A DNA stretch of 64,000 nt, from assembly GCF_019039215.1 (NCBI RefSeq), contig NZ_JAHNZZ010000001.1, positions 108,432 through 172,431 on the forward strand. Reading direction: 5' to 3'. The DNA comes from Bacillus sp. FJAT-29790 (GTDB taxonomy: Bacteria; Bacillota; Bacilli; Bacillales; Cytobacillaceae). A model generated the notes under the pieces. That model worked only from the letters and a program-made list of their open reading frames with translations. It was not told where the DNA came from and did no database searches. This document shows, in pieces, positions 1-64,000 of the stretch. The translations under genes and the position numbers were made by a program. Numbering within the stretch: the stretch's first letter is position 1; every line of letters starts with the position of its first letter.

Positions 1-60
1 TAGCGGAAATCAACGGGCAAACTTTGAAGGCTAAAAACAACAATATATGCGAAAACAGCC
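1..60 (-). repeat. MITE, partial copy 3 (cut by window start)
   Basis: Read on the minus strand, bases 60 to 1 begin GGCTGTTTTCGCATATATTG and continue into CCCGTTGATTTCCGC. This is the same left end as the full copies at 18867 and 26725. The rest lies outside the window. Bases 61-68 (TATTTAAT) are the expected 8-bp target duplication on this side; its partner cannot be seen. Confidence 0.85.
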
Positions 61-277
61 TATTTAATAGATTGCCTGTAGTAAATATTTGTTTAATTGA
101 AAAGGCTTTTTAGAAATACATATTCCAAAATTGACTTTTATGGTGTATAATAAGTAATATAAATTACTTTATAAAAGTAATTTTAATCTAGAATCAGCCT
201 TAATGCTCATTATTAAACAAATAACAATCTAAAATATGGGCTTTGAATGTCAAAATTTAGGGGAGTGAATTTGTAAA

Positions 278-673
278 ATGGTCACATTATACACTTCACC
301 AAGTTGTACATCTTGCAGAAAAGCAAAATCATGGTTAGAAGAACATGAAATTGGATATAAAGAAAGAAACATTTTTTCGGAGCCTCTTTCTATCGATGAG
401 ATTAAAGAAATCCTTCGAATGACAGAAGAGGGTACAGATGAAATTATTTCAACCCGATCAAAAACATTTCAGAAGCTTGATGTTAATCTAGAGGCAATGC
501 CTTTACAGAATTTGTTCGAGTTGATCAAAGAAAATCCAGGTTTGCTTCGCCGGCCTATTATTATTGATGAAAAGCGATTGCAAGTTGGATATAATGAAGA
601 TGAGATTAGACGTTTTCTTCCAAGAAAAGTTCGTACATTTCAGCTAAGAGAAGCACAGCGCTTAGTAAATTAA
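278..673 (+). CDS. spx: Spx, global redox/stress transcription regulator
   Basis: 131 aa, the usual length for Spx of the ArsC/Spx family. The redox-switch CXXC is visible at residues 10-13 (C-T-S-C), and the conserved LRRP segment lies near residue 90. Family knowledge: Spx binds the C-terminal domain of the RNA polymerase alpha subunit and activates thiol-stress genes when the CXXC is oxidised; ClpXP degrades it. The ATG follows a GGGGAGTG ribosome site. It stands alone with its own terminator. mecA lies downstream and the ClpXP adaptor gene spxH about 7 kb away, a known Bacillus arrangement. Nothing looks damaged. Confidence 0.95.
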
Positions 674-678
674 TATAG

Positions 679-713
679 AAAGACCTTCTCTCTCCGGAAA
701 GAGGGTCTTTTTT
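679..713 (+). terminator. Rho-independent terminator after spx
   Basis: AAAGACC and GGTCTTT arms with an imperfect inner stem, followed by a T run. Confidence 0.8.
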
Positions 714-1213
714 AATGTTAAACTGACATCTACGTTATAAGTTTGAGAAAGATAATGAACTCTGATAAAATACAATGAACTTATTAATAACATTAATCAG
801 TCTACTTTCAAATAAGTCGACAATCCGATCTTATATAGATGCACTTTTGCTCTATTTCATAGGGAAGGAAATTCATGCTCAGAGCTGTGTTTGAGAAAAG
901 AAAATTAGCTGTTTCGCAATTTCACCCTTAAGCTCTACCTCTGAAATCTAGGCATTCAATGGTTTTTCAAAAGAAGTGACATTTTAATTCCCTTTATGAT
1001 CATTTTGTCATAAAATAAAAGTACAAGGTGCAATATCATTTACCTTCTAACTGATAAAGCATAAACCATGTTGAATATGGATAAAGGGATAACACAAACG
1101 ACTTTACGGGGGTATTTTGTCCCTTCAAGTGCTTCTACAAGGACCAACGTGTACTTTATCGGAATTTGTGTAGATCAGAGGCGCTAACCAAATCAAGAAG
1201 GGAGAGTTGCAAA
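714..1213. other. Intergenic region, no convincing gene
   Basis: About 500 bases between the spx terminator and mecA. I see no ORF longer than about 20 codons with family features, no tRNA-like fold and no long inverted repeat. It presumably carries the mecA promoter, but I cannot pick a well-spaced -35/-10 pair. Confidence 0.4.
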
Positions 1214-1882
1214 ATGGAAATTGAACGCATAAATGATCATACAGTAAAGTTTTATATTTCTTATGTTGATATAGAAGAAAGAGGCTTTGAGCGCGACGAG
1301 ATCTGGTATAATCGCGAACGGAGTGAAGAATTGTTTTGGGAAATGATGGATGAAGTCCATCAAGAAGAAGAGTTTTCAGTAGAGGGTCCGCTCTGGATAC
1401 AAGTTCAAGCTTTGGATAAAGGCTTAGAAATTTTAGTAACGAAAGCCCAGCTTTCGAAGGACGGCCAGAAATTTGAACTTCCTGTTCAAGATGAAAGGCT
1501 TAGGGATCTTCCTGTAGATGAACGGATTGAAGAATTACTAGATCAGCATTTTAACCCTCATCCTATTGATGAAGATGATGCTGAATATGAGCTAAATCTT
1601 GAGTTTCTTTTAACATTTAAAGATTTTGAAGATCTTATTTCCCTCGCTAAACGCGGTGGTTTAGATTCAATTCCGACGAAATTATTTTCTTTTGAAGGAA
1701 GATACTATTTATTCGTCGAATTTCCTGAAGATGTATTTGAAGAAGAGGAAATCGACAATATGTTAGCCTTATTACTTGAATATGGATATGAAACCAATAT
1801 TACTATTCACCGAGTAGAAGAATACGGCAAAAAGATCATCGCTGAAGATGTATTTGAACAATTAAGAACGTATTTTAAATAA
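1214..1882 (+). CDS. mecA: MecA, adaptor protein of the ClpC protease
   Basis: 222 aa, close to the B. subtilis length. The N-terminal segment MEIERINDHTVKFYISY is the MecA target-binding domain; a C-terminal domain that docks on ClpC follows an acidic linker around residues 105-125. Family role: MecA delivers ComK and other substrates to ClpCP and restrains competence and biofilm genes; it also interacts with Spx. The frame stays open to an ATG at 1166, but the ATG at 1214 sits just after AAGAAGGGAGAG and begins with the conserved N-terminus, so it is preferred. Monocistronic, with a strong terminator. Confidence 0.93.
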   Translation: MEIERINDHTVKFYISYVDIEERGFERDEIWYNRERSEELFWEMMDEVHQEEEFSVEGPLWIQVQALDKGLEILVTKAQLSKDGQKFELPVQDERLRDLPVDERIEELLDQHFNPHPIDEDDAEYELNLEFLLTFKDFEDLISLAKRGGLDSIPTKLFSFEGRYYLFVEFPEDVFEEEEIDNMLALLLEYGYETNITIHRVEEYGKKIIAEDVFEQLRTYFK

Positions 1883-1883
1883 A

Positions 1884-1917
1884 AATGCCGATTTCAGTTA
1901 TGAAATCGGCATTTTTT
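1884..1917 (+). terminator. Rho-independent terminator after mecA
   Basis: Perfect stem TGCCGATTTCA / TGAAATCGGCA with a 4-nt loop and seven Ts. Confidence 0.95.
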
Positions 1918-2022
1918 TATGGCTCTGTTCAACAATAATAATGCTGCTTGCAAGGCCCTTCAGCATTAGAATTAATTTCGCAAATAATTTTGTCGTTAAT
2001 GAAATAATTAAGGGATGCCGTT

Positions 2023-3555
2023 TTGGCAGGTGAAATAGTGAAAAATACAGTCAGGATTTTCTTGTTTATCTGTATATTAGCTGGACTTGTTTATATTTAT
2101 GACTATTATATTCATTTAAATAGTGAGTATTTTGGATATGCCAGCATTTTAATGACAACGTCTGTTATGTTTATTGCATTTGTAATCTTCCTTGAAAATC
2201 GCCATCCTGCTCAAACACTGACGTGGTTAGTTGTATTAGGCAGCTTTCCGTTAATCGGCTTTATTTTTTATCTTTTTTTTGGTCGAAATTATAAAAAGGA
2301 AAAGCTGTATCGAAGGAAATATTTTCTTGATAAACAGGCTTTTTTAAGATATGAAGGAGAGTTTGATCCTTCCAATGGGGAGAAAATGAAGCAAATGGGT
2401 GACCATCAAAGGAAGCTGTTTAATTTGGCGCAGAATCTCGGAAATAGCCCGATTTCGTTTGCGACAAGGACCAAGGTTTTGACAAACGGTGAAGAGACTT
2501 TCCGTCATGTTTTGGAATCTTTAAAGGAAGCAACTCACCATATCCACATTGAGTACTATATTGTACGCCATGATGAGATTGGCCAAGAGATGAAGGAAAT
2601 ATTAATTACAAAGGCAAAGGAAGGGGTAAAGGTACGGTTCCTATATGATGCTGTTGGGTCCTGGGAATTGTCGAAGAGATACATTTCAGACCTTAGACAT
2701 GCAGGTGTGGAAATAATTCCGTTTGGCCCTGTTAGGCTGCCTTTCCTTAATAGTAAAATTAATTTCCGAAATCACCGCAAAATTATTGTCATTGACGGAA
2801 GTATTGGGTTCGTTGGGGGGCTAAACATCGGGGATGAATATTTAGGGCGCGATGAAAGCTTTGGTTTTTGGCGGGATACCCATTTGATGTTGAAAGGGGA
2901 GGCTGTCCGAAGCCTTCAACTTATTTTCCTGCAGGATTGGTATTATATGACGAATAATAGTATTTTATCTGCCGAATATTTTTCTCCAAATCTCGAAGAA
3001 AACATTTATGGCGGGGTGCAATTGATTGCTGGCGGGCCTGACAATGAGTGGAGCGTAATTAAAAACATTTTTTTCTCGATGATTACATCGGCGGAAAAGT
3101 CAGTCTGGATTGCGTCGCCGTATTTTATTCCTGATGAAGATATTTTCTCGGCGCTAAAGATAGCGGCTTTGAGTGGAATTGATGTCAGACTGCTCGTACC
3201 GCAAAATCCGGACAAGAAAATCGTCTTTCATGCCTCCCGATCTTATTTTCCTGAACTGTTAGAGGCCGGCGTAAAAATATACGAATATGAAAAAGGATTT
3301 ATGCATAGTAAAATTATCATCGTTGACGGTGAATTGGCGTCAATCGGGACCTCTAACATGGATATGAGGAGCTTTCACTTGAATTTCGAGGTAAATGTGT
3401 TTTTGTATCGGACAAGAAGCACCCAAAAGCTTGTTAAGGAATATGAAAATGATCTCCGTAATTCAAAGGAAATTGAAATAGACAAATTTAAGAACAGGCA
3501 CATCGGCTACCGAATCATTGAATCAACGTCAAGGTTGTTATCACCCTTATTATAG
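2023..3555 (+). CDS. cls: Cardiolipin synthase (phospholipase D family)
   Basis: 510 aa. Three N-terminal hydrophobic segments (about residues 8-27, 38-57, 67-87) anchor it in the membrane. Two HKD motifs (HxKxxxxD) are visible: NHRKIIVIDG near residue 250 and MHSKIIIVDG near 426. Family reaction: two phosphatidylglycerol molecules give cardiolipin plus glycerol. The start is uncertain. TTG at 2023 follows AAGGGATG with short spacing; GTG at 2038 follows AGGTG and would give 505 aa. Bacillus species carry several cls paralogs and I cannot tell which this is. It is followed by a terminator and then coiA. Confidence 0.92.
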   Translation: MAGEIVKNTVRIFLFICILAGLVYIYDYYIHLNSEYFGYASILMTTSVMFIAFVIFLENRHPAQTLTWLVVLGSFPLIGFIFYLFFGRNYKKEKLYRRKYFLDKQAFLRYEGEFDPSNGEKMKQMGDHQRKLFNLAQNLGNSPISFATRTKVLTNGEETFRHVLESLKEATHHIHIEYYIVRHDEIGQEMKEILITKAKEGVKVRFLYDAVGSWELSKRYISDLRHAGVEIIPFGPVRLPFLNSKINFRNHRKIIVIDGSIGFVGGLNIGDEYLGRDESFGFWRDTHLMLKGEAVRSLQLIFLQDWYYMTNNSILSAEYFSPNLEENIYGGVQLIAGGPDNEWSVIKNIFFSMITSAEKSVWIASPYFIPDEDIFSALKIAALSGIDVRLLVPQNPDKKIVFHASRSYFPELLEAGVKIYEYEKGFMHSKIIIVDGELASIGTSNMDMRSFHLNFEVNVFLYRTRSTQKLVKEYENDLRNSKEIEIDKFKNRHIGYRIIESTSRLLSPLL

Positions 3556-3562
3556 CTTCAGA

Positions 3563-3590
3563 ATCCCAGCCTTTTGGTTGGGGTTTTTTG
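3563..3590 (+). terminator. Terminator after cls
   Basis: CCCAGCC / GGTTGGG stem (one G-T pair), TTTT loop, then a T run. It overlaps the upstream open frame of coiA, which argues against a coiA start this far upstream. Confidence 0.75.
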
Positions 3591-3660
3591 TACATATAAG
3601 AAGGATAATTATAAAACATGTCGAATTAAGTCAATTAAAAAGAGAGGAGATGATGACGAT

Positions 3661-4866
3661 TTGCTAGTTTCAAAAACAAAGCAGGGGGAATGGTTCAGTT
3701 TAGCTGAAAATCGCAATCAAGGGCACTTAAAAGCGATTAGACAAAAAGAAAACTTTTATTGTCCGGAGTGCGGGGAACAAGTTATTTTAAAAATTGGTAC
3801 AAAGAGAATGACCCATTTTGCGCATCAAAAAGGGGCAGCATGTCATGAAAGCTATGAACGGGAGTCGGAATATCATTTAAAAGGGAAAATCACCTTATAT
3901 GAATGGCTAGAATCAAAGGGGCTGTTACCTGTTCTGGAACCTTACTATAAAGAGATTGCCCAACGTCCAGATATTGGTTTTAACTATAATGGCGTTCAAT
4001 TTGCGCTCGAATATCAGTGTTCCGTCATTCCCGAAGAATTATTTATCAAACGCACAGAAACCTATTTGAAAGCGAATATTACACCCATTTGGCTTATGGC
4101 GGGAAAAAATATCAAACGAAAAGGTAATACTCGAGCAGCACTATCTGGGTTTGATTATTTATTTTTAGTAAAAGACGCTTTCGGAAATTGGAGACTTCCC
4201 GCATTTTGTCCCGTTACAAACACCTTCATAACGATGCACCATATTATCCCCGTATCTGTTAAAAATGTATTAACTCAATTCACAATTACAAATCTGAAAT
4301 CAGCCAAACTATCCATCCTGCTTGATCCCATATGCAAAACATCTCTACAAGCTGAAGATTGGCTAAGGGAAATAAGAAAAGTGAAACTCTACATTACTCA
4401 TAGTCAGCAATCACTGCGAAATAAATATCTCCAAGAACTATACGCTCATTCCATTATCCCATCTTTTCTTCCACCAGAAATCGGTTTGCCTGTTCCCCAT
4501 GCACCTTATATTGAAACACCAGCTGTTCAGTGGCAAAGCTATTTATTTATGGATATTTTAAATCAGCAGGAGTGGATTTCCATGGAGCAAATCCTTATCT
4601 CCTTTAGAAGAAGAGTACGGAATAAAGATGTGAGATTGAGGAAATTACCACTAAATTCAAATGTTAATCCACTTATAGCCGTTAAGGAATATATCAATCT
4701 GCTTGTCAAAGTAAATATTCTTCAAGAAGTAGGTACAAACCGTTTTAGAAAAATTAATTCGATGATTTTAGCTGAAAATCAGACTCAACAGATGGAATTG
4801 GAGAAGGCGTTTTACGGAAAGTACGGTAAGTTCATATTCAAAAGCCTGTTTAAAGACCAATCATAA
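3661..4866 (+). CDS. coiA: CoiA, competence-associated nuclease-like protein
   Basis: 401 aa from the TTG at 3661. The frame is open from 3574, but that stretch is the cls terminator, while GAGAGGAG lies 11 nt before this TTG. An N-terminal Cys-rich module is visible (YCPECGEQV, then THFAH, about residues 31-54). An RPDIG then ALEYQ pair near 102-120 resembles the PD-(D/E)xK nuclease core. CoiA is induced with competence and helps recombination during transformation (family knowledge). Its position between cls/mecA and pepF is the yjbF position of B. subtilis. The Cys module recurs in the YjcD-type helicase of this window. Confidence 0.85.
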   Translation: MLVSKTKQGEWFSLAENRNQGHLKAIRQKENFYCPECGEQVILKIGTKRMTHFAHQKGAACHESYERESEYHLKGKITLYEWLESKGLLPVLEPYYKEIAQRPDIGFNYNGVQFALEYQCSVIPEELFIKRTETYLKANITPIWLMAGKNIKRKGNTRAALSGFDYLFLVKDAFGNWRLPAFCPVTNTFITMHHIIPVSVKNVLTQFTITNLKSAKLSILLDPICKTSLQAEDWLREIRKVKLYITHSQQSLRNKYLQELYAHSIIPSFLPPEIGLPVPHAPYIETPAVQWQSYLFMDILNQQEWISMEQILISFRRRVRNKDVRLRKLPLNSNVNPLIAVKEYINLLVKVNILQEVGTNRFRKINSMILAENQTQQMELEKAFYGKYGKFIFKSLFKDQS

Positions 4867-4987
4867 TGAAATAGTTCTTTTGAACATAATATAAGGTGTA
4901 GAGAAGGAATTTAGATGTTAGGATAGAAATAACAATTAAGACGATTTCTTCGGAAGTTTGGGTAATCGCTGAATGGAGGATGGATTG

Positions 4988-6805
4988 ATGACAAATGAAC
5001 AAGCAGTAAAAAAGCTTCCAAGCAGAAGTGAAATAACAGTGGAAGATACATGGCGGCTGGAAGATATTTATCCGAATGATGACGCATGGGAAAAAGAATA
5101 TAATGATGTTAATGGGCTAGTACCAGGTGCCAGCAAGTTTCAAGGGAAACTCGGGAAAAGTGCTGATTTGCTTTACGAAGCATTACAATATCAAGATCAT
5201 CTATTAGAACGTCTTGCAAAGCTATATACATACGCACATATGCGTTATGACCAAGATACAACGAATTCTTTTTATCAAGGGATGGATGATCGAATTAAGA
5301 ATTTGTATTCACAGGCTGGAAGTGCGCTTGCCTATATTGTCCCCGAAATTTTGGCTGTTGATGAACAGAAAATAATTGAGTTTTTAGATGAAAAGGAAGA
5401 GCTGCAGCTATATAAGCATTCTCTTGAGGAAATTAATTTGCAACGGCCGCACGTCCTTTCTGCGGAATCGGAGGCACTGCTAGCCCAAGCATCTGAAGTA
5501 TTGGGAGCTTCCGGAAATACGTTTGGCATGCTGAATAATGCTGATCTGGAATTCCCATCCATTAAAGATGAAAATGGCGAAGAAGTGGAGATTACCCACG
5601 GGCGCTATATTCGTTTTCTTGAAAGTGACGATCAGCGGGTAAGGCATGATGCGTTCAAGGCCGTTTACGAAACATACGGGAAATTCCGCAACACGTTTGC
5701 AAGTACATTAAGCGGGAATGTGAAAAAGGATAATTTTAATGCGAAAATAAGAAATTATGATTCTGCCCGCCATGCGGCATTAGCGAGTGATAATATCCCT
5801 GAAAGTGTGTATGATAATCTCGTTAAAACGGTTAATGATCATTTGCATTTATTGCATCGCTATGTAAAACTGCGCAAAAAAGTATTGGGTGTTGAAGAGC
5901 TTCATATGTATGATCTTTATACACCTCTAGTAAAAGAAGTAAAAATGGAAGTCAAGTATGAAGAAGCGAAGGATTTGATATTAAAAGGATTGACACCGCT
6001 CGGAGAAGATTACTTAGATGTATTAAAAGAGGGCTTTGAAAATCGCTGGGTGGATGTTCATGAAAACAAAGGGAAGCGGAGCGGGGCGTACTCTTCAGGG
6101 GCCTATGGGACAAATCCGTATATTTTGATGAACTGGCAGGATAATGTCAATACTCTGTTTACGCTTGCCCATGAATTCGGGCATTCCGTGCATAGTTATT
6201 ACACGCGCAAAACTCAGCCGTATCCATATGGAAGTTATTCGATTTTCGTTGCAGAGGTTGCCTCTACATGTAATGAAGCGCTTCTAGGTGATTATTTGCT
6301 GAAGACGATTGATGATGATAAAAAACGGTTATTCCTCTTAAATCATTATCTTGAAGGTTTCAGGGGCACCGTATTCCGTCAGACGATGTTTGCTGAGTTT
6401 GAACATATTATCCACCAGAAAGCACAAAACGGTGAACCATTAACAGCTGATTCATTAACAAAAGAGTATTACGAGCTAAATAAAAAATACTTCGGTGAAG
6501 AAGAGCTTATTATTGACGAGGAAATTGGACTAGAATGGTCCCGGATTCCACATTTCTATTACAATTACTATGTATACCAATATGCAACAGGATTTAGTGC
6601 AGCTACTGCATTAAGCAAGCAAATTTTAGAAGAAGGGCAGCCGGCTGTTGAGCGGTATATTGAGTTCTTGAAATCCGGAAGCTCCGATTATCCAATTGAA
6701 GTACTAAAGAAAGCTGGAGTAGATATGACGGGTTCCAAACCAATTGAGGATGCTTGTAAAGTATTCGAAGAAAAACTGATTGAAATGGAAAATTTATTAG
6801 CTTAA
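4988..6805 (+). CDS. pepF: Oligoendopeptidase F (M3B zinc peptidase)
   Basis: 605 aa, standard for PepF. The zinc motif HEFGH lies near residue 394, with the third ligand region (AEVASTCNE) about 25 residues later. It cleaves peptides of roughly 7-17 residues in the cytoplasm (family knowledge). The ATG at 4988 is preferred over 4973 because the ribosome site GGAGGA lies inside the 4973 extension with good spacing to 4988. It sits between coiA and the leftward spxH cluster, as yjbG does in B. subtilis. Confidence 0.94.
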   Translation: MTNEQAVKKLPSRSEITVEDTWRLEDIYPNDDAWEKEYNDVNGLVPGASKFQGKLGKSADLLYEALQYQDHLLERLAKLYTYAHMRYDQDTTNSFYQGMDDRIKNLYSQAGSALAYIVPEILAVDEQKIIEFLDEKEELQLYKHSLEEINLQRPHVLSAESEALLAQASEVLGASGNTFGMLNNADLEFPSIKDENGEEVEITHGRYIRFLESDDQRVRHDAFKAVYETYGKFRNTFASTLSGNVKKDNFNAKIRNYDSARHAALASDNIPESVYDNLVKTVNDHLHLLHRYVKLRKKVLGVEELHMYDLYTPLVKEVKMEVKYEEAKDLILKGLTPLGEDYLDVLKEGFENRWVDVHENKGKRSGAYSSGAYGTNPYILMNWQDNVNTLFTLAHEFGHSVHSYYTRKTQPYPYGSYSIFVAEVASTCNEALLGDYLLKTIDDDKKRLFLLNHYLEGFRGTVFRQTMFAEFEHIIHQKAQNGEPLTADSLTKEYYELNKKYFGEEELIIDEEIGLEWSRIPHFYYNYYVYQYATGFSAATALSKQILEEGQPAVERYIEFLKSGSSDYPIEVLKKAGVDMTGSKPIEDACKVFEEKLIEMENLLA

Positions 6806-6934
6806 TTTTTGAGGGAGGATGGACTTGGGTCTGTTCTCCTTGTTTCTTTTACTTAAAAATTTGGGGGTTGAAGTTTCCGCTTTCAACGATCAACCTGTTG
6901 CAATAAATTGAGTACTTCGAAATCGCGTCTGAAA

Positions 6935-7099
6935 TTAATAACCTCTAAATTTTTTCCGCTCATTAATAGATAATATAAAGATAAACAGAGAAATAAAAAG
7001 GAGAGGTGAGGTAATAACAACAGGAATTAATTTCATAAGGCCCAATATATTTAGAACAAAGGAAAATACTATAAATAGGAGCATTAAAACAATCTTCAT
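6935..7099 (-). CDS. Small hydrophobic membrane protein, 54 aa
   Basis: ATG at 7099 follows a strong TTGGAGGAAAG ribosome site. The 54-aa product is almost wholly hydrophobic: MKIVLMLLFIVFSFVLNILG, a short LMKLIPV turn, a second segment TSPLLFISLFIFILS, and a basic tail NERKKFRGY. That predicts two transmembrane helices with a cytoplasmic tail. The position between pepF and spxH matches the small gene yizD of B. subtilis, but I cannot confirm homology. Function unknown. Confidence 0.6.
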   Translation of the reverse strand: MKIVLMLLFIVFSFVLNILGLMKLIPVVITSPLLFISLFIFILSINERKKFRGY

Positions 7100-7307
7100 A
7101 TTGACTTTCCTCCAATCTCACTTCTCATCTCTAGAATATTCAGTTGTCCTTTAGTATATGACAATATTGTGAAGAAACACACAAACTTATTGTTGCTGAA
7201 ATAGATTCATGATATATTACAGACATGAAGTTAATCACACACAAACATCTACCCCTTTGTTTGAATCGTGAAGAATTTCTCTCATCCCCTTTGTTCGTAT
7301 ATAAGTG

Positions 7308-7347
7308 AAAAAGACCATGCTAACTTTCACGTTTGCATGGTCTTTTC
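7308..7347 (-). terminator. Terminator of the spxH-yjbI operon
   Basis: AAAAGACCATGC / GCATGGTCTTTT perfect 12-bp stem with a 14-nt loop. Read leftward, the T run follows the stem. Confidence 0.9.
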
Positions 7348-7359
7348 CATATCCTAGAA

Positions 7360-8253
7360 CTAACATTCATCTTTAGCGAAATCATTATACTTCCAAAACA
7401 TCCCATACTTTACCGGAATTTGTTCAACAATCTGTTTTAATTGTAGCTTTTTCATTTCCCGTTCTACTTCATTGATGGTCATGTTATAAACAACGGCGAT
7501 TTCTTTCGAGGCTACAAATTTAAAACATTGTAAAAATTTCTCGACTGAAGGAGGAGTGGAACGCGCTGGTTTTTCCATCAGCATTTCCTCTAAAATTTGT
7601 TCATATACCTCATAATCATAATACCCGGCAATCTTGATCCCTTCATCCTCAATATTTTCGTTAAAGAAAACGAGCGTCGGGATTTCTTGAACTTCCATTT
7701 CGGAAGTGATTTTTAAATCACATTGAAAAGCCCTGGCCGCACTATCGGAATGAATATCAGAGATAAATTCTGCTACATCAAGACCTACACTTTTCGCACA
7801 TTCCTTTAACACGTCAAAACTCGAAACATTTTGTTTCTCCAAAAACAATACTTCTTGTAATTTGCGCAAAAACCGAATTCCAGCTCTTCTGCCTTGCAGT
7901 TCCGCTGCTTTAATCGCAATGGAGGCAAGATGAGGAGAGGAAATCGGATTCTCAAGCCAAAGACTTCCATCACAAGACATTCCAGAACGACTAGCTGTTT
8001 TTTCCCATAGATCAGCCATATTTTCATAGTTCTGCCTTTTGCCGATATTTAAAGTTGCCAGTCTACCGCTTAATACATGTTTAATGGAAAAATAACGGCC
8101 ATATTCTATCATGAGTTTCTTAATTATGGGTTCAAGTGCCCAGCACTCCGGACAAAGAGGATCGACGAACAAGTACAATTCAAGCGGCTTTTTCTCATTG
8201 TTATTACAATGAGGTGATGTCGACTTTAATTCGAATGATTCCTGATTGCTCAC
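7360..8253 (-). CDS. spxH: SpxH (YjbH), ClpXP adaptor for Spx
   Basis: 297 aa of the DsbA-like thioredoxin-fold YjbH family. The N-terminal zinc/redox site is C34-P-E-C37 within [12 protein letters not shown]. Family role: it binds the Spx C-terminus and speeds ClpXP degradation, and stress-driven aggregation of SpxH stabilises Spx. The start is GTG at 8253, overlapping the yjbI stop by 4 nt, so the two genes are translationally coupled. The regulator spx is encoded about 7 kb upstream in this window. Confidence 0.9.
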
Positions 8254-8657
8254 AAGTTCTCACCTTTCATCGTATCATTTTCAGCTGTATTGATCATATG
8301 CTGTGCAGTTAAAAAGAGTCTGGCAAAAAAGTCTTCTCTGATCGGTTCCTCAAGATTGACTTCGTCCATAGCTTCCTTCATGCACGACAGCCATGCCTTT
8401 GCTCTTGTTTCCGTTATTTTAAAAGGCATATGACGGGCCCGAAGCATTGGATGGCCATGTTCAGATGTATATAAGGGCGGGCCTCCCAAATACTGAGTTA
8501 AAAATTGCTTTTGTTTTCTTGCAGTCTCTGTAAGATCATTAGGAAAAATAGGGGCAAGATCGGGATGTTGTCCAACCCGGTTGTAAAAAGCCTGCACAAG
8601 AAGGTGGAGTTTTTCCTCGCCGATCGCGTCGAACGGTGTATGCATTTTCTCGACCAT
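8250..8657 (-). CDS. yjbI: Truncated haemoglobin, group II (YjbI)
   Basis: 135 aa from the ATG at 8657, which follows AAAGGGAG with good spacing; the frame extends to 8684 with a worse start. Group II signatures are visible: [16 protein letters not shown], the [19 protein letters not shown] segment with proximal His at residue 76, and Trp 89 (the G8 position). Haem proteins of this group bind oxygen and are linked to peroxide or nitric-oxide chemistry. Coupled to spxH, as in B. subtilis. Confidence 0.92.
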
Positions 8658-8852
8658 ATGAAAACTCCCTTTATTAGTTGTCATGTAAAATAGCGCTCCA
8701 GCTTAACCTATCGGGCTAGAATCTCTCTTTATTCTATCAATGAGTAATTTATATCTCAAACAAACAGCTTCTAAAATAAATTCCTAATTTTCTCCAAGGA
8801 TATTCTGCTCGCGAAATGGGGGAATTTAATCATATTTTTCATAACGTAATAT

Positions 8853-8884
8853 CAAAAAAAACGCCTATTGGCAAGCAATAGACG
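8853..8884 (-). terminator. Terminator after the lytic transglycosylase gene
   Basis: Read leftward: CGTCTATTG / CAATAGGCG stem with a 5-nt loop and a run of Ts. Confidence 0.9.
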
Positions 8885-8894
8885 GAAAGGGAAT

Positions 8895-9536
8895 TCAGGC
8901 GAAGAATGAGCTTGTAATTTTTTGTACATACCTTTGGGTTTCCTTAAAAGGTGGAATCCCTCCATGTTTATCTACATTTCCTGGACCTGCGTTATAGGCG
9001 GCAAGAGCTAGTTCGATATTGTCATTATATTTGTTCAGCATTTGGCGCAAATACTTCGCTCCGCCGAAAATGTTTTCCTTCGGATCAAAAATATTTTCAA
9101 CACCAAGGCCCCTAGCTGTTGCTGGCATCAACTGCATCAAGCCCGATGCACCTGCATGGCTAATGGCGTTCGGATTAAAGTTCGACTCCTGCTTAATGAC
9201 AGATTTGAGAAGTTTCACCGGTATTTTATACCGTTCCGAAGCTTTTTCAATAATTTCATCAAAATCATTCTTATTGGTTCCTGAAAGTTTTGTTAAATTT
9301 ACAGGAGGCAGGGATGGGCCTGTTAAAGCTGTAATTGGTTTGTTAAAATAAGGGTCTATGGAAGCAAGCGACCCGGGCTGCTCGAATGGCTGTAAAAATG
9401 TTTCTAGTTTATTATCTGATAATAAATTTGTAAGAAGCTCCTGAAATAAAGAGTTTTGACTCGAGTTTGATTGGGAACTGTTGAAATTTTGCAGTGCCTG
9501 TAATTCCAGCATGACTTTTATTTGACTAACATCCAT
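8895..9536 (-). CDS. yjbJ: Lytic transglycosylase, SLT domain (YjbJ-like)
   Basis: 213 aa. The first 90 residues are low complexity and Ser/Asn-rich ([10 protein letters not shown]), with no clear signal peptide. The SLT domain follows: catalytic Glu 117 in IKQESNFNP, then [15 protein letters not shown] and [10 protein letters not shown]. The domain cleaves the MurNAc-GlcNAc bond of peptidoglycan to a 1,6-anhydro product. Lack of a signal peptide is normal for this Bacillus family. It is 15 nt downstream of the CYTH gene and probably co-transcribed with it. Confidence 0.88.
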
Positions 9537-9551
9537 CGCTTGTGTCTCCTT

Positions 9552-10142
9552 TTAAAAGCGGCCTTGCTGATTTTTTTTCTCGTTATAAAAACGTTTAATT
9601 TTATTTTCTGTTTCTCGAATCGGAATTTCTAATTGTAAAAGCAAGGCTGCGAATATGGACTGGCCCTTTTTTCGGTTACTTACTTCATATTCTATCTCAA
9701 AGTCTTCTTTATTTAAATAGAAACTATTGTCCAGAACGACTAAGCCTTGTTTATATTCAATTTCAGCTCTTTTTGTTGTTAAAGAGCCGAAATATTGAAT
9801 CGCATTTGGATTAATGTGCATTTTTTCAATGAGGGTCCGTATAGTCTCATTGGATAGCTTTCCGTTTTGGAACATTTCCTCTGCAGATCCCGCATTTAGT
9901 GCTTCATTCGTTTCTAGCAAGCCATCCTGATGCGGCTGTTTTAAAGTCAACTCATAATTGTCATTTTTTTGTCTAATTCGGAGGGCGCAGCCGTTTTCTT
10001 TTAAGGAAAAGTCAGCAGTATCAAAATAATGGTTTTCTTGTATGAAGAAATCATTGTCGTTTAATTGGAAATGATCGATCAGTTTTATAAATTCATGTTT
10101 TGTAATGATATTTTTAAACTCGATTTCAATATTTTGAGCCAA
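9552..10142 (-). CDS. yjbK: CYTH-domain triphosphate-binding protein (YjbK)
   Basis: 196 aa. The CYTH signature ExExK is at residues 6-10 (EIEFK). Later Arg/Lys/Glu strands (ALRIRQKNDNYELTLKQP, KRAEIEY) form the usual triphosphate tunnel. Relatives hydrolyse thiamine triphosphate or tripolyphosphate; the substrate here is unknown. It sits next to relQ and NAD kinase, as in B. subtilis. Confidence 0.85.
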   Translation of the reverse strand: MAQNIEIEFKNIITKHEFIKLIDHFQLNDNDFFIQENHYFDTADFSLKENGCALRIRQKNDNYELTLKQPHQDGLLETNEALNAGSAEEMFQNGKLSNETIRTLIEKMHINPNAIQYFGSLTTKRAEIEYKQGLVVLDNSFYLNKEDFEIEYEVSNRKKGQSIFAALLLQLEIPIRETENKIKRFYNEKKNQQGRF

Positions 10143-10242
10143 TGAATATTCATCCTTTCAAGCATCATTATCCTATTATCTCTTTCATCTATCTTTCCCG
10201 CAATTTATTTTAGATTATTGGGATATATATGTATGTTAAATT

Positions 10243-10286
10243 GGAACTTCCATCAGTGGGTGTTTTTTCATCTGATGGTTAGTGCC
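10243..10286 (+). repeat. Degenerate small inverted-repeat element (deleted copy)
   Basis: CTTCCATCAGTGGG followed by a short T-rich loop and CTGATGGTTAGTGCC. Both ends match the ends of the larger element at 11757-11860 in the opposite orientation, so this looks like an internally deleted copy. It forms a CCATCAG / CTGATGG hairpin. Confidence 0.6.
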
Positions 10287-10446
10287 GGCCCACGGGATAT
10301 GCCGCTTTAGTCTGTGTTCCTTAATCGGGCCTTTAAGGGAAGTTAACCCTTCACTTTAGCATCTAAGATTCTACAAATTTACAAGTAGGGGTTTTACTGC
10401 CCGTTAATCTGCGATAAAATAGGAACAGAGTTTGGAGGTAGAAGTG

Positions 10447-10818
10447 ATGAAAAATAAAATGACAATTATTAACGCAGATTTTAATGAAATTGAGAAGAAA
10501 TTATTAATAAGTGCCGGAGAAGAATTCTCCATTTCAGAATTGAAGCCAATGGAGCAAATGCTCGTTGATTCAGATAACCTATCTTTTATTTACATAACAG
10601 ATCGTAACGATGAGTATACTTATGTAGCCATTCCTGATACATTTTGGCCAGAGGTAAAAAAAGCGCATGAAATGAATGCGCCTGTTTACTTGATCAATCG
10701 TATGGAGCAATTGCTTCTTCCTGGTTTCAACGATGAATTGAGCTATTTAATCGAAAATATTAAAGGGAACAGTAATTACGGTGAGGAAATGGTTAAGAAA
10801 GTAGAAAGTACATTTTAA
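10447..10818 (+). CDS. yjbL: YjbL, UPF0738 family protein
   Basis: 123 aa; B. subtilis YjbL has almost the same length and position. ATG 10447 lies 8 nt after GGAGG; a TTG at 10432 is open in frame but precedes the ribosome site. The protein is small and acidic with no catalytic motif that I recognise. Its function is not established. The stop codon lies inside the left arm of repeat A. Confidence 0.8.
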   Translation: MKNKMTIINADFNEIEKKLLISAGEEFSISELKPMEQMLVDSDNLSFIYITDRNDEYTYVAIPDTFWPEVKKAHEMNAPVYLINRMEQLLLPGFNDELSYLIENIKGNSNYGEEMVKKVESTF

Positions 10819-11008
10819 CTTTATTCAGCTGAAGTCTCTCCCACTTCTATAAGTGGCGAGATGAATGCAAACAGGTATCCAATTTAGTGTGGGTTCAACC
10901 CAAGCTGAATAAAGTTAAGCCTTCGGCAAGCCTTTCAATTTTTTAAAGGAATTTATCGAGCAACCTAAGGTGAAAATCTGGGCGCAAAAACGACAAGGCG
11001 AATTTGAT
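10817..11008 (+). repeat. Composite repeat, copy A (upstream of relQ)
   Basis: Left part: a 100-bp unit bounded by perfect 13-bp inverted repeats AACTTTATTCAGC and GCTGAATAAAGTT, with an inner CCACTT / AAGTGG hairpin. Right part: about 90 bp ending in AAAATCTGGGCGC and GGCGAATTTGAT. It is strongly similar to copy B at 11905-12092 in the same orientation. Confidence 0.85.
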
Positions 11009-11103
11009 CAAGTTATTTTCATCCGCCAATGCATTATCTGGCCCGAATATACTTATTAAGGGTTAGGCTGTTCTAATAAAAATCGGATGAGGTGATGTCT
11101 ATC

Positions 11104-11724
11104 GTGAAGCATTGGGATCAATTTTTAAGGCCATATCAACAGGCTGTAGAAGAATTAAAGGTTAAGCTTAAAGGCATGAGGAGACAATTTGAACAAGATT
11201 CTACCCATTCGCCGATCGAATTTGTTACGGGAAGGGTTAAGCCGATTGCAAGTATTTTAGATAAGGCGAACGAAAAGGGAATTGCCTTAGAAAAACTTGA
11301 AACGGAAATGCAGGATATTGCTGGATTAAGAATGATGTGTCAGTTTGTCGATGATATTATGAAGGTCGTTGAATTGCTTAGAAATAGAAATGACTTTGAA
11401 ATCGTGGAGGAAAGAGATTATATTTCGCATAAGAAATTTAGCGGTTACCGTTCTTACCATGTTGTCATCCGTTATCCCGTTCAAACGATAAAAGGTGAAA
11501 AGAAGATTCTTGTAGAAATCCAGATTCGGACGCTGGCAATGAATTTTTGGGCAACGATTGAGCATTCTTTAAATTATAAATATAAAGGGCAATTCCCTAA
11601 GGATATCCAAATGAGACTGCAAAGAGCAGCAGAAGCGGCCTTCAGGCTGGATGAAGAAATGTCGCTAATTCGCGGAGAAATCCAGGAGGCGCAGGCTTTT
11701 TTTACAAGAAATAAAGAACAATAA
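11104..11724 (+). CDS. relQ: RelQ, small alarmone synthetase
   Basis: 206 aa from the GTG at 11104, 9 nt after GAGGTG; in-frame GTG 11092 and ATG 11095 sit on top of that site. The RelA/SpoT synthetase core is visible: HSPIEFVTGRVKP, DIAGLRMMCQFVDDI, GYRSYHVVIRYP, and EIQIRTLAMNFWATIEHSLN. There is no hydrolase or regulatory domain. It makes (p)ppGpp from ATP and GDP/GTP as a tetramer (family knowledge). Its neighbours yjbL and ppnK match B. subtilis, but here it is bracketed by two direct repeats. Confidence 0.93.
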   Translation: MKHWDQFLRPYQQAVEELKVKLKGMRRQFEQDSTHSPIEFVTGRVKPIASILDKANEKGIALEKLETEMQDIAGLRMMCQFVDDIMKVVELLRNRNDFEIVEERDYISHKKFSGYRSYHVVIRYPVQTIKGEKKILVEIQIRTLAMNFWATIEHSLNYKYKGQFPKDIQMRLQRAAEAAFRLDEEMSLIRGEIQEAQAFFTRNKEQ

Positions 11725-11756
11725 CAACTATACATAAGTGCACGCCCATTAGGCAA

Positions 11757-11860
11757 CTAACCATCGGTGGGGGATGAAGGCTTACTAAGAACGCCACTTC
11801 CTGTGGCAACGTCGGCACTAGAATGTTCTGTACGTCGAAAACTCCCACTGATGGAAGTTT
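11757..11860 (-). repeat. Small inverted-repeat element (MITE-like)
   Basis: Ends CCATCGGTGGG (11761-11771) and CCCACTGATGG (11844-11854) are imperfect terminal inverted repeats around about 70 bp of non-coding sequence. A shorter relative lies at 10243-10286 in the opposite orientation. Confidence 0.6.
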
Positions 11861-11904
11861 CACTTTATCCCCCTCTAAGTTTGTCTTTATTTTTGACTTA
11901 TTTC

Positions 11905-12092
11905 AACTTTATTCAGCAGAAGTCTGTAAACGATATAAGTGGCGAGATGAATGCAAAAGGTATCCAATTCAGTGGGGTTCAAACCCCGGCTGAATAAAGT
12001 TAAGCCTCCGGCGGATGCCTCAGATTTTTTAAAGGAATTTATCGAGCAAGCCCGATAAAATCTGGGCGCAAATCCGCCAAGGCGAATATGAT
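11905..12092 (+). repeat. Composite repeat, copy B (downstream of relQ)
   Basis: Same layout as copy A: 97-bp unit with 13-bp terminal repeats AACTTTATTCAGC / GCTGAATAAAGTT, inner GGGGTTCAAACCCC hairpin, then TTTTTTAAAGGAATTTATCG and AAAATCTGGGCGCAAA. It ends 3 nt before the ribosome site of ppnK, so the NAD kinase leader is repeat-derived. Confidence 0.85.
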
Positions 12093-12111
12093 ATGAAGGA
12101 GCTTGAACCCG

Positions 12112-12906
12112 ATGAAATTTGCGATTACTTCAAAAGGGGATGCGAAATCAAATACGCTCATGCATAAAATGAGAACGTACCTATTGGATTTCGACCTTAC
12201 ATATGATGAAGATCAGCCGGATATCGTCGTCTCTGTCGGCGGAGATGGCACATTGCTTTACGCGTTTCATCGCTATACCGGCCGCTTGGACAAAACGGCT
12301 TTTGTCGGCATTCATACAGGCCATCTTGGGTTTTATGCGGATTGGGTACCGGAGGAGATCGAAAAGCTTGTCATTGCCATTGCGAAAACGCCATATCAGG
12401 TCAGTGAATATCCGTTACTTGAGGTCATAATCCGCTATCAGCATGGCGGTCGGGAAACAAGGTATCTTGCATTAAATGAATCAACCGTTAAAGCGGTTGA
12501 AGGCACGCTTGTGATGGATGTGGAAATTCGCGGGCAGCATTTTGAACGATTCCGGGGAGACGGGCTATGTGTTTCAACACCTTCAGGGAGCACAGCTTAT
12601 AATAAGGCGTTGGGAGGGGCGATACTGCACCCGTCCTTGCCGGCTATCCAGCTTGCTGAAATGGCCTCAATTAATAATAAAGTTTTCCGGACGGTTGGTT
12701 CTCCACTCGTTCTTCCAGCTCACCATACATGTATGCTTAAACCTGTGAATGAGCCGGATTTCCAGATCACGATCGATCATTTAACACTGCTTCATAAAGA
12801 TGTGAAATCTATTCAATTCCGCGTTGCCAATGAGAAAATCCGTTTTGCCCGCTTCCGTCCATTTCCGTTTTGGAAACGGGTTCACGATTCGTTCGTAGCT
12901 GATTAA
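12112..12906 (+). CDS. ppnK: NAD kinase (PpnKA type)
   Basis: 264 aa. GGDG is at residues 43-46 ([15 protein letters not shown]), the conserved LNES lies near 126, and the glycine-rich [18 protein letters not shown] segment is intact. It phosphorylates NAD to NADP with ATP or polyphosphate. ATG 12112 lies 10 nt after GAAGGAG; a TTG at 12103 is open but badly spaced. This is the yjbN position between relQ and the RluA gene. Confidence 0.94.
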
Positions 12907-13021
12907 GGTGAAAAGTAGAGGTTTAAAAGAACCTCGAGCTGGTTATCGCTGACCGGTAAACATCTATGGCATCCATTTTGCGGCGGAGCTTGACAACTTA
13001 GGAATAGGGGCAAGAAACAGC

Positions 13022-13909
13022 ATGTCGCGATTTCAATTGCAATGGCAGATAACTGATATTGATGAGAAAAAATTCATCATAGACTTTTTAAAAGAAAAAG
13101 AGATATCGAAAACAGCTTTGACAGATATCAAATTTAAAGGCGGCTTCATCACAGTAAACGGCGAGGAAGAAACGGTCCGCTATATACTGAAGCAAGGTGA
13201 CTTGTTACATGTGGAATTTCCTGAAGAAAGTCCGAGTGCAGGGATAAAAGGAGAAGCTTTGCTATTAGATATTTTATATGAAGATGATTTTGTCATAGTT
13301 GTAAACAAGCAAGCAGGAATGAGCACAATTCCTTCAAGGGAGCACCCAGCCGGCAGCCTTGCTAGTGCTTTAATTCACTATTATGAACAAATTGGTTTAA
13401 CTTCAACTTCTCATATTGTAACAAGATTGGACAGAGATACGTCTGGAATCGTGCTAATTGCCAAACATCGGCATGTCCATCACTTATTGAGCAAACAGCA
13501 AAAAGCCGGCGAGATTAAACGGTTTTACGAAGCATTTGCAGAAGGACTTTTGACGACTGACAGCGGTGTCATCGAAAAACCGATTGCACGGAAACAGAAC
13601 AGCATTATTGAAAGAGAAGTCAGCCCTGATGGACAATATGCTTGTACTCGTTATGAAGTCATCCGCAGCTCTGCTGCCTTTACACATTTACAGCTGCAAT
13701 TAGAAACAGGACGGACACATCAGATTCGTGTTCATTTATCATATTTAGGTCATCCACTCGTAGGTGACGACCTTTACGGAGGAAAAACAGCTTTGCTTAG
13801 CAGACAGGCGCTGCATTGCTGCGAACTTTCATTTTTTCATCCATTTTTAGAAAAAAATTTAACTTTCAAGCAAGAATTGCCTGAAGATATGAAACGACTG
13901 CTTGAATAG
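13022..13909 (+). CDS. yjbO: RluA-family pseudouridine synthase (YjbO)
   Basis: 295 aa. The catalytic Asp is residue 137 in TRLDRDTSGIVL, and the family motif GRTHQIRVHLSYLGHPLVGDDLYGG is intact. An S4-like N-terminal segment is weak. RluA-type enzymes isomerise uridines in 23S rRNA or tRNA; the target of this paralog is not known. A strong terminator follows. Confidence 0.9.
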   Translation: MSRFQLQWQITDIDEKKFIIDFLKEKEISKTALTDIKFKGGFITVNGEEETVRYILKQGDLLHVEFPEESPSAGIKGEALLLDILYEDDFVIVVNKQAGMSTIPSREHPAGSLASALIHYYEQIGLTSTSHIVTRLDRDTSGIVLIAKHRHVHHLLSKQQKAGEIKRFYEAFAEGLLTTDSGVIEKPIARKQNSIIEREVSPDGQYACTRYEVIRSSAAFTHLQLQLETGRTHQIRVHLSYLGHPLVGDDLYGGKTALLSRQALHCCELSFFHPFLEKNLTFKQELPEDMKRLLE

Positions 13910-13910
13910 A

Positions 13911-13937
13911 AAAAAGCCGATATCTCGGCTTTTTTTC
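13911..13937 (+). terminator. Terminator after yjbO
   Basis: AAAAGCCGA / TCGGCTTTT stem, 4-nt loop, T run. Confidence 0.92.
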
Positions 13938-14012
13938 TATTCAAGCCTAATATCTGCAAAAAGAGAGCAGTTTTTACAAGATTTAGGTTCTCTTTTAGAA
14001 ATTTCCTCTGTT

Positions 14013-14098
14013 AATTAGTAAGTTTAGTCCGCTTAATTGCAAGTTTCCACTGTCTATTAGCAAGTTTTCAGTTTTTATTTGCAAAGCTCACAATTTCC
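14013..14098. repeat. Four degenerate 21-22 bp tandem units
   Basis: The core (A)TT-R-CAAGTTT recurs as ATTAGTAAGTTT, AATTGCAAGTTT, TTAGCAAGTTTT and TTTGCAAAGCTC at 21-22 bp steps between the yjbO terminator and the end of prpE. Confidence 0.6.
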
Positions 14099-14110
14099 GT
14101 TTCATTCATA

Positions 14111-14845
14111 CTATATTTTCTTGAACTTCTCCTCAACTAGCGGCATGGTGGAAGGAACGGATAAAACGTCCAGCTCAGGGTACTTGAGGGCTGTCAGCTT
14201 GTTGCCAAAAACGGCTCCAGTGTCAATGTTGTATGTGTTGTTTACTTTGCGCACTTCTTTAACCGGGGTATGCCCATAAACAATCACAGCATCTCCCTTA
14301 TAGTGCTGTGCCCAGTCACGGCGAATAGGGGAGCCGTCCGGATTTTTTTCCCCCGTAATGTCTCCGTATAGTACGAAGGTTTTGACTCTCTCGGAATGCT
14401 GCCCGATATAATCTTGGCGAATACCGGCATGAGCGATGATAAGCTTGCCGCTATCAAGGACTTTGTATAATGGTGCTTTTTCATAAAGTTCGATAAATTT
14501 TTGGCGAATATTCCTTTTGCCTTTTTCGTCAAGGGCTTCATACTCTGCAGCTGTCGTTTCTAAGCCATGAGTGAGCTGCACTTTATTGCCTAAAAAATAT
14601 CGATATAGCTTATTGCAGTGATTTCCCGGAACATAATGCGCGAGCCCCTTATTCACAAGCGTCCATACCGTATCTGCAACCTTTAATGATTGAGGCCCTC
14701 GATCTGTTAAATCACCGACAAAAGCTAACTTTCTTCCACTCCGATGAATAGGAAAGCCTTCCACCCATTCATACCCAAGTTTAACCGTCAGCTCCTTGAA
14801 TTCGTCAAAGCAACCATGAATATCTCCGATAATGTCTAGTTTCAT
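14111..14845 (-). CDS. prpE: PrpE, Ap4A hydrolase / PPP-family phosphatase
   Basis: 244 aa, exactly the B. subtilis length when started at ATG 14845, which follows AAAAGGAG. The metallophosphatase motifs GDIHG (7-11), GDLTDRGP and GNH are visible. Family: bis(5'-nucleosyl)-tetraphosphatase; B. subtilis PrpE also acts as a protein phosphatase that affects spore germination. It is convergent with yjbO and divergent from mgtE. Confidence 0.93.
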
Positions 14846-14985
14846 GCGAGACTCCTTTTTTACTATTATCATACCAAAACTTATGTATTATTACATTCAT
14901 TGGACAATAGGCTCTTTTATTAAAAGCGAAGTTTTGCTAGTATAGTGGAGTATTATAATTGGAAGGGAAAGGAGGAAATCACGAT

Positions 14986-16362
14986 TTGGAGTTATCAAAT
15001 GAAAAGGCAGACCATCATATGAATAGGGAATTACTAATCGAATCTTTACAAAATGAAGAAATAGAAAAATTCCGCGATGAATTTCTGGAATTGCACCCTT
15101 ATGATCAGGCTTCATTTTTTAAGGAATTGGATGAAGAAACGAGAGAAAAGATGTATCATTATCTCTCACCCGAAGAGATGGCAACATTATTCGAGAATCT
15201 TGAAATAAACGATAATAATTATAAAGAAGTACTCGCAGAAATGAGTCCGAATTATGCGGCAGATATGATCTCAAAAATGTATGTAGATGATGCAGTTGAT
15301 GTCTTAAATGAGCTCGAAAAAGACCAGGTCGTAAGCTATTTAACGATCATGGATGAAGAGGCAGCACAGGAAATTAAGGATCTGCTTCATTATGAGGAAT
15401 ATACTGCCGGAAGTATAATGACAACAGATTTCATTTCGATTGCCGCAAACCAGACGGTCCGCTCGGCGATGTATATTATAAAAAATGAAGCACCTAAGGC
15501 CGAGACCATTTATTATGTCTATGTTATAGATGAGGAGAAGAGGTTAGTTGGTGTCATTTCTTTAAGGGATTTAATTGTCAATGATGATGACACAATGATT
15601 GCTGAAATTACGAATGATCGGATTGTTACTGTTTCTGTCGGGGATGATCAAGAAGAAGTTGCTCGAAAAATAAAGGATTATAATTTTTTGGCCCTGCCTG
15701 TCGTTGATTTTCAAAATCATTTATTAGGAATCATAACGGTTGATGATATCATGGACGTCATGGATGAAGAAGCGTCAGATGATTATTCGAAACTGGCTGC
15801 CGTTTCAGATATGGATACAATTGACAAGAGTCCACTATCAGCCGCAAGAAAAAGGCTACCATGGCTCATCATATTGCTGTTTCTTGGCATGTTAACAGCA
15901 AGCATGATCGAACGTTTTGAAGATACATTAAAGGAAGTGGCAATTCTTGCAGTTTTCATCCCTCTCATTGCCGGGATGGCCGGAAATACAGGGACACAGG
16001 CACTTGCCGTTGCTGTTCGCGGAATTGCTACAGGTGATTTAGAAAATGAAGACAAAAAGAAGTTAATAATAAGGGAAGCAGGAACTGGACTGATTACAGG
16101 TGCAATCTGTGGGGCGCTTGTGTCACTGATTGTATTTATTTGGCAAAATAATTTGTTTTTAGGAATCCTCGTTGGTATTTCAATTTTATGTACGCTCATT
16201 GTTGCCACATTGGCTGGTGCTCTCATTCCACTGATTATGCACAAGTTTAAAATAGATCCCGCTGTAGCTTCCGGCCCATTTATTACAACGATTAATGATA
16301 TTATCAGCATTTTGATTTATTTTGGTATGGCTACAATGTTTATGGAGTATTTAATAAAATAA
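14986..16362 (+). CDS. mgtE: MgtE magnesium transporter
   Basis: 458 aa. Domain order: acidic MgtE_N superhelix (about 25-130), two CBS domains (about 130-255), then five transmembrane helices (about 285-455). The pore signature GMAGNTGTQALAVAVRG is intact. The channel passes Mg2+ and closes when Mg2+ binds the cytosolic domains. I chose TTG 14986, 10 nt after GGAGG; ATG 15019 is an alternative. There is no magnesium riboswitch in the short leader. Confidence 0.93.
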   Translation: MELSNEKADHHMNRELLIESLQNEEIEKFRDEFLELHPYDQASFFKELDEETREKMYHYLSPEEMATLFENLEINDNNYKEVLAEMSPNYAADMISKMYVDDAVDVLNELEKDQVVSYLTIMDEEAAQEIKDLLHYEEYTAGSIMTTDFISIAANQTVRSAMYIIKNEAPKAETIYYVYVIDEEKRLVGVISLRDLIVNDDDTMIAEITNDRIVTVSVGDDQEEVARKIKDYNFLALPVVDFQNHLLGIITVDDIMDVMDEEASDDYSKLAAVSDMDTIDKSPLSAARKRLPWLIILLFLGMLTASMIERFEDTLKEVAILAVFIPLIAGMAGNTGTQALAVAVRGIATGDLENEDKKKLIIREAGTGLITGAICGALVSLIVFIWQNNLFLGILVGISILCTLIVATLAGALIPLIMHKFKIDPAVASGPFITTINDIISILIYFGMATMFMEYLIK

Positions 16363-16388
16363 AGCCTAAAAAACGAGGGAGGAATTGG

Positions 16389-16694
16389 ATGGAAGAGCAT
16401 GGAGTGTCAGCTGCTTCGCTAGTTACTGTCATTCTGATTGCGTTTTTGACACCAATCCTGCTGCATCGTCTAAAACTAAATTTTATTCCTGTTGTCGTTG
16501 CGGAATTTCTGATGGGCTTAGTGATTGGGAAAAGCGGCCTTGATGTTGTACATCCAGATATGTGGCTTGAAACCCTCTCAACATTAGGCTTTATTTTTTT
16601 GGTAAAAATCTGGGCGCAAATTCGCCTTGGCGAATTTGATCTAGATTTCTTTTCTTTTTATAACAATTGTAGTAAAATTAGTACTAGGTACTAA
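16389..16694 (+). pseudogene. yjbQ: Truncated yjbQ-type cation/proton antiporter
   Basis: The first about 71 residues, up to LSTLGFIFL, are a normal start of a CPA2 monovalent cation/H+ antiporter of the YjbQ type, normally about 610 aa. After base 16602 the frame runs into a repeat remnant (KIWAQIRLGEFDLD) and stops at 16694. More than 85 percent of the protein is missing, so transport is not possible. A proper ribosome site (GAGGGAGGAATTGG) remains. In B. subtilis the tenA-thiD genes lie between yjbQ and fabI; they are absent here. Confidence 0.85.
16604..16642 (+). repeat. Remnant of composite repeat, copy C
   Basis: AAAATCTGGGCGC followed by the perfect stem CAAATTCGCC / GGCGAATTTG. It matches the right end of copies A and B. 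It marks the exact point where yjbQ homology is lost. Confidence 0.8.
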
Positions 16695-16695
16695 T
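16677..16695 (+). promoter_or_regulatory. FapR operator over the fabI promoter
   Basis: ATTAGTACTAGGTACTAAT is a perfect palindrome (8-bp arms, 3-nt centre) and matches the known FapR site, an inverted TTAGTA repeat. A plausible promoter is TTGTAG at 16667 with ACTAAT at 16690, spacing 17, so FapR would cover the -10. Malonyl-CoA releases FapR (established). Confidence 0.88.
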
Positions 16696-16726
16696 AACAT
16701 GTAATAATATTCAGGAGGATAAAGGA

Positions 16727-17497
16727 ATGACTCTTTCTTTACAAGGAAAAACATTTGTTGTAATGGGTGTTGCGAATAAGCGTAGTATTGCATGGGGAAT
16801 TGCAAGATCGCTTCACGATGCTGGTGCCCGTTTAATTTTTACTTATGCAGGAGAAAGACTTGAGAAAAGCGTACACGAACTGGCTGAATCGCTTGAAAAT
16901 GCAAATTCGCTTGTGTTGCCATGTGATGTGACAAGTGATGAAGATATTGCAAAGTGCTTCGCGTCAATTAAAGAGCAAGTTGGAACAATTCATGGGATTG
17001 CCCACTGTATAGCATTTGCTAATCGGGAAGAGCTTCAAGGTGATTATATGAACACAACGCGTGACGGATTTTTGCTTGCCCATAATATTAGCTCTTATTC
17101 GTTAACAGCTGTTGCGAAAGAAGCAAAGGATTTAATGACAGAAGGCGGAAGCATCGTGACATTAACCTATATTGGCGGAGAGCGTGCGATGCCAAACTAT
17201 AATGTTATGGGTGTTGCAAAAGCTTCACTAGATGCTAGTGTGAAGTACCTAGCTAGTGATCTTGGAAAAGTTGGCATTCGTGTCAATTCTATTTCCGCAG
17301 GACCGATTCGGACTCTTTCTGCAAAAGGAATTAGTGACTTTAACTTAATCTTAAAAGAAATCGAAGAGCGTGCACCTCTCCGCAGAGCAACGACACCTGA
17401 AGAGGTTGGCGATACAGCCGTATTCCTGTTCAGCCACCTATCTCGCGGGATTACTGGCGAAAATATACATGTTGATTCTGGATATCATATTTTGTAA
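16727..17497 (+). CDS. fabI: Enoyl-ACP reductase FabI
   Basis: 256 aa, SDR fold. The FabI pattern Tyr 148, Tyr 158 and Lys 165 (Y-x6-K within YIGGERAMPNYNVMGVAKAS) is intact. It reduces the enoyl-ACP double bond with NAD(P)H in the last step of each fatty-acid elongation cycle. The ATG follows AGGAGGATAAAGG. It is controlled by the FapR palindrome just upstream, with its own terminator. Confidence 0.95.
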   Translation: MTLSLQGKTFVVMGVANKRSIAWGIARSLHDAGARLIFTYAGERLEKSVHELAESLENANSLVLPCDVTSDEDIAKCFASIKEQVGTIHGIAHCIAFANREELQGDYMNTTRDGFLLAHNISSYSLTAVAKEAKDLMTEGGSIVTLTYIGGERAMPNYNVMGVAKASLDASVKYLASDLGKVGIRVNSISAGPIRTLSAKGISDFNLILKEIEERAPLRRATTPEEVGDTAVFLFSHLSRGITGENIHVDSGYHIL

Positions 17498-17503
17498 AAA
17501 TCT

Positions 17504-17536
17504 CAACCTGCTTCCACTAGTGAAGCGGGTTTTTTC
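17504..17536 (+). terminator. Terminator after fabI
   Basis: AACCTGCTTC / GAAGCGGGTT stem, short loop, T run. Confidence 0.88.
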
Positions 17537-17605
17537 TTTGCAACGTAATCCTATGTTTCGCATACACATATAAGGTGAACCCATATGTTTATGGAGGTGA
17601 CCGAA

Positions 17606-18226
17606 ATGACAGGCATAAAAAAGAAAAACCCAAATGTTTTTATAAATCAACCCGCAATGATATTCCCGAATGCAAAAATGCAAGAATTCTATTCAAGTAA
17701 AAAAAACGACATGGAAAAGGAAAAGCAACCCATTTTTCCGATAGAAAAATCAAAGATAGATGAGGAAAGTAGATTGGCAAATTTGGATTTTTTTGAAACA
17801 AAAGTGAATTTAAGCTCAAAAGAACAAAAGAAAGTTTCGATAGCATTAAAAGCTAAGGATCCTGAATTAGAACTGCGTGAAAAGGTTCAAGAAGTGATTG
17901 AGGCATATGAAAGCCAACAGGTAGAAAAAGAACAAACGTCTACTTTTGCGTTTCGGTCTAAGAGTAAATTAGTTTCTTCTTTTCAAAGAATAAAAAGCTT
18001 TAATGAAATGAATACGGTGGAGCGACTTGATTATTTAATTCATTTTCCGAAGCAGCTGCCTCCTATTCCATGTATTTTTGAAACAGAAGGGAATACCTTA
18101 ATCGGGTTTCTTATTTCCAAAAAAGAGGAAATAATTGAAGTGAAGCTTTTTGATGGGAAAACGGAAGAAATGAAAATTCAAGCATTAAAGGAAGTAAGAA
18201 TGGTTGGGATAAGAAAAAAAGGATGA
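17606..18226 (+). CDS. cotO: Spore coat protein CotO (YjbX)
   Basis: 206 aa from ATG 17606, 7 nt after GGAGGTGA. The N-terminal two thirds are Lys/Glu-rich and divergent. The C-terminus (DYLIHFPKQLPPIPCIFETE, then GFLISKKEEIIEVKLFDG) is the conserved CotO domain. Family role: an assembly protein of the outer coat/crust. The gene is convergent with cotZ, as in B. subtilis. Confidence 0.82.
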   Translation: MTGIKKKNPNVFINQPAMIFPNAKMQEFYSSKKNDMEKEKQPIFPIEKSKIDEESRLANLDFFETKVNLSSKEQKKVSIALKAKDPELELREKVQEVIEAYESQQVEKEQTSTFAFRSKSKLVSSFQRIKSFNEMNTVERLDYLIHFPKQLPPIPCIFETEGNTLIGFLISKKEEIIEVKLFDGKTEEMKIQALKEVRMVGIRKKG

Positions 18227-18233
18227 ACAAACA

Positions 18234-18266
18234 AATGAGCCAGCCGTATTAAACGACTGGCTCATT
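18234..18266. terminator. Bidirectional terminator between cotO and cotZ
   Basis: AATGAGCCAGCCGT / ACGACTGGCTCATT, one mismatch, 5-nt loop, between convergent genes. Confidence 0.85.
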
Positions 18267-18269
18267 AAT

Positions 18270-18758
18270 TTAATCTTTATGAATGGCTAAATCTACATCG
18301 GCAATACATTGGACAGCGCAGAAGGAATGTAATTCAACTGTGATGAAGTCATCTGTACTGCGGAAGGAGTCTACCTCACAGATTTTTTCTAAATCAATGG
18401 AGTATTCATTTGCTATGTTTACCGTTTCTCCACCTTGTTTCATATTTATAGGTTCAAGGACACGAAGAACCGCACAGCCATTGTTAAATACTTCTTCAAC
18501 GCGGAAAAAGATTGAAACACAGGCACTGTCATTTCCTGTAAAGAATGCGTGAAATGACGCCCCATCGGCAGTCTTTAATACAAAAACACGTGAATCAGGG
18601 GTGACATTTTTACTTTTTGAAGGAGAAATAGCTCCAAGCTGCCGGAGAAAGCTTGTGGCTGGGTATTCATAAACTTCCTCATTGTCTTGAATATTTTTTA
18701 TCGCTCGGAGGATATCGAATACACAGCCGTTAAAGTTGTCTTTTTCTCTGTAACCCAT
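18270..18758 (-). CDS. cotZ: Spore coat/crust protein CotZ (CotY/CotZ family)
   Basis: 162 aa with dispersed cysteines (NGCVFDIL, DSACVSIFF, NNGCAVLRVLEP, EKICEVDSF, SFCAVQCIADVDLAI), as expected of a protein that crosslinks the crust. The start MGYREKDNFNGCV follows AAGGAGGTATTG. B. subtilis has cotZ-cotY-cotX-cotW-cotV; here only one family member is present, followed by a MITE and yjcA, so the rest of the crust cluster is missing from this site. Confidence 0.85.
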   Translation of the reverse strand: MGYREKDNFNGCVFDILRAIKNIQDNEEVYEYPATSFLRQLGAISPSKSKNVTPDSRVFVLKTADGASFHAFFTGNDSACVSIFFRVEEVFNNGCAVLRVLEPINMKQGGETVNIANEYSIDLEKICEVDSFRSTDDFITVELHSFCAVQCIADVDLAIHKD

Positions 18759-18866
18759 TTTTACAATACCTCCTTATTGATTCTTATGTTACCTTCCTAA
18801 TAACATATTGGCATAATGCCTAATGGGATACGGACAAATGCCTTGGTTTTAAAAGTTTTAAAAAAA

Positions 18867-19092
18867 GGCTGTTTTCGCATATATTGTTGTTTTAGCCTTG
18901 AAAGCTTGCCCGTTGATTTCCGCTGCGGGCACTTGCTTTCCGCGGGGAGTGACGGGAGCCTCCTCGGCGTAAAGCCTGCGGGGTCTCCCGCTTCCCTCTA
19001 TTCCCGCAGGAGTCAAGTGCCCTCCGCTCCAATCAACTCAGATTATTAAATAAAAATTACATTTTAAAAGCAACAAACTTTACAAAACAGCC
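18867..19092 (+). mobile_element. MITE copy 1 (226 bp), 8-bp target duplication
   Basis: Terminal inverted repeats GGCTGTTTT / AAAACAGCC; flanked on both sides by TAAAAAAA (18859-18866 and 19093-19100). The GC-rich interior reads GTTGATTTCCGCTGCGG, ACGGGAGCCTCCTCGGCG and CAGGAGTCAAGTGCCCTCCG. There is no coding capacity. It is about 85 percent identical by eye to copy 2. Confidence 0.9.
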
Positions 19093-19117
19093 TAAAAAAA
19101 TGTTTGGGGGATAGAAG

Positions 19118-19474
19118 ATGGATATATCATTTATGGAACTACTAATATTAGCTTTAGCAAGCTTTCGTCTAACTCGGCTGTTACTCTATGATAAAATTAC
19201 TGAATTCATGAGGAATCCATTTTTTGATGAAATACAAGAAACAAATGAGAAAGGTGAAACAGAAGTTTATTTAATTCCTAAAAAAGGAGGAATTCGCGGA
19301 TTTCTCGGTAAACTACTCAGTTGCCATTGGTGCACGGGTATATGGTCATCCCTTCTGCTAAGTATCCTGTATTTGCTAACTCCTTTTATTATTAATCCCG
19401 TCCTTCTCGTATTGGCAGTTGCTGGTTTAGCAGCGATCGGAGAAACGCTAATCCAGCATTTTATAAAAGAGTAA
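19118..19474 (+). CDS. yjcA: YjcA, DUF1360 membrane protein
   Basis: 118 aa. An amphipathic N-terminus (SFRLTRLLLYDKITEFMRNPF) is followed by a conserved CHWCTGIWSS motif at the mouth of the first long hydrophobic helix, then a second helix. This is the DUF1360 pattern; B. subtilis YjcA is linked to sporulation and has near-identical length. RBS GGGGGATAG. The next genes are sporulation genes. Biochemical role unknown. Confidence 0.8.
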   Translation: MDISFMELLILALASFRLTRLLLYDKITEFMRNPFFDEIQETNEKGETEVYLIPKKGGIRGFLGKLLSCHWCTGIWSSLLLSILYLLTPFIINPVLLVLAVAGLAAIGETLIQHFIKE

Positions 19475-19586
19475 AATGGGTGTATTCCCACCAATACCAT
19501 CCAAAACATAGGCTTTCCATTTACACAAGATTCATAATTCTCCATAGAATATTATAAATTGAACAATACTTGAAAGGGGAATATGG

Positions 19587-19685
19587 ATGAATAAAGATGC
19601 TCAACCGGTAAAAATTTATCCACAACAATCCAAGAAAAAGAAAAAAGGATGTGGATGCGGAAAAAAGGGTAAGAAAAATGCTTAA
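19587..19685 (+). CDS. Tiny Lys/Gly/Cys-rich protein, 32 aa
   Basis: ATG 19587 is preceded by AAAGGGGA, and a strong terminator follows the stop at once. The product is MNKDAQPVKIYPQQS followed by a basic tail with CGCG flanked by lysine runs. The two closely spaced cysteines suggest metal or thiol chemistry. I do not recognise a named family. Placement between yjcA and the spoVA genes suggests a sporulation role, which is inference. An overlapping ATG at 19583 stops after three codons. Confidence 0.65.
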   Translation: MNKDAQPVKIYPQQSKKKKKGCGCGKKGKKNA

Positions 19686-19715
19686 AATCAGCCGGTCATT
19701 GCCGGCTGATTTTTG
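19685..19715 (+). terminator. Terminator after the 32-aa gene
   Basis: AAATCAGCCGG / CCGGCTGATTT stem, 6-nt loop, T run. Confidence 0.92.
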
Positions 19716-19820
19716 TTTTTTACATTACTTGGAATAATGCTCTGTGGGAATTCATTCATAAATTTACTTTTTTTCGAGGACAATATAGGTAAATGATTTT
19801 ACGTTAGGAAGGGACCGATT

Positions 19821-20291
19821 ATGAGAACTAAACTTTTGTTGATTATTGCTTTATTACTAGCCGGATTAGCTGGATGTGCTAAGGATGATTCAAAGAAAAG
19901 CGGGCTGGCGTTAATAAAAACGACAAATCCGAGCCCAGCATTAATTGAGAAAAACACAGAAGAGAAGCTGGATTTAGTCGAGAATATTAAACAAGACATT
20001 GATTCCATGAAGGAAATATATGATGTTGCAATTGTCAAAGGCAAAAAACATACTTTGGTCGCTTATAAAGTAAAGCATTTATCCCGTTTTCAAATGAAAA
20101 ATATCGAGAAAAGAATGAAGAATATGTTAGAAAAAAAATACCCGGATGTAAAATTTACTGTTTCTAGTGATTATAAAATTTTTCTGGAGGCTGTTAAGTT
20201 AAATGAAAAAATGAAGGACCACGATTTTTCTCAAGAAAAAGCAAATAAAAAATTGAATGAAATTATTAAATTGAAACAAGAAACAGCGTAG
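19821..20291 (+). CDS. YhcN/YlaJ-type sporulation lipoprotein
   Basis: 156 aa. The lipoprotein signal ends in LAGLAGC (lipid Cys 19). The mature part is charged and helical, with the YhcN/YlaJ core (VENIKQDIDSMKEIYDVAIVKGKKHTLVAYKV). Such lipoproteins sit in the inner spore membrane. It is 13 nt upstream of spoVAC and probably in the same operon, as in the second type of spoVA operon known from several bacilli. Confidence 0.8.
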   Translation: MRTKLLLIIALLLAGLAGCAKDDSKKSGLALIKTTNPSPALIEKNTEEKLDLVENIKQDIDSMKEIYDVAIVKGKKHTLVAYKVKHLSRFQMKNIEKRMKNMLEKKYPDVKFTVSSDYKIFLEAVKLNEKMKDHDFSQEKANKKLNEIIKLKQETA

Positions 20292-20304
20292 AAAGGAGAT
20301 TAAG

Positions 20305-20781
20305 ATGGGGAAGAAACAGAAGAAATTGACACCCGAGCAACAAAAATATCAGCAGCTTGAAAAGAAGCATGAACGAAAGCGTCCAGTTGGAATGAATTGC
20401 TTAAGGGCATTCGTTGTTGGAGGCTTAATATGTACAGTTGGACAGGCAATCACTTATTTTTACATTTACTGTTTCAACTTTACTGAACAAACAGCTGGAA
20501 ATCCAACAGTTGCAACGATGGTTTTTATTTCCATGCTACTTACTGGATTCGGAATCTATGACCATATCGGACAATTCGGGGGTGCTGGAAGCGCCGTCCC
20601 TGTAACCGGCTTTGGGAATGCAGTTATTTCAGCAGCAATTGAACATCGAACAGAAGGATTTGTTCTTGGTGTAGGTGGAAATATGTTTAAATTGGCAGGT
20701 TCCGTTATTTTATTCGGTGTTTTCTCGGCTTTCGTCGTTGCTTTAATCAAAACAATTTTAGTTCTTTGGGGGGTTTTGTAG
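20305..20781 (+). CDS. spoVAC: SpoVAC, spore dipicolinate channel subunit
   Basis: 158 aa with a basic N-terminus (KKQKKLTPEQQKYQQLEKKHERKRP), a GLICTVGQAITYFY helix and three further membrane segments. The GQFGGAGSAVPVTGFGNA motif is shared with SpoVAE. SpoVAC is a mechanosensitive channel component for Ca-dipicolinate movement. ATG after AAAGGAG. The stop overlaps the spoVAD GTG by one base. Confidence 0.92.
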   Translation: MGKKQKKLTPEQQKYQQLEKKHERKRPVGMNCLRAFVVGGLICTVGQAITYFYIYCFNFTEQTAGNPTVATMVFISMLLTGFGIYDHIGQFGGAGSAVPVTGFGNAVISAAIEHRTEGFVLGVGGNMFKLAGSVILFGVFSAFVVALIKTILVLWGVL

Positions 20782-21797
20782 TGCTGAAAGGGAATCAATC
20801 CTGGGTATTCCAAAATCGTCCTGCCATCGCTGCAACCGGTGTTTCGGGCGGTCCTTTTGAAGCAAATGGAAAATTGGCAGCTGATTTTGATATCCTTCAT
20901 GATGATTTATGGATGGGGCAAGAGTCTTATGAAAAAGCGCATCGAATTCTGCTTGAGGAAGCTTACCAAGCCGCCCTTGATAAAGGAAAGCTTTTAAAGG
21001 AAGATATTCAGTTTTTTATTGCCGGAGATTTAATTAATCAGATTACGCCAACCAGCTTGACTGCAAGAACGAATCAAATCCCTTACTTCGGTATTTTTGG
21101 GGCTTGCTCGACCTCGATGGAAGGACTTGCTCTAGCTTCTTTTATCATCAATTACCAAGGTGCAAAACATGTGCTAACAGGTGCATCAAGTCATAATGCT
21201 GCCGTTGAAAGGCAGTTCAGATATCCAACTGAATATGGCGGTCAGAAGCCGCCGACTGCACAATGGACAGTAACGGGGGCTGGGGTTGCCCTAGTTACAG
21301 CGAATCAAGGAGATCAAACATTGCCGGTAACGACTTCAGCAACAATCGGGAAAGTAATAGATATGGGTTTAACAGATCCATTAAATATGGGCGGGGCAAT
21401 GGCTCCAGCGGCAGCGGACACAATTATCGCTCACTTTAGGGATATGCAAATGGATCCATCTGAATATGATCTGATCGTGACAGGTGATTTAGGAAGAATC
21501 GGACAGAATACAACTTATGAGTTATTAATAAATGCTGGTTTGAAAATGGACAGGGAAAAGTTTCAGGATTGCGGCTTATTGATTTATCAGGAAGATCAGC
21601 CTGTCCATTCAGGAGCAAGTGGTGCAGGATGTTCAGCAACCGTACTCTACGGTCATTTGTTAAATCAAATGAGACAAGGTGTTTATAAAAAAATTCTTGC
21701 TGTTGCCACGGGCGCTCTTTTATCACCGCTAACCTTTCAGCAGAATGAAACCATTCCTTGTATTGCTCACGCTGTTTCAATCGAAATGGATGAATAA
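20781..21797 (+). CDS. spoVAD: SpoVAD, dipicolinate-binding protein
   Basis: 338 aa, the same as B. subtilis SpoVAD when started at GTG 20781; a TTG at 20766 is open but upstream of the expected MLKGNQSWVF. Thiolase-like fold with the FGACSTSMEGLALASF segment. It binds dipicolinic acid (established for the family). Start and stop codons overlap spoVAC, so translation is coupled. Confidence 0.93.
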   Translation: MLKGNQSWVFQNRPAIAATGVSGGPFEANGKLAADFDILHDDLWMGQESYEKAHRILLEEAYQAALDKGKLLKEDIQFFIAGDLINQITPTSLTARTNQIPYFGIFGACSTSMEGLALASFIINYQGAKHVLTGASSHNAAVERQFRYPTEYGGQKPPTAQWTVTGAGVALVTANQGDQTLPVTTSATIGKVIDMGLTDPLNMGGAMAPAAADTIIAHFRDMQMDPSEYDLIVTGDLGRIGQNTTYELLINAGLKMDREKFQDCGLLIYQEDQPVHSGASGAGCSATVLYGHLLNQMRQGVYKKILAVATGALLSPLTFQQNETIPCIAHAVSIEMDE

Positions 21798-21831
21798 GGT
21801 TTTTTTTCATGAATAATGGAGGGAAATATAC

Positions 21832-22188
21832 ATGATACCAATGTTTTTTTGGGCTTTTGTCGTAGGAGGTTTCATTTGTGTCATTGGTCAATTATTATTT
21901 GATGTTGCCAAATTAACTCCGGGGCATACGTTAAGCCTGCTTGTTGTGATTGGTGCAGTGCTTCAGGGTTTTGGGCTATATGAAAAACTGATCGACTTTG
22001 CTGGAGCGGGTGCGACCATACCAATTACAAGTTTTGGGAATGCCCTTGTCCACGGTGCCATGAATGAAGCAGAAAGGCATGGCCTCGTTGGCGTTTTGAC
22101 TGGTATGTTTGAAGTAACGAGCTCTGGAATTTCGGCGGCGATCATTTTTGGTTTTATTGGTGCACTTATCTTTAAGCCAAAAGGGTGA
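21832..22188 (+). CDS. spoVAE: SpoVAE (SpoVAEb), channel subunit
   Basis: 118 aa, three to four membrane helices, with [20 protein letters not shown] resembling the SpoVAC motif. It completes the minimal SpoVAC-AD-AE set for dipicolinate uptake into the forespore and release in germination. RBS GGAGGGAA. Confidence 0.92.
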
Positions 22189-22220
22189 TTATTGTTGGTG
22201 TAAGCCTCTAATCTTTACGC

Positions 22221-22247
22221 ACAATTTCCGCCCTTCTTCATACTATA
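22221..22247 (+). promoter_or_regulatory. Candidate sigma-K promoter of spoVIF
   Basis: AC at 22221-22222, 16-nt spacer, then CATACTATA (22239-22247), which fits the sigma-K -10 pattern CATANNNTA. B. subtilis spoVIF is a late mother-cell gene. The transcript would begin about 30 nt before the ATG. Confidence 0.6.
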
Positions 22248-22281
22248 TAAAGTAGTTTAAGAAGGAGCGTGACGTTAGACC

Positions 22282-22539
22282 ATGGATAATAATTTTTTTA
22301 AAAACATTGAAAAGAAAACTGGCGTCAATATGAAGGATGTATTTGAATTGGCGGCTTCCTTGCAAAATGCGAACTTTAAAGACGAACAAACCGTAAGGAG
22401 CGTCATTAAAAGGGTATCAGAAATCGCAAATAAACCAGTCTCAAAAGAAACAGAAGATAAAATTATTCAATCGATCGTTACAGATGGCAAACAGCTTGAT
22501 TTCACTACACTTTCCAAGATGATTAATAATAAAAATTAA
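22282..22539 (+). CDS. spoVIF: SpoVIF (YjcC), stage VI sporulation protein F
   Basis: 85 aa; begins MDNNFFKNIEKKTGVNMKD and matches the SpoVIF family in length and start. In B. subtilis it is needed for proper coat assembly and GerE-dependent gene expression in the mother cell. RBS AAGAAGGAGCG. Convergent with yjcD, which is the B. subtilis order. Confidence 0.88.
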   Translation: MDNNFFKNIEKKTGVNMKDVFELAASLQNANFKDEQTVRSVIKRVSEIANKPVSKETEDKIIQSIVTDGKQLDFTTLSKMINNKN

Positions 22540-22545
22540 TAAGAA

Positions 22546-22578
22546 AGGACCTGGGGGAACAAAGCCAGGTCCTATTTC
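22546..22578 (+). terminator. Terminator after spoVIF
   Basis: AGGACCTGG / CCAGGTCCT perfect stem, 10-nt loop, short T-rich tail. Confidence 0.8.
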
Positions 22579-22640
22579 TTGATTATATATGCATGGGAGT
22601 GTGAATTGGCAAATATATTCGATTTTCCCAACTGCTGAAT

Positions 22641-24959
22641 TTAACTTTTCTCTCCGAATTCGCCATTTTTCTTTATTGGCGAGAGAAATCTTGACGGATA
22701 GGCTTTTTTGCCGCGTCTTTTTTCTGGAACCGAGATGTATAAATGCTTCATTGCTCTTGTAATGGCGACATACAAAAGTCTGCGCTCCTCTTCAATAGGG
22801 GCAAAATCACCATTTCGATAGGCTTCGAGCGCATGATCGTGAGGCAGGCTGCCATCTACTGCACCGACAATATAGACGGCCTTATATTCCAATCCTTTAG
22901 CACGATGGATCGTGCTAAGTGTAATTGCATTTACATTTTTTTTACTGAATTGCTTCATCTCTTTGTTCATGGCTTTCATATGTTCAGCATGGTCCAAAAA
23001 CTCCTGGATGGATGTGAAGTTTTTTGCCGCCACTTTCAAATCCTTAAGATCATCAGAGCCTTTTTCCAGTTTATTGCCTTCATTGCCTCGTTTTTTTATG
23101 AAATCCTGATAGCCAAGTTCCTTTTCGATCGTCTCAATGGCTGCCAGCGGAGACATTTTTGCTAATGAACGGGTGACGGGAATGACCTTTTTTAATTTAC
23201 TTTCCTGAAAAGAAAAGCCTGTTTTTATATACTTTAAGCATTCAAGAAGGGAGCAGTCTTTTAAAATACTCTCAGCCATTAAATCTTTTAAGACAGATTG
23301 CTTTACAAACAAAGCGGGGAGAATATTTCTAATCGCTCCCTGATCCTCTTCATTTAAAGATAATTGTAAAAATGACAGCATACTTTTTACAATAAACCGC
23401 TCGTAAAAGGATTCAGCATCCTGGTCAATTTTAAAAGGAAGGCTCGAATTGGCAAGTCGCTCGAACACGGCCCTGCTGCCTGTATGAGTTCGGAACAGAA
23501 TCGCAAAATCCCTCGGTTCATAACCCTCAGATATTTTCTCCTGAATATCGGTTACAATCGAAGTGGCTTCCTCTTCCTCATCATATGGATAAAATAAGAC
23601 GGGTGCATTTTCGCTTGTAAATTGCGCGTGCATTTTTTTTGTGCGTCTCTGTTTATTTTGGACAATTATCTGATTGGCTGTTGCAACAATTTCGTGTGCA
23701 GACCGATAATTTCGATTTAGAATGACGACTTCTGCGCCTGGAAAATCTTTTTCAAACATAAGCAGGTATTGAGGGTCACTCCCTCGAAATGCATAGATAG
23801 ATTGATCGTCATCCCCGACTGCACAAACATTTTTTGTTTTGGCAGACAGCATTTTTATTAGTTCATACTGAACCTTATTAATATCTTGAAATTCGTCTAT
23901 TAAAAAGTGTTGAAAGCGATTTTGATAGACTTCGAGGATTGAAGGCTCGTTCTGAAAAAAAGTATAGCAACCTGTCAACATATCATCGAAGTCAAATAAC
24001 CCATCATTTTCTTTGGCTTGTTCATAATGCATATACAAATTCGCCACACGTTCCTCCCATGCTGATTCCGGTTTTACTCTTGAAGGGGGAACAAGGGAAT
24101 TCTTCCAGAACCCAATCTGCTGAAGCGCAAGATCGTAGGCAAATTCTTTTTCGTCTAAATGTAAATCACGGCCAGCTTGTTTAACGATTTGCTCCCGCTG
24201 CCAACCTTGGCTTAACAATTTATTTGAATTCCATTTCTCTGGAGAATGAAAGGTTAATATTCGGTAAAAAAGACTATGAAAAGTCCCTGACACAATTTGC
24301 TGGATTTTTCCGCGTTCCATATTTGGATACGTGGTGAGCCTCTCTTTCATTTCAGCAGCCGCTTTCGCTGTAAATGTAACGAGCATAATGGATTTCGGAT
24401 CGATCTCTTTTTCATGAATCATGAAAGCCGTTCGTGTCGTTAATACTCTTGTTTTTCCGCTGCCGGCACCGGCGAGTACGAGAAGCGGGCCATCTGTACG
24501 GGAAACAGCATCAGCTTGCGCTTGATCAAGATTCACACCGGATTTTACCAATGTGTGTAAATAGTTGAAAGGATAATGTATTTCATTTTGACTTACTGGA
24601 ATGTATGGAGGAATGTTCTTCACTGACTGTGCCTTTTTAAAAATGATTACAGGCTCTTTAACCGCAGTGATGGAGCGAGATTTGGGGATTCTGAACCCAT
24701 TGTGTTCCTCATAAACCGCTGTCTCTACTGGTATAGAAAAAGGACCGTTGCTGGTGGTATCCTTACATGTTTGATTAGGATTCAGAATATGATAAAAGTG
24801 CGGTTCTTTATTGATTCCTAAGTATAAACGAACGGTTTCGCCACATTCCGGACATTGCAATCTTCCTTTTTTTCCATCCTCGTAAAGGGACTGAAATCGC
24901 TCCCTGTTTACTTTTTCAATATGAATCATTTTATTTTCCAGCATAGCTGTTCTCATCAT
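22641..24959 (-). CDS. yjcD: UvrD/PcrA-family DNA helicase (YjcD)
   Basis: 772 aa from the ATG at 24959, which follows GATGAGGAATCA; the frame runs to 25088, but the first 43 residues are basic and unlike the family. SF1 helicase motifs: GAGSGKT near 163, VTFTAKAAAEM, DEFQDIN, GDDDQSIYAFRGS, LNRNYRS, STIHRAKGLEYKAVYIVG and VAITRA. The extra N-terminus carries LQCPECGETVRLYLGINKEP then HFYH, like the Cys module of CoiA. Role probably DNA repair or recombination; not well characterised in B. subtilis. Confidence 0.9.
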   Translation of the reverse strand: MMRTAMLENKMIHIEKVNRERFQSLYEDGKKGRLQCPECGETVRLYLGINKEPHFYHILNPNQTCKDTTSNGPFSIPVETAVYEEHNGFRIPKSRSITAVKEPVIIFKKAQSVKNIPPYIPVSQNEIHYPFNYLHTLVKSGVNLDQAQADAVSRTDGPLLVLAGAGSGKTRVLTTRTAFMIHEKEIDPKSIMLVTFTAKAAAEMKERLTTYPNMERGKIQQIVSGTFHSLFYRILTFHSPEKWNSNKLLSQGWQREQIVKQAGRDLHLDEKEFAYDLALQQIGFWKNSLVPPSRVKPESAWEERVANLYMHYEQAKENDGLFDFDDMLTGCYTFFQNEPSILEVYQNRFQHFLIDEFQDINKVQYELIKMLSAKTKNVCAVGDDDQSIYAFRGSDPQYLLMFEKDFPGAEVVILNRNYRSAHEIVATANQIIVQNKQRRTKKMHAQFTSENAPVLFYPYDEEEEATSIVTDIQEKISEGYEPRDFAILFRTHTGSRAVFERLANSSLPFKIDQDAESFYERFIVKSMLSFLQLSLNEEDQGAIRNILPALFVKQSVLKDLMAESILKDCSLLECLKYIKTGFSFQESKLKKVIPVTRSLAKMSPLAAIETIEKELGYQDFIKKRGNEGNKLEKGSDDLKDLKVAAKNFTSIQEFLDHAEHMKAMNKEMKQFSKKNVNAITLSTIHRAKGLEYKAVYIVGAVDGSLPHDHALEAYRNGDFAPIEEERRLLYVAITRAMKHLYISVPEKRRGKKAYPSRFLSPIKKNGEFGEKS

Positions 24960-25322
24960 TGATTCCTCATCTTTGTCCAAATTGATTAATCCCCTAAACG
25001 TTTTAATAGAAGAAGGGGCGATGTAATTTTGGCGGATCTTCAATCGTATATAACGTTGCCGCCTTCTTCTGCATTTTAAGTTAGACAAAGTCTATCATAT
25101 CAAAACCTGGGAAAATACGAAAGAAAATATCAAAAGGTACATAAAGCATAAAATCATAACGTATGTCTATATTAATGAACATTAGGAAAACCAGTAAAAG
25201 TAACGCCAAATTGCCTCTAATCTCACTTCTTGCCCTGAGAAGATCAAAACCATTCCAGTTTCCGTTAGCTAAGAATTAAACTTGTGAAAATCAACTCTTA
25301 TCTAAATAGGAGGGCGTTAACG

Positions 25323-25601
25323 ATGGGCTATATCGCACCAATTACAAATTACCAATATAATCAGTACGCGGAGAGGGAAATTGGCAATGTGTATGATCCT
25401 TATCGGTTTGTGCCTGTAAGTAGGATTAAACCGTCAATAAACCCGCCGAAAGAGGAGCAGCCTAACCTACTGCTTAATTTAGGCCGACCAATTAACTCAA
25501 AAAAAGGAATTAACCGAGATAATAGAAATAATAGGAATCAAATCGAAAAGCTATACAGTGAAATAACGGGCAAAGGCTGCAATTACAATGAGTGTATTTA
25601 A
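25323..25601 (+). CDS. Hypothetical 92-aa protein between yjcD and yjcF
   Basis: ATG 25323 follows TAGGAGGGCG; the frame is open from 25284 without a ribosome site. The N-terminus MGYIAPITNYQYNQYAER is Tyr/Gln/Asn-rich and the middle is polar (NRDNRNNRNQ), with no membrane segment. It occupies the position of B. subtilis yjcE, but I cannot claim homology. A sigma-K-like CATAACGTA at 25155 is too far away to be convincing. Confidence 0.65.
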   Translation: MGYIAPITNYQYNQYAEREIGNVYDPYRFVPVSRIKPSINPPKEEQPNLLLNLGRPINSKKGINRDNRNNRNQIEKLYSEITGKGCNYNECI

Positions 25602-25689
25602 TATAGGAAGGGAGGGGTAGCAGAGCGAAATAGCTTACTGGACTCCTTTCTTTTTTTACTTAGAAATGAATTCCTTCTTTAACGCACAT

Positions 25690-25723
25690 AAAAAAACTTC
25701 TGCCATTGTGACAGAAGTTTTTT
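25690..25723 (-). terminator. Terminator of the yjcG-yjcF operon
   Basis: AAAAAACTTCTG / CAGAAGTTTTTT perfect stem; usable in both directions. Confidence 0.88.
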
Positions 25724-25727
25724 AAAA

Positions 25728-26150
25728 TCAAATTGTTTTTCTCATTGTCCGATGTGGAATGCCGGCATCTAAAAACTCTTCAGAAATGATTTCATAGCCT
25801 AATCTGCTGTAAAACGGGATCGCCTGTGTTTGTGCATTTAGTTTCACCAATGAAAATCCTTCGTTTTTAGCATATTCTTCAATTTTCTTCATAATTATTT
25901 TTCCGGCTCCGGTTTTGCGATGCTCTTTTAGCACACAGATTCTTTCTACCTTCCCAGTGCCATCAACCGTGCGGAATCTGCCTGCTCCTACTGGGGTATC
26001 CTTATCATAAAGGACAAAATGAACAGCATGATCATCGTGCTGGTCGATTTCCTCTTCCTCTGGAACATGCTGCTCCTGAACGAATACTGTTGTGCGGATC
26101 GAAAAAGCATCTTTCAATTCTTGTTCATTTGAAACGATTTTTACTTCCAT
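25728..26150 (-). CDS. yjcF: GNAT acetyltransferase (YjcF)
   Basis: 140 aa, the B. subtilis YjcF length. The GNAT acetyl-CoA loop RICVLKEHRKTGAGKIIMKK is visible, followed by LNAQTQAIPFYSRLGYE and the family tail FLDAGIPHRTM. Substrate unknown. It is 7 nt downstream of yjcG, so the two are one operon. Confidence 0.88.
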   Translation of the reverse strand: MEVKIVSNEQELKDAFSIRTTVFVQEQHVPEEEEIDQHDDHAVHFVLYDKDTPVGAGRFRTVDGTGKVERICVLKEHRKTGAGKIIMKKIEEYAKNEGFSLVKLNAQTQAIPFYSRLGYEIISEEFLDAGIPHRTMRKTI

Positions 26151-26157
26151 TTATGCA

Positions 26158-26670
26158 CTATTCCCTTCCAAGACGAAATGTTTCGTAAACTGTCCAAGAT
26201 CCATTATCAAGCTGATAAACAAGGTGGAATCGATCTACTATTTCCTCATTGTCGAAACGATTCATTCGTAAGGAGCCATATACATCTGAATGCTCATCAT
26301 CGGAAAGCTTTTGACCCACTGTAATATGCGGGACAAATGCATACTCTGGTTTTTCCGAAACAATGACTCGATTTAATTCTTGGTGCAGCTCATTAAGTTC
26401 ATTTGATTCTTCTACTTTTAAATAAATAACGTTATTGACTGGCTTGAATGAGCTGATTTTTGTCGTTTTAATTGAAAAAGGCTGATATTTGTTTGCAATC
26501 TCATCCAACGTTACGGTTAATTGCTCAATCTGATCTTCAGCTAAGTAAAATGCTTCCTTTAAAGTAAGATGTGGAGGAACTAAAGAATAATTTGGATCAT
26601 ACCTTTTTCGATAAGAGTTAGCGAGGTCCTGTAAATTTTTCGATGGGAAAATAACAATACCTAATTTCAT
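26158..26670 (-). CDS. yjcG: YjcG, 2H phosphoesterase (2'-5' RNA ligase-like)
   Basis: 170 aa from ATG 26670, which follows AATGGAGGG. Two catalytic HxT motifs: PPHLTL and VPHITV, about 80 residues apart. 2H enzymes act on 2',3'-cyclic phosphates or 2'-5' bonds; the substrate of YjcG is unknown. The MITE lies only 55 bp upstream, so the promoter may be MITE-borne or displaced. Confidence 0.88.
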
Positions 26671-26724
26671 AAAATACCCTCCATTTTTCATATTTTGTTT
26701 TATTTCGCATTGCATATAAAAATT

Positions 26725-26951
26725 GGCTGTTTTCGCATATATTTTTGTTTTAGCCTACAAAGGTTACCCGTTGATTTCCGCTGCGGACACTTGCTTCCGC
26801 GGGGAGGGACGGGAGCCTCCTCGGCGTTAACTGCCTGTGGGGTCTCCCGCTTCCCTCTATTCCCGCAGGAGTCAAGTGCCCTCCGCTCCAATCAACTCAG
26901 ATTTATTTATAAAATCACAATAATAAAGCAACAAAGTTTATGGGAACAGCC
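26725..26951 (+). mobile_element. MITE copy 2 (227 bp), 8-bp target duplication
   Basis: Ends GGCTGTTTTC / GGGAACAGCC; flanked by TAAAAATT on both sides (26717-26724 and 26952-26959). The interior matches copy 1, including GTTGATTTCCGCTGCGG and CAGGAGTCAAGTGCCCTCCG. Non-coding. Confidence 0.9.
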
Positions 26952-27091
26952 TAAAAATTAGAAAAATGACAATAAAATTTTCTATATTAAACCATTATAA
27001 CAAATTATCTTAATTTTTAATATAATAATCAAGGAATAAACAGTAACTATAAATGTGAACTTTTTTGCGTAAATATGGGCTCAAGAAAGAA

Positions 27092-27817
27092 TTAAGAAAA
27101 CATTTGTTTTAGAGCTCTTTTTAGGTCAGGTTGCCAGTATGTCCAAGTATGGTCTCCATCGAACTCTTCATAAAAGCATGGAAAACCTTTTTCCGAAAAC
27201 AGCTTCGATAATTCCCGGTTAGGCGTTAGAAAATCTTTCTGTATGCCATCAGTTGTTTGAACCTCAGTTTCCTTTTTGCCTATGACATGATAAACGCTTA
27301 GAAGATGTGGCTGTTCCATCTCGTTAACAGCTTCCAATACTTCCTTATTAACATAAGGGGATTGTAGCAGGACTTTACCAAATGTATGAGGATATTGGAC
27401 TGCCGCCATTAATGAGACTGTGGCAGCGAGTGAATCACCCATTAGTGCTCTCCCCATCCCCATTTGATAGGTTGGAAACTCTGAATCTAAAAATGGGACA
27501 AGCTCATGGGCAAGGAAGCGGATATAAGCATGATGCTGTTCCCCATCTGGATGATACTTCCTTCTTCGATCCTCCACATTTTTATATGGAATTCCTACAA
27601 TAATAATATTTTCTATCTCCCTATTTTTTAAAAGCTCATCCGTCGTTCGGCCAATTCTTCCGAGCTGAAAATAGTCTTTCCCATCCTGAACGATGACGAC
27701 TGAATATTTATATAAAGTCGAAAAATTAGCAGGCAAGAAAACAAGAAGCTCCACATCCTCTCCCAACTCTTTACTTGTGAATGTTAAATCTTTTATTGTT
27801 CCTTTAGGAATATCCAT
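27092..27817 (-). CDS. yjcH: Esterase-family alpha/beta hydrolase (YjcH)
   Basis: 241 aa from ATG 27817, which follows ACGGAGGAATC; the frame is open to 27856. Esterase-D-like fold: VVIVQDGKDYF, IIVGIPYKNVEDRRRKYHP, nucleophile Ser in MGDSLAA, and a late GDHTWTYW with the catalytic His. These features resemble enterochelin-esterase-type hydrolases. The natural substrate is unknown. The position follows yjcG as in B. subtilis. Confidence 0.85.
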   Translation of the reverse strand: MDIPKGTIKDLTFTSKELGEDVELLVFLPANFSTLYKYSVVIVQDGKDYFQLGRIGRTTDELLKNREIENIIIVGIPYKNVEDRRRKYHPDGEQHHAYIRFLAHELVPFLDSEFPTYQMGMGRALMGDSLAATVSLMAAVQYPHTFGKVLLQSPYVNKEVLEAVNEMEQPHLLSVYHVIGKKETEVQTTDGIQKDFLTPNRELSKLFSEKGFPCFYEEFDGDHTWTYWQPDLKRALKQMFS

Positions 27818-28122
27818 AGTTGATTCCTCCGTATGTTGATATGTAAGGCTTTTCATGACATTTTAACATAAATAGATAAAAACTAAAAAGTGAAAGGGAT
27901 AAATACTTGAAAGTAAATAAAACAAAGCTAAAAAGGTTTAGTATCATTAAAATATTAAAAATTTTTCCAAAATAATGTTTACTATTTTGGGAATGAATTG
28001 TAATATGGTTTAAGAACATGTCAAATGATTGTTTTCTGAAAAGGTAGTTTATCAGATAAGTAAATAACCTTATTGACAGGTCAAAGTACATATTAAAAAA
28101 GGATACGTAATGGAGGAATGGC
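27818..28122. other. Divergent intergenic region yjcH / glnQ
   Basis: A/T-rich, without a gene. A TTGACA at 28073 could be the -35 of the gln operon, but no good -10 lies 17 nt later. No clear GlnR or TnrA dyad was found. Confidence 0.35.
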
Positions 28123-28851
28123 ATGATTCGATTTGCATCTGTTAACAAGTATTATGGAGACTTTCATGTACTTAAAGATATTAACCTTGAAATAAATAAA
28201 GGTGAAGTAGTCGTTGTAATCGGGCCCTCTGGTTCAGGGAAAAGTACAATGCTTCGCTGTATTAATCGGCTGGAAACAATTACGGATGGAGAATTAATTG
28301 TTAATAGCGTAAAAGTAAATGACAAAAAAACGAATATGAATCAATTAAGGCGGAATATTGGAATGGTATTTCAACATTTTCACTTATACCCGCATAAAAC
28401 GGTTCTTGAAAACATTACGATCGCTCCAACTATGGTATTAAAACAATCCAAAGAAGAAGCAGAGAAAATAGCAAGGTATTATCTCGAAAAAGTCGGAATA
28501 CCTGATAAGGCAAACTCCTATCCATCTCAATTATCAGGAGGGCAGCAACAAAGGGTTGCAATTGCAAGGGGACTTGCCATGAAGCCTGAAATAATGCTGT
28601 TTGATGAGCCTACATCTGCGTTAGACCCTGAAATGGTTGGGGAAGTGTTAGATGTAATGAAAGCGCTCGCAAAAGAAGGGATGACCATGGTCGTCGTAAC
28701 TCATGAAATGGGTTTTGCAAAAGAAGTAGCTGACCGAATTATTTTCATGGACCAAGGGCAAATTGTTGAGCAGGGAATACCGGCTGAATTTTACGCGAAT
28801 CCAAAGGAAGAACGAGCTCGCGTGTTTCTTAGCCGTATATTAAATCATTAA
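28123..28851 (+). CDS. glnQ: Glutamine-type ABC transporter, ATPase
   Basis: 242 aa. Walker [11 protein letters not shown]-loop [12 protein letters not shown], signature LSGGQQQR, Walker [14 protein letters not shown], and the switch His in VVTHE. A polar amino-acid importer ATPase. First gene of a four-gene operon glnQ-glnH-glnM-glnP with ribosome site TGGAGGAA. Confidence 0.92.
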
Positions 28852-28869
28852 AAACTAAGGGGGATTTTT

Positions 28870-29709
28870 ATGTTTAAAGGTAAAAAGAGAAAACTTGCAG
28901 GGGCTCTTCTTCTAACTGCATCAATGCTTCTTGCTGCATGCGGAAGCAAAGAAAAAGATGCTGGGTCAGGAGCAGGAACAGAACCGGCAGGCTCAGGTGC
29001 CAAAAATGCTTTAGAGCAAATTAAAGAAAATGACAAAATTACTTTCGGTGTAAAGCATGATACGAGATTATTTGGGCTTAAGAACCCGAGCACAGGTGAA
29101 GTAGAAGGCTTTGATATTGATATTTCGAAAGAGTTGGCAAAAGAAATTCTTGGCGACGAAAGCAAAGCTGAATTTAAAGAGGTTACTTCCAAAACACGTA
29201 TTCCAATGTTAAACAATGGCGATATTGATGCAATTGTTGCAACAATGACGATTTCAGAAGAGCGCAAAAAAGAAGTTGATTTCTCAGACGTCTATTTTCT
29301 TGCTGGCCAATCACTACTTGTCAAAAAAGGAAGCGCAGTAAAAGGACTTGAAGATTTGGTTAAGGGTACAAAAGTTCTTGCTGTAAAAGGATCAACATCA
29401 GCTATTAACATTCGCGAAAAGGCTCCTGAAACAACCGTTTTAGAATATGAAAACTATGCTGAAGCATTTACTGCATTGAAGGCAGGTCAGGGAGATGCTT
29501 TAACAACAGATGACTCTATTCTTTATGGGATGGCTGACCAAGATGAAAGCTTTGAATTAGTCGGTGGAACTTTTACTGACGAGCCATACGGAATTGCTGC
29601 TAAAAAAGGAAATACAGAATTAGTTGACGCTATTAATGATGCTTTAAAGAAAATGAAGGATAGCGGAAAATACGATGAAATTCACGATAAGTGGATTAAA
29701 AAACATTAA
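28870..29709 (+). CDS. glnH: Amino-acid-binding lipoprotein (GlnH-like)
   Basis: 279 aa. The lipobox LLAAC lies near residue 20, then a Gly/Ser/Ala linker. The type-3 binding-protein domain is GVKHDTRLFGLKNPSTGEVE with DIDISKELAKEI and later MTISEERKKEVDFS. It captures glutamine or a related amino acid at the outer membrane face. Ligand assignment is by operon type and is not certain. Confidence 0.9.
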   Translation: MFKGKKRKLAGALLLTASMLLAACGSKEKDAGSGAGTEPAGSGAKNALEQIKENDKITFGVKHDTRLFGLKNPSTGEVEGFDIDISKELAKEILGDESKAEFKEVTSKTRIPMLNNGDIDAIVATMTISEERKKEVDFSDVYFLAGQSLLVKKGSAVKGLEDLVKGTKVLAVKGSTSAINIREKAPETTVLEYENYAEAFTALKAGQGDALTTDDSILYGMADQDESFELVGGTFTDEPYGIAAKKGNTELVDAINDALKKMKDSGKYDEIHDKWIKKH

Positions 29710-29782
29710 TTCGAAATAAGTCAGGGTGGGCGTATTAATGCTCATCCTGACTACCTTCTTAAGAAAAGGAGGGAAGATCAAT

Positions 29783-30436
29783 TTGATTGATTTTTCTATA
29801 CTTATAAATAATATTGATACATATTTGGAAGGTTTTAAGAACACGCTGTTTTCGAGTATTTATGCACTTATTGGAAGTTTTATTCTTGGGATTATTGTAG
29901 CGGTTATGAGAATTGCGCCAATTAAACCGCTAAATTGGGTTGGGACTGCATTCGTTGAATTTATCAGGAATATCCCACTTCTTATTATCGCGTTTTTCTT
30001 TTATGTCGGTCTTCCAGCAGTCGGTGTAACTTTTTCTGGATTCGTTGCAGGTACGATCGCCCTTGCCATTTATACGGCTGCTTTTATTGCAGAGGCGATT
30101 CGAGCGGGGATACAGTCTGTACCAAAAGGACAGATGGAAGCAGCAAGGTCATCTGGTCTTACTTATTTGCAAGCAATGACCACGATTATTTTGCCCCAAG
30201 CGATAAAAATCGTCATCCCTCCGATTGGAAACCAGTTTATTAATCTTGTGAAAAACTCATCTATTTTGGGAATGATCGCTGGTTTGGATTTAATGTACTT
30301 CGGCGATCTTGTTTCAGCCCATACATTCGTAACGTTTGATGTGTATATTTTTGTAGCAATTTTTTATCTCGTTCTAACTGTCCCGTTAAGTCTGGGTGTT
30401 GGCTATCTTGAAAAACGTTTGGCTAGAAGTCATTAA
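29783..30436 (+). CDS. glnM: Amino-acid ABC permease (GlnM-like)
   Basis: 217 aa from TTG 29783, which follows AAAAGGAGGG; an ATG at 29726 is open but lacks a ribosome site. Permease loop EAIRAGIQSVPKGQMEAARSS is the HisM/GlnP EAA motif. Five or so transmembrane helices. Pairs with the next permease. Confidence 0.9.
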   Translation: MIDFSILINNIDTYLEGFKNTLFSSIYALIGSFILGIIVAVMRIAPIKPLNWVGTAFVEFIRNIPLLIIAFFFYVGLPAVGVTFSGFVAGTIALAIYTAAFIAEAIRAGIQSVPKGQMEAARSSGLTYLQAMTTIILPQAIKIVIPPIGNQFINLVKNSSILGMIAGLDLMYFGDLVSAHTFVTFDVYIFVAIFYLVLTVPLSLGVGYLEKRLARSH

Positions 30437-30447
30437 GGAGGGGAATT

Positions 30448-31098
30448 ATGGATTTTGCAGGAGCTCTCTCAGTCGATCATTTAAAATTCCTCGCTGATGG
30501 CTTTATGATGACACTGTATATTGCATTTATATCTATTGTATTGAGCTTTATCATTGGGATTATTTTAGGAACATTAAGATATGCAAAAATTCCAGTCTTT
30601 TCAAAAGTCGTGGCAGTGTACGTGGAAACCATTAGAAATACGCCGCTTTTGCTCATCATTTTCTTTACCTTTTTCGCCCTTCCGGAAATAGGGATTAAAC
30701 TTGATAAACCAGTGGCAGCCATAACGGCACTGACGATCTTCACGTCAGCGATGTTGTCGGAAATTGTAAGAGGTGGCTTAAGTTCAATTGATAAAGGACA
30801 AATGGAAGCAGCAAGGTCATCAGGTTTATCCTATATACAAGCGTTATCTAGGATCATTATGCCGCAAGCCCTACGGAGAATGGTGCCTCCGATCGTAAGT
30901 CAGTTTATCTCTCTATTGAAAGACACCTCATTATGCGTGGTTATTGCTCTGCCAGAATTAATGCATAACGCTCAGATCGTTTACGCTCAAAATATTAATT
31001 TTATTATTCCAATCTTCATTCTGGTCGCATGCATGTATTTTATCGTCAACTATGGCCTGTCGTTAATTGCCCGCAGGCTTGAGAGTAGACAAGCATAA
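30448..31098 (+). CDS. glnP: Amino-acid ABC permease (GlnP-like)
   Basis: 216 aa, with the EAA loop EIVRGGLSSIDKGQMEAARS and about five membrane helices. It is the second half of the heterodimeric channel. RBS TAAGGAGGGG, 11 nt after glnM. Terminator follows. Confidence 0.9.
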   Translation: MDFAGALSVDHLKFLADGFMMTLYIAFISIVLSFIIGIILGTLRYAKIPVFSKVVAVYVETIRNTPLLLIIFFTFFALPEIGIKLDKPVAAITALTIFTSAMLSEIVRGGLSSIDKGQMEAARSSGLSYIQALSRIIMPQALRRMVPPIVSQFISLLKDTSLCVVIALPELMHNAQIVYAQNINFIIPIFILVACMYFIVNYGLSLIARRLESRQA

Positions 31099-31115
31099 AA
31101 GGATGAGTTTTTACG

Positions 31116-31158
31116 AAAAAACCGATTTTCTTTTTTGATGAAGAGAATCGGTTTTTTT
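31116..31158 (+). terminator. Terminator of the gln operon
   Basis: AAAAAACCGATT(CTC) pairing with GAGAATCGGTTTTTT. Confidence 0.88.
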
Positions 31159-31302
31159 GTGTTTGAATTTATTTTTTAGCAAGGGATGAATTAGTGTTGA
31201 CATTTTCCCGGGATTGTATATAATTATAAATGTATCTTATATAAGGTTCGGTAAAATTTTCAAATTTTGCTAGGCTATTAAAAATTGAAAAGTTTCCATT
31301 AA

Positions 31303-31374
31303 GACTTGTTAGCTCAGTGGGAGAGCACTTCCTTGACAGGGAAGGGGTCGGGGGTTCAAGTCCCTCACAGGTCA
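31303..31374 (+). tRNA. tRNA-Val (anticodon GAC)
   Basis: Full cloverleaf by hand: acceptor GACTTGT / ACAGGTC (one G-U pair), D stem GCTC / GAGC, anticodon stem CTTCC / GGAAG with loop TTGACAG (anticodon GAC at 31335-31337), and T stem GGGGG / CCCTC with loop TTCAAGT. Discriminator A; no encoded CCA. A lone tRNA with its own terminator. Confidence 0.95.
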
Positions 31375-31379
31375 TCGTG

Positions 31380-31413
31380 AAATTCCTAATACTATGTGTT
31401 AGGAATTTTTTTT
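31380..31413 (+). terminator. Terminator after tRNA-Val
   Basis: AAATTCCTAA / TTAGGAATTT stem, 9-nt loop, long T run. Confidence 0.92.
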
Positions 31414-31439
31414 GGTTAAATGTTTTTGTGCCTTTTTCT

Positions 31440-31770
31440 TGAATTTCATTTCATAGACCGAGTTCTCGTTTAGGCTTCGTGAATTCCATATGAGTACCAT
31501 TTTTTCTCTTTCTATCAGATTTTGTGCCCCATGAATGTATCATGAGTACCGTTTTTTCTCTTTCTAATAGATTTCGGTCCTCATGAGCGTATCATGAGTA
31601 CCGTTTTCTCTCTTTCTATTAGATTTCGGGCCTCATGAGCGTCTTATGAGTAGCATTTTCTCTCTTTCTATCAGATTTTGTGCCTCATGAACGTCTTATG
31701 AGTAGCATTTTCTCTCTTTCATACCGATTTAGGGCTTCGTGAGCGTCTCATATGAACATGTTTCTCTCAT
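31440..31770. repeat. 52-bp tandem repeats, about six degenerate units
   Basis: ATGAGTACC or ATGAGTAGC recurs at 31490, 31542, 31594, 31646 and 31698, exactly 52 bp apart, with a decayed unit near 31752 and a partial one before 31490. Each unit holds TTTTCTCTCTTTCTA, an AGATTT block and a CCTCATGAGCGT block. No ORF runs through them. Confidence 0.88.
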
Positions 31771-31811
31771 TTTCCTTTTTGCGATTCCGAGAATCTTTAA
31801 TTTAAGGATAT

Positions 31812-31850
31812 AAAAACAGCTTGGAGAGAATATCTTTCCAAGCTGTTTTT
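31812..31850. terminator. Strong bidirectional hairpin, probably ending phoX
   Basis: AAAAACAGCTTGGA / TCCAAGCTGTTTTT is a perfect 14-bp stem. No rightward gene precedes it. Read leftward it lies about 140 bp after the phoX stop and likely terminates that transcript. Confidence 0.75.
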
Positions 31851-31987
31851 TATGTGAATTTTTCTTCTATTAATTCTTGAGCGAAAATCTTATGAATAAA
31901 CCTGTTATTTGATTAGCGTTTTCCTTTTTTGCATAGTTGGAAAACTCGTTGCCATTAAAGCTCTTCTTTTTCAAATGTTTATCAGAC

Positions 31988-33901
31988 TTATTTTTTAGAA
32001 GGATGAGTTGTATTTGTGAAAGAGGGAAGGCCCGTAATATAGCCGACATCTCCCGATTTGTTCACACCGATTTCCTTATCGATCGTTTCTATTAACTTTG
32101 CTTTGTCAACAGCTGTGATGCTTTTTCCTTCTAGTTCATCTCCAGGATGCTGATAGTTACTCATAATGTAGGAAAATCCGTTGCGGTCATCTGCTGCCAT
32201 TAGTCCTGTAGCTTCTGCTCCTGCTGGGACGGAAAGAATGCGCGCAAGTTTCTTAGACTTTGTATCATAAGCCCAAACATAGTTGTTTGTATGCATGCCA
32301 CTATCTTCGCCAATAAAGAGGGTTTGCATCGCATCAGAATAGGATAGGTTGTCTGGGTTTGCCACTTTCTCAGGATGTGCGGTATTCCCATACTCGTCAG
32401 CTTTCGCCATATCTTCGCCAACAATTATTCCTTTCATTGAAGCTGCTACATAGGTACTGTTAATCTTATTGCCACTTTGATCGTTTTGGTCAGCTTGCAA
32501 ATCCAGTTCATACGTAACGCCAGATTTAATTTTTGGCAGGCGGATATCATCCTGCGGATCACTAGGATTCACTTCCATTCCTTTGCTTTGATCAGAAATG
32601 GCCATATAAGCCTTTTTATCTGCAGTATTAAGCGCAAGACCTTCCATTTTATTAAACTCGCTTGTTGCCCCTAGTGTTGCTGCATAGCGGCGGGTTTCCA
32701 GGAAGGCTGCTGCTTTTTCCATGCCGGGTTTCACTTTTAAATATTCTACATTTTGTTTGTTGGCGTATGTTTTGATTGCTGTAAACCCTGCTTTTGGTGT
32801 TGTTGATGTTTCGAATATATCGCTGAATGTAATACCGCCAGCAATATATTTTTCTATTTCTTTATCTGTCGCATGACCAAGTTTAATCCAAGAAAGATCT
32901 CCAGAGCCGCCATTTTCTGTTCCAGTTTGATTGAATTTAGCCGCATATAATGTTCCGCTTGATAGATCCTCCGCTTTATCAGCTATATACATAAACATCA
33001 TCGTATAAGAGCCATCATCCCCGAAGTAGGCTGTTTTACTGTCAGGCATCATTTTCATTAACTCTTTTGAGAAGCGTCCAGTGCTGAAATGTTTCACAGC
33101 TTTTGCTTTGCCGTTTGGATGAACGATCACTTCAGGAACGAATCCATACCAATATGGATTTGCCATTTTTGCTCCTTCTTCTCCAAAATAATAGTTTGCG
33201 AATGATTTTACATTAGTAGAATCCTTGTCTGTTCCTTGTTCCAGTTCAAAGATACGTGCATCTGGTTCATATTCTTCTGATCCGAGGTGAGTGTTCCATG
33301 GAGAGAGTGAACCATTGCATGGAATCCAAAGGCCATTTGTTCCGGAAAAATCAATTTTTTCAACACCGGCAACTGTAAGCTTACCTGTTTTTTTATCCTG
33401 CTGTAATGTTGATAACGTCATCGATGCTGGCACTCTTCCATAAGCGCTTGAACCGGAATGGTCCACCGTTTGATATTCATAATGTGAAACTAAATGAAGC
33501 TTGCCACTTGCCCCATTAAGAGGTTCTAATAGGCTGTTGGAATCTGGCGCATCTGAAATAAATGGAACTGGATCGTTTGGAACACTGTTGTCCATGATTG
33601 GATTGCCGTTTGCATCAATTGGCGTACCAGCCGGAATTTGTTTTCCATTCTTCCCAAATGTATCTATTGATTTAAAAAGTTTTTCGTATCGGAGTGGGAA
33701 TGATTTCGTCGTTCCATCACTATACTTTACGTCAATTGTTGCATTAGAATATGCTTTGGACATTTCCTCAATTGTTTTCGGTGCATCCATGCCATTAAAT
33801 GCAACTGATTTCACAACAGCTTGTTTCGGTGCGGCCTGGATTGCAGCTGCTGAAGGAAAAAGCAGCGAAGCAGCTAGCGTTAAAGCAAGATGTTTTTTCA
33901 T
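31988..33901 (-). CDS. phoX: Secreted PhoX-type phosphatase (DUF839)
   Basis: 637 aa. A Sec signal peptide (KKHLALTLAASLLFPSAAA) with cleavage near residue 23. The PhoX/DUF839 core is seen in GLWIPCNGSLSPWNTHLGSE and the later repeats VEKIDFSG, GLALNTADKKAYMAISDQ and YIMSNYQHPGDE. PhoX enzymes are Ca/Fe-dependent alkaline phosphatases that release phosphate from organic esters outside the cell. Most Gram-negative PhoX proteins are Tat-exported; no twin Arg is seen here. A PhoP box lies upstream. Confidence 0.85.
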   Translation of the reverse strand: MKKHLALTLAASLLFPSAAAIQAAPKQAVVKSVAFNGMDAPKTIEEMSKAYSNATIDVKYSDGTTKSFPLRYEKLFKSIDTFGKNGKQIPAGTPIDANGNPIMDNSVPNDPVPFISDAPDSNSLLEPLNGASGKLHLVSHYEYQTVDHSGSSAYGRVPASMTLSTLQQDKKTGKLTVAGVEKIDFSGTNGLWIPCNGSLSPWNTHLGSEEYEPDARIFELEQGTDKDSTNVKSFANYYFGEEGAKMANPYWYGFVPEVIVHPNGKAKAVKHFSTGRFSKELMKMMPDSKTAYFGDDGSYTMMFMYIADKAEDLSSGTLYAAKFNQTGTENGGSGDLSWIKLGHATDKEIEKYIAGGITFSDIFETSTTPKAGFTAIKTYANKQNVEYLKVKPGMEKAAAFLETRRYAATLGATSEFNKMEGLALNTADKKAYMAISDQSKGMEVNPSDPQDDIRLPKIKSGVTYELDLQADQNDQSGNKINSTYVAASMKGIIVGEDMAKADEYGNTAHPEKVANPDNLSYSDAMQTLFIGEDSGMHTNNYVWAYDTKSKKLARILSVPAGAEATGLMAADDRNGFSYIMSNYQHPGDELEGKSITAVDKAKLIETIDKEIGVNKSGDVGYITGLPSFTNTTHPSKK

Positions 33902-33966
33902 TCGATTCCAGCCTCCATTTAGTATGATATGTACAACTCAATCATAATCAGTGAAAATGAAGAGGC

Positions 33967-33994
33967 TATTAATTTTATGTTAACAGATTGTTAG
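33967..33994 (-). promoter_or_regulatory. PhoP box of phoX
   Basis: Read leftward: CTAACA, 5 nt, TTAACA, 5 nt, TTAATA. These are three hexamers at the 11-bp PhoP spacing. A TATGAT -10 (33946-33941) lies 20 nt downstream, the normal place for PhoP-activated promoters. Confidence 0.85.
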
Positions 33995-34388
33995 GATTGG
34001 CTATCAATCTTGTAAATTTGTCTCCATGAAGGGTGCCAGATCCCGAAATTTCTTGAATGTATGAAAACTGAAGTTATTCCTACCAAAAATGAATTTAGAG
34101 AAAAAGATTGTGAAGGTTTTTACTTAAGTGATTAATGCAGTTAATCCAATAAGATGTAATAAAATAAAAGGATATTATCAGAGGGGATTGGTTAAAATTC
34201 CCTCAGTATTATTTTTGACAATTCGTTTCAATTTGAGTAACGTAACTTGGTAAGATGCGAACAATAGTGGAGGAACGATCTTTTATCAAATTTCTCATAA
34301 TAGGGTTAAAAAACCCTTGCTATATAAGAATTTCCCTTAAAATGTTCGTAGTAAGGATGAGTAAACAATATTACTAGGAGGAGTTATT

Positions 34389-35051
34389 ATGTCAAATTCA
34401 CAAACTATTCAAATGCTCGAACAGCAAATGTTCATCGATGTTATTCGGGATCGTTGCTCTGTTCGTACATATGATCCAACAGTGCGGATTTCACGCGAAG
34501 AAATGACCGAAATACTGGAGTTATCAACGTTGGCTCCTTCGTCTTCGAATCTTCAGCCATGGCGCTTTCTAGTCATCGATAAGCCGGAGTTGAAGCAAAA
34601 GCTTCTTCCAATCGCGTTTAACCAACAGCAGGTAGTTGAGGCTTCTGCCGTTATTGCTGTGCTTGGCGACGTGGAAAGCTATAAGAAAGCAGAAAAAATT
34701 TATGGGCAGGCAGTTGAAGCAGGCTTTATGCCAGCGGAAACGGCTAAATCATTCATCGAGCGTACGGTCGGAATGTACTCAAACTTGCCGCCTGAAGTGG
34801 CTCGCCAAATCGTATATACGGATGGAGGCCTTATCTCGATGCAGCTTATGCTTGTCGCCCGATCCAAAGGTTACGACACTGTTCCAATGGGAGGGTATGA
34901 TAAAGCGAAGTTCATTGAAGCATTCGGAATCTCTGAACAGTATGTGCCGGTTATGCTCATTGCTATCGGGAAAGCAACGAAACCGGGACATCCGACTAAG
35001 CGTCTTCCTATTGAGGATGTAGCGTTCTTTAATGAAATGCCATCGGAATAA
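34389..35051 (+). CDS. Nitroreductase-family FMN enzyme
   Basis: 220 aa. N-terminal SVRTYDP and LAPSSSNLQPWRF are the FMN-binding segments, and GYDTVPMGGYD is the second conserved block. The family reduces nitro compounds, quinones or enals with NAD(P)H. Substrate unknown. RBS TAGGAGGAG. Monocistronic. It is the last gene before the sigma-54 locus and probably not part of it. Confidence 0.88.
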   Translation: MSNSQTIQMLEQQMFIDVIRDRCSVRTYDPTVRISREEMTEILELSTLAPSSSNLQPWRFLVIDKPELKQKLLPIAFNQQQVVEASAVIAVLGDVESYKKAEKIYGQAVEAGFMPAETAKSFIERTVGMYSNLPPEVARQIVYTDGGLISMQLMLVARSKGYDTVPMGGYDKAKFIEAFGISEQYVPVMLIAIGKATKPGHPTKRLPIEDVAFFNEMPSE

Positions 35052-35125
35052 GCAAGATATAATCACCACAAGGGTGCGATAATCTTAATCCCTTACTTTA
35101 TTTGTATCAAAACGGTTTTAACCGT

Positions 35126-35166
35126 ATTCTCTATTCAAGTAAAGGGGCTTTTCTTGAATAGAGAAT
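35126..35166 (+). terminator. Hairpin after the nitroreductase gene
   Basis: ATTCTCTATTCAAG / CTTGAATAGAGAAT perfect 14-bp arms, 13-nt loop with GGGGC. There is no T run, so it may be a processing or regulatory hairpin. Confidence 0.55.
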
Positions 35167-35275
35167 GAGTATCTTTTAATTTGGCTAAATCAGTAGATGG
35201 AGACATTATTACTTATAAAGAATTATTCAATGTAAAATAATAAGAACGGTTATCTTTATTGTAATAAATATCCCT

Positions 35276-36688
35276 TTATAGATCAAAATAATCCTTATAT
35301 TTCTTTAACTTGTAAATGACAGACGGTTGACTGATTCCCAGGTATTCTGCCATTTCATATGTCGTTTTGCATCGTTGGAATGCTTTTGCAATAAGTTGTT
35401 TTTCAACATCTTCCAATGTTTTTTTTAGATCTAGTTTTCCTTCAAACTCCTCTTCAATCATGATCAGGTCATGAGGATCTTTCTTCTGTTCAAAATTTCC
35501 TCGTATTGAGTAGGGAATATGTGAAGGATAAATCGTCGGTGCATCTGTCGTAAGGATTAATCGTTCGATTAAATTTTCAAGTTCACGAATATTTCCAGGC
35601 CAATTATATTGCATTAATAATTCATAGGTAGACATGTGAACCTTTTTAAGTGTCTTATATTTCTCATTAACTTTCTCAACATAATGTTGAATGAGGATAG
35701 GGATATCTTCTTTACGATCGGATAATGGTGGAATATGTATAGGTACTACGTTCAAACGATAGAATAAGTCTAATCTGAATGTCCCTTTTTTTACCATATC
35801 ATCTAAATTTTGATTTGTCGCTGTAATTAATCGAAAATTAATTTGACGCTCCTTATTTCCGCCAATTCTCAACATCTTTTTTTCCTGAAGCACTTTCAGT
35901 AATTTGGCTTGTAAAGCGAGTGGCAATTCTCCAATCTCATCTAAGAATAATGTTCCACTGTCCGCTTGTTCAATCAATCCTTGTTTTCCTTTTTTGTTTG
36001 CCCCGGTAAAGGCGCCCGTTTCATAGCCGAACATTTCTGATTCAAATAGATTTTCAGGAATTGTGCTGCAATTTACCTCGATAAAGGGTTCTTTACTTCG
36101 GTCGCTCTGATTATGGATTGCCCGAGCGAGCGTACTTTTTCCTACTCCCGATGGACCTAATAATAGAATCGTAGCGTTCGTTTTCGCGACACTATTAATT
36201 GTTTTTAAAATTTGCTGCATCGTATTGCTTCTAGCCAAAATAGATTGAACGCCAAACTCCTTTTCCCTAAGGTCCTCAACCTCTGTTTGATAACCCTTTA
36301 TTTTTCGTTGTAAATGCTCATACTGCTCTTTCAGTTTCCATATCTCTGTTTGGTCTTGACTATAACTGATTACCCTAACTAATTGCCCCTCTTTATTGAA
36401 AATAGGGTATCCAGTTGACATAACAACATGTCCCGTTTTCGTATGTTGCATAATGCGAACTGGCTTTTTTTCTTTTAATACGATGGCATTAATAGAGGGG
36501 GAGAGAAGACCTTCTTTTTCTAGTTCGTATACAGACTGGCCAATATACGCGTCGGGTTTCATCCCATAAATCGACCAATGACCAGGGTGGGAACGTTGAA
36601 TAATTCCGTTTTCATCAGTAATGGTAATATTGTTGTTCGACGTCTCAATTATTTTATTCAATTCCATTTCAAATATTGAATCATTCAA
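35276..36688 (-). CDS. Sigma-54 enhancer-binding regulator 1 (PAS-AAA-HTH)
   Basis: 470 aa. PAS sensor about 10-115 (ITITDENGIIQRSHPGHWSI), AAA+ domain about 150-385 with Walker A GPSGVGKS, GAFTGA at residues 225-230 (the sigma-54 contact loop), Walker B GTLFLDEIGELP and RNLE-type WPGNIRELENL. Fis-like HTH 435-470 (TTYEMAEYLGISQPSVIYKL). RocR/BkdR-like architecture. It is divergent from the aminotransferase gene, with a palindromic UAS and a -24/-12 promoter in between. The ligand is unknown, presumably an amine or omega-amino acid. Confidence 0.92.
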   Translation of the reverse strand: MNDSIFEMELNKIIETSNNNITITDENGIIQRSHPGHWSIYGMKPDAYIGQSVYELEKEGLLSPSINAIVLKEKKPVRIMQHTKTGHVVMSTGYPIFNKEGQLVRVISYSQDQTEIWKLKEQYEHLQRKIKGYQTEVEDLREKEFGVQSILARSNTMQQILKTINSVAKTNATILLLGPSGVGKSTLARAIHNQSDRSKEPFIEVNCSTIPENLFESEMFGYETGAFTGANKKGKQGLIEQADSGTLFLDEIGELPLALQAKLLKVLQEKKMLRIGGNKERQINFRLITATNQNLDDMVKKGTFRLDLFYRLNVVPIHIPPLSDRKEDIPILIQHYVEKVNEKYKTLKKVHMSTYELLMQYNWPGNIRELENLIERLILTTDAPTIYPSHIPYSIRGNFEQKKDPHDLIMIEEEFEGKLDLKKTLEDVEKQLIAKAFQRCKTTYEMAEYLGISQPSVIYKLKKYKDYFDL

Positions 36689-36800
36689 AATTTACTCCTC
36701 CTTTAAATCATCAAAGACTATGCTAAGTTAATGTATTTTTTAGAATAATAAATAAATTCAATTTAAATTTTAATCAAATATAGCAAAATAATCAATAATT

Positions 36801-36840
36801 AAATCAAATTTCTGCATTTTGATTTAAAAATAAATCAAAA
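36801..36840. promoter_or_regulatory. Candidate upstream activating sequence (UAS) for P1
   Basis: Perfect palindrome with 10-bp arms TTTTGATTTA and TAAATCAAAA around AAAA (36817-36840). A further AAATCAAA at 36801 gives a second dyad with TTTGATTT at 36818. It is about 50-85 bp upstream of the -24 element, the usual place for an EBP binding site. Confidence 0.65.
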
Positions 36841-36887
36841 GGTCAAAGAGTTCTCTAATTTTTCTATCATTTCCTTGAAGGAAAGGT

Positions 36888-36903
36888 TGGCACAGATATT
36901 GCA
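36888..36903 (+). promoter_or_regulatory. Sigma-54 promoter P1
   Basis: TGGCACAGATATTGCA: TGGCAC, 5 nt, TTGCA. It matches the -24/-12 consensus perfectly with GG-N10-GC spacing. Expected start near 36914, 44 nt before the aminotransferase ATG. Confidence 0.93.
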
Positions 36904-36957
36904 TTAATCTTAGATATAAAAAATTAATAAATTTTATTAAAGGAAAGGGTGTTCATT

Positions 36958-38304
36958 ATGACGAATAGAGTAGATATCATTCAAGAATTAACCGATTTAG
37001 ATAAAAAGCATTTCTTTCATCCAACCTCACCTATTAAACAGCAACAAGAACAAGGACCAGCCTTTATTTTTACAGAAGGAAAAGGGATTTACCTTTATGA
37101 TATGGCTGGAAATAAAATGATTGATGGCATGTCTTCCTTATGGAATGTGAATGTCGGGCATGGTCGCGAAGAGATAGGAAAAGCTGCAATGGAGCAAATG
37201 TCAAAACTAGCTTATAGCTCATGCTTTGCTACATTCAGTAACGAGCCAGCTATTCGATTAGCGGCTAAGCTCGCTCAAGTTGCTCCAGGGGATTTAAGTG
37301 CAACCTTCTTTACTTCTGGCGGTTCTGAAGCAAATGATACGGCCTATAAACTGGCGCGTCATTATTGGATTTTAAAAGGGAAGCCAAATCGAAAAAAGAT
37401 CATATCCAGATCGCAATCCTACCATGGAGTTGCGATGGGATCAACAAGTGCTACTGGATTGAAGGCTTTTAGAGATTTTACTAACTCTTTGGCTCCTGAT
37501 TTTCTATATGTAGATCATTTTTCTACTAAATCTTTGCGTGAAGCGATTGAGGCAGAAGGGCCAGATACGATTGCTGCCTTTATTGCGGAACCAGTTCAAG
37601 GTGCAGGAGGGGTTCATGTAGCACCAGAAAATTATTTTCAGGAAGTACGACGAATATGTGATGAGTATGGGATTTTATTTATCACCGATGAAGTCATTAC
37701 TGGATTTGGGCGTACGGGAAAATATTTTGGCATAGAGCACTACGGTGTCGCACCTGACATGATGTGCTTTGCTAAAGGGGTCTCAAGCGGCTATGCTCAG
37801 CTTGGAGGGGTAATGATTTCGAGCCGTATATATGAAGAATTTGCGGAACTTTCCAATGGTACGCTTTTGCATGGATACACATACAGCGGCCATCCGACGG
37901 CATGTGCAGTTGCATTGAAAAACCTGGAGATTATTGAACAGGAAAACTTAATTGAAAACGCTGAGTTAATGGGGCAGGAATTGCTTAAAGGGTTCCAATG
38001 GCTTCAGGAAGAAAGAAAGATCATTGGCAAGGTAAAGGGACTTGGTTTAATGGCAGGTATTGAGTTTGTAAAGGATCAAAACACGAAATCGAGTTTTTCA
38101 GCACCTGTTTCCCCTGCAGTTGTGACAGAGGCGGCAAAACGAGGACTTATTTGTCGATCAGTTGTTTTAGATGGTCAAGATATTCTAGTATTTTCACCAC
38201 CATTAACGATAAGCAAAGAAGAGATTGCGAAAATAATTGAGATTCTAAACGATTCAATCAAGGCAATCGAAGTAAATGTTTCTGAAAGTTTCGCGGCTAA
38301 ATAA
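36958..38304 (+). CDS. Class III omega-aminotransferase 1
   Basis: 448 aa, PLP fold type I. The opening LDKKHFFHPTSP, the SGGSEANDTAYKLAR loop, DEVITGFGRTGKYFG, and the PLP lysine in CFAKGVSSGYAQLGG mark the class III omega-amino acid/diamine group, often pyruvate-dependent. It would turn a terminal amine into an aldehyde. ATG 36958 follows AGGAAAGGG; GTG 36949 is too close. It shares P1 with the next aldehyde dehydrogenase. It is clearly paralogous to the enzyme at 47875. Confidence 0.9.
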   Translation: MTNRVDIIQELTDLDKKHFFHPTSPIKQQQEQGPAFIFTEGKGIYLYDMAGNKMIDGMSSLWNVNVGHGREEIGKAAMEQMSKLAYSSCFATFSNEPAIRLAAKLAQVAPGDLSATFFTSGGSEANDTAYKLARHYWILKGKPNRKKIISRSQSYHGVAMGSTSATGLKAFRDFTNSLAPDFLYVDHFSTKSLREAIEAEGPDTIAAFIAEPVQGAGGVHVAPENYFQEVRRICDEYGILFITDEVITGFGRTGKYFGIEHYGVAPDMMCFAKGVSSGYAQLGGVMISSRIYEEFAELSNGTLLHGYTYSGHPTACAVALKNLEIIEQENLIENAELMGQELLKGFQWLQEERKIIGKVKGLGLMAGIEFVKDQNTKSSFSAPVSPAVVTEAAKRGLICRSVVLDGQDILVFSPPLTISKEEIAKIIEILNDSIKAIEVNVSESFAAK

Positions 38305-38341
38305 GGATAGAATAATGATAATAATATAGGAGTGAAGGATT

Positions 38342-39763
38342 ATGAAGAAGAAATTATTTATTAATGGAAAATGGATGGAAGCAAAAAACTACACTCCTTT
38401 ACGCTCTCCCTATAGTGGGGACGTCATTGCGGAGATCCCGTTAGCGACGGTTGAAGAAGTAGACATGGCGTTGGCTGCCGCTTATGATGCTAGAAAAACA
38501 ATGGCTGCTATGCCAAGTCACCGGCGCGCAATGATTTTGGAAAATCTCGCGAACCTGTTAGAAAAAAGATTTGATGAAGCAGCTGAAATTATCGCCACTG
38601 AAGCGGCTAAACCGATTACGACAGCTCGGGGAGAAGTCGCTCGGACTATACAAACGTATAAATTTGCTGCAGAAGAGGCGAAGCGTATTAAAGGGGAAAC
38701 GATACCGATGGATGCTGCGCCGGGCGGAGAGGGCCGGGTAGCGTATACTGTGCGTGAACCACTCGGAGTGATTGGTGCGATAACGCCATTTAACTTTCCG
38801 ATGAATCTCGTTGCTCATAAAGTTGGACCAGCAATCGCATCGGGCAATACGGTTGTATTGAAACCTGCTACACAAACACCGCTATCTGCTTACTTCCTTG
38901 CTGAATTGGTTCAAGAAGCTGGGCTGCCAGATGGAGTACTTAATGTCATTACTGGAAGCGGCGCGTTAATTGGTGAGAAAATTGTTACAGATGATCGAGT
39001 TCAAAAAATTTCTTTCACAGGTAGCCCTGCAGTTGGAATTGGCATCCGAAATAAAGCTGGATTAAAGCGGGTTACACTTGAACTAGGTTCAAATGCTGCG
39101 GTTATCATTGACAATGGCGTAAATCTTGATAAATTAATTTCTCGTTGCGTGACAGGGGCGTTTGCTTTTCAAGGTCAAGTTTGTATTGCCTTACAGCGGG
39201 TTTACGTTCATGAAGAGCTCTATGAAAGTTTTGTAGATAAGTTCATTGCTGCAACGAAGCAATTGAAAATTGGTGATCCACTTGATCCATCAACAGAAGT
39301 TACAGCCTTAATTAGTCCAAACGATGTTCAACGTACGCTCGATTGGATTCAAGAAGCAGAACAAGGCGGAGCGAAAGTGGCATTAGGAGGAACGGCAGAG
39401 GGAAATATTTTACTGCCTACCATTCTATTAGAGGCAGACTCTTGTCTAAAGGTTTCTTGCCAGGAAGTGTTTGCTCCGATTGTGTTAATTAATAAAATTA
39501 AGTCAGTCGACGAAGCAATCGAGCTTGTAAATGATTCTAAATATGGCCTGCAAGCAGGCGTTTATACAGATAATGTTAACACTGCTTTCGATGCAGCAGA
39601 CAAGCTCCATGTAGGTGGAGTGATGATTAATGATATTCCGACTTATCGTGCGGATCATATGCCATATGGCGGCGTTAAAGAAAGTGGGATTGGCAGAGAA
39701 GGCGTGAAATACGCGATTGAAGAAATGACTGAGCAAAAGCTTGTTGTTTTTAATCGGAATTAA
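38342..39763 (+). CDS. Aldehyde dehydrogenase 1 (NAD(P)+)
   Basis: 473 aa. NAD-binding GVIGAITPFNFPMNLVAHKV, catalytic Glu in VTLELGSNAAVII, catalytic Cys in AFAFQGQVCIALQRVYV. The GSN variant of the ELGG motif groups it with semialdehyde-type enzymes (phosphonoacetaldehyde/lactaldehyde-like), not betaine-aldehyde types. It probably oxidises the product of aminotransferase 1. Second and last gene of the P1 operon; terminator follows. Confidence 0.9.
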   Translation: MKKKLFINGKWMEAKNYTPLRSPYSGDVIAEIPLATVEEVDMALAAAYDARKTMAAMPSHRRAMILENLANLLEKRFDEAAEIIATEAAKPITTARGEVARTIQTYKFAAEEAKRIKGETIPMDAAPGGEGRVAYTVREPLGVIGAITPFNFPMNLVAHKVGPAIASGNTVVLKPATQTPLSAYFLAELVQEAGLPDGVLNVITGSGALIGEKIVTDDRVQKISFTGSPAVGIGIRNKAGLKRVTLELGSNAAVIIDNGVNLDKLISRCVTGAFAFQGQVCIALQRVYVHEELYESFVDKFIAATKQLKIGDPLDPSTEVTALISPNDVQRTLDWIQEAEQGGAKVALGGTAEGNILLPTILLEADSCLKVSCQEVFAPIVLINKIKSVDEAIELVNDSKYGLQAGVYTDNVNTAFDAADKLHVGGVMINDIPTYRADHMPYGGVKESGIGREGVKYAIEEMTEQKLVVFNRN

Positions 39764-39780
39764 ATGAAGTATGTAAGGAT

Positions 39781-39816
39781 AGCCAGAATTCCTAAAGTGG
39801 GGGATTCTGGTTTTTT
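39781..39816 (+). terminator. Terminator of the P1 operon
   Basis: CCAGAATTCC / GGGATTCTGG stem, 8-nt loop, TTTTTT. Confidence 0.85.
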
Positions 39817-39909
39817 GTTGTCGATCGAAATAAAGGGTTAACAATAGCGATGCCAAACTTTATAAGGGGAGGGATGAAGCTAAAGGTTCCACGAGTTTTA
39901 TCAGATGTC

Positions 39910-40020
39910 CAGTTTTACATTGTTAATAATATACAGGGGGATACAAGATGCAAAACGGCATCGATCTCGATGCATGATGTCATTATTAATCTAGTGGATC
40001 GGTAAAACACTGTAAAACTG
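39910..40020. promoter_or_regulatory. Candidate UAS region for P2
   Basis: CAGTTTTACA (39910-39919) and its exact inverse TGTAAAACTG (40011-40020) flank a perfect GCATCGATCTCGATGC palindrome (39958-39973). GTAAAAC occurs twice just before the promoter. These are plausible activator sites for a sigma-54 promoter 13 bp further on. Confidence 0.5.
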
Positions 40021-40032
40021 TACTTTTAAAGT

Positions 40033-40048
40033 TGGTATGCTTTTTGCA
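40033..40048 (+). promoter_or_regulatory. Sigma-54 promoter P2
   Basis: TGGTATGCTTTTTGCA: TGGTAT, 5 nt, TTGCA, with exact GG-N10-GC spacing. Expected start near 40059, about 70 nt before the dehydrogenase gene. Confidence 0.88.
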
Positions 40049-40129
40049 TATATAAATATATGAGAGCATTTAACAGATAACTCAGGAAGGAGTTGTTTCA
40101 AAAATTTAATGATGTAATAGGGGGCAATT

Positions 40130-41623
40130 ATGAAAATTGAGAATGTATTACTTAATGTAAATCAAATTCAAAAAATGTATATTGATGGAGACTGGCTATC
40201 TGGTGTTAGCGGTGAAACACGGGAAATTATTAATCCAGCGACTGAAGAGGTAATTGCTATTGTTGCAGAGGGGGATCCCGAAGATGTAAGGAAAGCTGTT
40301 GAAGCGGCTTATCGAGCATTTTATGAAGAGGGGTGGATGGAAAGTAAAGCAAGGGACAGGGCAGCACTTCTTTACAAACTTGCTAATCTATTAGAGGAAA
40401 GGGTGGAGGAATTCGCTTTAATTGAAACATTAAACAATGGTAAATCCATCCGCGATTCAAAATCTGATGTGGAAGATGCTGTCAACCAGCTACGCTATTA
40501 TGCAGGCTTAGCTACAAAGCCACATGGGCAGGTTTTCGATGTTCCGGATGATGTGCAATCTATGGTTATTGCCGAACCGACAGGAGTTGTTGGTCAAATT
40601 GTACCTTGGAATTACCCGCTGCTAATGGCAACTCAAAAAGTTGCCCCAGCAATTGCAGCGGGCTGCACAGTAGTTATTAAACCAGCAGAACAGACTCCGC
40701 TGACACTTATTCGGCTATTTGAACTAATACATGAAATTGGATTTCCAAAAGGGGTTATTAATTTAGTTTTAGGAGCTGGTTCTGTTGTCGGGGCAGAATT
40801 AAGCAGACACCCATTAGTTGATAAAATTGCTTTCACTGGGGGAACTGCTACAGGGAAAATAATTATGAAGACGGCAGCAGATACAATTAAAAAGGTAAGT
40901 TTAGAATTAGGTGGAAAATCCCCGCTCATTGTTTTTGAAGATGCAGATTTTGATGTAGCTGTTGATTACGCATCATTTGCTATTTTTGCTAACCAAGGAC
41001 AAGTATGCTCGGCTGGCTCTAGGCTACTGTTGCAGGAAAGTATTTACGAGAATTTTGTACCTGAATTAGTTAAAAAAGCAAAAGCGATTAACATTGGGCC
41101 GGGAATAGAAGAGATCACGAATATGGGGCCTCTAATATCGAATGTACAATTAAACCGTGTTCTAGATTACATTGAAGTGGGGATAAAAGAAGGTGCCACA
41201 TTATTATGCGGCGGAAATAAATTAAATCGAAAAGGATATTTCATTGAACCTACTATATTTACTGATACAACCCCTGAAATGAGGATTGTCCAAGAGGAAA
41301 TTTTTGGTCCAGTCCTTGTCATACAAACATTTAAAACAGAAGAGGAAGCCATTCGATTGGCGAACGGGACAAATTATGGTCTAGCAGGGGGAGTTTTTAC
41401 TACCGATTCCGCCCGAGCAATGAGAGTTATCCGTAAATTAAGAGCCGGAATCACTTGGGTTAACACCTATCACAATACATTTAATGAGGCTCCATGGGGT
41501 GGCTATAAGCAAAGCGGTATTGGAAGAGATTTAGGTACATACGGTTTCCAAGAATATTTGGAAATGAAACAAGTGAATATAAATCTCAATATTCAACCGA
41601 GTGGTTGGTTAAAAGGCTCATAA
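40130..41623 (+). CDS. Aldehyde dehydrogenase 2 (betaine-aldehyde type)
   Basis: 497 aa. GVVGQIVPWNYPLLMATQKV, catalytic Glu in VSLELGGKSPLIVFEDAD, catalytic Cys in FANQGQVCSAGSR. This is the sequence style of broad omega-amino-aldehyde or betaine-aldehyde dehydrogenases. It is the first gene after P2. No terminator is visible between it and the following genes, so it may lead a long operon. Confidence 0.9.
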   Translation: MKIENVLLNVNQIQKMYIDGDWLSGVSGETREIINPATEEVIAIVAEGDPEDVRKAVEAAYRAFYEEGWMESKARDRAALLYKLANLLEERVEEFALIETLNNGKSIRDSKSDVEDAVNQLRYYAGLATKPHGQVFDVPDDVQSMVIAEPTGVVGQIVPWNYPLLMATQKVAPAIAAGCTVVIKPAEQTPLTLIRLFELIHEIGFPKGVINLVLGAGSVVGAELSRHPLVDKIAFTGGTATGKIIMKTAADTIKKVSLELGGKSPLIVFEDADFDVAVDYASFAIFANQGQVCSAGSRLLLQESIYENFVPELVKKAKAINIGPGIEEITNMGPLISNVQLNRVLDYIEVGIKEGATLLCGGNKLNRKGYFIEPTIFTDTTPEMRIVQEEIFGPVLVIQTFKTEEEAIRLANGTNYGLAGGVFTTDSARAMRVIRKLRAGITWVNTYHNTFNEAPWGGYKQSGIGRDLGTYGFQEYLEMKQVNINLNIQPSGWLKGS

Positions 41624-41741
41624 GAAAATTTCGTAGTTTTGGAAGGGAGTCTTAGGAGAAGCAAGCAAATTATAGCAATAATTATCTGAGTATTCCAAAT
41701 TAATTTACTATTCCTTAAAACTATAATAGGGGGAACAAAAC

Positions 41742-42905
41742 ATGAATAAAGTGGTTGTTTTAGGTGCAACTGGTACGATTGGAAAAGTTATTGTCAAGGA
41801 TTTAGTGGAAAGTAATGTAGATGTGATTGCCGCGGATTTAGAGCTTCATAAATTAGAAGAATTAAAGAAATGGACGAATAATCGAATTACAATTATTCCG
41901 TTAAATATCAAGGACGAAGAGAAAACAAAAGATGTTCTACGTCAAGGAAAAGTATGTGTCAATGCGACTAATTATGTTTTTAATATTGATGTTATGAAAG
42001 CGGCGGCTGCTGTTGGAGTGAGTGTGCTGGATCTAGGCGGGCTTTTCACACGAACGAAAGAACAGTTAAAGCTTGATAACGAAATGAAAGCGGCCGATAT
42101 ATTATCGATTGTTGGAATGGGATCTGATCCTGGAACGTCCAATGTGTTTTGCCGTTATGGTGTAGAAATGTTAGATTCAGCTGAAGAAATTCATATTCGT
42201 TATGGATCAACAACGTCAGGAGCGACATTTGCCTTTGCAATCGATACGATTATCGATGAAGCCGTGAAAAATGCGCAAGCCGTAAAGGATGGAAATTTGG
42301 TTGAAATTCCCCCGCTTGCAGATGAGGAATTTACTGCCTTTCATGAAGATATAGGAGTTCAAAAAACTTACTCTATCATTCACTCAGAACTAGCAACCTT
42401 ACCAACCAGCTTTCCTAGCGTGAAAAATATAACTTATAAGGATACTTGGGATCCTGACACAATTGAAAAAATCAAAATATTAGACTCCTTAGGTCTTCTA
42501 CAAACAGAACCCGTGGAGATTGTTGGAAATAGTGTAGTGCCTAGACGCCAAACTGTTTCATTGATGCAAACAGTCCTATCTGCAAAAGAAAAACCACAAT
42601 GGGGGAAAGATGCATTATTAGTCGAGGTTAAAGGAATAAAGGATGGCAATAAAGCTTCCGTCAGATTAGAGTTAGTAACCGATTGCCAAGACGACTGGGG
42701 TGTTAGCGCTACCCAATATGCAACAGCTATCCCTGCTTCGATTGTTGCCCAAATGCTGCTCAATGGTGAGGTAACCGAAAAAGGCGTTAAACCAGCTGAA
42801 CAGTGCATTGATCCCGAGAAGTTCTTATCTTATTTAAAACAGAAAAATGTTGAGTTGTATATTACGTACAGTGAAACGAAGAAGAATAGTTTAGTTTTTG
42901 CGTAA
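41742..42905 (+). CDS. Saccharopine/lysine-6-dehydrogenase-like enzyme
   Basis: 387 aa. Rossmann start VVVLGATGTIGKVIVKDL, then VSVLDLGGLF, VGMGSDPGTSNVFCRYG and a C-terminal EKGVKPAEQCIDPEKFLSYL. Length and block order resemble L-lysine 6-dehydrogenase and carboxynorspermidine-type enzymes of the saccharopine dehydrogenase family. By analogy it could oxidatively deaminate, or reductively couple, an omega-amino group; the direction and substrate are inference. RBS ATAGGGGG. Confidence 0.78.
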   Translation: MNKVVVLGATGTIGKVIVKDLVESNVDVIAADLELHKLEELKKWTNNRITIIPLNIKDEEKTKDVLRQGKVCVNATNYVFNIDVMKAAAAVGVSVLDLGGLFTRTKEQLKLDNEMKAADILSIVGMGSDPGTSNVFCRYGVEMLDSAEEIHIRYGSTTSGATFAFAIDTIIDEAVKNAQAVKDGNLVEIPPLADEEFTAFHEDIGVQKTYSIIHSELATLPTSFPSVKNITYKDTWDPDTIEKIKILDSLGLLQTEPVEIVGNSVVPRRQTVSLMQTVLSAKEKPQWGKDALLVEVKGIKDGNKASVRLELVTDCQDDWGVSATQYATAIPASIVAQMLLNGEVTEKGVKPAEQCIDPEKFLSYLKQKNVELYITYSETKKNSLVFA

Positions 42906-43060
42906 TCAAATTAATGTTATTGATCTTTTGACCAATCTAAACTATTAACCTGTTCAATAATTTAAATGGTTTCTTTGATATTACTAAGTGGGAGGATAAA
43001 AGGGTTGGGTTATTGAAAAATGACTAGTTATCCTTCTACAAACTAAAGGAGGAATTTCAG

Positions 43061-44179
43061 ATGAAGAAAAACACCGCTTATATCTATGATGAAAGTTATT
43101 TCTGGCATGACACTGGTTCCGGAGCATTATTTATTCCATCCGGAGGATATGTTGAACCAGATAGATATGTTGAAAGCCCGGAGTCTAAGAGACGTGTAAA
43201 AAATCTTATGGATAGATGTGGATTTACAAAGGAACTTCAGGTAATCACACCTCGACCTGCCACTAGAGAAGAAATTCAATATTATCATACTGCTGAGTAT
43301 GTTGATAAAATAAAAAAATTAAGTGATGCAGGTGGTGGAGATGCAGGTGATTCAGCTACACCTTTTGGTAAAGGTTCCTACGAGATAGCGTTGTTATCCG
43401 CTGGGGGCGGAATTACGGCGGTTGATTCCGTTATGAATGAAAAGGTAAAGAATGCTTATGTAATGTCTAGACCTGCTGGGCACCATGCTGAGGCAGATTG
43501 TGGCAGGGGATTCTGCATCTTCAATAATGCCGTAATTGCAGCCGAATACGCAAAACAAAAATATGGTTTAGAAAGAATAATGATACTTGATTGGGACGTT
43601 CATCATGGAAATGGTACAGAAACTGCATTTTACAACGACCCGAGTGTGTTATTTGTATCAATTCATCAAGAATATAATTTTCCAACAGATCGGGGATTTG
43701 TGGAGCATATAGGAAAAGGCGAAGGAAAAGGATTTAATATCAATATACCGCTTCCAACCGGTACATCAAATGAAGGTTATCTGTATGCCTTTGAAAAAGT
43801 GCTTGTTCCTGTTGCAGACCAATTCAAACCGGAATTAATTATCGTTTCTGCGGGTCAGGATCCAAATATTTATGATCCTCTTTCTAGTATGATGGTAACT
43901 TCCGAAGGCTTCAGAAGAATGGCTGAAATTACAAAAGGTATTGCTGAAAGACATTGTAATGGGAAAATGATTGCACTTCATGAAGGTGGCTATAGTGCCG
44001 CGTATGTCCCGTTCTGCACCTTAGCGGTAATGGAAGCCATGAGTGAATTAGACTCAGGGGTTGAAGATCCTTTTAATGTATTTTTTACAGATATGGTTCC
44101 AATTAAACGTCTAATGGAACATCAAAAGTCTGTTGTTCACGATGTAATTGAGATACTTACACCTTATTGGGATTTTTAA
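43061..44179 (+). CDS. Class II deacetylase / acetylpolyamine-amidohydrolase-like
   Basis: 372 aa of the arginase/deacetylase fold. Tandem active-site His in PAGHHAEAD; zinc ligands in DWDVHHGNGTE and near AGQDPN; FCIFNNAVIAA and the late LHEGGYS with it. All metal ligands appear present. Bacterial members remove acyl groups from polyamines or other N-acyl amines. AcuC-like acetoin function is less likely because no acetoin genes are near. RBS AAAGGAGG. Confidence 0.85.
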   Translation: MKKNTAYIYDESYFWHDTGSGALFIPSGGYVEPDRYVESPESKRRVKNLMDRCGFTKELQVITPRPATREEIQYYHTAEYVDKIKKLSDAGGGDAGDSATPFGKGSYEIALLSAGGGITAVDSVMNEKVKNAYVMSRPAGHHAEADCGRGFCIFNNAVIAAEYAKQKYGLERIMILDWDVHHGNGTETAFYNDPSVLFVSIHQEYNFPTDRGFVEHIGKGEGKGFNINIPLPTGTSNEGYLYAFEKVLVPVADQFKPELIIVSAGQDPNIYDPLSSMMVTSEGFRRMAEITKGIAERHCNGKMIALHEGGYSAAYVPFCTLAVMEAMSELDSGVEDPFNVFFTDMVPIKRLMEHQKSVVHDVIEILTPYWDF

Positions 44180-44277
44180 TATAAATATAATTGGGAAGAA
44201 ATACGCTATTTTAATAGTATTTAATTGTCATTGGATAAAATTGGTTGATATTAAATTTAACGTGGAGGAATAACTTA

Positions 44278-45297
44278 ATGATAAAACAATTAATAGTATT
44301 ATTTTCTTTAATAATTGTTTTGGGTGCTTGTAGCTCTTCTAATCAGGCAACAAATAACGGAAGTAATGAAATGAATGATAGCAAAGATAATGTTAGAAAA
44401 AGAATTGCCTTTTTTTCATCTGGGTCTAATACAACCTATGAACAGGTAGCCTTCGAACAAGCTAAAGAAACGGCTAAAGAGTTGGAAATGGACTTAGATA
44501 TTTTTGATGCAAGTTATGATGCCCTTAAACAATTGGGACAGATTCAAAATGCGATTACCTCTAATAAATATAATGGTTTTGTAGTTCAGGCTAATGACGG
44601 AAATCAGTTGTGCAAAATTGTTACTGAGGATGCAGCAAAAAAGGGAATTGCTATCTCTACAATTAATATTGAACTTTGTGGTGAACATAATAATGCAGCC
44701 AAAAATACAATTACATTTGTAGGTGGTCAAGGTATTGGCGTTTACCAAGGTATTCTTAAAAAGATATTCAGTGATAACCCAGAAGGGGGGAAAATAGCTG
44801 CGATCGGTGGACCAGCTACTGGAGCGAACTACTTAAATATGCAGGCGGCATTTGAACTTGAATTGCCAAATTATCCGAATTGGGAGTTAGTAGGAATGCA
44901 TGCTACCGATTATACTGCTAATAATGCGAATCAGGTTGCGCAAAACGTGTTACAAGCCCATAAAGATTTGAATGTTATTTTTTCCAATTACTCTGGAATG
45001 ACAGTGGGCGTAGTGTCAGCAAAAGAAAGTTTGAAGCGAGACGATGTAAAAATATATGATTTTGGGGGAGATAAGTGGGCATTTGAAGCTGTAAAAAATG
45101 GCAAAATTGAATTGACTGCCACTATGCTCCCAAGAAGGGAAATTGAACTCGGTATCTTGGCTCTACATGATTATTTTAATGGAAAAGAAGTACCTAAGTT
45201 TTTTGATTTATCTAAAGAGGATACTTTACCAGGGACACCGTATGTGGAAAAAAGTAATATTGAGGAATTTGAGTCAAGAAGCTTCCCTCAATACTAA
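44278..45297 (+). CDS. Ribose-type ABC binding lipoprotein
   Basis: 339 aa from ATG 44278, which follows GTGGAGGAA; the frame opens at 44245. Lipobox LGAC, then a periplasmic-binding-protein type 1 fold (RIAFFSSGSNTTYEQVAFEQ, IQNAITSNKYNGFVVQANDG). The family usually binds sugars, autoinducers or nucleoside-like solutes. Here the neighbours suggest a nitrogenous ligand, which is inference. Confidence 0.88.
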   Translation: MIKQLIVLFSLIIVLGACSSSNQATNNGSNEMNDSKDNVRKRIAFFSSGSNTTYEQVAFEQAKETAKELEMDLDIFDASYDALKQLGQIQNAITSNKYNGFVVQANDGNQLCKIVTEDAAKKGIAISTINIELCGEHNNAAKNTITFVGGQGIGVYQGILKKIFSDNPEGGKIAAIGGPATGANYLNMQAAFELELPNYPNWELVGMHATDYTANNANQVAQNVLQAHKDLNVIFSNYSGMTVGVVSAKESLKRDDVKIYDFGGDKWAFEAVKNGKIELTATMLPRREIELGILALHDYFNGKEVPKFFDLSKEDTLPGTPYVEKSNIEEFESRSFPQY

Positions 45298-45314
45298 TAG
45301 GAGTGGGGTTATAT

Positions 45315-46850
45315 ATGGCCAATATTGTATTTCAATCTGATAATAGCATAGGAACATCCGCTATTAATATAACTAACCTAATAAAAAGATATGGAAACTT
45401 TTACGCAAATAATAACATTAATTTAGAAATAAATAAGGGTGAAGTACATGCGTTAGTTGGCCAAAATGGGGCGGGTAAATCGACTTTATTGGGGATATTA
45501 TCTGGACGTATTGCTCCGACCAGTGGTAGTGTTCATGTATTTGGTAAAGAGTTACACTATGGCGATCCAAGATCTTCTAGGCATTCAGGAATAGCAACCA
45601 TTTATCAGGAATTAACTATCATCCCTAATTTAATGGCTGTAGAAAATGTCTTTTTAGGGCAGACCATTAGCCGTTACGGTTTCTTATCGAAGGAAAAAAT
45701 GTATAGCAAATTTAATGAAATTTCTCAAATTATGGGGGTAGATATTCCCCCGTCTATTTTGGCTAGTCGACTTTCTATTGCTGATCAACAAATTTTAGAG
45801 ATTATGAGAGGGATTCAATCAAATGCAAAAATAATATTACTTGATGAACCCACAGCATCCCTTGCTCCGCCTGAGAGGGAATCTCTTCTTAATACAATTA
45901 AATCGCTCCGCAGTAAGGGGATAACTATCATTTATGTTAGTCATAATTTAGAAGAGGTAATTGACATAAGTGACAAAATAACAGTCTTTAGAGATGGAGA
46001 AAAAGTCATTACAATGCCAAAAGACTTTTGGACGAAAGAAAAATTAGTCGCCAATATGCTAGGTCAAGAAAATGTAAACGAATATTTGAAATTCGATAAA
46101 GATGAGAATAGGGATGTATTAAAAGATAGAAAGGAAATTATTAGTTGTAGAAATGTTACAGTTCCTGGGATCATAGAATCAATTAATCTCAATGTCTCTT
46201 CAGGTGAAATTGTTGGCATAGGGGGGCTTGTTGGTTCTGGCAGAAGCACCTTTGTAAGGGCTTTAGCGGGGTTAGAACCTTCCTCATCTGGTCAGTTGGT
46301 AATTGGAGGAAAAAAGGAAAAATGGCCAACATCACCAAGAATGTCAATAAAGTATGGTATTGCCTTTGCCCCGGAAGACAGAAAGGGCCAAGGTCTTGTT
46401 CTAGGGTTATCTGCCCGTGAGAATATCAATATGGTTAATTTTAAACAAGTAAGTAAATGGGGCTTTTATTTGAATAAGTCAGCAAGTAATATTGCTCAAG
46501 ATTTTTCTGAACAATTTGGTTTGACCAGATCCATTAAATTGGAGTGTAGAAACCTTTCAGGTGGAAACCAACAAAAAGTTCTTTTGTCAAAGGTTTGTAA
46601 TATAAAACCAAAAGTTTTAATTGTTGACGAGCCAACTCGTGGAATTGATTTAGGAGTAAAAAAAGATGTAATAAAAATACTAAGAGAACTAGCCAGCCAG
46701 GGAATGGGGATAATAGTCATTTCATCCGAACTGGAAGAGGTAGTTGCTGTAAGTGACAAAGTAATTGTTTTCTCAAAGGGAAGAATGGTTAAAGAATTGA
46801 ACAGTAAAGAGGAAATTAGTGTTAGTAATATTCTGAAATCTACTTTCTAG
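45315..46850 (+). CDS. Ribose-type ABC importer, tandem ATPase
   Basis: 511 aa with two ABC domains. First: Walker A GQNGAGKST, signature replaced by SRLSIADQQ, Walker B ILLDEPTASL. Second: degenerate Walker A GLVGSGRST, signature LSGGNQQK, Walker B LIVDEPTRGID. This asymmetry is normal for RbsA/MglA. ATG 45315 follows GGAGTGGGG, 17 nt after the binding-protein gene. Confidence 0.92.
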   Translation: MANIVFQSDNSIGTSAINITNLIKRYGNFYANNNINLEINKGEVHALVGQNGAGKSTLLGILSGRIAPTSGSVHVFGKELHYGDPRSSRHSGIATIYQELTIIPNLMAVENVFLGQTISRYGFLSKEKMYSKFNEISQIMGVDIPPSILASRLSIADQQILEIMRGIQSNAKIILLDEPTASLAPPERESLLNTIKSLRSKGITIIYVSHNLEEVIDISDKITVFRDGEKVITMPKDFWTKEKLVANMLGQENVNEYLKFDKDENRDVLKDRKEIISCRNVTVPGIIESINLNVSSGEIVGIGGLVGSGRSTFVRALAGLEPSSSGQLVIGGKKEKWPTSPRMSIKYGIAFAPEDRKGQGLVLGLSARENINMVNFKQVSKWGFYLNKSASNIAQDFSEQFGLTRSIKLECRNLSGGNQQKVLLSKVCNIKPKVLIVDEPTRGIDLGVKKDVIKILRELASQGMGIIVISSELEEVVAVSDKVIVFSKGRMVKELNSKEEISVSNILKSTF

Positions 46851-46863
46851 GGAGGACAAAATA

Positions 46864-47850
46864 GTGTTAGATTACAAAGTTAATATAGAGCAAAATAAAA
46901 TGTTTAAGCCCAAAAAAAATATAAACCATTTATTTTTGGAGTATGGTACAGTAGTTGCGTTTATTATAATAATAGTTGCTGCAACAATTCTATATCCTAG
47001 ATTTCTTGTACCAGAAAATCTTTTAAACATATATAGCCAATTATCAATCATTGGCGTAATGAGTATTGGTATGACCTTCGTGCTAATAACAGGTGGCCTT
47101 GATATGTCTGTGGGTGGGATATATGCCGCTAGTGCAGTTCTTGTAGCTAGCCTTGCAGACAGTTTACCATTAGTAATAGTTATGGTAATTACGATACTTT
47201 TTGGTTTCACATTAGGCTTACTAAATGGAATAGTCGTAACGAAATTTAATGTACCAGCATTTATTGCAACGCTAGGTTCGGGTTCAATATTTACTGGGAT
47301 GGCATTGCTGTATTCTAAATCTCAACCTTTTTATGTAGAAAAAACCTCATTTCAATGGATAGGATCGGGTTATGTTAGTGTTATTCCGGTATCCGTGATC
47401 CTTTTATTTTTAGCCTATATTATAGCCGGGGTAATACTAACTTTCACAACTTTTGGTCGATCATTATTTTCAATTGGGGGAAATAAGGAGGCTAGTAGAT
47501 TATCTGGCCTTCGAGTTAATGGGATTACAACCTCTGTTTATGGGATAAGCGGAATATGCGCAGCTATAAGTGGGATTATAATCGCATCTAGATTAGGACA
47601 AGGTCAGGCAAATATTGGAGAGACAATAGTCCTGGATGTGATTGCCGCAGTAGTAATTGGTGGGACATCATTATATGGAGGACAGGGTGCAATATGGAGA
47701 ACATTCATCGGTGGATCGACCCTAATTATACTATCAAATGTATTTGATAGTATGGCAATGAGCCCTTACTGGCAATCCATATTTAAAGGAATAATAATAA
47801 TAGGGGCTGTAATGTTTGATTTTTATACTAGGTCTAAGCTTAATAAATAA
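46864..47850 (+). CDS. Ribose-type ABC importer, permease
   Basis: 328 aa, RbsC-like, about nine membrane helices, with GMTFVLITGGLDMSVGGIYA and the EAA-like GGNKEASRLSGLRVNG loop. GTG start after GGGAGGACA. Only one permease gene is present, so the channel is probably a homodimer. Confidence 0.9.
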   Translation: MLDYKVNIEQNKMFKPKKNINHLFLEYGTVVAFIIIIVAATILYPRFLVPENLLNIYSQLSIIGVMSIGMTFVLITGGLDMSVGGIYAASAVLVASLADSLPLVIVMVITILFGFTLGLLNGIVVTKFNVPAFIATLGSGSIFTGMALLYSKSQPFYVEKTSFQWIGSGYVSVIPVSVILLFLAYIIAGVILTFTTFGRSLFSIGGNKEASRLSGLRVNGITTSVYGISGICAAISGIIIASRLGQGQANIGETIVLDVIAAVVIGGTSLYGGQGAIWRTFIGGSTLIILSNVFDSMAMSPYWQSIFKGIIIIGAVMFDFYTRSKLNK

Positions 47851-47874
47851 ATATAACAAATGGAGGTAATATTA

Positions 47875-49257
47875 ATGGTTGTTAAACCTTATCAAAGTCA
47901 AACTGAGATTGATCATTTAGTTGAGTTGGATAGAAAACATTTTTTGCATCCAACGACTATACCAAAAATTCATGCTGAACAAGGACCAAAGATTATCTTT
48001 TCAGAAGGAAATGGAATCTACGTTAAAGATGTATATGGCGACACTTATATTGATGGGGTATCAATGCTTTGGAATGTTAACTTAGGACATGGCCAGCAGG
48101 AACTGGCTGAAGTAGCGAGAGAGCAAATGGCAAAACTAGCTTATAATTCCAACTTTATCAGTTATTCAAATGAACCTGCAATTCGTTTGGCAGAAAAGTT
48201 AGTATCAATTGCTCCAGGTGATTTACAATCTGTCTTCTATACGTCAGGTGGTTCGGAATCAAATGATACCGCATTTAAATTATCAAGGTTCTATTGGGAA
48301 ATAAAGGGGCTTCCTAAGAAAAGGAAAATAATTGCGTTAGAAAATGGCTATCATGGGGTTACGATTGCTGCTCAAACAGCTACAGCGATTCCGAACTTCC
48401 ATGCATTCACAAACTCTAGTATTTTAGAAGTATTTCATGCGAAGCCTCATTTAACAAATTGCGAAAAAGGCGATAAGAATGATCCAAATTATGAAGGATG
48501 TATAAGAGATATCGTTGAAAAAGAGGGGGCTGACACGATTGCAGCCATTATTCTAGAACCTATACAGGGCTCTGGTGGTGTACATATTCCTCCACCAGGA
48601 TACATTCAAGCGGTACGTGATCTTTGTAATGAGTTTGATATTCTTTTCCTTGCGGACGAAGTCATCTGTGGGTTTGGCCGCACCGGAAAGATGTTTGGTG
48701 TTGACAATTGGGATGTTGTTCCAGATTTATTGTGTTTTGCAAAAGGAGTATCAAGTGGCTATTCACAATTAGGCGGTGTCCTTCTTCGTGAAATAATTCA
48801 TCAAACCATTGCTGAATATGAGGGGCTATTAAGCCATGGTTTTACCTATAGTGGACATGCGACATCATGCGCAGTAGCGTTGAAAAACATTGAAATTCTT
48901 GAAAGAGACAATCTTGTTGAGCATACGAAAAATATGGAAATAGAATTGAAAAAAGGATATGAATACTTAAAGAAAAGTCACAAGATTGTTACAAAGGATA
49001 GAGCGTTAGGGTTACTTTCAGCATTTGAACTGTATGAAGACCCTGATTCAGGAAAGCCTTTTGATATATCGGTTCAGGCAGCATCAAAAGTGGGAGAGGA
49101 ATGCTTTAAACGTAAGCTTCTTATTCGACCAATTAGAGTGGCGGAGGGAAAGAATATTATTGCAATTGCGCCCCCACTTGTCATTCAAAAGCAGGAAATC
49201 GAAGACATTATCAATCGATTGGATGACTCTTTAACTGCTTCTAAGAAGACCTTTTAA
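47875..49257 (+). CDS. Class III omega-aminotransferase 2
   Basis: 460 aa, paralog of the P1 aminotransferase (opening LDRKHFLHPTT; SGGSESNDTAFKLSR; DEVICGFGRTGKMFG; PLP Lys in FAKGVSSGYSQLGG). It has an extra acidic loop near residue 200 (NCEKGDKNDPNYEGC). ATG 47875 follows TGGAGG. Two paralogs under two sigma-54 promoters suggest two different amine substrates or two ends of one diamine. Confidence 0.9.
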   Translation: MVVKPYQSQTEIDHLVELDRKHFLHPTTIPKIHAEQGPKIIFSEGNGIYVKDVYGDTYIDGVSMLWNVNLGHGQQELAEVAREQMAKLAYNSNFISYSNEPAIRLAEKLVSIAPGDLQSVFYTSGGSESNDTAFKLSRFYWEIKGLPKKRKIIALENGYHGVTIAAQTATAIPNFHAFTNSSILEVFHAKPHLTNCEKGDKNDPNYEGCIRDIVEKEGADTIAAIILEPIQGSGGVHIPPPGYIQAVRDLCNEFDILFLADEVICGFGRTGKMFGVDNWDVVPDLLCFAKGVSSGYSQLGGVLLREIIHQTIAEYEGLLSHGFTYSGHATSCAVALKNIEILERDNLVEHTKNMEIELKKGYEYLKKSHKIVTKDRALGLLSAFELYEDPDSGKPFDISVQAASKVGEECFKRKLLIRPIRVAEGKNIIAIAPPLVIQKQEIEDIINRLDDSLTASKKTF

Positions 49258-49509
49258 TAAACCGGCCTGCAGGAAAAAGAAGCAAAATGATTAGGGTTAG
49301 ATTGTTTTTAATTAACAGAAAATTAAGAATAGCTACAAGAACATATCGAAGTGATATTTCCTAATAATATTGATTGTTTATCAAGTCCAGGGATTAAAAG
49401 ATTCAGATCAATACGAAAAATATGAATTGTAATAGCATTTGAAGATTATTATTCATTGTGCAAGTGCTTAGGCTCTTGAAAGCCCAAATTCAGAAAGGGA
49501 TGCTTTTAA

Positions 49510-50592
49510 ATGTTAAATAAAATAGTACTTAAAGGCTCTGCAAAAGAAATTGGCATTCAGCATGGAAACCTAGGAAAAAAAGAAGTGATTCAAAGTTTAG
49601 AAACGTATGAAAAGCTATTCTATGGCTATCAAAAACTGAAATGGTCTCAAGCAAAAGAAGCAGCATTAAGTCATTTAGACGCCATTGAGAAATTTGACAT
49701 ACAGTATGTGGAGGAAATGGAGGGAGTTGCTAAAGGAGCAGGGGTTGAATTTGAGGATATTTTAGCGCTTAATGCACGGAGTGAAATTGCGCTAGCAAAC
49801 TATAATGGAAGTTCCTTTTCAGATGGGTGCACAGCAATTGCTATTACTTCCCCACTTATTCAAGACACAATACTCGGTCAAAACTGGGATTGGAAGTCTC
49901 AACAAAAAAAGAGTTTGTTATTATTCGAAATTCATAAACCTTCTAAACCGGTTGTCACAATGATTACTGAAGGGGGACTTATTGGGAAAGTTGGGATGAA
50001 TTCAAATGGAATGGGAATTTGCTTTAATGCCCTATTAACGGACAAAAAAAATAATCAAATACCAATCCATTTTGGTTTACGTTCGGTGTTAGATTCATAT
50101 TCCTTACCTGAGGCTATCTCTAAAATAAAAGGAGGAAATATTGCCGCGGCCGCAAGCTTCTTAATCGGAAGTGATGATGGTGAAGGAAATGGAATGGCTG
50201 TTAATATTGAAGTTTCACCATTTGGCATCGACATGGTCGGCGACAATGATGGAAGACTTGTACATACAAATCATATCCTTTCTGAAGCAATAAAAAAGAA
50301 TGTAAGTGATCGGAATGAATTTGTATTTGAAGATTCAATGCTTAGAAAGAAACGAGCAGAACAACTGATTAACTTGAGTATAAAAAATAAAGAGAATATT
50401 AATATGGATACATTTAAAGAATGGTTTTCAGATCAATTTAATGCACCAAACTCAATTAATCATTTTGAAAATGAACAAGCGCCTGAGCATCGAAGAATGG
50501 AAACTGTTTTTTCGATCATTATGAATCTTTCTAAAAGAAAAATGGAAATTTGCGTAGGAAAGCCATCGGAATCAGAGTATATAGAAATTTAA
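49510..50592 (+). CDS. C45-family acyltransferase/amidohydrolase (Ntn)
   Basis: 360 aa. The self-cleavage site is visible: SDGCTAIAI, where Cys becomes the N-terminal nucleophile; GQNWDWKSQ and GLIGKVGMNSNGMGICFNAL follow as in isopenicillin-N acyltransferase-like proteins. Such enzymes hydrolyse or transfer N-acyl groups. Here it probably deacylates an imported N-acyl amine, which is inference. It has a 250-bp leader without a promoter I recognise. Confidence 0.85.
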   Translation: MLNKIVLKGSAKEIGIQHGNLGKKEVIQSLETYEKLFYGYQKLKWSQAKEAALSHLDAIEKFDIQYVEEMEGVAKGAGVEFEDILALNARSEIALANYNGSSFSDGCTAIAITSPLIQDTILGQNWDWKSQQKKSLLLFEIHKPSKPVVTMITEGGLIGKVGMNSNGMGICFNALLTDKKNNQIPIHFGLRSVLDSYSLPEAISKIKGGNIAAAASFLIGSDDGEGNGMAVNIEVSPFGIDMVGDNDGRLVHTNHILSEAIKKNVSDRNEFVFEDSMLRKKRAEQLINLSIKNKENINMDTFKEWFSDQFNAPNSINHFENEQAPEHRRMETVFSIIMNLSKRKMEICVGKPSESEYIEI

Positions 50593-50610
50593 TGTACGAG
50601 GGGGAACAGC

Positions 50611-52035
50611 ATGCTGTATATAAATGGTGAATGGAAGCGCTCAAATACTGGTGAAACGTTAGCAGTTTTCAATCCAGCTACTGGGGAAAAACTTGCAGAT
50701 GTCGCTTCATGCAATCGAGAAGAAGTAAAGGAAGCTATCGAAGCTGCTCACAATGCTTATCAATTATGGAAGAACACAATTGGCCTGGAGCGTGCAGAGC
50801 TATTAAAAATAGTGGCAAATTTAATTAGAGAAAATAGTGAAGAAATTGCAAAAACAATTACAAGGGAAATGGGAAAACCAATCAATGAAGCAAGACGTGA
50901 AATAATTAGTGGCTCAAATTATATAGAATGGTTTGCGGAAGAAGCAAAGCGCATATACGGTGAGACAATTCCAGCCCCTTCTGCCGACAAGCATTTAATG
51001 CTCATTGATCAGCCGGTTGGGGTCATTGCGGCAATTACACCTTGGAATTTTCCGTTATCAATGATTACCAGGAAAATTGCCCCTGCCTTAGCAGCTGGAT
51101 GCACTGTGATATTAAAACCAGCCCCCTCCACACCACTTACAGCGATAAAGGTGTTTGAGTATATACATAAGGCAGGATTTCCAAAAGGGGTTGCTAATTT
51201 AGTGATTGGCCCTGCTGAAGAAATTGGAGCTGAATTTACAAATAATCCTCTTGTACGCAAATTAACATTTACAGGTTCAACAGCTGTAGGAAAAAAACTG
51301 ATGAGAGACTCGGCTGATACAGTTAAAAAGATTTCAATGGAGCTTGGGGGTCATGCCCCATTTATCGTCTTTGAGGATGCAGATATTGAAGCTGCTGTTA
51401 ATGGTGCGATAAGTACAAAATTTGTAAACAACGGTCAAACGTGTATTTGTACAAATCGGGTATATGTCGCTGAACAAATAGCAGAGGAATTCGGTAAAAG
51501 ACTCGCAGAAAAAGCAGCACAATTAAAAGTAGGAAATGGAATGGATGATGATACACAAGTAGGTCCGCTTATAAATGAGCAAGCTTTAAATAAGGTTAAA
51601 AGCCATGTTGAGGACGCCATTGTACATGACGGTCAGATAATATGTGGCGGAGAAACGCTTGAACCTCCTGGTCTTAATGGTTGTTTTTATAAACCAACAG
51701 TTATTAATCATGCAAATGAAAAGATGAAGATTGCAACAGAAGAAACATTTGGACCTATTGTTCCGCTATTTACATTTAATTCAGAAGAAGAAGTTATTAA
51801 ACGAGCAAATAATTCGAACTATGGTCTTGCTGCATATTGCTATACAAGCAATCTTGGCAGAGCAATGCGTATGATGAAGGAATTACAATATGGAATTATA
51901 GGTATTAATGATCCAGCTCCTATTGCAACACAGTCTCCTTTTGGAGGGCTAAAAGAGAGTGGCATTGGAAAAGAAGGGGGAAAACAAGGAATACAAGAGT
52001 TTCTAGAGAAGAAATTTATTTCCATCCAAATTTGA
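50611..52035 (+). CDS. gabD: Succinate-semialdehyde-dehydrogenase-like enzyme (GabD)
   Basis: 474 aa. GVIAAITPWNFPLSMITRKI, catalytic Glu in ISMELGGHAPFIVFEDAD, catalytic Cys in VNNGQTCICTNRVYV, and the C-terminal SPFGGLKESGIGKEGGKQGI. These match the GabD group that oxidises succinate semialdehyde and glutarate semialdehyde. ATG after GAGGGGGAAC, 18 nt from the C45 gene. It fits the last step after an omega-aminotransferase. Confidence 0.88.
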   Translation: MLYINGEWKRSNTGETLAVFNPATGEKLADVASCNREEVKEAIEAAHNAYQLWKNTIGLERAELLKIVANLIRENSEEIAKTITREMGKPINEARREIISGSNYIEWFAEEAKRIYGETIPAPSADKHLMLIDQPVGVIAAITPWNFPLSMITRKIAPALAAGCTVILKPAPSTPLTAIKVFEYIHKAGFPKGVANLVIGPAEEIGAEFTNNPLVRKLTFTGSTAVGKKLMRDSADTVKKISMELGGHAPFIVFEDADIEAAVNGAISTKFVNNGQTCICTNRVYVAEQIAEEFGKRLAEKAAQLKVGNGMDDDTQVGPLINEQALNKVKSHVEDAIVHDGQIICGGETLEPPGLNGCFYKPTVINHANEKMKIATEETFGPIVPLFTFNSEEEVIKRANNSNYGLAAYCYTSNLGRAMRMMKELQYGIIGINDPAPIATQSPFGGLKESGIGKEGGKQGIQEFLEKKFISIQI

Positions 52036-52152
52036 TTTTATTTTGACTTTTATTAGGGATAGTTACTGATATGTGAAGTTTGATAAGTAAACTAACCATT
52101 CTTTGAATAAAAAAACAATAGAAATTTCACTTAAATAAGGGGTGGAGGGAAT

Positions 52153-52824
52153 ATGGGAAATAAGGGCAATAAAGTGGAGGAACTTAGTAATTTAACAGTA
52201 GACCATCCTGATTTTTTTGTTCGAAATAGTAGGTTAGAAGATGTAGAACGGCTTGTAGAACTTGCAAGATTGAGCTTTAATCCTTCAGAAATAGCGTTTA
52301 CTAAGGGAAATTTTTGCAGACAAATTGAAACCTTCCCAGAGGGGCAAATATGCGTAGAATACAAAGGAGACATTATTGGTTCGTGTTCAAGCGTCATTGT
52401 AAATATAGAGGATTACCCAAAGGAGCATACATTAAAAGAGATTTCAGATAACGGAAATATCCAAAACCATAATGTGAATGGCAAGCATTTATATGGCATT
52501 GATGTTATTGTTCATCCTAACTTCAGACAGAGGAAGATTGGAAAAAGACTATATGAAGCAAGAAAACAAGTTTGTAAGAAACTAGACTTGCAATCGATAA
52601 TATATGGCGGACGGATTCCGTATTATCAAAAGTATGCTGAAACTATGGCTGTGGAGGACTATGTAGATAAGGTTATTGAAGGAAAAATTTATGATCCAGT
52701 GCTTACATTTCAGTTAAAGAATGGATTTCAATTCAAGCATATTATGCCTAATTATTTGCCAACGGATAGTGAATCGATGTTTTATGCTACGTTTATGGAA
52801 TGGAAAACGGGCTCAATTAAATAG
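52153..52824 (+). CDS. GNAT acetyltransferase (nitrilase-partner type)
   Basis: 223 aa. GNAT core GIDVIVHPNFRQRKIGKRLYEARKQVC, followed by GGRIPYYQKYAE, DPVLTFQLKNGFQFKHIMPNY and YATFMEW. This C-terminal half is typical of the GNAT module that is fused to a carbon-nitrogen hydrolase in YhcX-like proteins. No nitrilase domain follows here. RBS GGGTGGAGGG. Substrate unknown. Confidence 0.78.
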   Translation: MGNKGNKVEELSNLTVDHPDFFVRNSRLEDVERLVELARLSFNPSEIAFTKGNFCRQIETFPEGQICVEYKGDIIGSCSSVIVNIEDYPKEHTLKEISDNGNIQNHNVNGKHLYGIDVIVHPNFRQRKIGKRLYEARKQVCKKLDLQSIIYGGRIPYYQKYAETMAVEDYVDKVIEGKIYDPVLTFQLKNGFQFKHIMPNYLPTDSESMFYATFMEWKTGSIK

Positions 52825-53091
52825 CTTCCTAATTTTAGCCGGTCAATCTATGGTACTGAATGGTAAAGTAGACCAGTATCGTATCCGTAGTTTGGAATTC
52901 AATAAAGGATCGAATATCCCTAACATGGAACTAGCTTATGTGTGAGCGGTTTCTATATGCATTACCAATATCAATTCCTAAAAATATGATTTCTATATTT
53001 ATACATTAAATACCATGATATGGGGTAACAACCAGTAGGTGAATTATATAAGTGAATTAGAAAATTTCCTATACAATAGGGGGAAGCTCAT

Positions 53092-54474
53092 ATGGGTGTA
53101 AGTGGCCAAACTCGAGTGGTTTCAGATATTGGTAAACATATTTCTGAAATAAACGCACGTATTGATAGATTACCTGCATTAGGACTTGGTAGATTTACTT
53201 TTTTGGTGATTGGTTTATCATATTTTTTTGTATATTTCGACATCAGTGTTATAGGATTCACATTACCTAAATTAACTGAAGTGTTTAATTTAACAGCGAC
53301 ACAGGCTGCTTATCCAGTTACCTTGTATTTGCTTGGATATGTAGTCGGGGATTATTTATTATCACTGGTTGCGGATCGTCTAGGGCGACGAAAAGCCCTG
53401 TTATATACTGTATTAATTGTTGCTGTAGGAGGATTGTTTTCAGCTTTTGCTTGGGATCTATGGTCATTAGCAATATTCCGATTTATAACAGGTGTTGGAA
53501 CGGGTGCTGAAATAGCTATAGCATCTACGATTGTTACTGAATTTTCTCCTTCAAAAACTAGAGGAAAATACCTGCAACTAATGTATTTTTGGGGGGCTGC
53601 AGGACTAACGATTACTCCATTTATTTCCTTGGCTTTAATAGATCTAGATAATGGCTGGCGAATTATATTCGGTTTAGGTGCATTAGTAGCAGTGATTTTG
53701 ATTTTTATGAGATCACGTTATCTTCCGGAATCGCCAAGATGGTTAATACTTAATGGCAAATCAGAAGAAGCTGAACAGTTAGTTTCTGAAATGGAACATA
53801 ATGTTAGACGAAAAACTGGTATGGAATTGCCTCCTGTCCCTGTAGTTCCACCAGAGGAGGAAGCTCGCGGAAGTATAACTAAAACTTTGTTTTTACCACC
53901 ATATTTAAATCGAACTGTTGTTACATTGGCATTTTGGTTAGTTTGGCTTATAACTACTTACGCTTACCTCAGTTATGCACCAACAATATTAATTGAAGCT
54001 GGGAACACTGCGTCCTCTGGACTCCTTTTCACTGCTTTAGGTTATTTGGGTACACCGGTTGGGGCACTGATTGCACTGCTTCTAATAGACAAAATGGAAA
54101 GAAAGTACTTTATGTTTTTGGTTACATTGGCGTTTGCAATTGGATTATGTATCATGACAATAACTTCAAGTAACCTCTTTGTAATATCTGGTGCGTTTAT
54201 ATGTTCAATGATGGTCGCAGCAAATTCCGCAGGTTATGTTTATATGGCCGAGATATATCCAACACGTGTAAGGACTACTGGTGTGGCCATTACTGAAGGT
54301 GGAGGACAAATAGGCGGAATCATCGCTCCTTTCTTAACAGTTGCCTTATTGGCCCAAATCGGTGGGATAGGAACATTATATGTACTAGCTGCGATAGTTT
54401 TATTTTCAGGATTTATAATACTAATTGGTGGGATGAAGACTACCGGTAAAGAACTAACAAAAATTGCAGATTAG
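53092..54474 (+). CDS. MFS transporter (sugar-porter/AroP-like subfamily)
   Basis: 460 aa, 12 predicted membrane helices. Loop 2-3 motif ADRLGRRKALLYT and its repeat DKMERKYFMFL; MAEIYPTRVRTTGVAI near helix 10-11. RBS ATAGGGGGAAG. It may import a pathway substrate or export a product. It is a second transport route next to the ABC system. Confidence 0.87.
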   Translation: MGVSGQTRVVSDIGKHISEINARIDRLPALGLGRFTFLVIGLSYFFVYFDISVIGFTLPKLTEVFNLTATQAAYPVTLYLLGYVVGDYLLSLVADRLGRRKALLYTVLIVAVGGLFSAFAWDLWSLAIFRFITGVGTGAEIAIASTIVTEFSPSKTRGKYLQLMYFWGAAGLTITPFISLALIDLDNGWRIIFGLGALVAVILIFMRSRYLPESPRWLILNGKSEEAEQLVSEMEHNVRRKTGMELPPVPVVPPEEEARGSITKTLFLPPYLNRTVVTLAFWLVWLITTYAYLSYAPTILIEAGNTASSGLLFTALGYLGTPVGALIALLLIDKMERKYFMFLVTLAFAIGLCIMTITSSNLFVISGAFICSMMVAANSAGYVYMAEIYPTRVRTTGVAITEGGGQIGGIIAPFLTVALLAQIGGIGTLYVLAAIVLFSGFIILIGGMKTTGKELTKIAD

Positions 54475-54739
54475 TGGTATTAGACAAAAAGATTAATATG
54501 GGGGGGTTCCCACTTTAATGCCTTGATGGATTGAAAGAAAGGAACTCCTTCTTTTTTAAAGTTATTTAAAAAAATATATCTTTTATAGGAACGTAAACAA
54601 GGATATATATTTTTTGATACTAAATATTCATTACCTATGGGTAATAAACCTGGGATGAAAAGACACTTTAATTGGGTAATTCCAGGTCAGTGGTACTCAT
54701 ATCAAAATATTTTTTGAAATTATAAAGTGAGGGGAAAAA

Positions 54740-55492
54740 ATGTCCCGTTTAAATGGAAAAGTTTCAATAATCACTGGAGCGGCAGGAGGCATTGGAAAAG
54801 CAACAGCAAAAAAGTTCGCACAAGAAGGATGTAAGGTAGTCCTTACAGATGTTGATTACGAGTCAGTTCTTAAGATAAAGGATGATATTGTCTTCGAAGG
54901 TTTTGATGCAGTGGCTGTTGTTCATGACGTTTCCTCTGAGAAGGATTGGAAAAATGTAATTGATAAAACGCTTCAACAATACGATTACGTTAACGTATTG
55001 ATAAATAATGCAGGTATAGGAGATATTGAGGGAATATTAGATACCAATTTAGATCAATGGGAGAGAGTGCAGGCAATTAACTTACGCAGTGTTTTTCTAG
55101 GGATGAAATATGTGATACCTGAAATGAAGAAGGTAAAAGGTGGATCGATAATTAATATCTCCTCAATTTACGCAATGATTGGGGAAGGAAGAAGTGCTGC
55201 ATATCATGCTTCAAAGGCTGGTATCATGGGATTAACGAAAACGGCTGCCGTTGAACTAGCAAAAGACTACGTTCGAGTAAACACTATTCATCCAGGTGTA
55301 ATTGAAACTCCAATGAACAAAGAAATAATTGAAGATAAAAAAACAAAAAATGAACTTAATAATTTAACACCTTGGCCTATTTTTGGGGAACCAAAAGACA
55401 TTGCTTATGGAGCTCTTTATCTTGCATCTGATGAATCAAAGTTTGTTACTGGAAGCCAATTGGTTATTGATGGTGGATATACTGCTAAATAA
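54740..55492 (+). CDS. SDR-family dehydrogenase 1
   Basis: 250 aa. Cofactor site TGAAGGIGKATA, NNAGIGD, catalytic Ser-Tyr-Lys (NISSIYAMIGEGRSAAYHASKAGIM) and the C-terminal TGSQLVIDGGYTAK. FabG/3-hydroxyacyl-like; Asp after strand 2 (VVLTDVDY) favours NAD+. Substrate unknown. RBS GTGAGGGG. Confidence 0.88.
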   Translation: MSRLNGKVSIITGAAGGIGKATAKKFAQEGCKVVLTDVDYESVLKIKDDIVFEGFDAVAVVHDVSSEKDWKNVIDKTLQQYDYVNVLINNAGIGDIEGILDTNLDQWERVQAINLRSVFLGMKYVIPEMKKVKGGSIINISSIYAMIGEGRSAAYHASKAGIMGLTKTAAVELAKDYVRVNTIHPGVIETPMNKEIIEDKKTKNELNNLTPWPIFGEPKDIAYGALYLASDESKFVTGSQLVIDGGYTAK

Positions 55493-55620
55493 TATCGACT
55501 TAATGTCACATTACTTTAAAGACAGTATCTTAAAGCTAGATTATGATTAAATCTCCGTTAAGTTAGCGTAAAAATATATAGTCAAGGTGAATTACCTATT
55601 AAAATATGGGAGGTTTTTTT

Positions 55621-56502
55621 ATGCAAATTTCAGGTAAAGTCAAACTGCCAAAAGGAAAACGTGTAGCGGTAAACATTGGATGCGATTTTGATGCAGCATC
55701 AGTTTGGCTAGGAGCCTATAAGCTTTTTTCTCCTGCCTATATGTCAAGGGGGGAATTTGGAGCCGAAGTTGGTACACCCCGGTTGCTTAAATTATTTGAC
55801 AGGTATCATATAAAAACTTCTTGGTGTATTCCTGGCCATACAGTAGATACACATACAGATATTTGTAAGGAAATTGTTGCTAAAGGTCACGAGATTTGTC
55901 ATCATGGTTACGCACATGAGAGCGTCACGGAATTATCCTACGATGAAGAAAAAGCTGTTATGGAAAAAGGCTTAACAGCCCTACAAAGTATAGGGGTTAC
56001 TCCTAGAGGGTATCGCTCACCTGATTGGGATTTTAGTCAAAACACACTTGCGATATTGGAAGAATACGGTTTTAGATATGATAGTAGTTTAATGGGAAAT
56101 GATTTTTATCCATATCGAATTCGTCCTGTCAATGTTAATTTAGAAAAAGGAAATACTTACGGACCACCAAGTGAAATATTAGAAATACCAGTATCGTGGT
56201 ATTTAGATGACTTTCCAACACAGGAACATATAAGTGACAGAGGAGCAGAAGGCTTAAGATCCGTTCATGAAGTTTTTGACCGATGGAAATCGACATTTGA
56301 TTACGCCTGTAATATTGAAGGCGCAAGTTTTGTCTTAACACTTCATCCACAAACTAGTGGTCGAGCACATTTTATTAAAGAGTTAGAACAGTTTATACAA
56401 TATATGGAGTCAAATGGTGCGTGGTTTACCACTTTAGGAGAAATATACGATACTTTTGAAGAAACTAGCGTCGGGGCGAATAAATATTTTAATAATGTGT
56501 AA
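55621..56502 (+). CDS. Polysaccharide-deacetylase-fold hydrolase
   Basis: 293 aa from ATG 55621, 8 nt after GGGAGG. The NodB fold motifs are NIGCDFDAASVWLG (catalytic Asp pair), EICHHGYAHES (metal His) and LTLHPQTSGRA. There is no signal peptide, so it is cytoplasmic and unlikely to act on cell wall. It resembles the PuuE/HpPgdA group, which opens cyclic imides or allantoin-like rings. That would fit next to HyuAB; the assignment is inference. Confidence 0.8.
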   Translation: MQISGKVKLPKGKRVAVNIGCDFDAASVWLGAYKLFSPAYMSRGEFGAEVGTPRLLKLFDRYHIKTSWCIPGHTVDTHTDICKEIVAKGHEICHHGYAHESVTELSYDEEKAVMEKGLTALQSIGVTPRGYRSPDWDFSQNTLAILEEYGFRYDSSLMGNDFYPYRIRPVNVNLEKGNTYGPPSEILEIPVSWYLDDFPTQEHISDRGAEGLRSVHEVFDRWKSTFDYACNIEGASFVLTLHPQTSGRAHFIKELEQFIQYMESNGAWFTTLGEIYDTFEETSVGANKYFNNV

Positions 56503-56828
56503 GAAAATCATGACTTGTGAGCACATTGAATAAGAATTCCAAGGATTGTACGTAAATGTTTTACGTTTAATCGATAGGTCTCAAAATATCTGAGTATCAG
56601 GGAATCTAGGATAAACATGATGATTACGGATAACGTGGCTATCGGCAAGGGGAAGAGAATAAGTTGTGAGATAGCACTCATTTCAGCACGCCGTAGGAAA
56701 TTAATATGGGTTTCAAGGTTTCTGGAATACAGTTTCCATACTCCAGTGCCTTTTTGATGATTATTCAAACTTTTTTAGAATTTCAAATTTGTGGAGGGAT
56801 TTAAAATATTGGTTAGGAGGGTATAAAA

Positions 56829-57602
56829 GTGAGTTTTAAAGGAAAGGTAGTGGTAGTTACGGGAGCCGCGGGGGAAATTGGAAAGGAAACAGTAAAACTT
56901 TTTGCGGAAAAAGGAGCAAAGTTAGTTCTTGTTGATTTAGATGCGGAGAATCTAAAAAAAACAGCTTTTGATTTAGCCCTACAAAAAGATAAATATCTTA
57001 TTGTAAAAGCGGATGTTACAAAAGAAGAAGATGTTCAAAAGTATGTAGAAGAAAGTAAAATAAGGTTCGGGAAAATTGATGTTTTTTTTAATAATGCAGG
57101 TGTTATTGGAAAATTAGCGAATTTAACAGAGCAAGAGGCAAGTAATTTAGACTTAGTGTTAAACGTCAATGTTAAAGGAGTTTTTTACGGATTGAAACAT
57201 GTTTTAAAAGTAATGATTGATCAACAGGATGGCTCGATAATTAATATGTCTTCAGTTGCAGGTTTAGCAGGTTCTCCAGGCCTATCTCCGTATGTCGCTT
57301 CAAAGCATGCGGTTATTGGTTTAACCAAAACGGCCGCTTTAGAAGTTGCTAGCAAGGGTGTTCGTATAAATGCAGTATGTCCAGATCCAGTTAATACTAA
57401 AATGGCAAAAGAAGTAGAAAAATGGTTAGCTCCAGAGGATTCTTCAAAAAATCAAAAAGAAAAATATACTTCAACATTACCTTTGAAGAGATATGCTGAA
57501 CCAAAAGAAATAGCCGAGCTGGTGATGTTTTTGGCCTCCAATAAAGCATCCTATATCAATGGAAGCTGTTATACAATAGATGGTGGTACAACGGCGGGCT
57601 AA
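56829..57602 (+). CDS. SDR-family dehydrogenase 2
   Basis: 257 aa. TGAAGEIGKETV, NNAGVIGK, SSVAGLAGSPGLSPYVASKHAV (Ser-Tyr-Lys), NGSCYTIDGGTTAG. Asp after strand 2 (LVLVDLDA) again favours NAD+. GTG start after TTAGGAGGG. It is the last gene before the 57.66-kb terminator. Substrate unknown. Confidence 0.87.
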   Translation: MSFKGKVVVVTGAAGEIGKETVKLFAEKGAKLVLVDLDAENLKKTAFDLALQKDKYLIVKADVTKEEDVQKYVEESKIRFGKIDVFFNNAGVIGKLANLTEQEASNLDLVLNVNVKGVFYGLKHVLKVMIDQQDGSIINMSSVAGLAGSPGLSPYVASKHAVIGLTKTAALEVASKGVRINAVCPDPVNTKMAKEVEKWLAPEDSSKNQKEKYTSTLPLKRYAEPKEIAELVMFLASNKASYINGSCYTIDGGTTAG

Positions 57603-57658
57603 ATATTACAAATAAGTAGTTTAGAATGCACATTCCTTAGCGTAAATTTTATTTTGAA

Positions 57659-57693
57659 AAGAGGAAACTTGCGCATTCCGTTTGTTTCCTCTT
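57659..57693 (+). terminator. Hairpin ending the P2 gene series
   Basis: AAGAGGAAAC / GTTTCCTCTT perfect arms with a 15-nt loop and a weak T tail. It is the first clear hairpin terminator after P2. Confidence 0.65.
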
Positions 57694-58485
57694 GAATAAT
57701 ATATCCGGACAGGTGTTATCGTGAGCTTTCGGTGATTGGATAATGCTATATTCTAAAAATGTTCACCCGTAAATAGTATATCTTAAACAAGATTACAAAA
57801 AAATTAGCGCAGGAATTACTTTCCTATTTGGCCTGTTGCAACCACTTTTGCGAGTCCGGATACTATGTCTTAATCCGATAAGATAATTTCATACCTTCTA
57901 ACCAATTGGTATTTTAGCTGTTTTTCAGGGGTGTCTTCCTTGCCTTGGTTAAATGATTTTGGGGTTTATCCGAGATACTTGTAAAAATATGTACCGACAA
58001 AACATCAGATATACACTAATACAACTTTTGGAAGTAAAACCTTGAATTTTTCACTTTGAGCGGAAAATTCAAGGTTTTATTTATGTAAACGAAAACCCTA
58101 GGCTAGGCCTAGAGTTCCAAACTAGGCAAGTGGCTAAAAGCATCTCTGTGCGTCCGTATCCTACCTAAGTTAAGTGTGTCCAATTTTGTAAGTTATTTAA
58201 GGGGAAGAAGTAGTTTAATGATTTTTGATCGACATGCGATCTATCGATTTAAGAATGCTGTTTTAACTTTTTAAGCAGATTGTTTACTAAATCTATCGAC
58301 AATTAATTATTCAATAGAACGAGAAAAAATTCCTTTGGATTCTTTTTGTCCAGACTCTAACAGGAAGAGAGGAGTTAGTTGTAGAATAATATTATTGGGA
58401 AATTTGTTAACTCTGAATATTCCACCTATAAACTTTTCCTTCAATTACTGATCCAATGAGCCTTTCTAAAAAAGGAGTGAACTAA
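57694..58485. other. Long intergenic region before regulator 2
   Basis: About 790 bases with no ORF I can support. It holds a strong hairpin at 58037-58078 and a CTAGGCTAGGCCTAG motif near 58098. No -24/-12 element was found, so regulator 2 is probably read from a housekeeping promoter that I cannot define. Confidence 0.4.
58037..58078. terminator. Isolated A/T-rich hairpin
   Basis: AAAACCTTGAATTTT / AAAATTCAAGGTTTT perfect arms around TCACTTTGAGCGG. It is terminator-like in both directions, with no adjacent gene on the left for 430 bp. Confidence 0.6.
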
Positions 58486-60219
58486 ATGAATATAAGAGAT
58501 TATTTCATCAGAGATGCGATTTGTGTTCAATGGCCTGCGACATTTCAGCAAATTTTAATGGAGGCTGTTAAATCAAACTATAATTGGTTTGTGCTATGTT
58601 CAAACCAGGAGATTGTCGGTTGCATTAGGCGTGAAGCGTTTTATGAAAAATTAAAAGAGATCGATTTGACCAAAATACATATGGTATCAATTGATAGTTT
58701 AACAACGGACGTTTCAGTTTTATATAAAGAGGATTCAATCCAACCGCTTTATCAAGATAATAAGATAATTGTTATTAAGAACAAAAATGATGAGGTTCAA
58801 GGGGTAATTGATTGGGAGTCTGACGGAAATATTCACGATCTTACGTCAAATGATGAGTGGTTTATGAAAGAGATGCAGACCATTTTTGAACAGTATTATG
58901 AAAGTGTGTTTGTCACAGATAAGACAGGAAAAGTTATTCGGGTTACTTCTAACGATGACCAACAGCATTTGGGGGAAAATGTGTTTGACCTTGAAAAGAA
59001 GAAGATCTTCTACCCGTCTATCACTGCTAAAGTTTTAAGGTCGGGCAAGCGCGAAAATGGTTTGCAGTATACAAATACAGGTGAGATTTTTGATATTGAA
59101 TCGATACCTATTAAAAATAACGAAGGAGAGGTGGTTCGGGTTGTTTCTATAACAAAGGATTCATCTGAAATTAATGATCTTAATCAGAAATTAAAGGAGT
59201 CAATTAATTTGATAGAAAATTACCAAAGGGAGGTTGCGCGTTTTCACCAAGAAAAATACGAAGAAAAGCAATTTATTTATAAAAGTAAGAAAATGGAGAA
59301 GTTGTATGAACTTATTAGGTCTGTGTCGTCTGTAGACGCCTCTGTTCTTATTTTGGGTGAAACAGGTGTAGGGAAACAAGTGATCGCAAATCAAATCCAC
59401 CTAAAAAGTAATAGAAATGATAAGCCGTTTATTACAGTCAATTGTGGGGCAATTCCAGAAAACCTGTTGGAATCTGAATTATTCGGATATGAGGAAGGGG
59501 CTTTTTCGGGGTCAAGAAAAGGTGGGAAATTGGGGATATTTGAGCTTGCAGATAAAGGAACGCTCTTTTTGGATGAAATTGGTGAGTTGCCACTATCGCT
59601 TCAGGTAAAGCTTCTACGAGCCTTACAGGAACGTGTAATTATGAGGGTTGGTGGTACAAAAGAAAAGAAAGTAGATGTAAGAATTATTACAGCTACAAAT
59701 AAAGACCTAAATCAAATGGTTAAAGATGGAGCCTTTCGTGAAGATCTGTACTATCGCATTAATGTTGTACCTATCCAAATTCCTAGCCTTAGAGATAGAA
59801 AGGAAGATATAGAAAAACTGGCTTTTCATTTCCTTGCTATATTTAATCAAAAATACCGAAAAAATATCATTCTAAATCCTGCACATTTACAAAAATTATT
59901 AGCGTATTCATGGCCCGGGAATGTAAGGGAGTTGGAAAATACGATAGAACGATTTGTAGTAATGGAAAAGTCTATTTTTTTTGATGAAAAGGAAACGGGA
60001 TCGTTGCAAATGACTCCTATTGAAGTGGACGACCAACATCTTCCCAATTTATTAGAATACATGGAAAGGGTTGAAAAAGAACTTTTGTTAAGGGTAATGA
60101 GCCGTCATCACACAACAAGGGAAATGGCGCAAAGTCTTGGTGTTAACCAATCTACTATCGTTAGAAAGTTACAAAAGCATGGCCTTGAAAGAAATATGCT
60201 AAATAAGGTAATTAGATAA
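58486..60219 (+). CDS. Sigma-54 enhancer-binding regulator 2
   Basis: 577 aa. Residues 1-120 form an N-terminal domain I do not recognise. PAS-like about 130-235 (VFVTDKTGKVIRVTSNDD), then AAA+ about 265-495: Walker A GETGVGKQ, contact loop G338-A-F-S-G-S343 in place of GAFTGA, Walker B GTLFLDEIGELP, WPGNVRELENT. HTH about 540-572 (TTREMAQSLGVNQSTIVRKL). It lies just upstream of, and parallel to, the HyuAB promoter it probably controls. Confidence 0.9.
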   Translation: MNIRDYFIRDAICVQWPATFQQILMEAVKSNYNWFVLCSNQEIVGCIRREAFYEKLKEIDLTKIHMVSIDSLTTDVSVLYKEDSIQPLYQDNKIIVIKNKNDEVQGVIDWESDGNIHDLTSNDEWFMKEMQTIFEQYYESVFVTDKTGKVIRVTSNDDQQHLGENVFDLEKKKIFYPSITAKVLRSGKRENGLQYTNTGEIFDIESIPIKNNEGEVVRVVSITKDSSEINDLNQKLKESINLIENYQREVARFHQEKYEEKQFIYKSKKMEKLYELIRSVSSVDASVLILGETGVGKQVIANQIHLKSNRNDKPFITVNCGAIPENLLESELFGYEEGAFSGSRKGGKLGIFELADKGTLFLDEIGELPLSLQVKLLRALQERVIMRVGGTKEKKVDVRIITATNKDLNQMVKDGAFREDLYYRINVVPIQIPSLRDRKEDIEKLAFHFLAIFNQKYRKNIILNPAHLQKLLAYSWPGNVRELENTIERFVVMEKSIFFDEKETGSLQMTPIEVDDQHLPNLLEYMERVEKELLLRVMSRHHTTREMAQSLGVNQSTIVRKLQKHGLERNMLNKVIR

Positions 60220-60396
60220 AAGACGGCATTTTTCTTTCATTTTGTGTACGACCTGTAAAAACATATTTTTTGAATGACTCATTATTTATTAAAAATTGAT
60301 GCATACAAGCATTTTCTTTGATGCAGGATGCCATCATTCGAGTCTGTGTTTATAATGAAGATTCAGTAAAATCAGTTTACTTAGGGAAGTTTAAAT

Positions 60397-60412
60397 TGGC
60401 ATACTTCTTGCA
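60397..60412 (+). promoter_or_regulatory. Sigma-54 promoter P3
   Basis: TGGCATACTTCTTGCA: TGGCAT, 5 nt, TTGCA, exact GG-N10-GC spacing. Expected start near 60423. A small TGATG/CATCA dyad at 60319-60336, about 65 bp upstream, is a possible activator site. Confidence 0.92.
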
Positions 60413-60501
60413 TTATTTTTAAGAAGAATAATTAAGTTTATCAGATTAATAAGAAGAGAGAGGAAATCCTAGATTTGTAATATCGAATTTGGAAGGTGTA
60501 A

Positions 60502-60517
60502 ATGTAAGCGCTGCAAA
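60502..60517 (+). promoter_or_regulatory. Candidate cre (CcpA) site in the hyuA leader
   Basis: ATGTAAGCGCTGCAAA fits the cre consensus WTGNAANCGNWNNCW except one position. It lies between the P3 start and hyuA, where CcpA acts as a roadblock at other Bacillus sigma-54 operons. Confidence 0.45.
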
Positions 60518-60566
60518 TTAAGCAAATACATTGCAGTACGAATAAATCATGACGAGGTGTTAAAAG

Positions 60567-62642
60567 ATGAACTCAATTGAACTACTAAATAATGTACGCG
60601 TTGGAATTGACACTGGTGGAACTTTTACAGACTGTGTTTTATGGAAAGATGAAAAGCCGCTAATCGTTATTAAGGTTCCTTCAACTCCGTCAAATCCAGC
60701 AGAGGCAATAATGAACGGGCTAGAGCGTCTTTGCGATATTGCGGGAATTCAAGTTCAAAACGTTAGGCTTTTAGCACACGGGACAACAGTTGCAACAAAT
60801 GCGATGCTACAGGAGCAGTGGGCAAAGGTAGGACTTATTACAACAAAAGGTTTTCGAGATGTTTTAGAGATCGGCACACAAATGCGCCCAGAGCTTTATG
60901 GGCTTCAGCAGCGAAAGTCTGCCCCAATTGTCCCTCGTAATCTTCGAATGGAAGTAGCAGAGCGGATAGATCCAGAAGGAAGGGTAGTTGAAAAGATTAA
61001 TAGGGAAGAAGTACAGGAAGTAATCAAGGAAATAATCGCAGGTGAAATAGAAAGTCTTGCAGTCTCCTTCCTATTTTCTTATGCGAACCCAGAACATGAA
61101 GCGGCTATTCGTGAGGCGGCAGCAGAACTTGCTCCTGATCTTTACCTATGTATTTCCTCTGAAGTAAGTCCTGAGTTTCGCGAGTATCCGCGTACATCCA
61201 CAACTGTAATTAACGCAGCATTGGCACCAGTTGTGCGCCGGTATATTCGAAATCTCCGTCAAGAATTAGACGTAAAGGGAATAGGAAATAAATTAAATAT
61301 CATGCAGTCAAATGGTGGAATTGTTTCCGGGGAGGAGGCAGAAATGTCCTCCCATAACCTTATCCTAAGTGGGCCGGCTGCTGGGATGGTTGCTGCAGCG
61401 GAAATTGCTCAGAAGTCTAATTTTCCGAATGCCCTGACTTTCGATATGGGGGGGACGAGTTCTGATATTGGAATCATTATCGATGGTAAACCTCAGGTCG
61501 TTCAAGGGACTACAGTGAACAATACGTATCCGTTACAAGTCCCAACTGTTGATATTCATACGATTGGAGCGGGTGGAGGTAGTATTGGCTGGAAAGATCA
61601 GGGCGGTGCATTAAAGGTTGGTCCTAAGAGTGCGGGTGCTGTTCCCGGGCCAGCTTGTTATGGGCTAGGTGGTGTTGATCCTACTGTGACAGACGCGAAT
61701 CTTTTTCTTGGTCGCCTAGATCCGGAAAACTATCTCGGCGGTGAATTTACGGTTTATCCCGACCTCTCATTTGAATCATTAAAAAAGCTTGCTAATGAGC
61801 TAGATCTTGATGTGGAACGAGTAGCTTCCGGAATTTTAGAAGTGGCTAATGCGAATATGGCAGGGGCCCTTCGTGTAGTATCTAGCCGTCGCGGGTACGA
61901 TCCAAGGGACTTTGCGCTGATAGCCTATGGCGGTGCCGGTCCACTGCATGCAACAGCACTCGCTCGAGAGCTTGGAATTAAACGGGTGATTATCCCTGCC
62001 TCACCAGGTGTTCTATGCGCTAAAGGCCTGCTACTAAGCGATGTCCGCCATGATTTTACACATACTGAAGTTGTATCAATAGAGTATGCTGATTTAGTAA
62101 AACTAGAAGAAAGTTTCATAGAACTTGAAAATCGCGGGATAAATCGCCTTGATAAAGAAGGAGTTCCATCTAACAAGATACGTTTAAAACGGACGCTAGA
62201 TATTCGTTACAAAGGGCAGGAGTACTATTTAAACATTCCGATCGACGGAAGGATCACTCCTCAACAACTTAAAGAAGTGACCGATTTGTTTCACGAAGTT
62301 CATAGAAGTACTTACGGCCATGCCGCAACAAATGAACCTGTTGAAATTGTAAATTTACGATTATCTGCGATTGGAGAAATTGACCGGTTAGAAAATGAGC
62401 AGTGTTTTGAAGCGATGGATCTGAATTCAATCATGCCTACGAACTATCGGTCAGTGTTTTTTAATGGATATGGATGGATGGACACACCTATTTATCGCCG
62501 TGAAGATTTCAATTTAAATACTAGGATTGAAGGACCAGCAATCATCGTCCAAATGGATACGACCGTCATTATAGAGCCGAAACAAAACGTAACAACTGAT
62601 GAACAAGGAAATCTAATTGTATTATTGGAGGGGATCGAATGA
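60567..62642 (+). CDS. hyuA: HyuA: ATP-dependent hydantoinase/lactamase alpha subunit
   Basis: 691 aa, full length. The ATP-binding actin-like fold starts RVGIDTGGTFTDCVLW, then LLAHGTTVATNAML, SGPAAGMVAAAEIA, FDMGGTSSDIGII and the conserved GAGGGSIGW. Family members (N-methylhydantoinase A, 5-oxoprolinase, caprolactamase and acetone carboxylase subunits) use ATP to open amide rings or carboxylate ketones. The reaction cannot be read from sequence; nearby omega-aminotransferases and GabD favour a lactam or cyclic imide. RBS GACGAGGTG. It overlaps hyuB by 4 nt. Confidence 0.9.
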   Translation: MNSIELLNNVRVGIDTGGTFTDCVLWKDEKPLIVIKVPSTPSNPAEAIMNGLERLCDIAGIQVQNVRLLAHGTTVATNAMLQEQWAKVGLITTKGFRDVLEIGTQMRPELYGLQQRKSAPIVPRNLRMEVAERIDPEGRVVEKINREEVQEVIKEIIAGEIESLAVSFLFSYANPEHEAAIREAAAELAPDLYLCISSEVSPEFREYPRTSTTVINAALAPVVRRYIRNLRQELDVKGIGNKLNIMQSNGGIVSGEEAEMSSHNLILSGPAAGMVAAAEIAQKSNFPNALTFDMGGTSSDIGIIIDGKPQVVQGTTVNNTYPLQVPTVDIHTIGAGGGSIGWKDQGGALKVGPKSAGAVPGPACYGLGGVDPTVTDANLFLGRLDPENYLGGEFTVYPDLSFESLKKLANELDLDVERVASGILEVANANMAGALRVVSSRRGYDPRDFALIAYGGAGPLHATALARELGIKRVIIPASPGVLCAKGLLLSDVRHDFTHTEVVSIEYADLVKLEESFIELENRGINRLDKEGVPSNKIRLKRTLDIRYKGQEYYLNIPIDGRITPQQLKEVTDLFHEVHRSTYGHAATNEPVEIVNLRLSAIGEIDRLENEQCFEAMDLNSIMPTNYRSVFFNGYGWMDTPIYRREDFNLNTRIEGPAIIVQMDTTVIIEPKQNVTTDEQGNLIVLLEGIE

Positions 62643-64000
62643 TTAATCAAATTCAGACTTCAATAAATAAGTCGCGGTCAGATCAAGAAATTGACGCAAT
62701 TACACTTGAGGTTGTTTATAGCAGTTTGCTTTCTGCTGCAGATGAGATGAGTGGTGTACTTGGTCGAAGTGCGTATTCGCCAATCATTCGTGAGATGATT
62801 GATTATTCATGTGGGATTTTTGATGCGACAGGGAATCTAATTGCACAGGCAGAAAACATTCCAGCCCACCTTGGTTCGATGGGTACGGCGCTGCGTGATC
62901 TTTTCAATGATTTTCCTTTAGATTCATTTAAACCTGGGGATGCATACTTAGTGAATGATCCTTACCGTGGCGGGCAGCACACACCTGACCTGCATGTATT
63001 TACACCAGCTTTCTATGAGGGGGAACTTATTGGAATATGTGGAACGATTGCACACCATGCGGATATGGGTGGAAAAAACCCTGGTACTGAAGGGTTTGAT
63101 AACCGGTCGATTTTTGAGGAGGGACTTCGGATCCCACCTGTAAGGCTTGCCACAGCAGATGGAATAAATGAGGCAGTCACAACGATCATTGCTGGAAATG
63201 TTCGCGAGCCTAAAGCCACAATGGGGGACCTGCGTGCCCAAATTGCTGCTTGTCGTTTTGGCGAAGGACGTTTGAAGGAACTGGCGAAACGATATGGAAT
63301 TAGCATTTTAACGGAAGTAATGAAAAAATCCATGGATTACTCCGAATTACGCATGAGGACAGAGTTAGCTAGAATGATGGATGCGGAGACGACTGTTAGC
63401 GGATGGCTTGATGATGATGGTATTGGGGGAGCCCCCGTAGAAATCCGAGTGAGGGTTGTTAAGAGGGGGAAAGAAATTGAAATTGACTTTACAGGTACGA
63501 GTGAGCAAATGGCAGGAGGGATGAATGTTCCGCCAGCGGCAGCCACTTCAGCGGTTCTATATGCAATAAAGTGTGTAGTTGATCCCGGAACACCGCAAAA
63601 TCAAGGGTGTTTTCGCCCAATAAAAGTAGTGCTACCTGAAGGAAGTCTTGTTAATCCTCACTTTCCGGCAGCTGTAAGTTTACGTCATCTCGCTGTTCAG
63701 CGAATAGCTGATACGATCTTAAGAGGACTTTCTGAGTTATATCCGAACCGAACGGCTGCAGGAACATTTGTCGGCTTCTCAAGTTTAGCTATTGACAGTT
63801 GGCATCCTGTGAATAAAACCCCAAGGGTCATTCAAGATGATCTTGGTGGAGGAATGGGTGCTCACGCTAACGGTGATGGCATTGACGCAGTTGATACCCA
63901 CTGTGGAAATGTTGCTATTTTGCCTGCTGAGGTATGTGAGCTATCCTATCAAATTCGTGTTCGCTCAACGGAACTAATCCCTGATTCAGGTGGACCAGGA
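62639..64000 (+). CDS. hyuB: HyuB: hydantoinase/lactamase beta subunit (partial)
   Basis: The ATG at 62639 overlaps the hyuA stop (ATGA), with ribosome site TTGGAGGGG. The frame is open through base 64000, giving 454 residues of an expected 550-600; the 3' end is outside the window. Conserved blocks: EVVYSSLLSAADEMSGVL, YLVNDPYRGGQHTPDLHVFT, GTIAHHADMGG and DDLGGGMGAHANGDGIDAVD. The His-rich block probably binds metal. HyuB carries the hydrolytic site and HyuA activates the amide with ATP. Confidence 0.9.
   Translation, partial: MINQIQTSINKSRSDQEIDAITLEVVYSSLLSAADEMSGVLGRSAYSPIIREMIDYSCGIFDATGNLIAQAENIPAHLGSMGTALRDLFNDFPLDSFKPGDAYLVNDPYRGGQHTPDLHVFTPAFYEGELIGICGTIAHHADMGGKNPGTEGFDNRSIFEEGLRIPPVRLATADGINEAVTTIIAGNVREPKATMGDLRAQIAACRFGEGRLKELAKRYGISILTEVMKKSMDYSELRMRTELARMMDAETTVSGWLDDDGIGGAPVEIRVRVVKRGKEIEIDFTGTSEQMAGGMNVPPAAATSAVLYAIKCVVDPGTPQNQGCFRPIKVVLPEGSLVNPHFPAAVSLRHLAVQRIADTILRGLSELYPNRTAAGTFVGFSSLAIDSWHPVNKTPRVIQDDLGGGMGAHANGDGIDAVDTHCGNVAILPAEVCELSYQIRVRSTELIPDSGGPG

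Follow-up and report, generated by a model that had tools for sequence, protein, structure and literature searches.

The region between positions 35276 and 64000 of the window, the stretch of 64,000 nucleotides from Bacillus sp. FJAT-29790 that was analysed, does contain a genuine run of degradation genes linked to sigma-54. Profile matches recovered the gene set listed in the initial annotation, with two AAA+ sigma-54 activators, two class III aminotransferases and three aldehyde dehydrogenases. The three candidate amide hydrolases (Hist_deacetyl at 43061, C45/AAT Ntn at 49510, NodB-type at 55606), the pair of HyuA (60567) and HyuB (62639), and two transporters, namely a CUT2-type ABC set and an MFS protein, were likewise found. 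The core was defined as EBP1 through the ABC permease, together with EBP2, HyuAB and an APC permease just outside the window. The block 47860–57602 was regarded as further candidate amide-hydrolysing modules added to the core.

The regulator EBP1 (35276..36688, minus strand), divergent from AT1, displays a PAS domain, a sigma-54 interaction domain and an HTH. In the Pfam search, PF00158 reached 234 bits and the PAS family PF13426 28.7 bits, and an ortholog (87%) is located at the same place in genome G138. EBP2 (58486..60219, plus strand) is an AAA+ sigma-54 activator for which the Pfam search gave no PAS match; relatives (46–80%) are present in 10 of the 14 other loci carrying the SDH-like dehydrogenase described below.

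Three consensus -24/-12 promoters had been claimed, which held for the one preceding AT1-ALDH1 (36888..36903, plus strand), a perfect TGGCACN5TTGCW, but not strictly for the others. The hyuA promoter (60397..60412, plus strand), kept in relatives, has one mismatch (TGGCAT), and the site upstream of ALDH2 (40033..40048, plus strand) is weak with two. TGGCAT also occurs among the promoters listed for B. thuringiensis in PMC4428206. In G138, perfect sites precede both AT1 (locus L132) and ALDH2. The window holds 4 sites with at most one mismatch where 1.88 would be expected, and 11 of 100 shuffles reached that count; for TGGCN7TTGC the figures were 5, 1.83 and 4 of 100, and with up to two mismatches and GG/GC fixed, 13 sites compared with an average of 5.2 over 30 single-base shuffles. 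Site number alone gave weak to moderate evidence, and it was set aside as proof of promoters because 11 and 4 of the 100 shuffles reached it. The case is made by position and conservation: a site with zero or one mismatch lies upstream of hyuA in all six HyuA-SDH-like loci of the window's own family (the window, G138, G129, G128, G105 and the decayed G136). The Sporosarcina locus shows no such site ahead of hyuA. The genome carries rpoN, and together with the EBPs and the -24/-12 sites this makes sigma-54-dependent transcription of the locus a prediction.

The gene at 41742..42905 (plus strand) encodes a member of the saccharopine-dehydrogenase family, hereafter SDH-like, resembling carboxyspermidine dehydrogenase (CASDH) and predicted to be an NAD-dependent amine dehydrogenase. 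Its earlier label, lysine-6-dehydrogenase, was set aside, as the lysine dehydrogenase 3abi is not the closest in sequence or structure. Structure comparison ranked CASDH structures top and revealed the CASDH fold, at an identity to the solved CASDH chains of only 20–24% and with a score of 62.5, far below the 800 cut-off of the CASDH-family NCBIfam model. Among the CASDH residues considered (His228-Glu229-Glu230, Ser144 and Glu188), Glu229 alone is lost, being replaced by Ser in 11 of 11 aligned orthologs. Two NADPH-site positions were scored in the same 11 orthologs. Throughout, Ser34, which in CASDH is located at the ribose of NADP and the phosphate water, is replaced by Asp, and Thr36 by Glu, Asp or Asn. 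Asp at the Ser34 position is shared by 3abi. In SDH-like, Asp32 is predicted to sit on the adenosine ribose, and the pocket around Ser215, the residue replacing Glu229, is predicted to be uncharged. These residues predict a CASDH relative set up for NAD+, and its nearness to CASDH points to a secondary-amine, polyamine-like substrate.

Upstream of SDH-like lie three genes of the plus strand: AT1 (36949..38304), a class III omega-aminotransferase with the amine transaminase 6fyq as best solved relative (517 bits), and the aldehyde dehydrogenases ALDH1 (38342..39763) and ALDH2 (40130..41623). ALDH2 is of the betaine/amino-aldehyde dehydrogenase type (TIGR01804, 594 bits, below the cut-off of 668). 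Downstream follows the HDAC-superfamily amide hydrolase of HDAH type (43061..44179, plus strand; PF00850, 313 bits). An HDAC10-like polyamine deacetylase was not supported: as judged by the HDAC10 motif, the gatekeeper position is Leu. The best solved match is 5li3 (356 bits), which we take to be PA3774, with HDAH next. PA3774 does not deacetylate acetylpolyamines (PMC4784309). The CUT2-type ABC set, also on the plus strand, consists of a substrate-binding lipoprotein (44245..45297; PF13407, 124 bits), an ATPase (45303..46850) whose best families are of sugar type and score below their cut-offs, and a permease (46864..47850), the last core gene before the additional block.

HyuA (60567..62642, plus strand) and HyuB (62639..64363, plus strand, cut by the window end at 64000) correspond to the ATP-binding and the metal-binding hydrolytic subunit of an ATP-dependent lactamase/hydantoinase; the APC permease follows at 64597–65964. 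HyuA keeps the ATP-site residues of CapAB, with Asp15, Asp293 and GAVPGP for Asp11, Asp295 and GxxPGP, and Asp55, His114, Asp117 and His139 of HyuB match the CapB metal ligands Asp41, His99, Asp102 and His124. An assignment to caprolactam was not supported. HyuA (614.3 bits) and full-length HyuB (256.8 bits) fall far below the CapA and CapB NCBIfam cut-offs of 1000 bits each, and the vicinal Cys410-Cys411 of the CapB substrate pocket is aligned with Cys422-Gly423; membership in the caprolactamases was therefore rejected. The closest solved relative of both subunits is N-methylhydantoinase (530 and 294 bits). HyuAB are candidates for an ATP-dependent lactamase outside the caprolactamase group, of possible use in opening stable lactams. 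A second HyuAB of the same genome (locus L138) adjoins an AT1-like gene.

All genes of the additional block are on the plus strand. The module AT2-C45-ALDH3-GNAT opens with the class III aminotransferase AT2 (47860..49257), followed by an Ntn amide hydrolase (49510..50592) which belongs to the C45 autoproteolytic acyltransferase/hydrolase (C45/AAT) family (NF040521, 255 bits, cut-off 85). ALDH3 (50611..52035) had been called GabD-type; it is indeed succinate-semialdehyde-dehydrogenase (SSADH/GabD)-like, but its TIGR01780 score (616.6 bits) is slightly below the cut-off of 646.35. The module ends with a GNAT-type protein (52153..52824). Beyond it are the MFS transporter (53092..54474), the oxidoreductase SDR1 (54740..55492), with relatives of 54–55% near HyuAB in G129 and G043, a NodB-fold amide hydrolase candidate (55606..56502; best solved match 3qbu, 182 bits) and the oxidoreductase SDR2 (56829..57602). 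The second C45 locus of the same genome contains PotA (411 against a cut-off of 355.6), a PotD-like binding protein, an FAD oxidoreductase, MMSDH (600 against 448.5) and a GNAT relative that also carries a CN-hydrolase domain. The C45 copy of G031 is found beside three M20 peptidase-family proteins, an amidase and an SBP_bac_5 protein, that of G040 with a GNAT near a contig end, and that of G043 with NodB and HyuAB. C45 as a pure polyamine gene is therefore only partly supported, with PotA beside the second copy but a peptidase/amidase setting in G031.

The initial annotation had joined everything from 35276 to 64000 into one integrated lactam/omega-amine regulon. An ATP-dependent lactamase/hydantoinase-type HyuAB, omega-amine enzymes and signs of sigma-54 control are indeed present, and other genomes retain HyuAB alongside genes for deacylases, dehydrogenases and aldehyde dehydrogenases. 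A single unit for the entire span was rejected: G138 carries the core alone, without block 47860–57602 or any other ORF of at least 130 aa inside, and in G148 AT2-C45-ALDH3-GNAT (AT2, 87%) stands apart as a module that has EBPs and a perfect -24/-12 site of its own. The locus is thus composite. In G128 and G105, EBP2 is followed by the four genes HyuA-HyuB-APC-SDH-like as a unit, and Sporosarcina sp. HYO08 has ALDH, ALDH2, SDH-like, HyuA, HyuB, SSS, HDAC and APC in one run. HyuA of at least 70% occurs in 5 of 193 family genomes, each time with SDH-like in the same locus. Conversely, among 15 SDH-like loci no more than 7 contain HyuAB, one of these being decayed, and four of the 15 consist of SDH-like, ALDH and MFS (plus ALDH2 in G501), so that the dehydrogenase does not need the lactamase. 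In G867 and G939, SDH-like is accompanied by PotA and GabT, both above their NCBIfam cut-offs, and a flavin amine oxidase, and ALDH1 relatives (59%) lie directly behind gabT. HyuAB and PotA never occur together in the loci examined; the lactam link and the polyamine link hence stem from different genomes. HDAC and Amidohydro_3 substitute for each other beside SDH-like. ALDH2 relatives of at least 51%, present in seven of the 15 loci including the window, go with a deacylase (6/1/1/7, Fisher p = 0.009), a weak test because the loci are related. The exceptions are G501, which has ALDH2 and, some 7 kb off, no more than a 28% Amidohydro_3, and G939, with Amidohydro_3 and an ALDH2 relative of only 42%. 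More generally, locus counts are not independent, many loci coming from one family.

The locus most likely opens small amine-derived ring amides and then cuts the opened product with an unusual enzyme related to polyamine biosynthesis, apparently running backwards. From the gene content of the core, its conservation as a unit, its catalytic residues and its promoter-like sites, all read directly from the DNA, we infer its expression, the direction of the reaction, the order of the steps and the substrate class. That the core is a catabolic unit under sigma-54 control, serving to degrade a lactam or amide of the omega-amine/polyamine type that is N-substituted and often N-acylated, has, in our estimate, a nearly even chance of being correct. 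The substrate would be taken up by the ABC set and the APC permease, and the HDAC-type enzyme would remove the N-acyl group. ATP-driven ring opening by HyuAB would then yield a secondary-amine amino acid, from which SDH-like with NAD+ would release an amine and an aldehyde by oxidative C-N cleavage, the pieces being taken to dicarboxylic acids by ALDH2, AT1 and ALDH1. Counted against this reading were the inactivity on acetylpolyamines of the protein presumed to be 5li3, the sugar-transport type of the ABC set, the low identity and score of SDH-like relative to CASDH, the Sporosarcina hyuA without a -24/-12 site, and the occurrence of HyuAB in a minority of SDH-like loci and never with PotA.

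The exact growth substrate is a guess. N-(3-acetamidopropyl)pyrrolidin-2-one and its relatives are end products of acetylspermidine oxidation, the compound being a neutral lactam. That the core degrades one of these is rather improbable as a specific proposal: the HDAC-type enzyme would deacetylate it, HyuAB would open N-(3-aminopropyl)pyrrolidin-2-one to isoputreanine, and SDH-like with NAD+ would yield 1,3-diaminopropane and succinic semialdehyde. CASDH Glu229 is one of two residues proposed to hold aspartate semialdehyde; isoputreanine being carboxynorspermidine minus the alpha-amino group, the loss of Glu229 would fit. Isoputreanine cleavage was called uncharacterised by a 2023 review. Among the matches listed, mostly metabolomics by title, no title named a degrader of isoputreanine or acetamidopropyl-pyrrolidinone, and the searches joining isoputreanine with lactam, or agropinic acid with hydantoinase, gave no match. 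Agropinic acid offers a precedent in the hydantoinase-like agaFG. If the proposal is true, SDH-like would be the first enzyme for isoputreanine cleavage. The broader reading of the core, if correct, would provide a route by which bacteria degrade lactams derived from polyamines or amines, an NAD-linked enzyme breaking what carboxyspermidine dehydrogenase makes, and a test of the supposed isoputreanine cleavage.

In the simpler lactam route of the initial annotation, GABA or 5-aminovalerate would arise from 2-pyrrolidinone or valerolactam through HyuAB; the primary amine would be deaminated by an aminotransferase or SDH-like, and an aldehyde dehydrogenase would give the diacid. This route is considered unlikely; simple 2-pyrrolidinone is a possible substrate. 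In its favour, P. jessenii offers a precedent in its CapAB-aminotransferase-dehydrogenase cluster (PMC6061476), SSADH-like ALDH3 and ALDH1 fit, and so does the AT1-like gene beside the second HyuAB. Yet this route needs no CASDH-type enzyme, and it is SDH-like, not an aminotransferase, that is the constant partner of the HyuA clade. Lysine-6-dehydrogenase lacks the His-Glu-Glu run (PMC10413350), and HyuAB fall outside the caprolactamase cut-offs and lack the vicinal Cys pair.

A reading of the region as several nitrogen-scavenging cassettes that work independently, have a regulator each and merely adjoin one another would account for AT1-ALDH1 lying without other core genes in 15 kb stretches of G061 and G058, for the isolated G148 module, and for the separate SSS-ureohydrolase-EBP3 cassette (66087–70074, minus strand, just outside the window), which brings the EBPs to three. 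The joint presence of ALDH2, SDH-like, HDAC, HyuAB and APC in another order in Sporosarcina and the pairing of SDH-like with HyuA in all 5 of the 193 family genomes that carry this HyuA make this explanation quite improbable. A hydantoin or cyclic-imide route, with N-methylhydantoinase-like HyuAB and the NodB-fold protein as imidase, agrees with the closest solved relative of HyuAB and with NodB adjoining a CN-hydrolase (PF00795, 77.7 bits) in G129 and lying near HyuAB in G043. It is nevertheless very unlikely, as no carbamoylase was recognised among the family matches of the locus, the stretches of G138, G128, G105 and Sporosarcina showed no NodB, and three aldehyde dehydrogenases and two omega-aminotransferases would be left without clear role.

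The route favoured for the core shares its overall logic with the N-methylpyrrolidone pathway, in which, reportedly, an N-substituted lactam is opened at the expense of ATP, the secondary amine is oxidised and SSADH follows. In PMC6987047, nmpABCF are genes for N-methylhydantoin amidohydrolase, amino-acid oxidase and SSADH, NmpC being listed as the oxidase; here, an NAD-type saccharopine-fold dehydrogenase would fill that place. With the P. jessenii caprolactam cluster (CapAB, omega-aminotransferase and 6-oxohexanoate dehydrogenase; PMC6061476, PMC8453981), the locus has in common an ATP-dependent lactamase of the HyuAB type whose metal and ATP residues are the same, a class III aminotransferase and an aldehyde dehydrogenase. 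It differs by its sigma-54 signs, CASDH-like dehydrogenase, HDAC-type deacylase and extra transporters, and by a HyuAB that misses the CapA/CapB cut-offs and the pocket cysteines. CASDH and SDH-like share the fold, the Ser-Glu-His relay and Glu188, whereas SDH-like has Ser for Glu229 and an NAD-type Asp for Ser34, and its gene adjoins degradation and not biosynthesis genes. The sigma-54 GABA cluster of B. thuringiensis (GabR, gabT), likewise from Bacillus, combines a PAS-containing EBP with a TGGCAT-N5-TTGCA promoter driving an aminotransferase (PMC4428206); the present locus adds deacylase, lactamase and CASDH-like genes to such a scheme.

The window covers C1:108432-172431 of a 4.55 Mb genome in nine contigs. 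The gene content reported by the initial annotation for this part of it was confirmed by ORF listing and family scans. Its view of the whole span as one unit was not borne out, as the locus is composite. In G138, which belongs to the same family but to a different genus, the genes run EBP1 (a sigma-54 activator), AT1, ALDH1, ALDH2, SDH-like (41742-42905 in the window), HDAC (43061-44179), SBP, ABC ATPase, ABC permease, EBP2, HyuA, HyuB and APC. These core genes share 80-91% identity with those of the window, with no intervening extra ORF of at least 130 aa. The G138 version is devoid of the window's 47860-57602 genes (AT2, C45 at 49510-50592, ALDH3, GNAT, MFS, SDR1, NodB, SDR2), which sit between permease and EBP2. 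In genome G148, AT2-C45-ALDH3-GNAT (87, 75, 79 and 63% identity) form a separate module, preceded by two EBPs and by a -24/-12 site of perfect consensus. G129 and G043 each have relatives of NodB and SDR1 close to HyuAB, in two further arrangements. In G043, C45, NodB, a protein of the old-yellow-enzyme family (Oxidored_FMN), SSS, two SDRs and HyuBA form a single run (L050), which may encode a pathway for imides or unsaturated lactams. An HDAC relative occurs with AT2-like aminotransferase (54-62%) and ALDH2-like dehydrogenase (46-50%) in 11 of 32 HDAC loci (L005-L036).

The hyuB gene ends at 64363, past the window end, and is followed by the APC permease (64597-65964). Beyond it, on the opposite strand and outside the window (L003:6519-10506, window coordinates 66087-70074), lie an SSS symporter, a ureohydrolase whose best match is guanidinobutyrase 3nio (268 bits), and EBP3 with a -24/-12 site of perfect consensus. 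A related pair of ureohydrolase and EBP also occurs close to the SDH-like locus of G138, together with an SSS protein, and close to that of G501, together with a BCCT protein.

This HyuA clade is consistently accompanied by SDH-like. HyuA of at least 70% identity was found in 5 of the 193 genomes searched in this family, each time with SDH-like in the locus (5/5), while SDH-like was seen in none of the eight neighbourhoods examined among the many HyuA relatives of at most 46% identity. The loci of G128 and G105 are reduced to EBP2 followed by HyuA, HyuB, APC and SDH-like. Sporosarcina sp. HYO08 displays one run of ALDH (50% to ALDH3), ALDH2 (54%), SDH-like (74%), HyuA (70%), HyuB (79%), SSS, HDAC (75%) and APC (77%).

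Fifteen SDH-like loci of at least 59% identity (G136 partial, G135 a fragment) were collected from overlapping sources (1 of 32 HDAC loci, 2 of 397 genomes, 9/193, 2/398, 3/197 and 1/29). Seven contain HyuAB (window, G138, G129 copy 1, G128, G105, Sporosarcina and the decaying G136), four an ALDH with a conserved MFS protein (G127, G123, G501, G986), two PotA and GabT (G867, G939), and one an SBP_bac_3-type ABC set (G129 copy 2); the G135 fragment completes the set. In G867 and G939, GabT scored 601 and 614 bits (cut-off 507) and PotA 391 and 387 bits (cut-off 356), next to a flavin amine oxidase and Amidohydro_3. HDAC occurs in three SDH-like loci and orthologous Amidohydro_3 in four (G129 twice, G867, G939), never both in one of the 15. 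Decayed EBP2-HyuA-SDH-like copies were seen in G136 and G135 (L162, L168); the G136 pieces flank a protein whose Cas12f1-like TNB match (24.8 bits) falls just short of the cut-off of 26.3, perhaps the product of a TnpB-type transposon gene.

Candidate -24/-12 sites in the window lie at 36888 (perfect), 60397 (near) and 40033 (weak). By number, the window is only weakly enriched in such sites; rpoN is present in the genome. A candidate site with 0-1 mismatch precedes hyuA in all six HyuA-SDH-like loci of the window's family. In G501, G129 copy 2 and G127, a perfect candidate site stands ahead of SDH-like or of the gene run to which it belongs; in G123 the perfect site lies inside an ORF called with a too-early start. 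No supporting site was found in the Sporosarcina stretch or the scanned part of the G867 locus (L169). EBP2 is present in 10 of the 14 SDH-like loci other than the window; a PucR-type regulator replaces it in G867, G939 and G986, and no EBP was seen in the Sporosarcina stretch. In B. thuringiensis, GABA, lysine and sarcosine pathways are under sigma-54, according to PMC4428206.

HyuA Asp15, Asp293 and GAVPGP match the ATP site, and HyuB Asp55, His114, Asp117 and His139 the metal ligands, of the caprolactamase CapAB, as given in PMC8453981. HyuAB fell below the CapA and CapB cut-offs (614 and 257 bits versus 1000), the vicinal Cys pair of the CapB pocket reads Cys-Gly in HyuB, and N-methylhydantoinase is the best solved relative. 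Since the CapAB residues are kept while both cut-offs and the Cys pair are missed, caprolactamase identity was rejected, and HyuAB probably acts like an ATP-dependent lactamase. The genome's second HyuAB adjoins an AT1-like aminotransferase (62%; L138, G000:C1:1225000-1243999), and AT1-like genes are close to HyuAB in G028, G031 and G042.

As for the substrate, the PotA, GabT and amine oxidase neighbours of SDH-like, together with a PotA-bearing second C45 locus of the window's genome, point to polyamine-like amines as candidates. That locus (L049, G000:C1:2060000-2079999), probably a polyamine-related operon, carries PotA/PotD-like, FAD oxidoreductase, MMSDH and GNAT-CN-hydrolase genes and -24/-12 sites near consensus. 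A specific proposal, conversion of N-(3-acetamidopropyl)pyrrolidin-2-one to isoputreanine, would assign a role to every core enzyme and is nevertheless unlikely. PMC10648994 describes isoputreanine as supposedly cleaved by oxidation at its secondary amine, a step not characterised. The proposal is weakened because HDACs of the PA3774 type are inactive on acetylpolyamines (PMC4784309), and because the lactam and polyamine contexts occur in separate genomes.

Judged from gene association, the best explanation for finding HyuAB paired with a CASDH-type enzyme is a more general route, in which HyuAB would first open an N-substituted lactam and the CASDH-type enzyme would then oxidatively cleave the secondary amine. 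N-methylpyrrolidone is broken down by lactam opening, followed by oxidative cleavage of a secondary amine. The route proposed here would follow the same logic as this breakdown, for which a gene list is given in PMC6987047.
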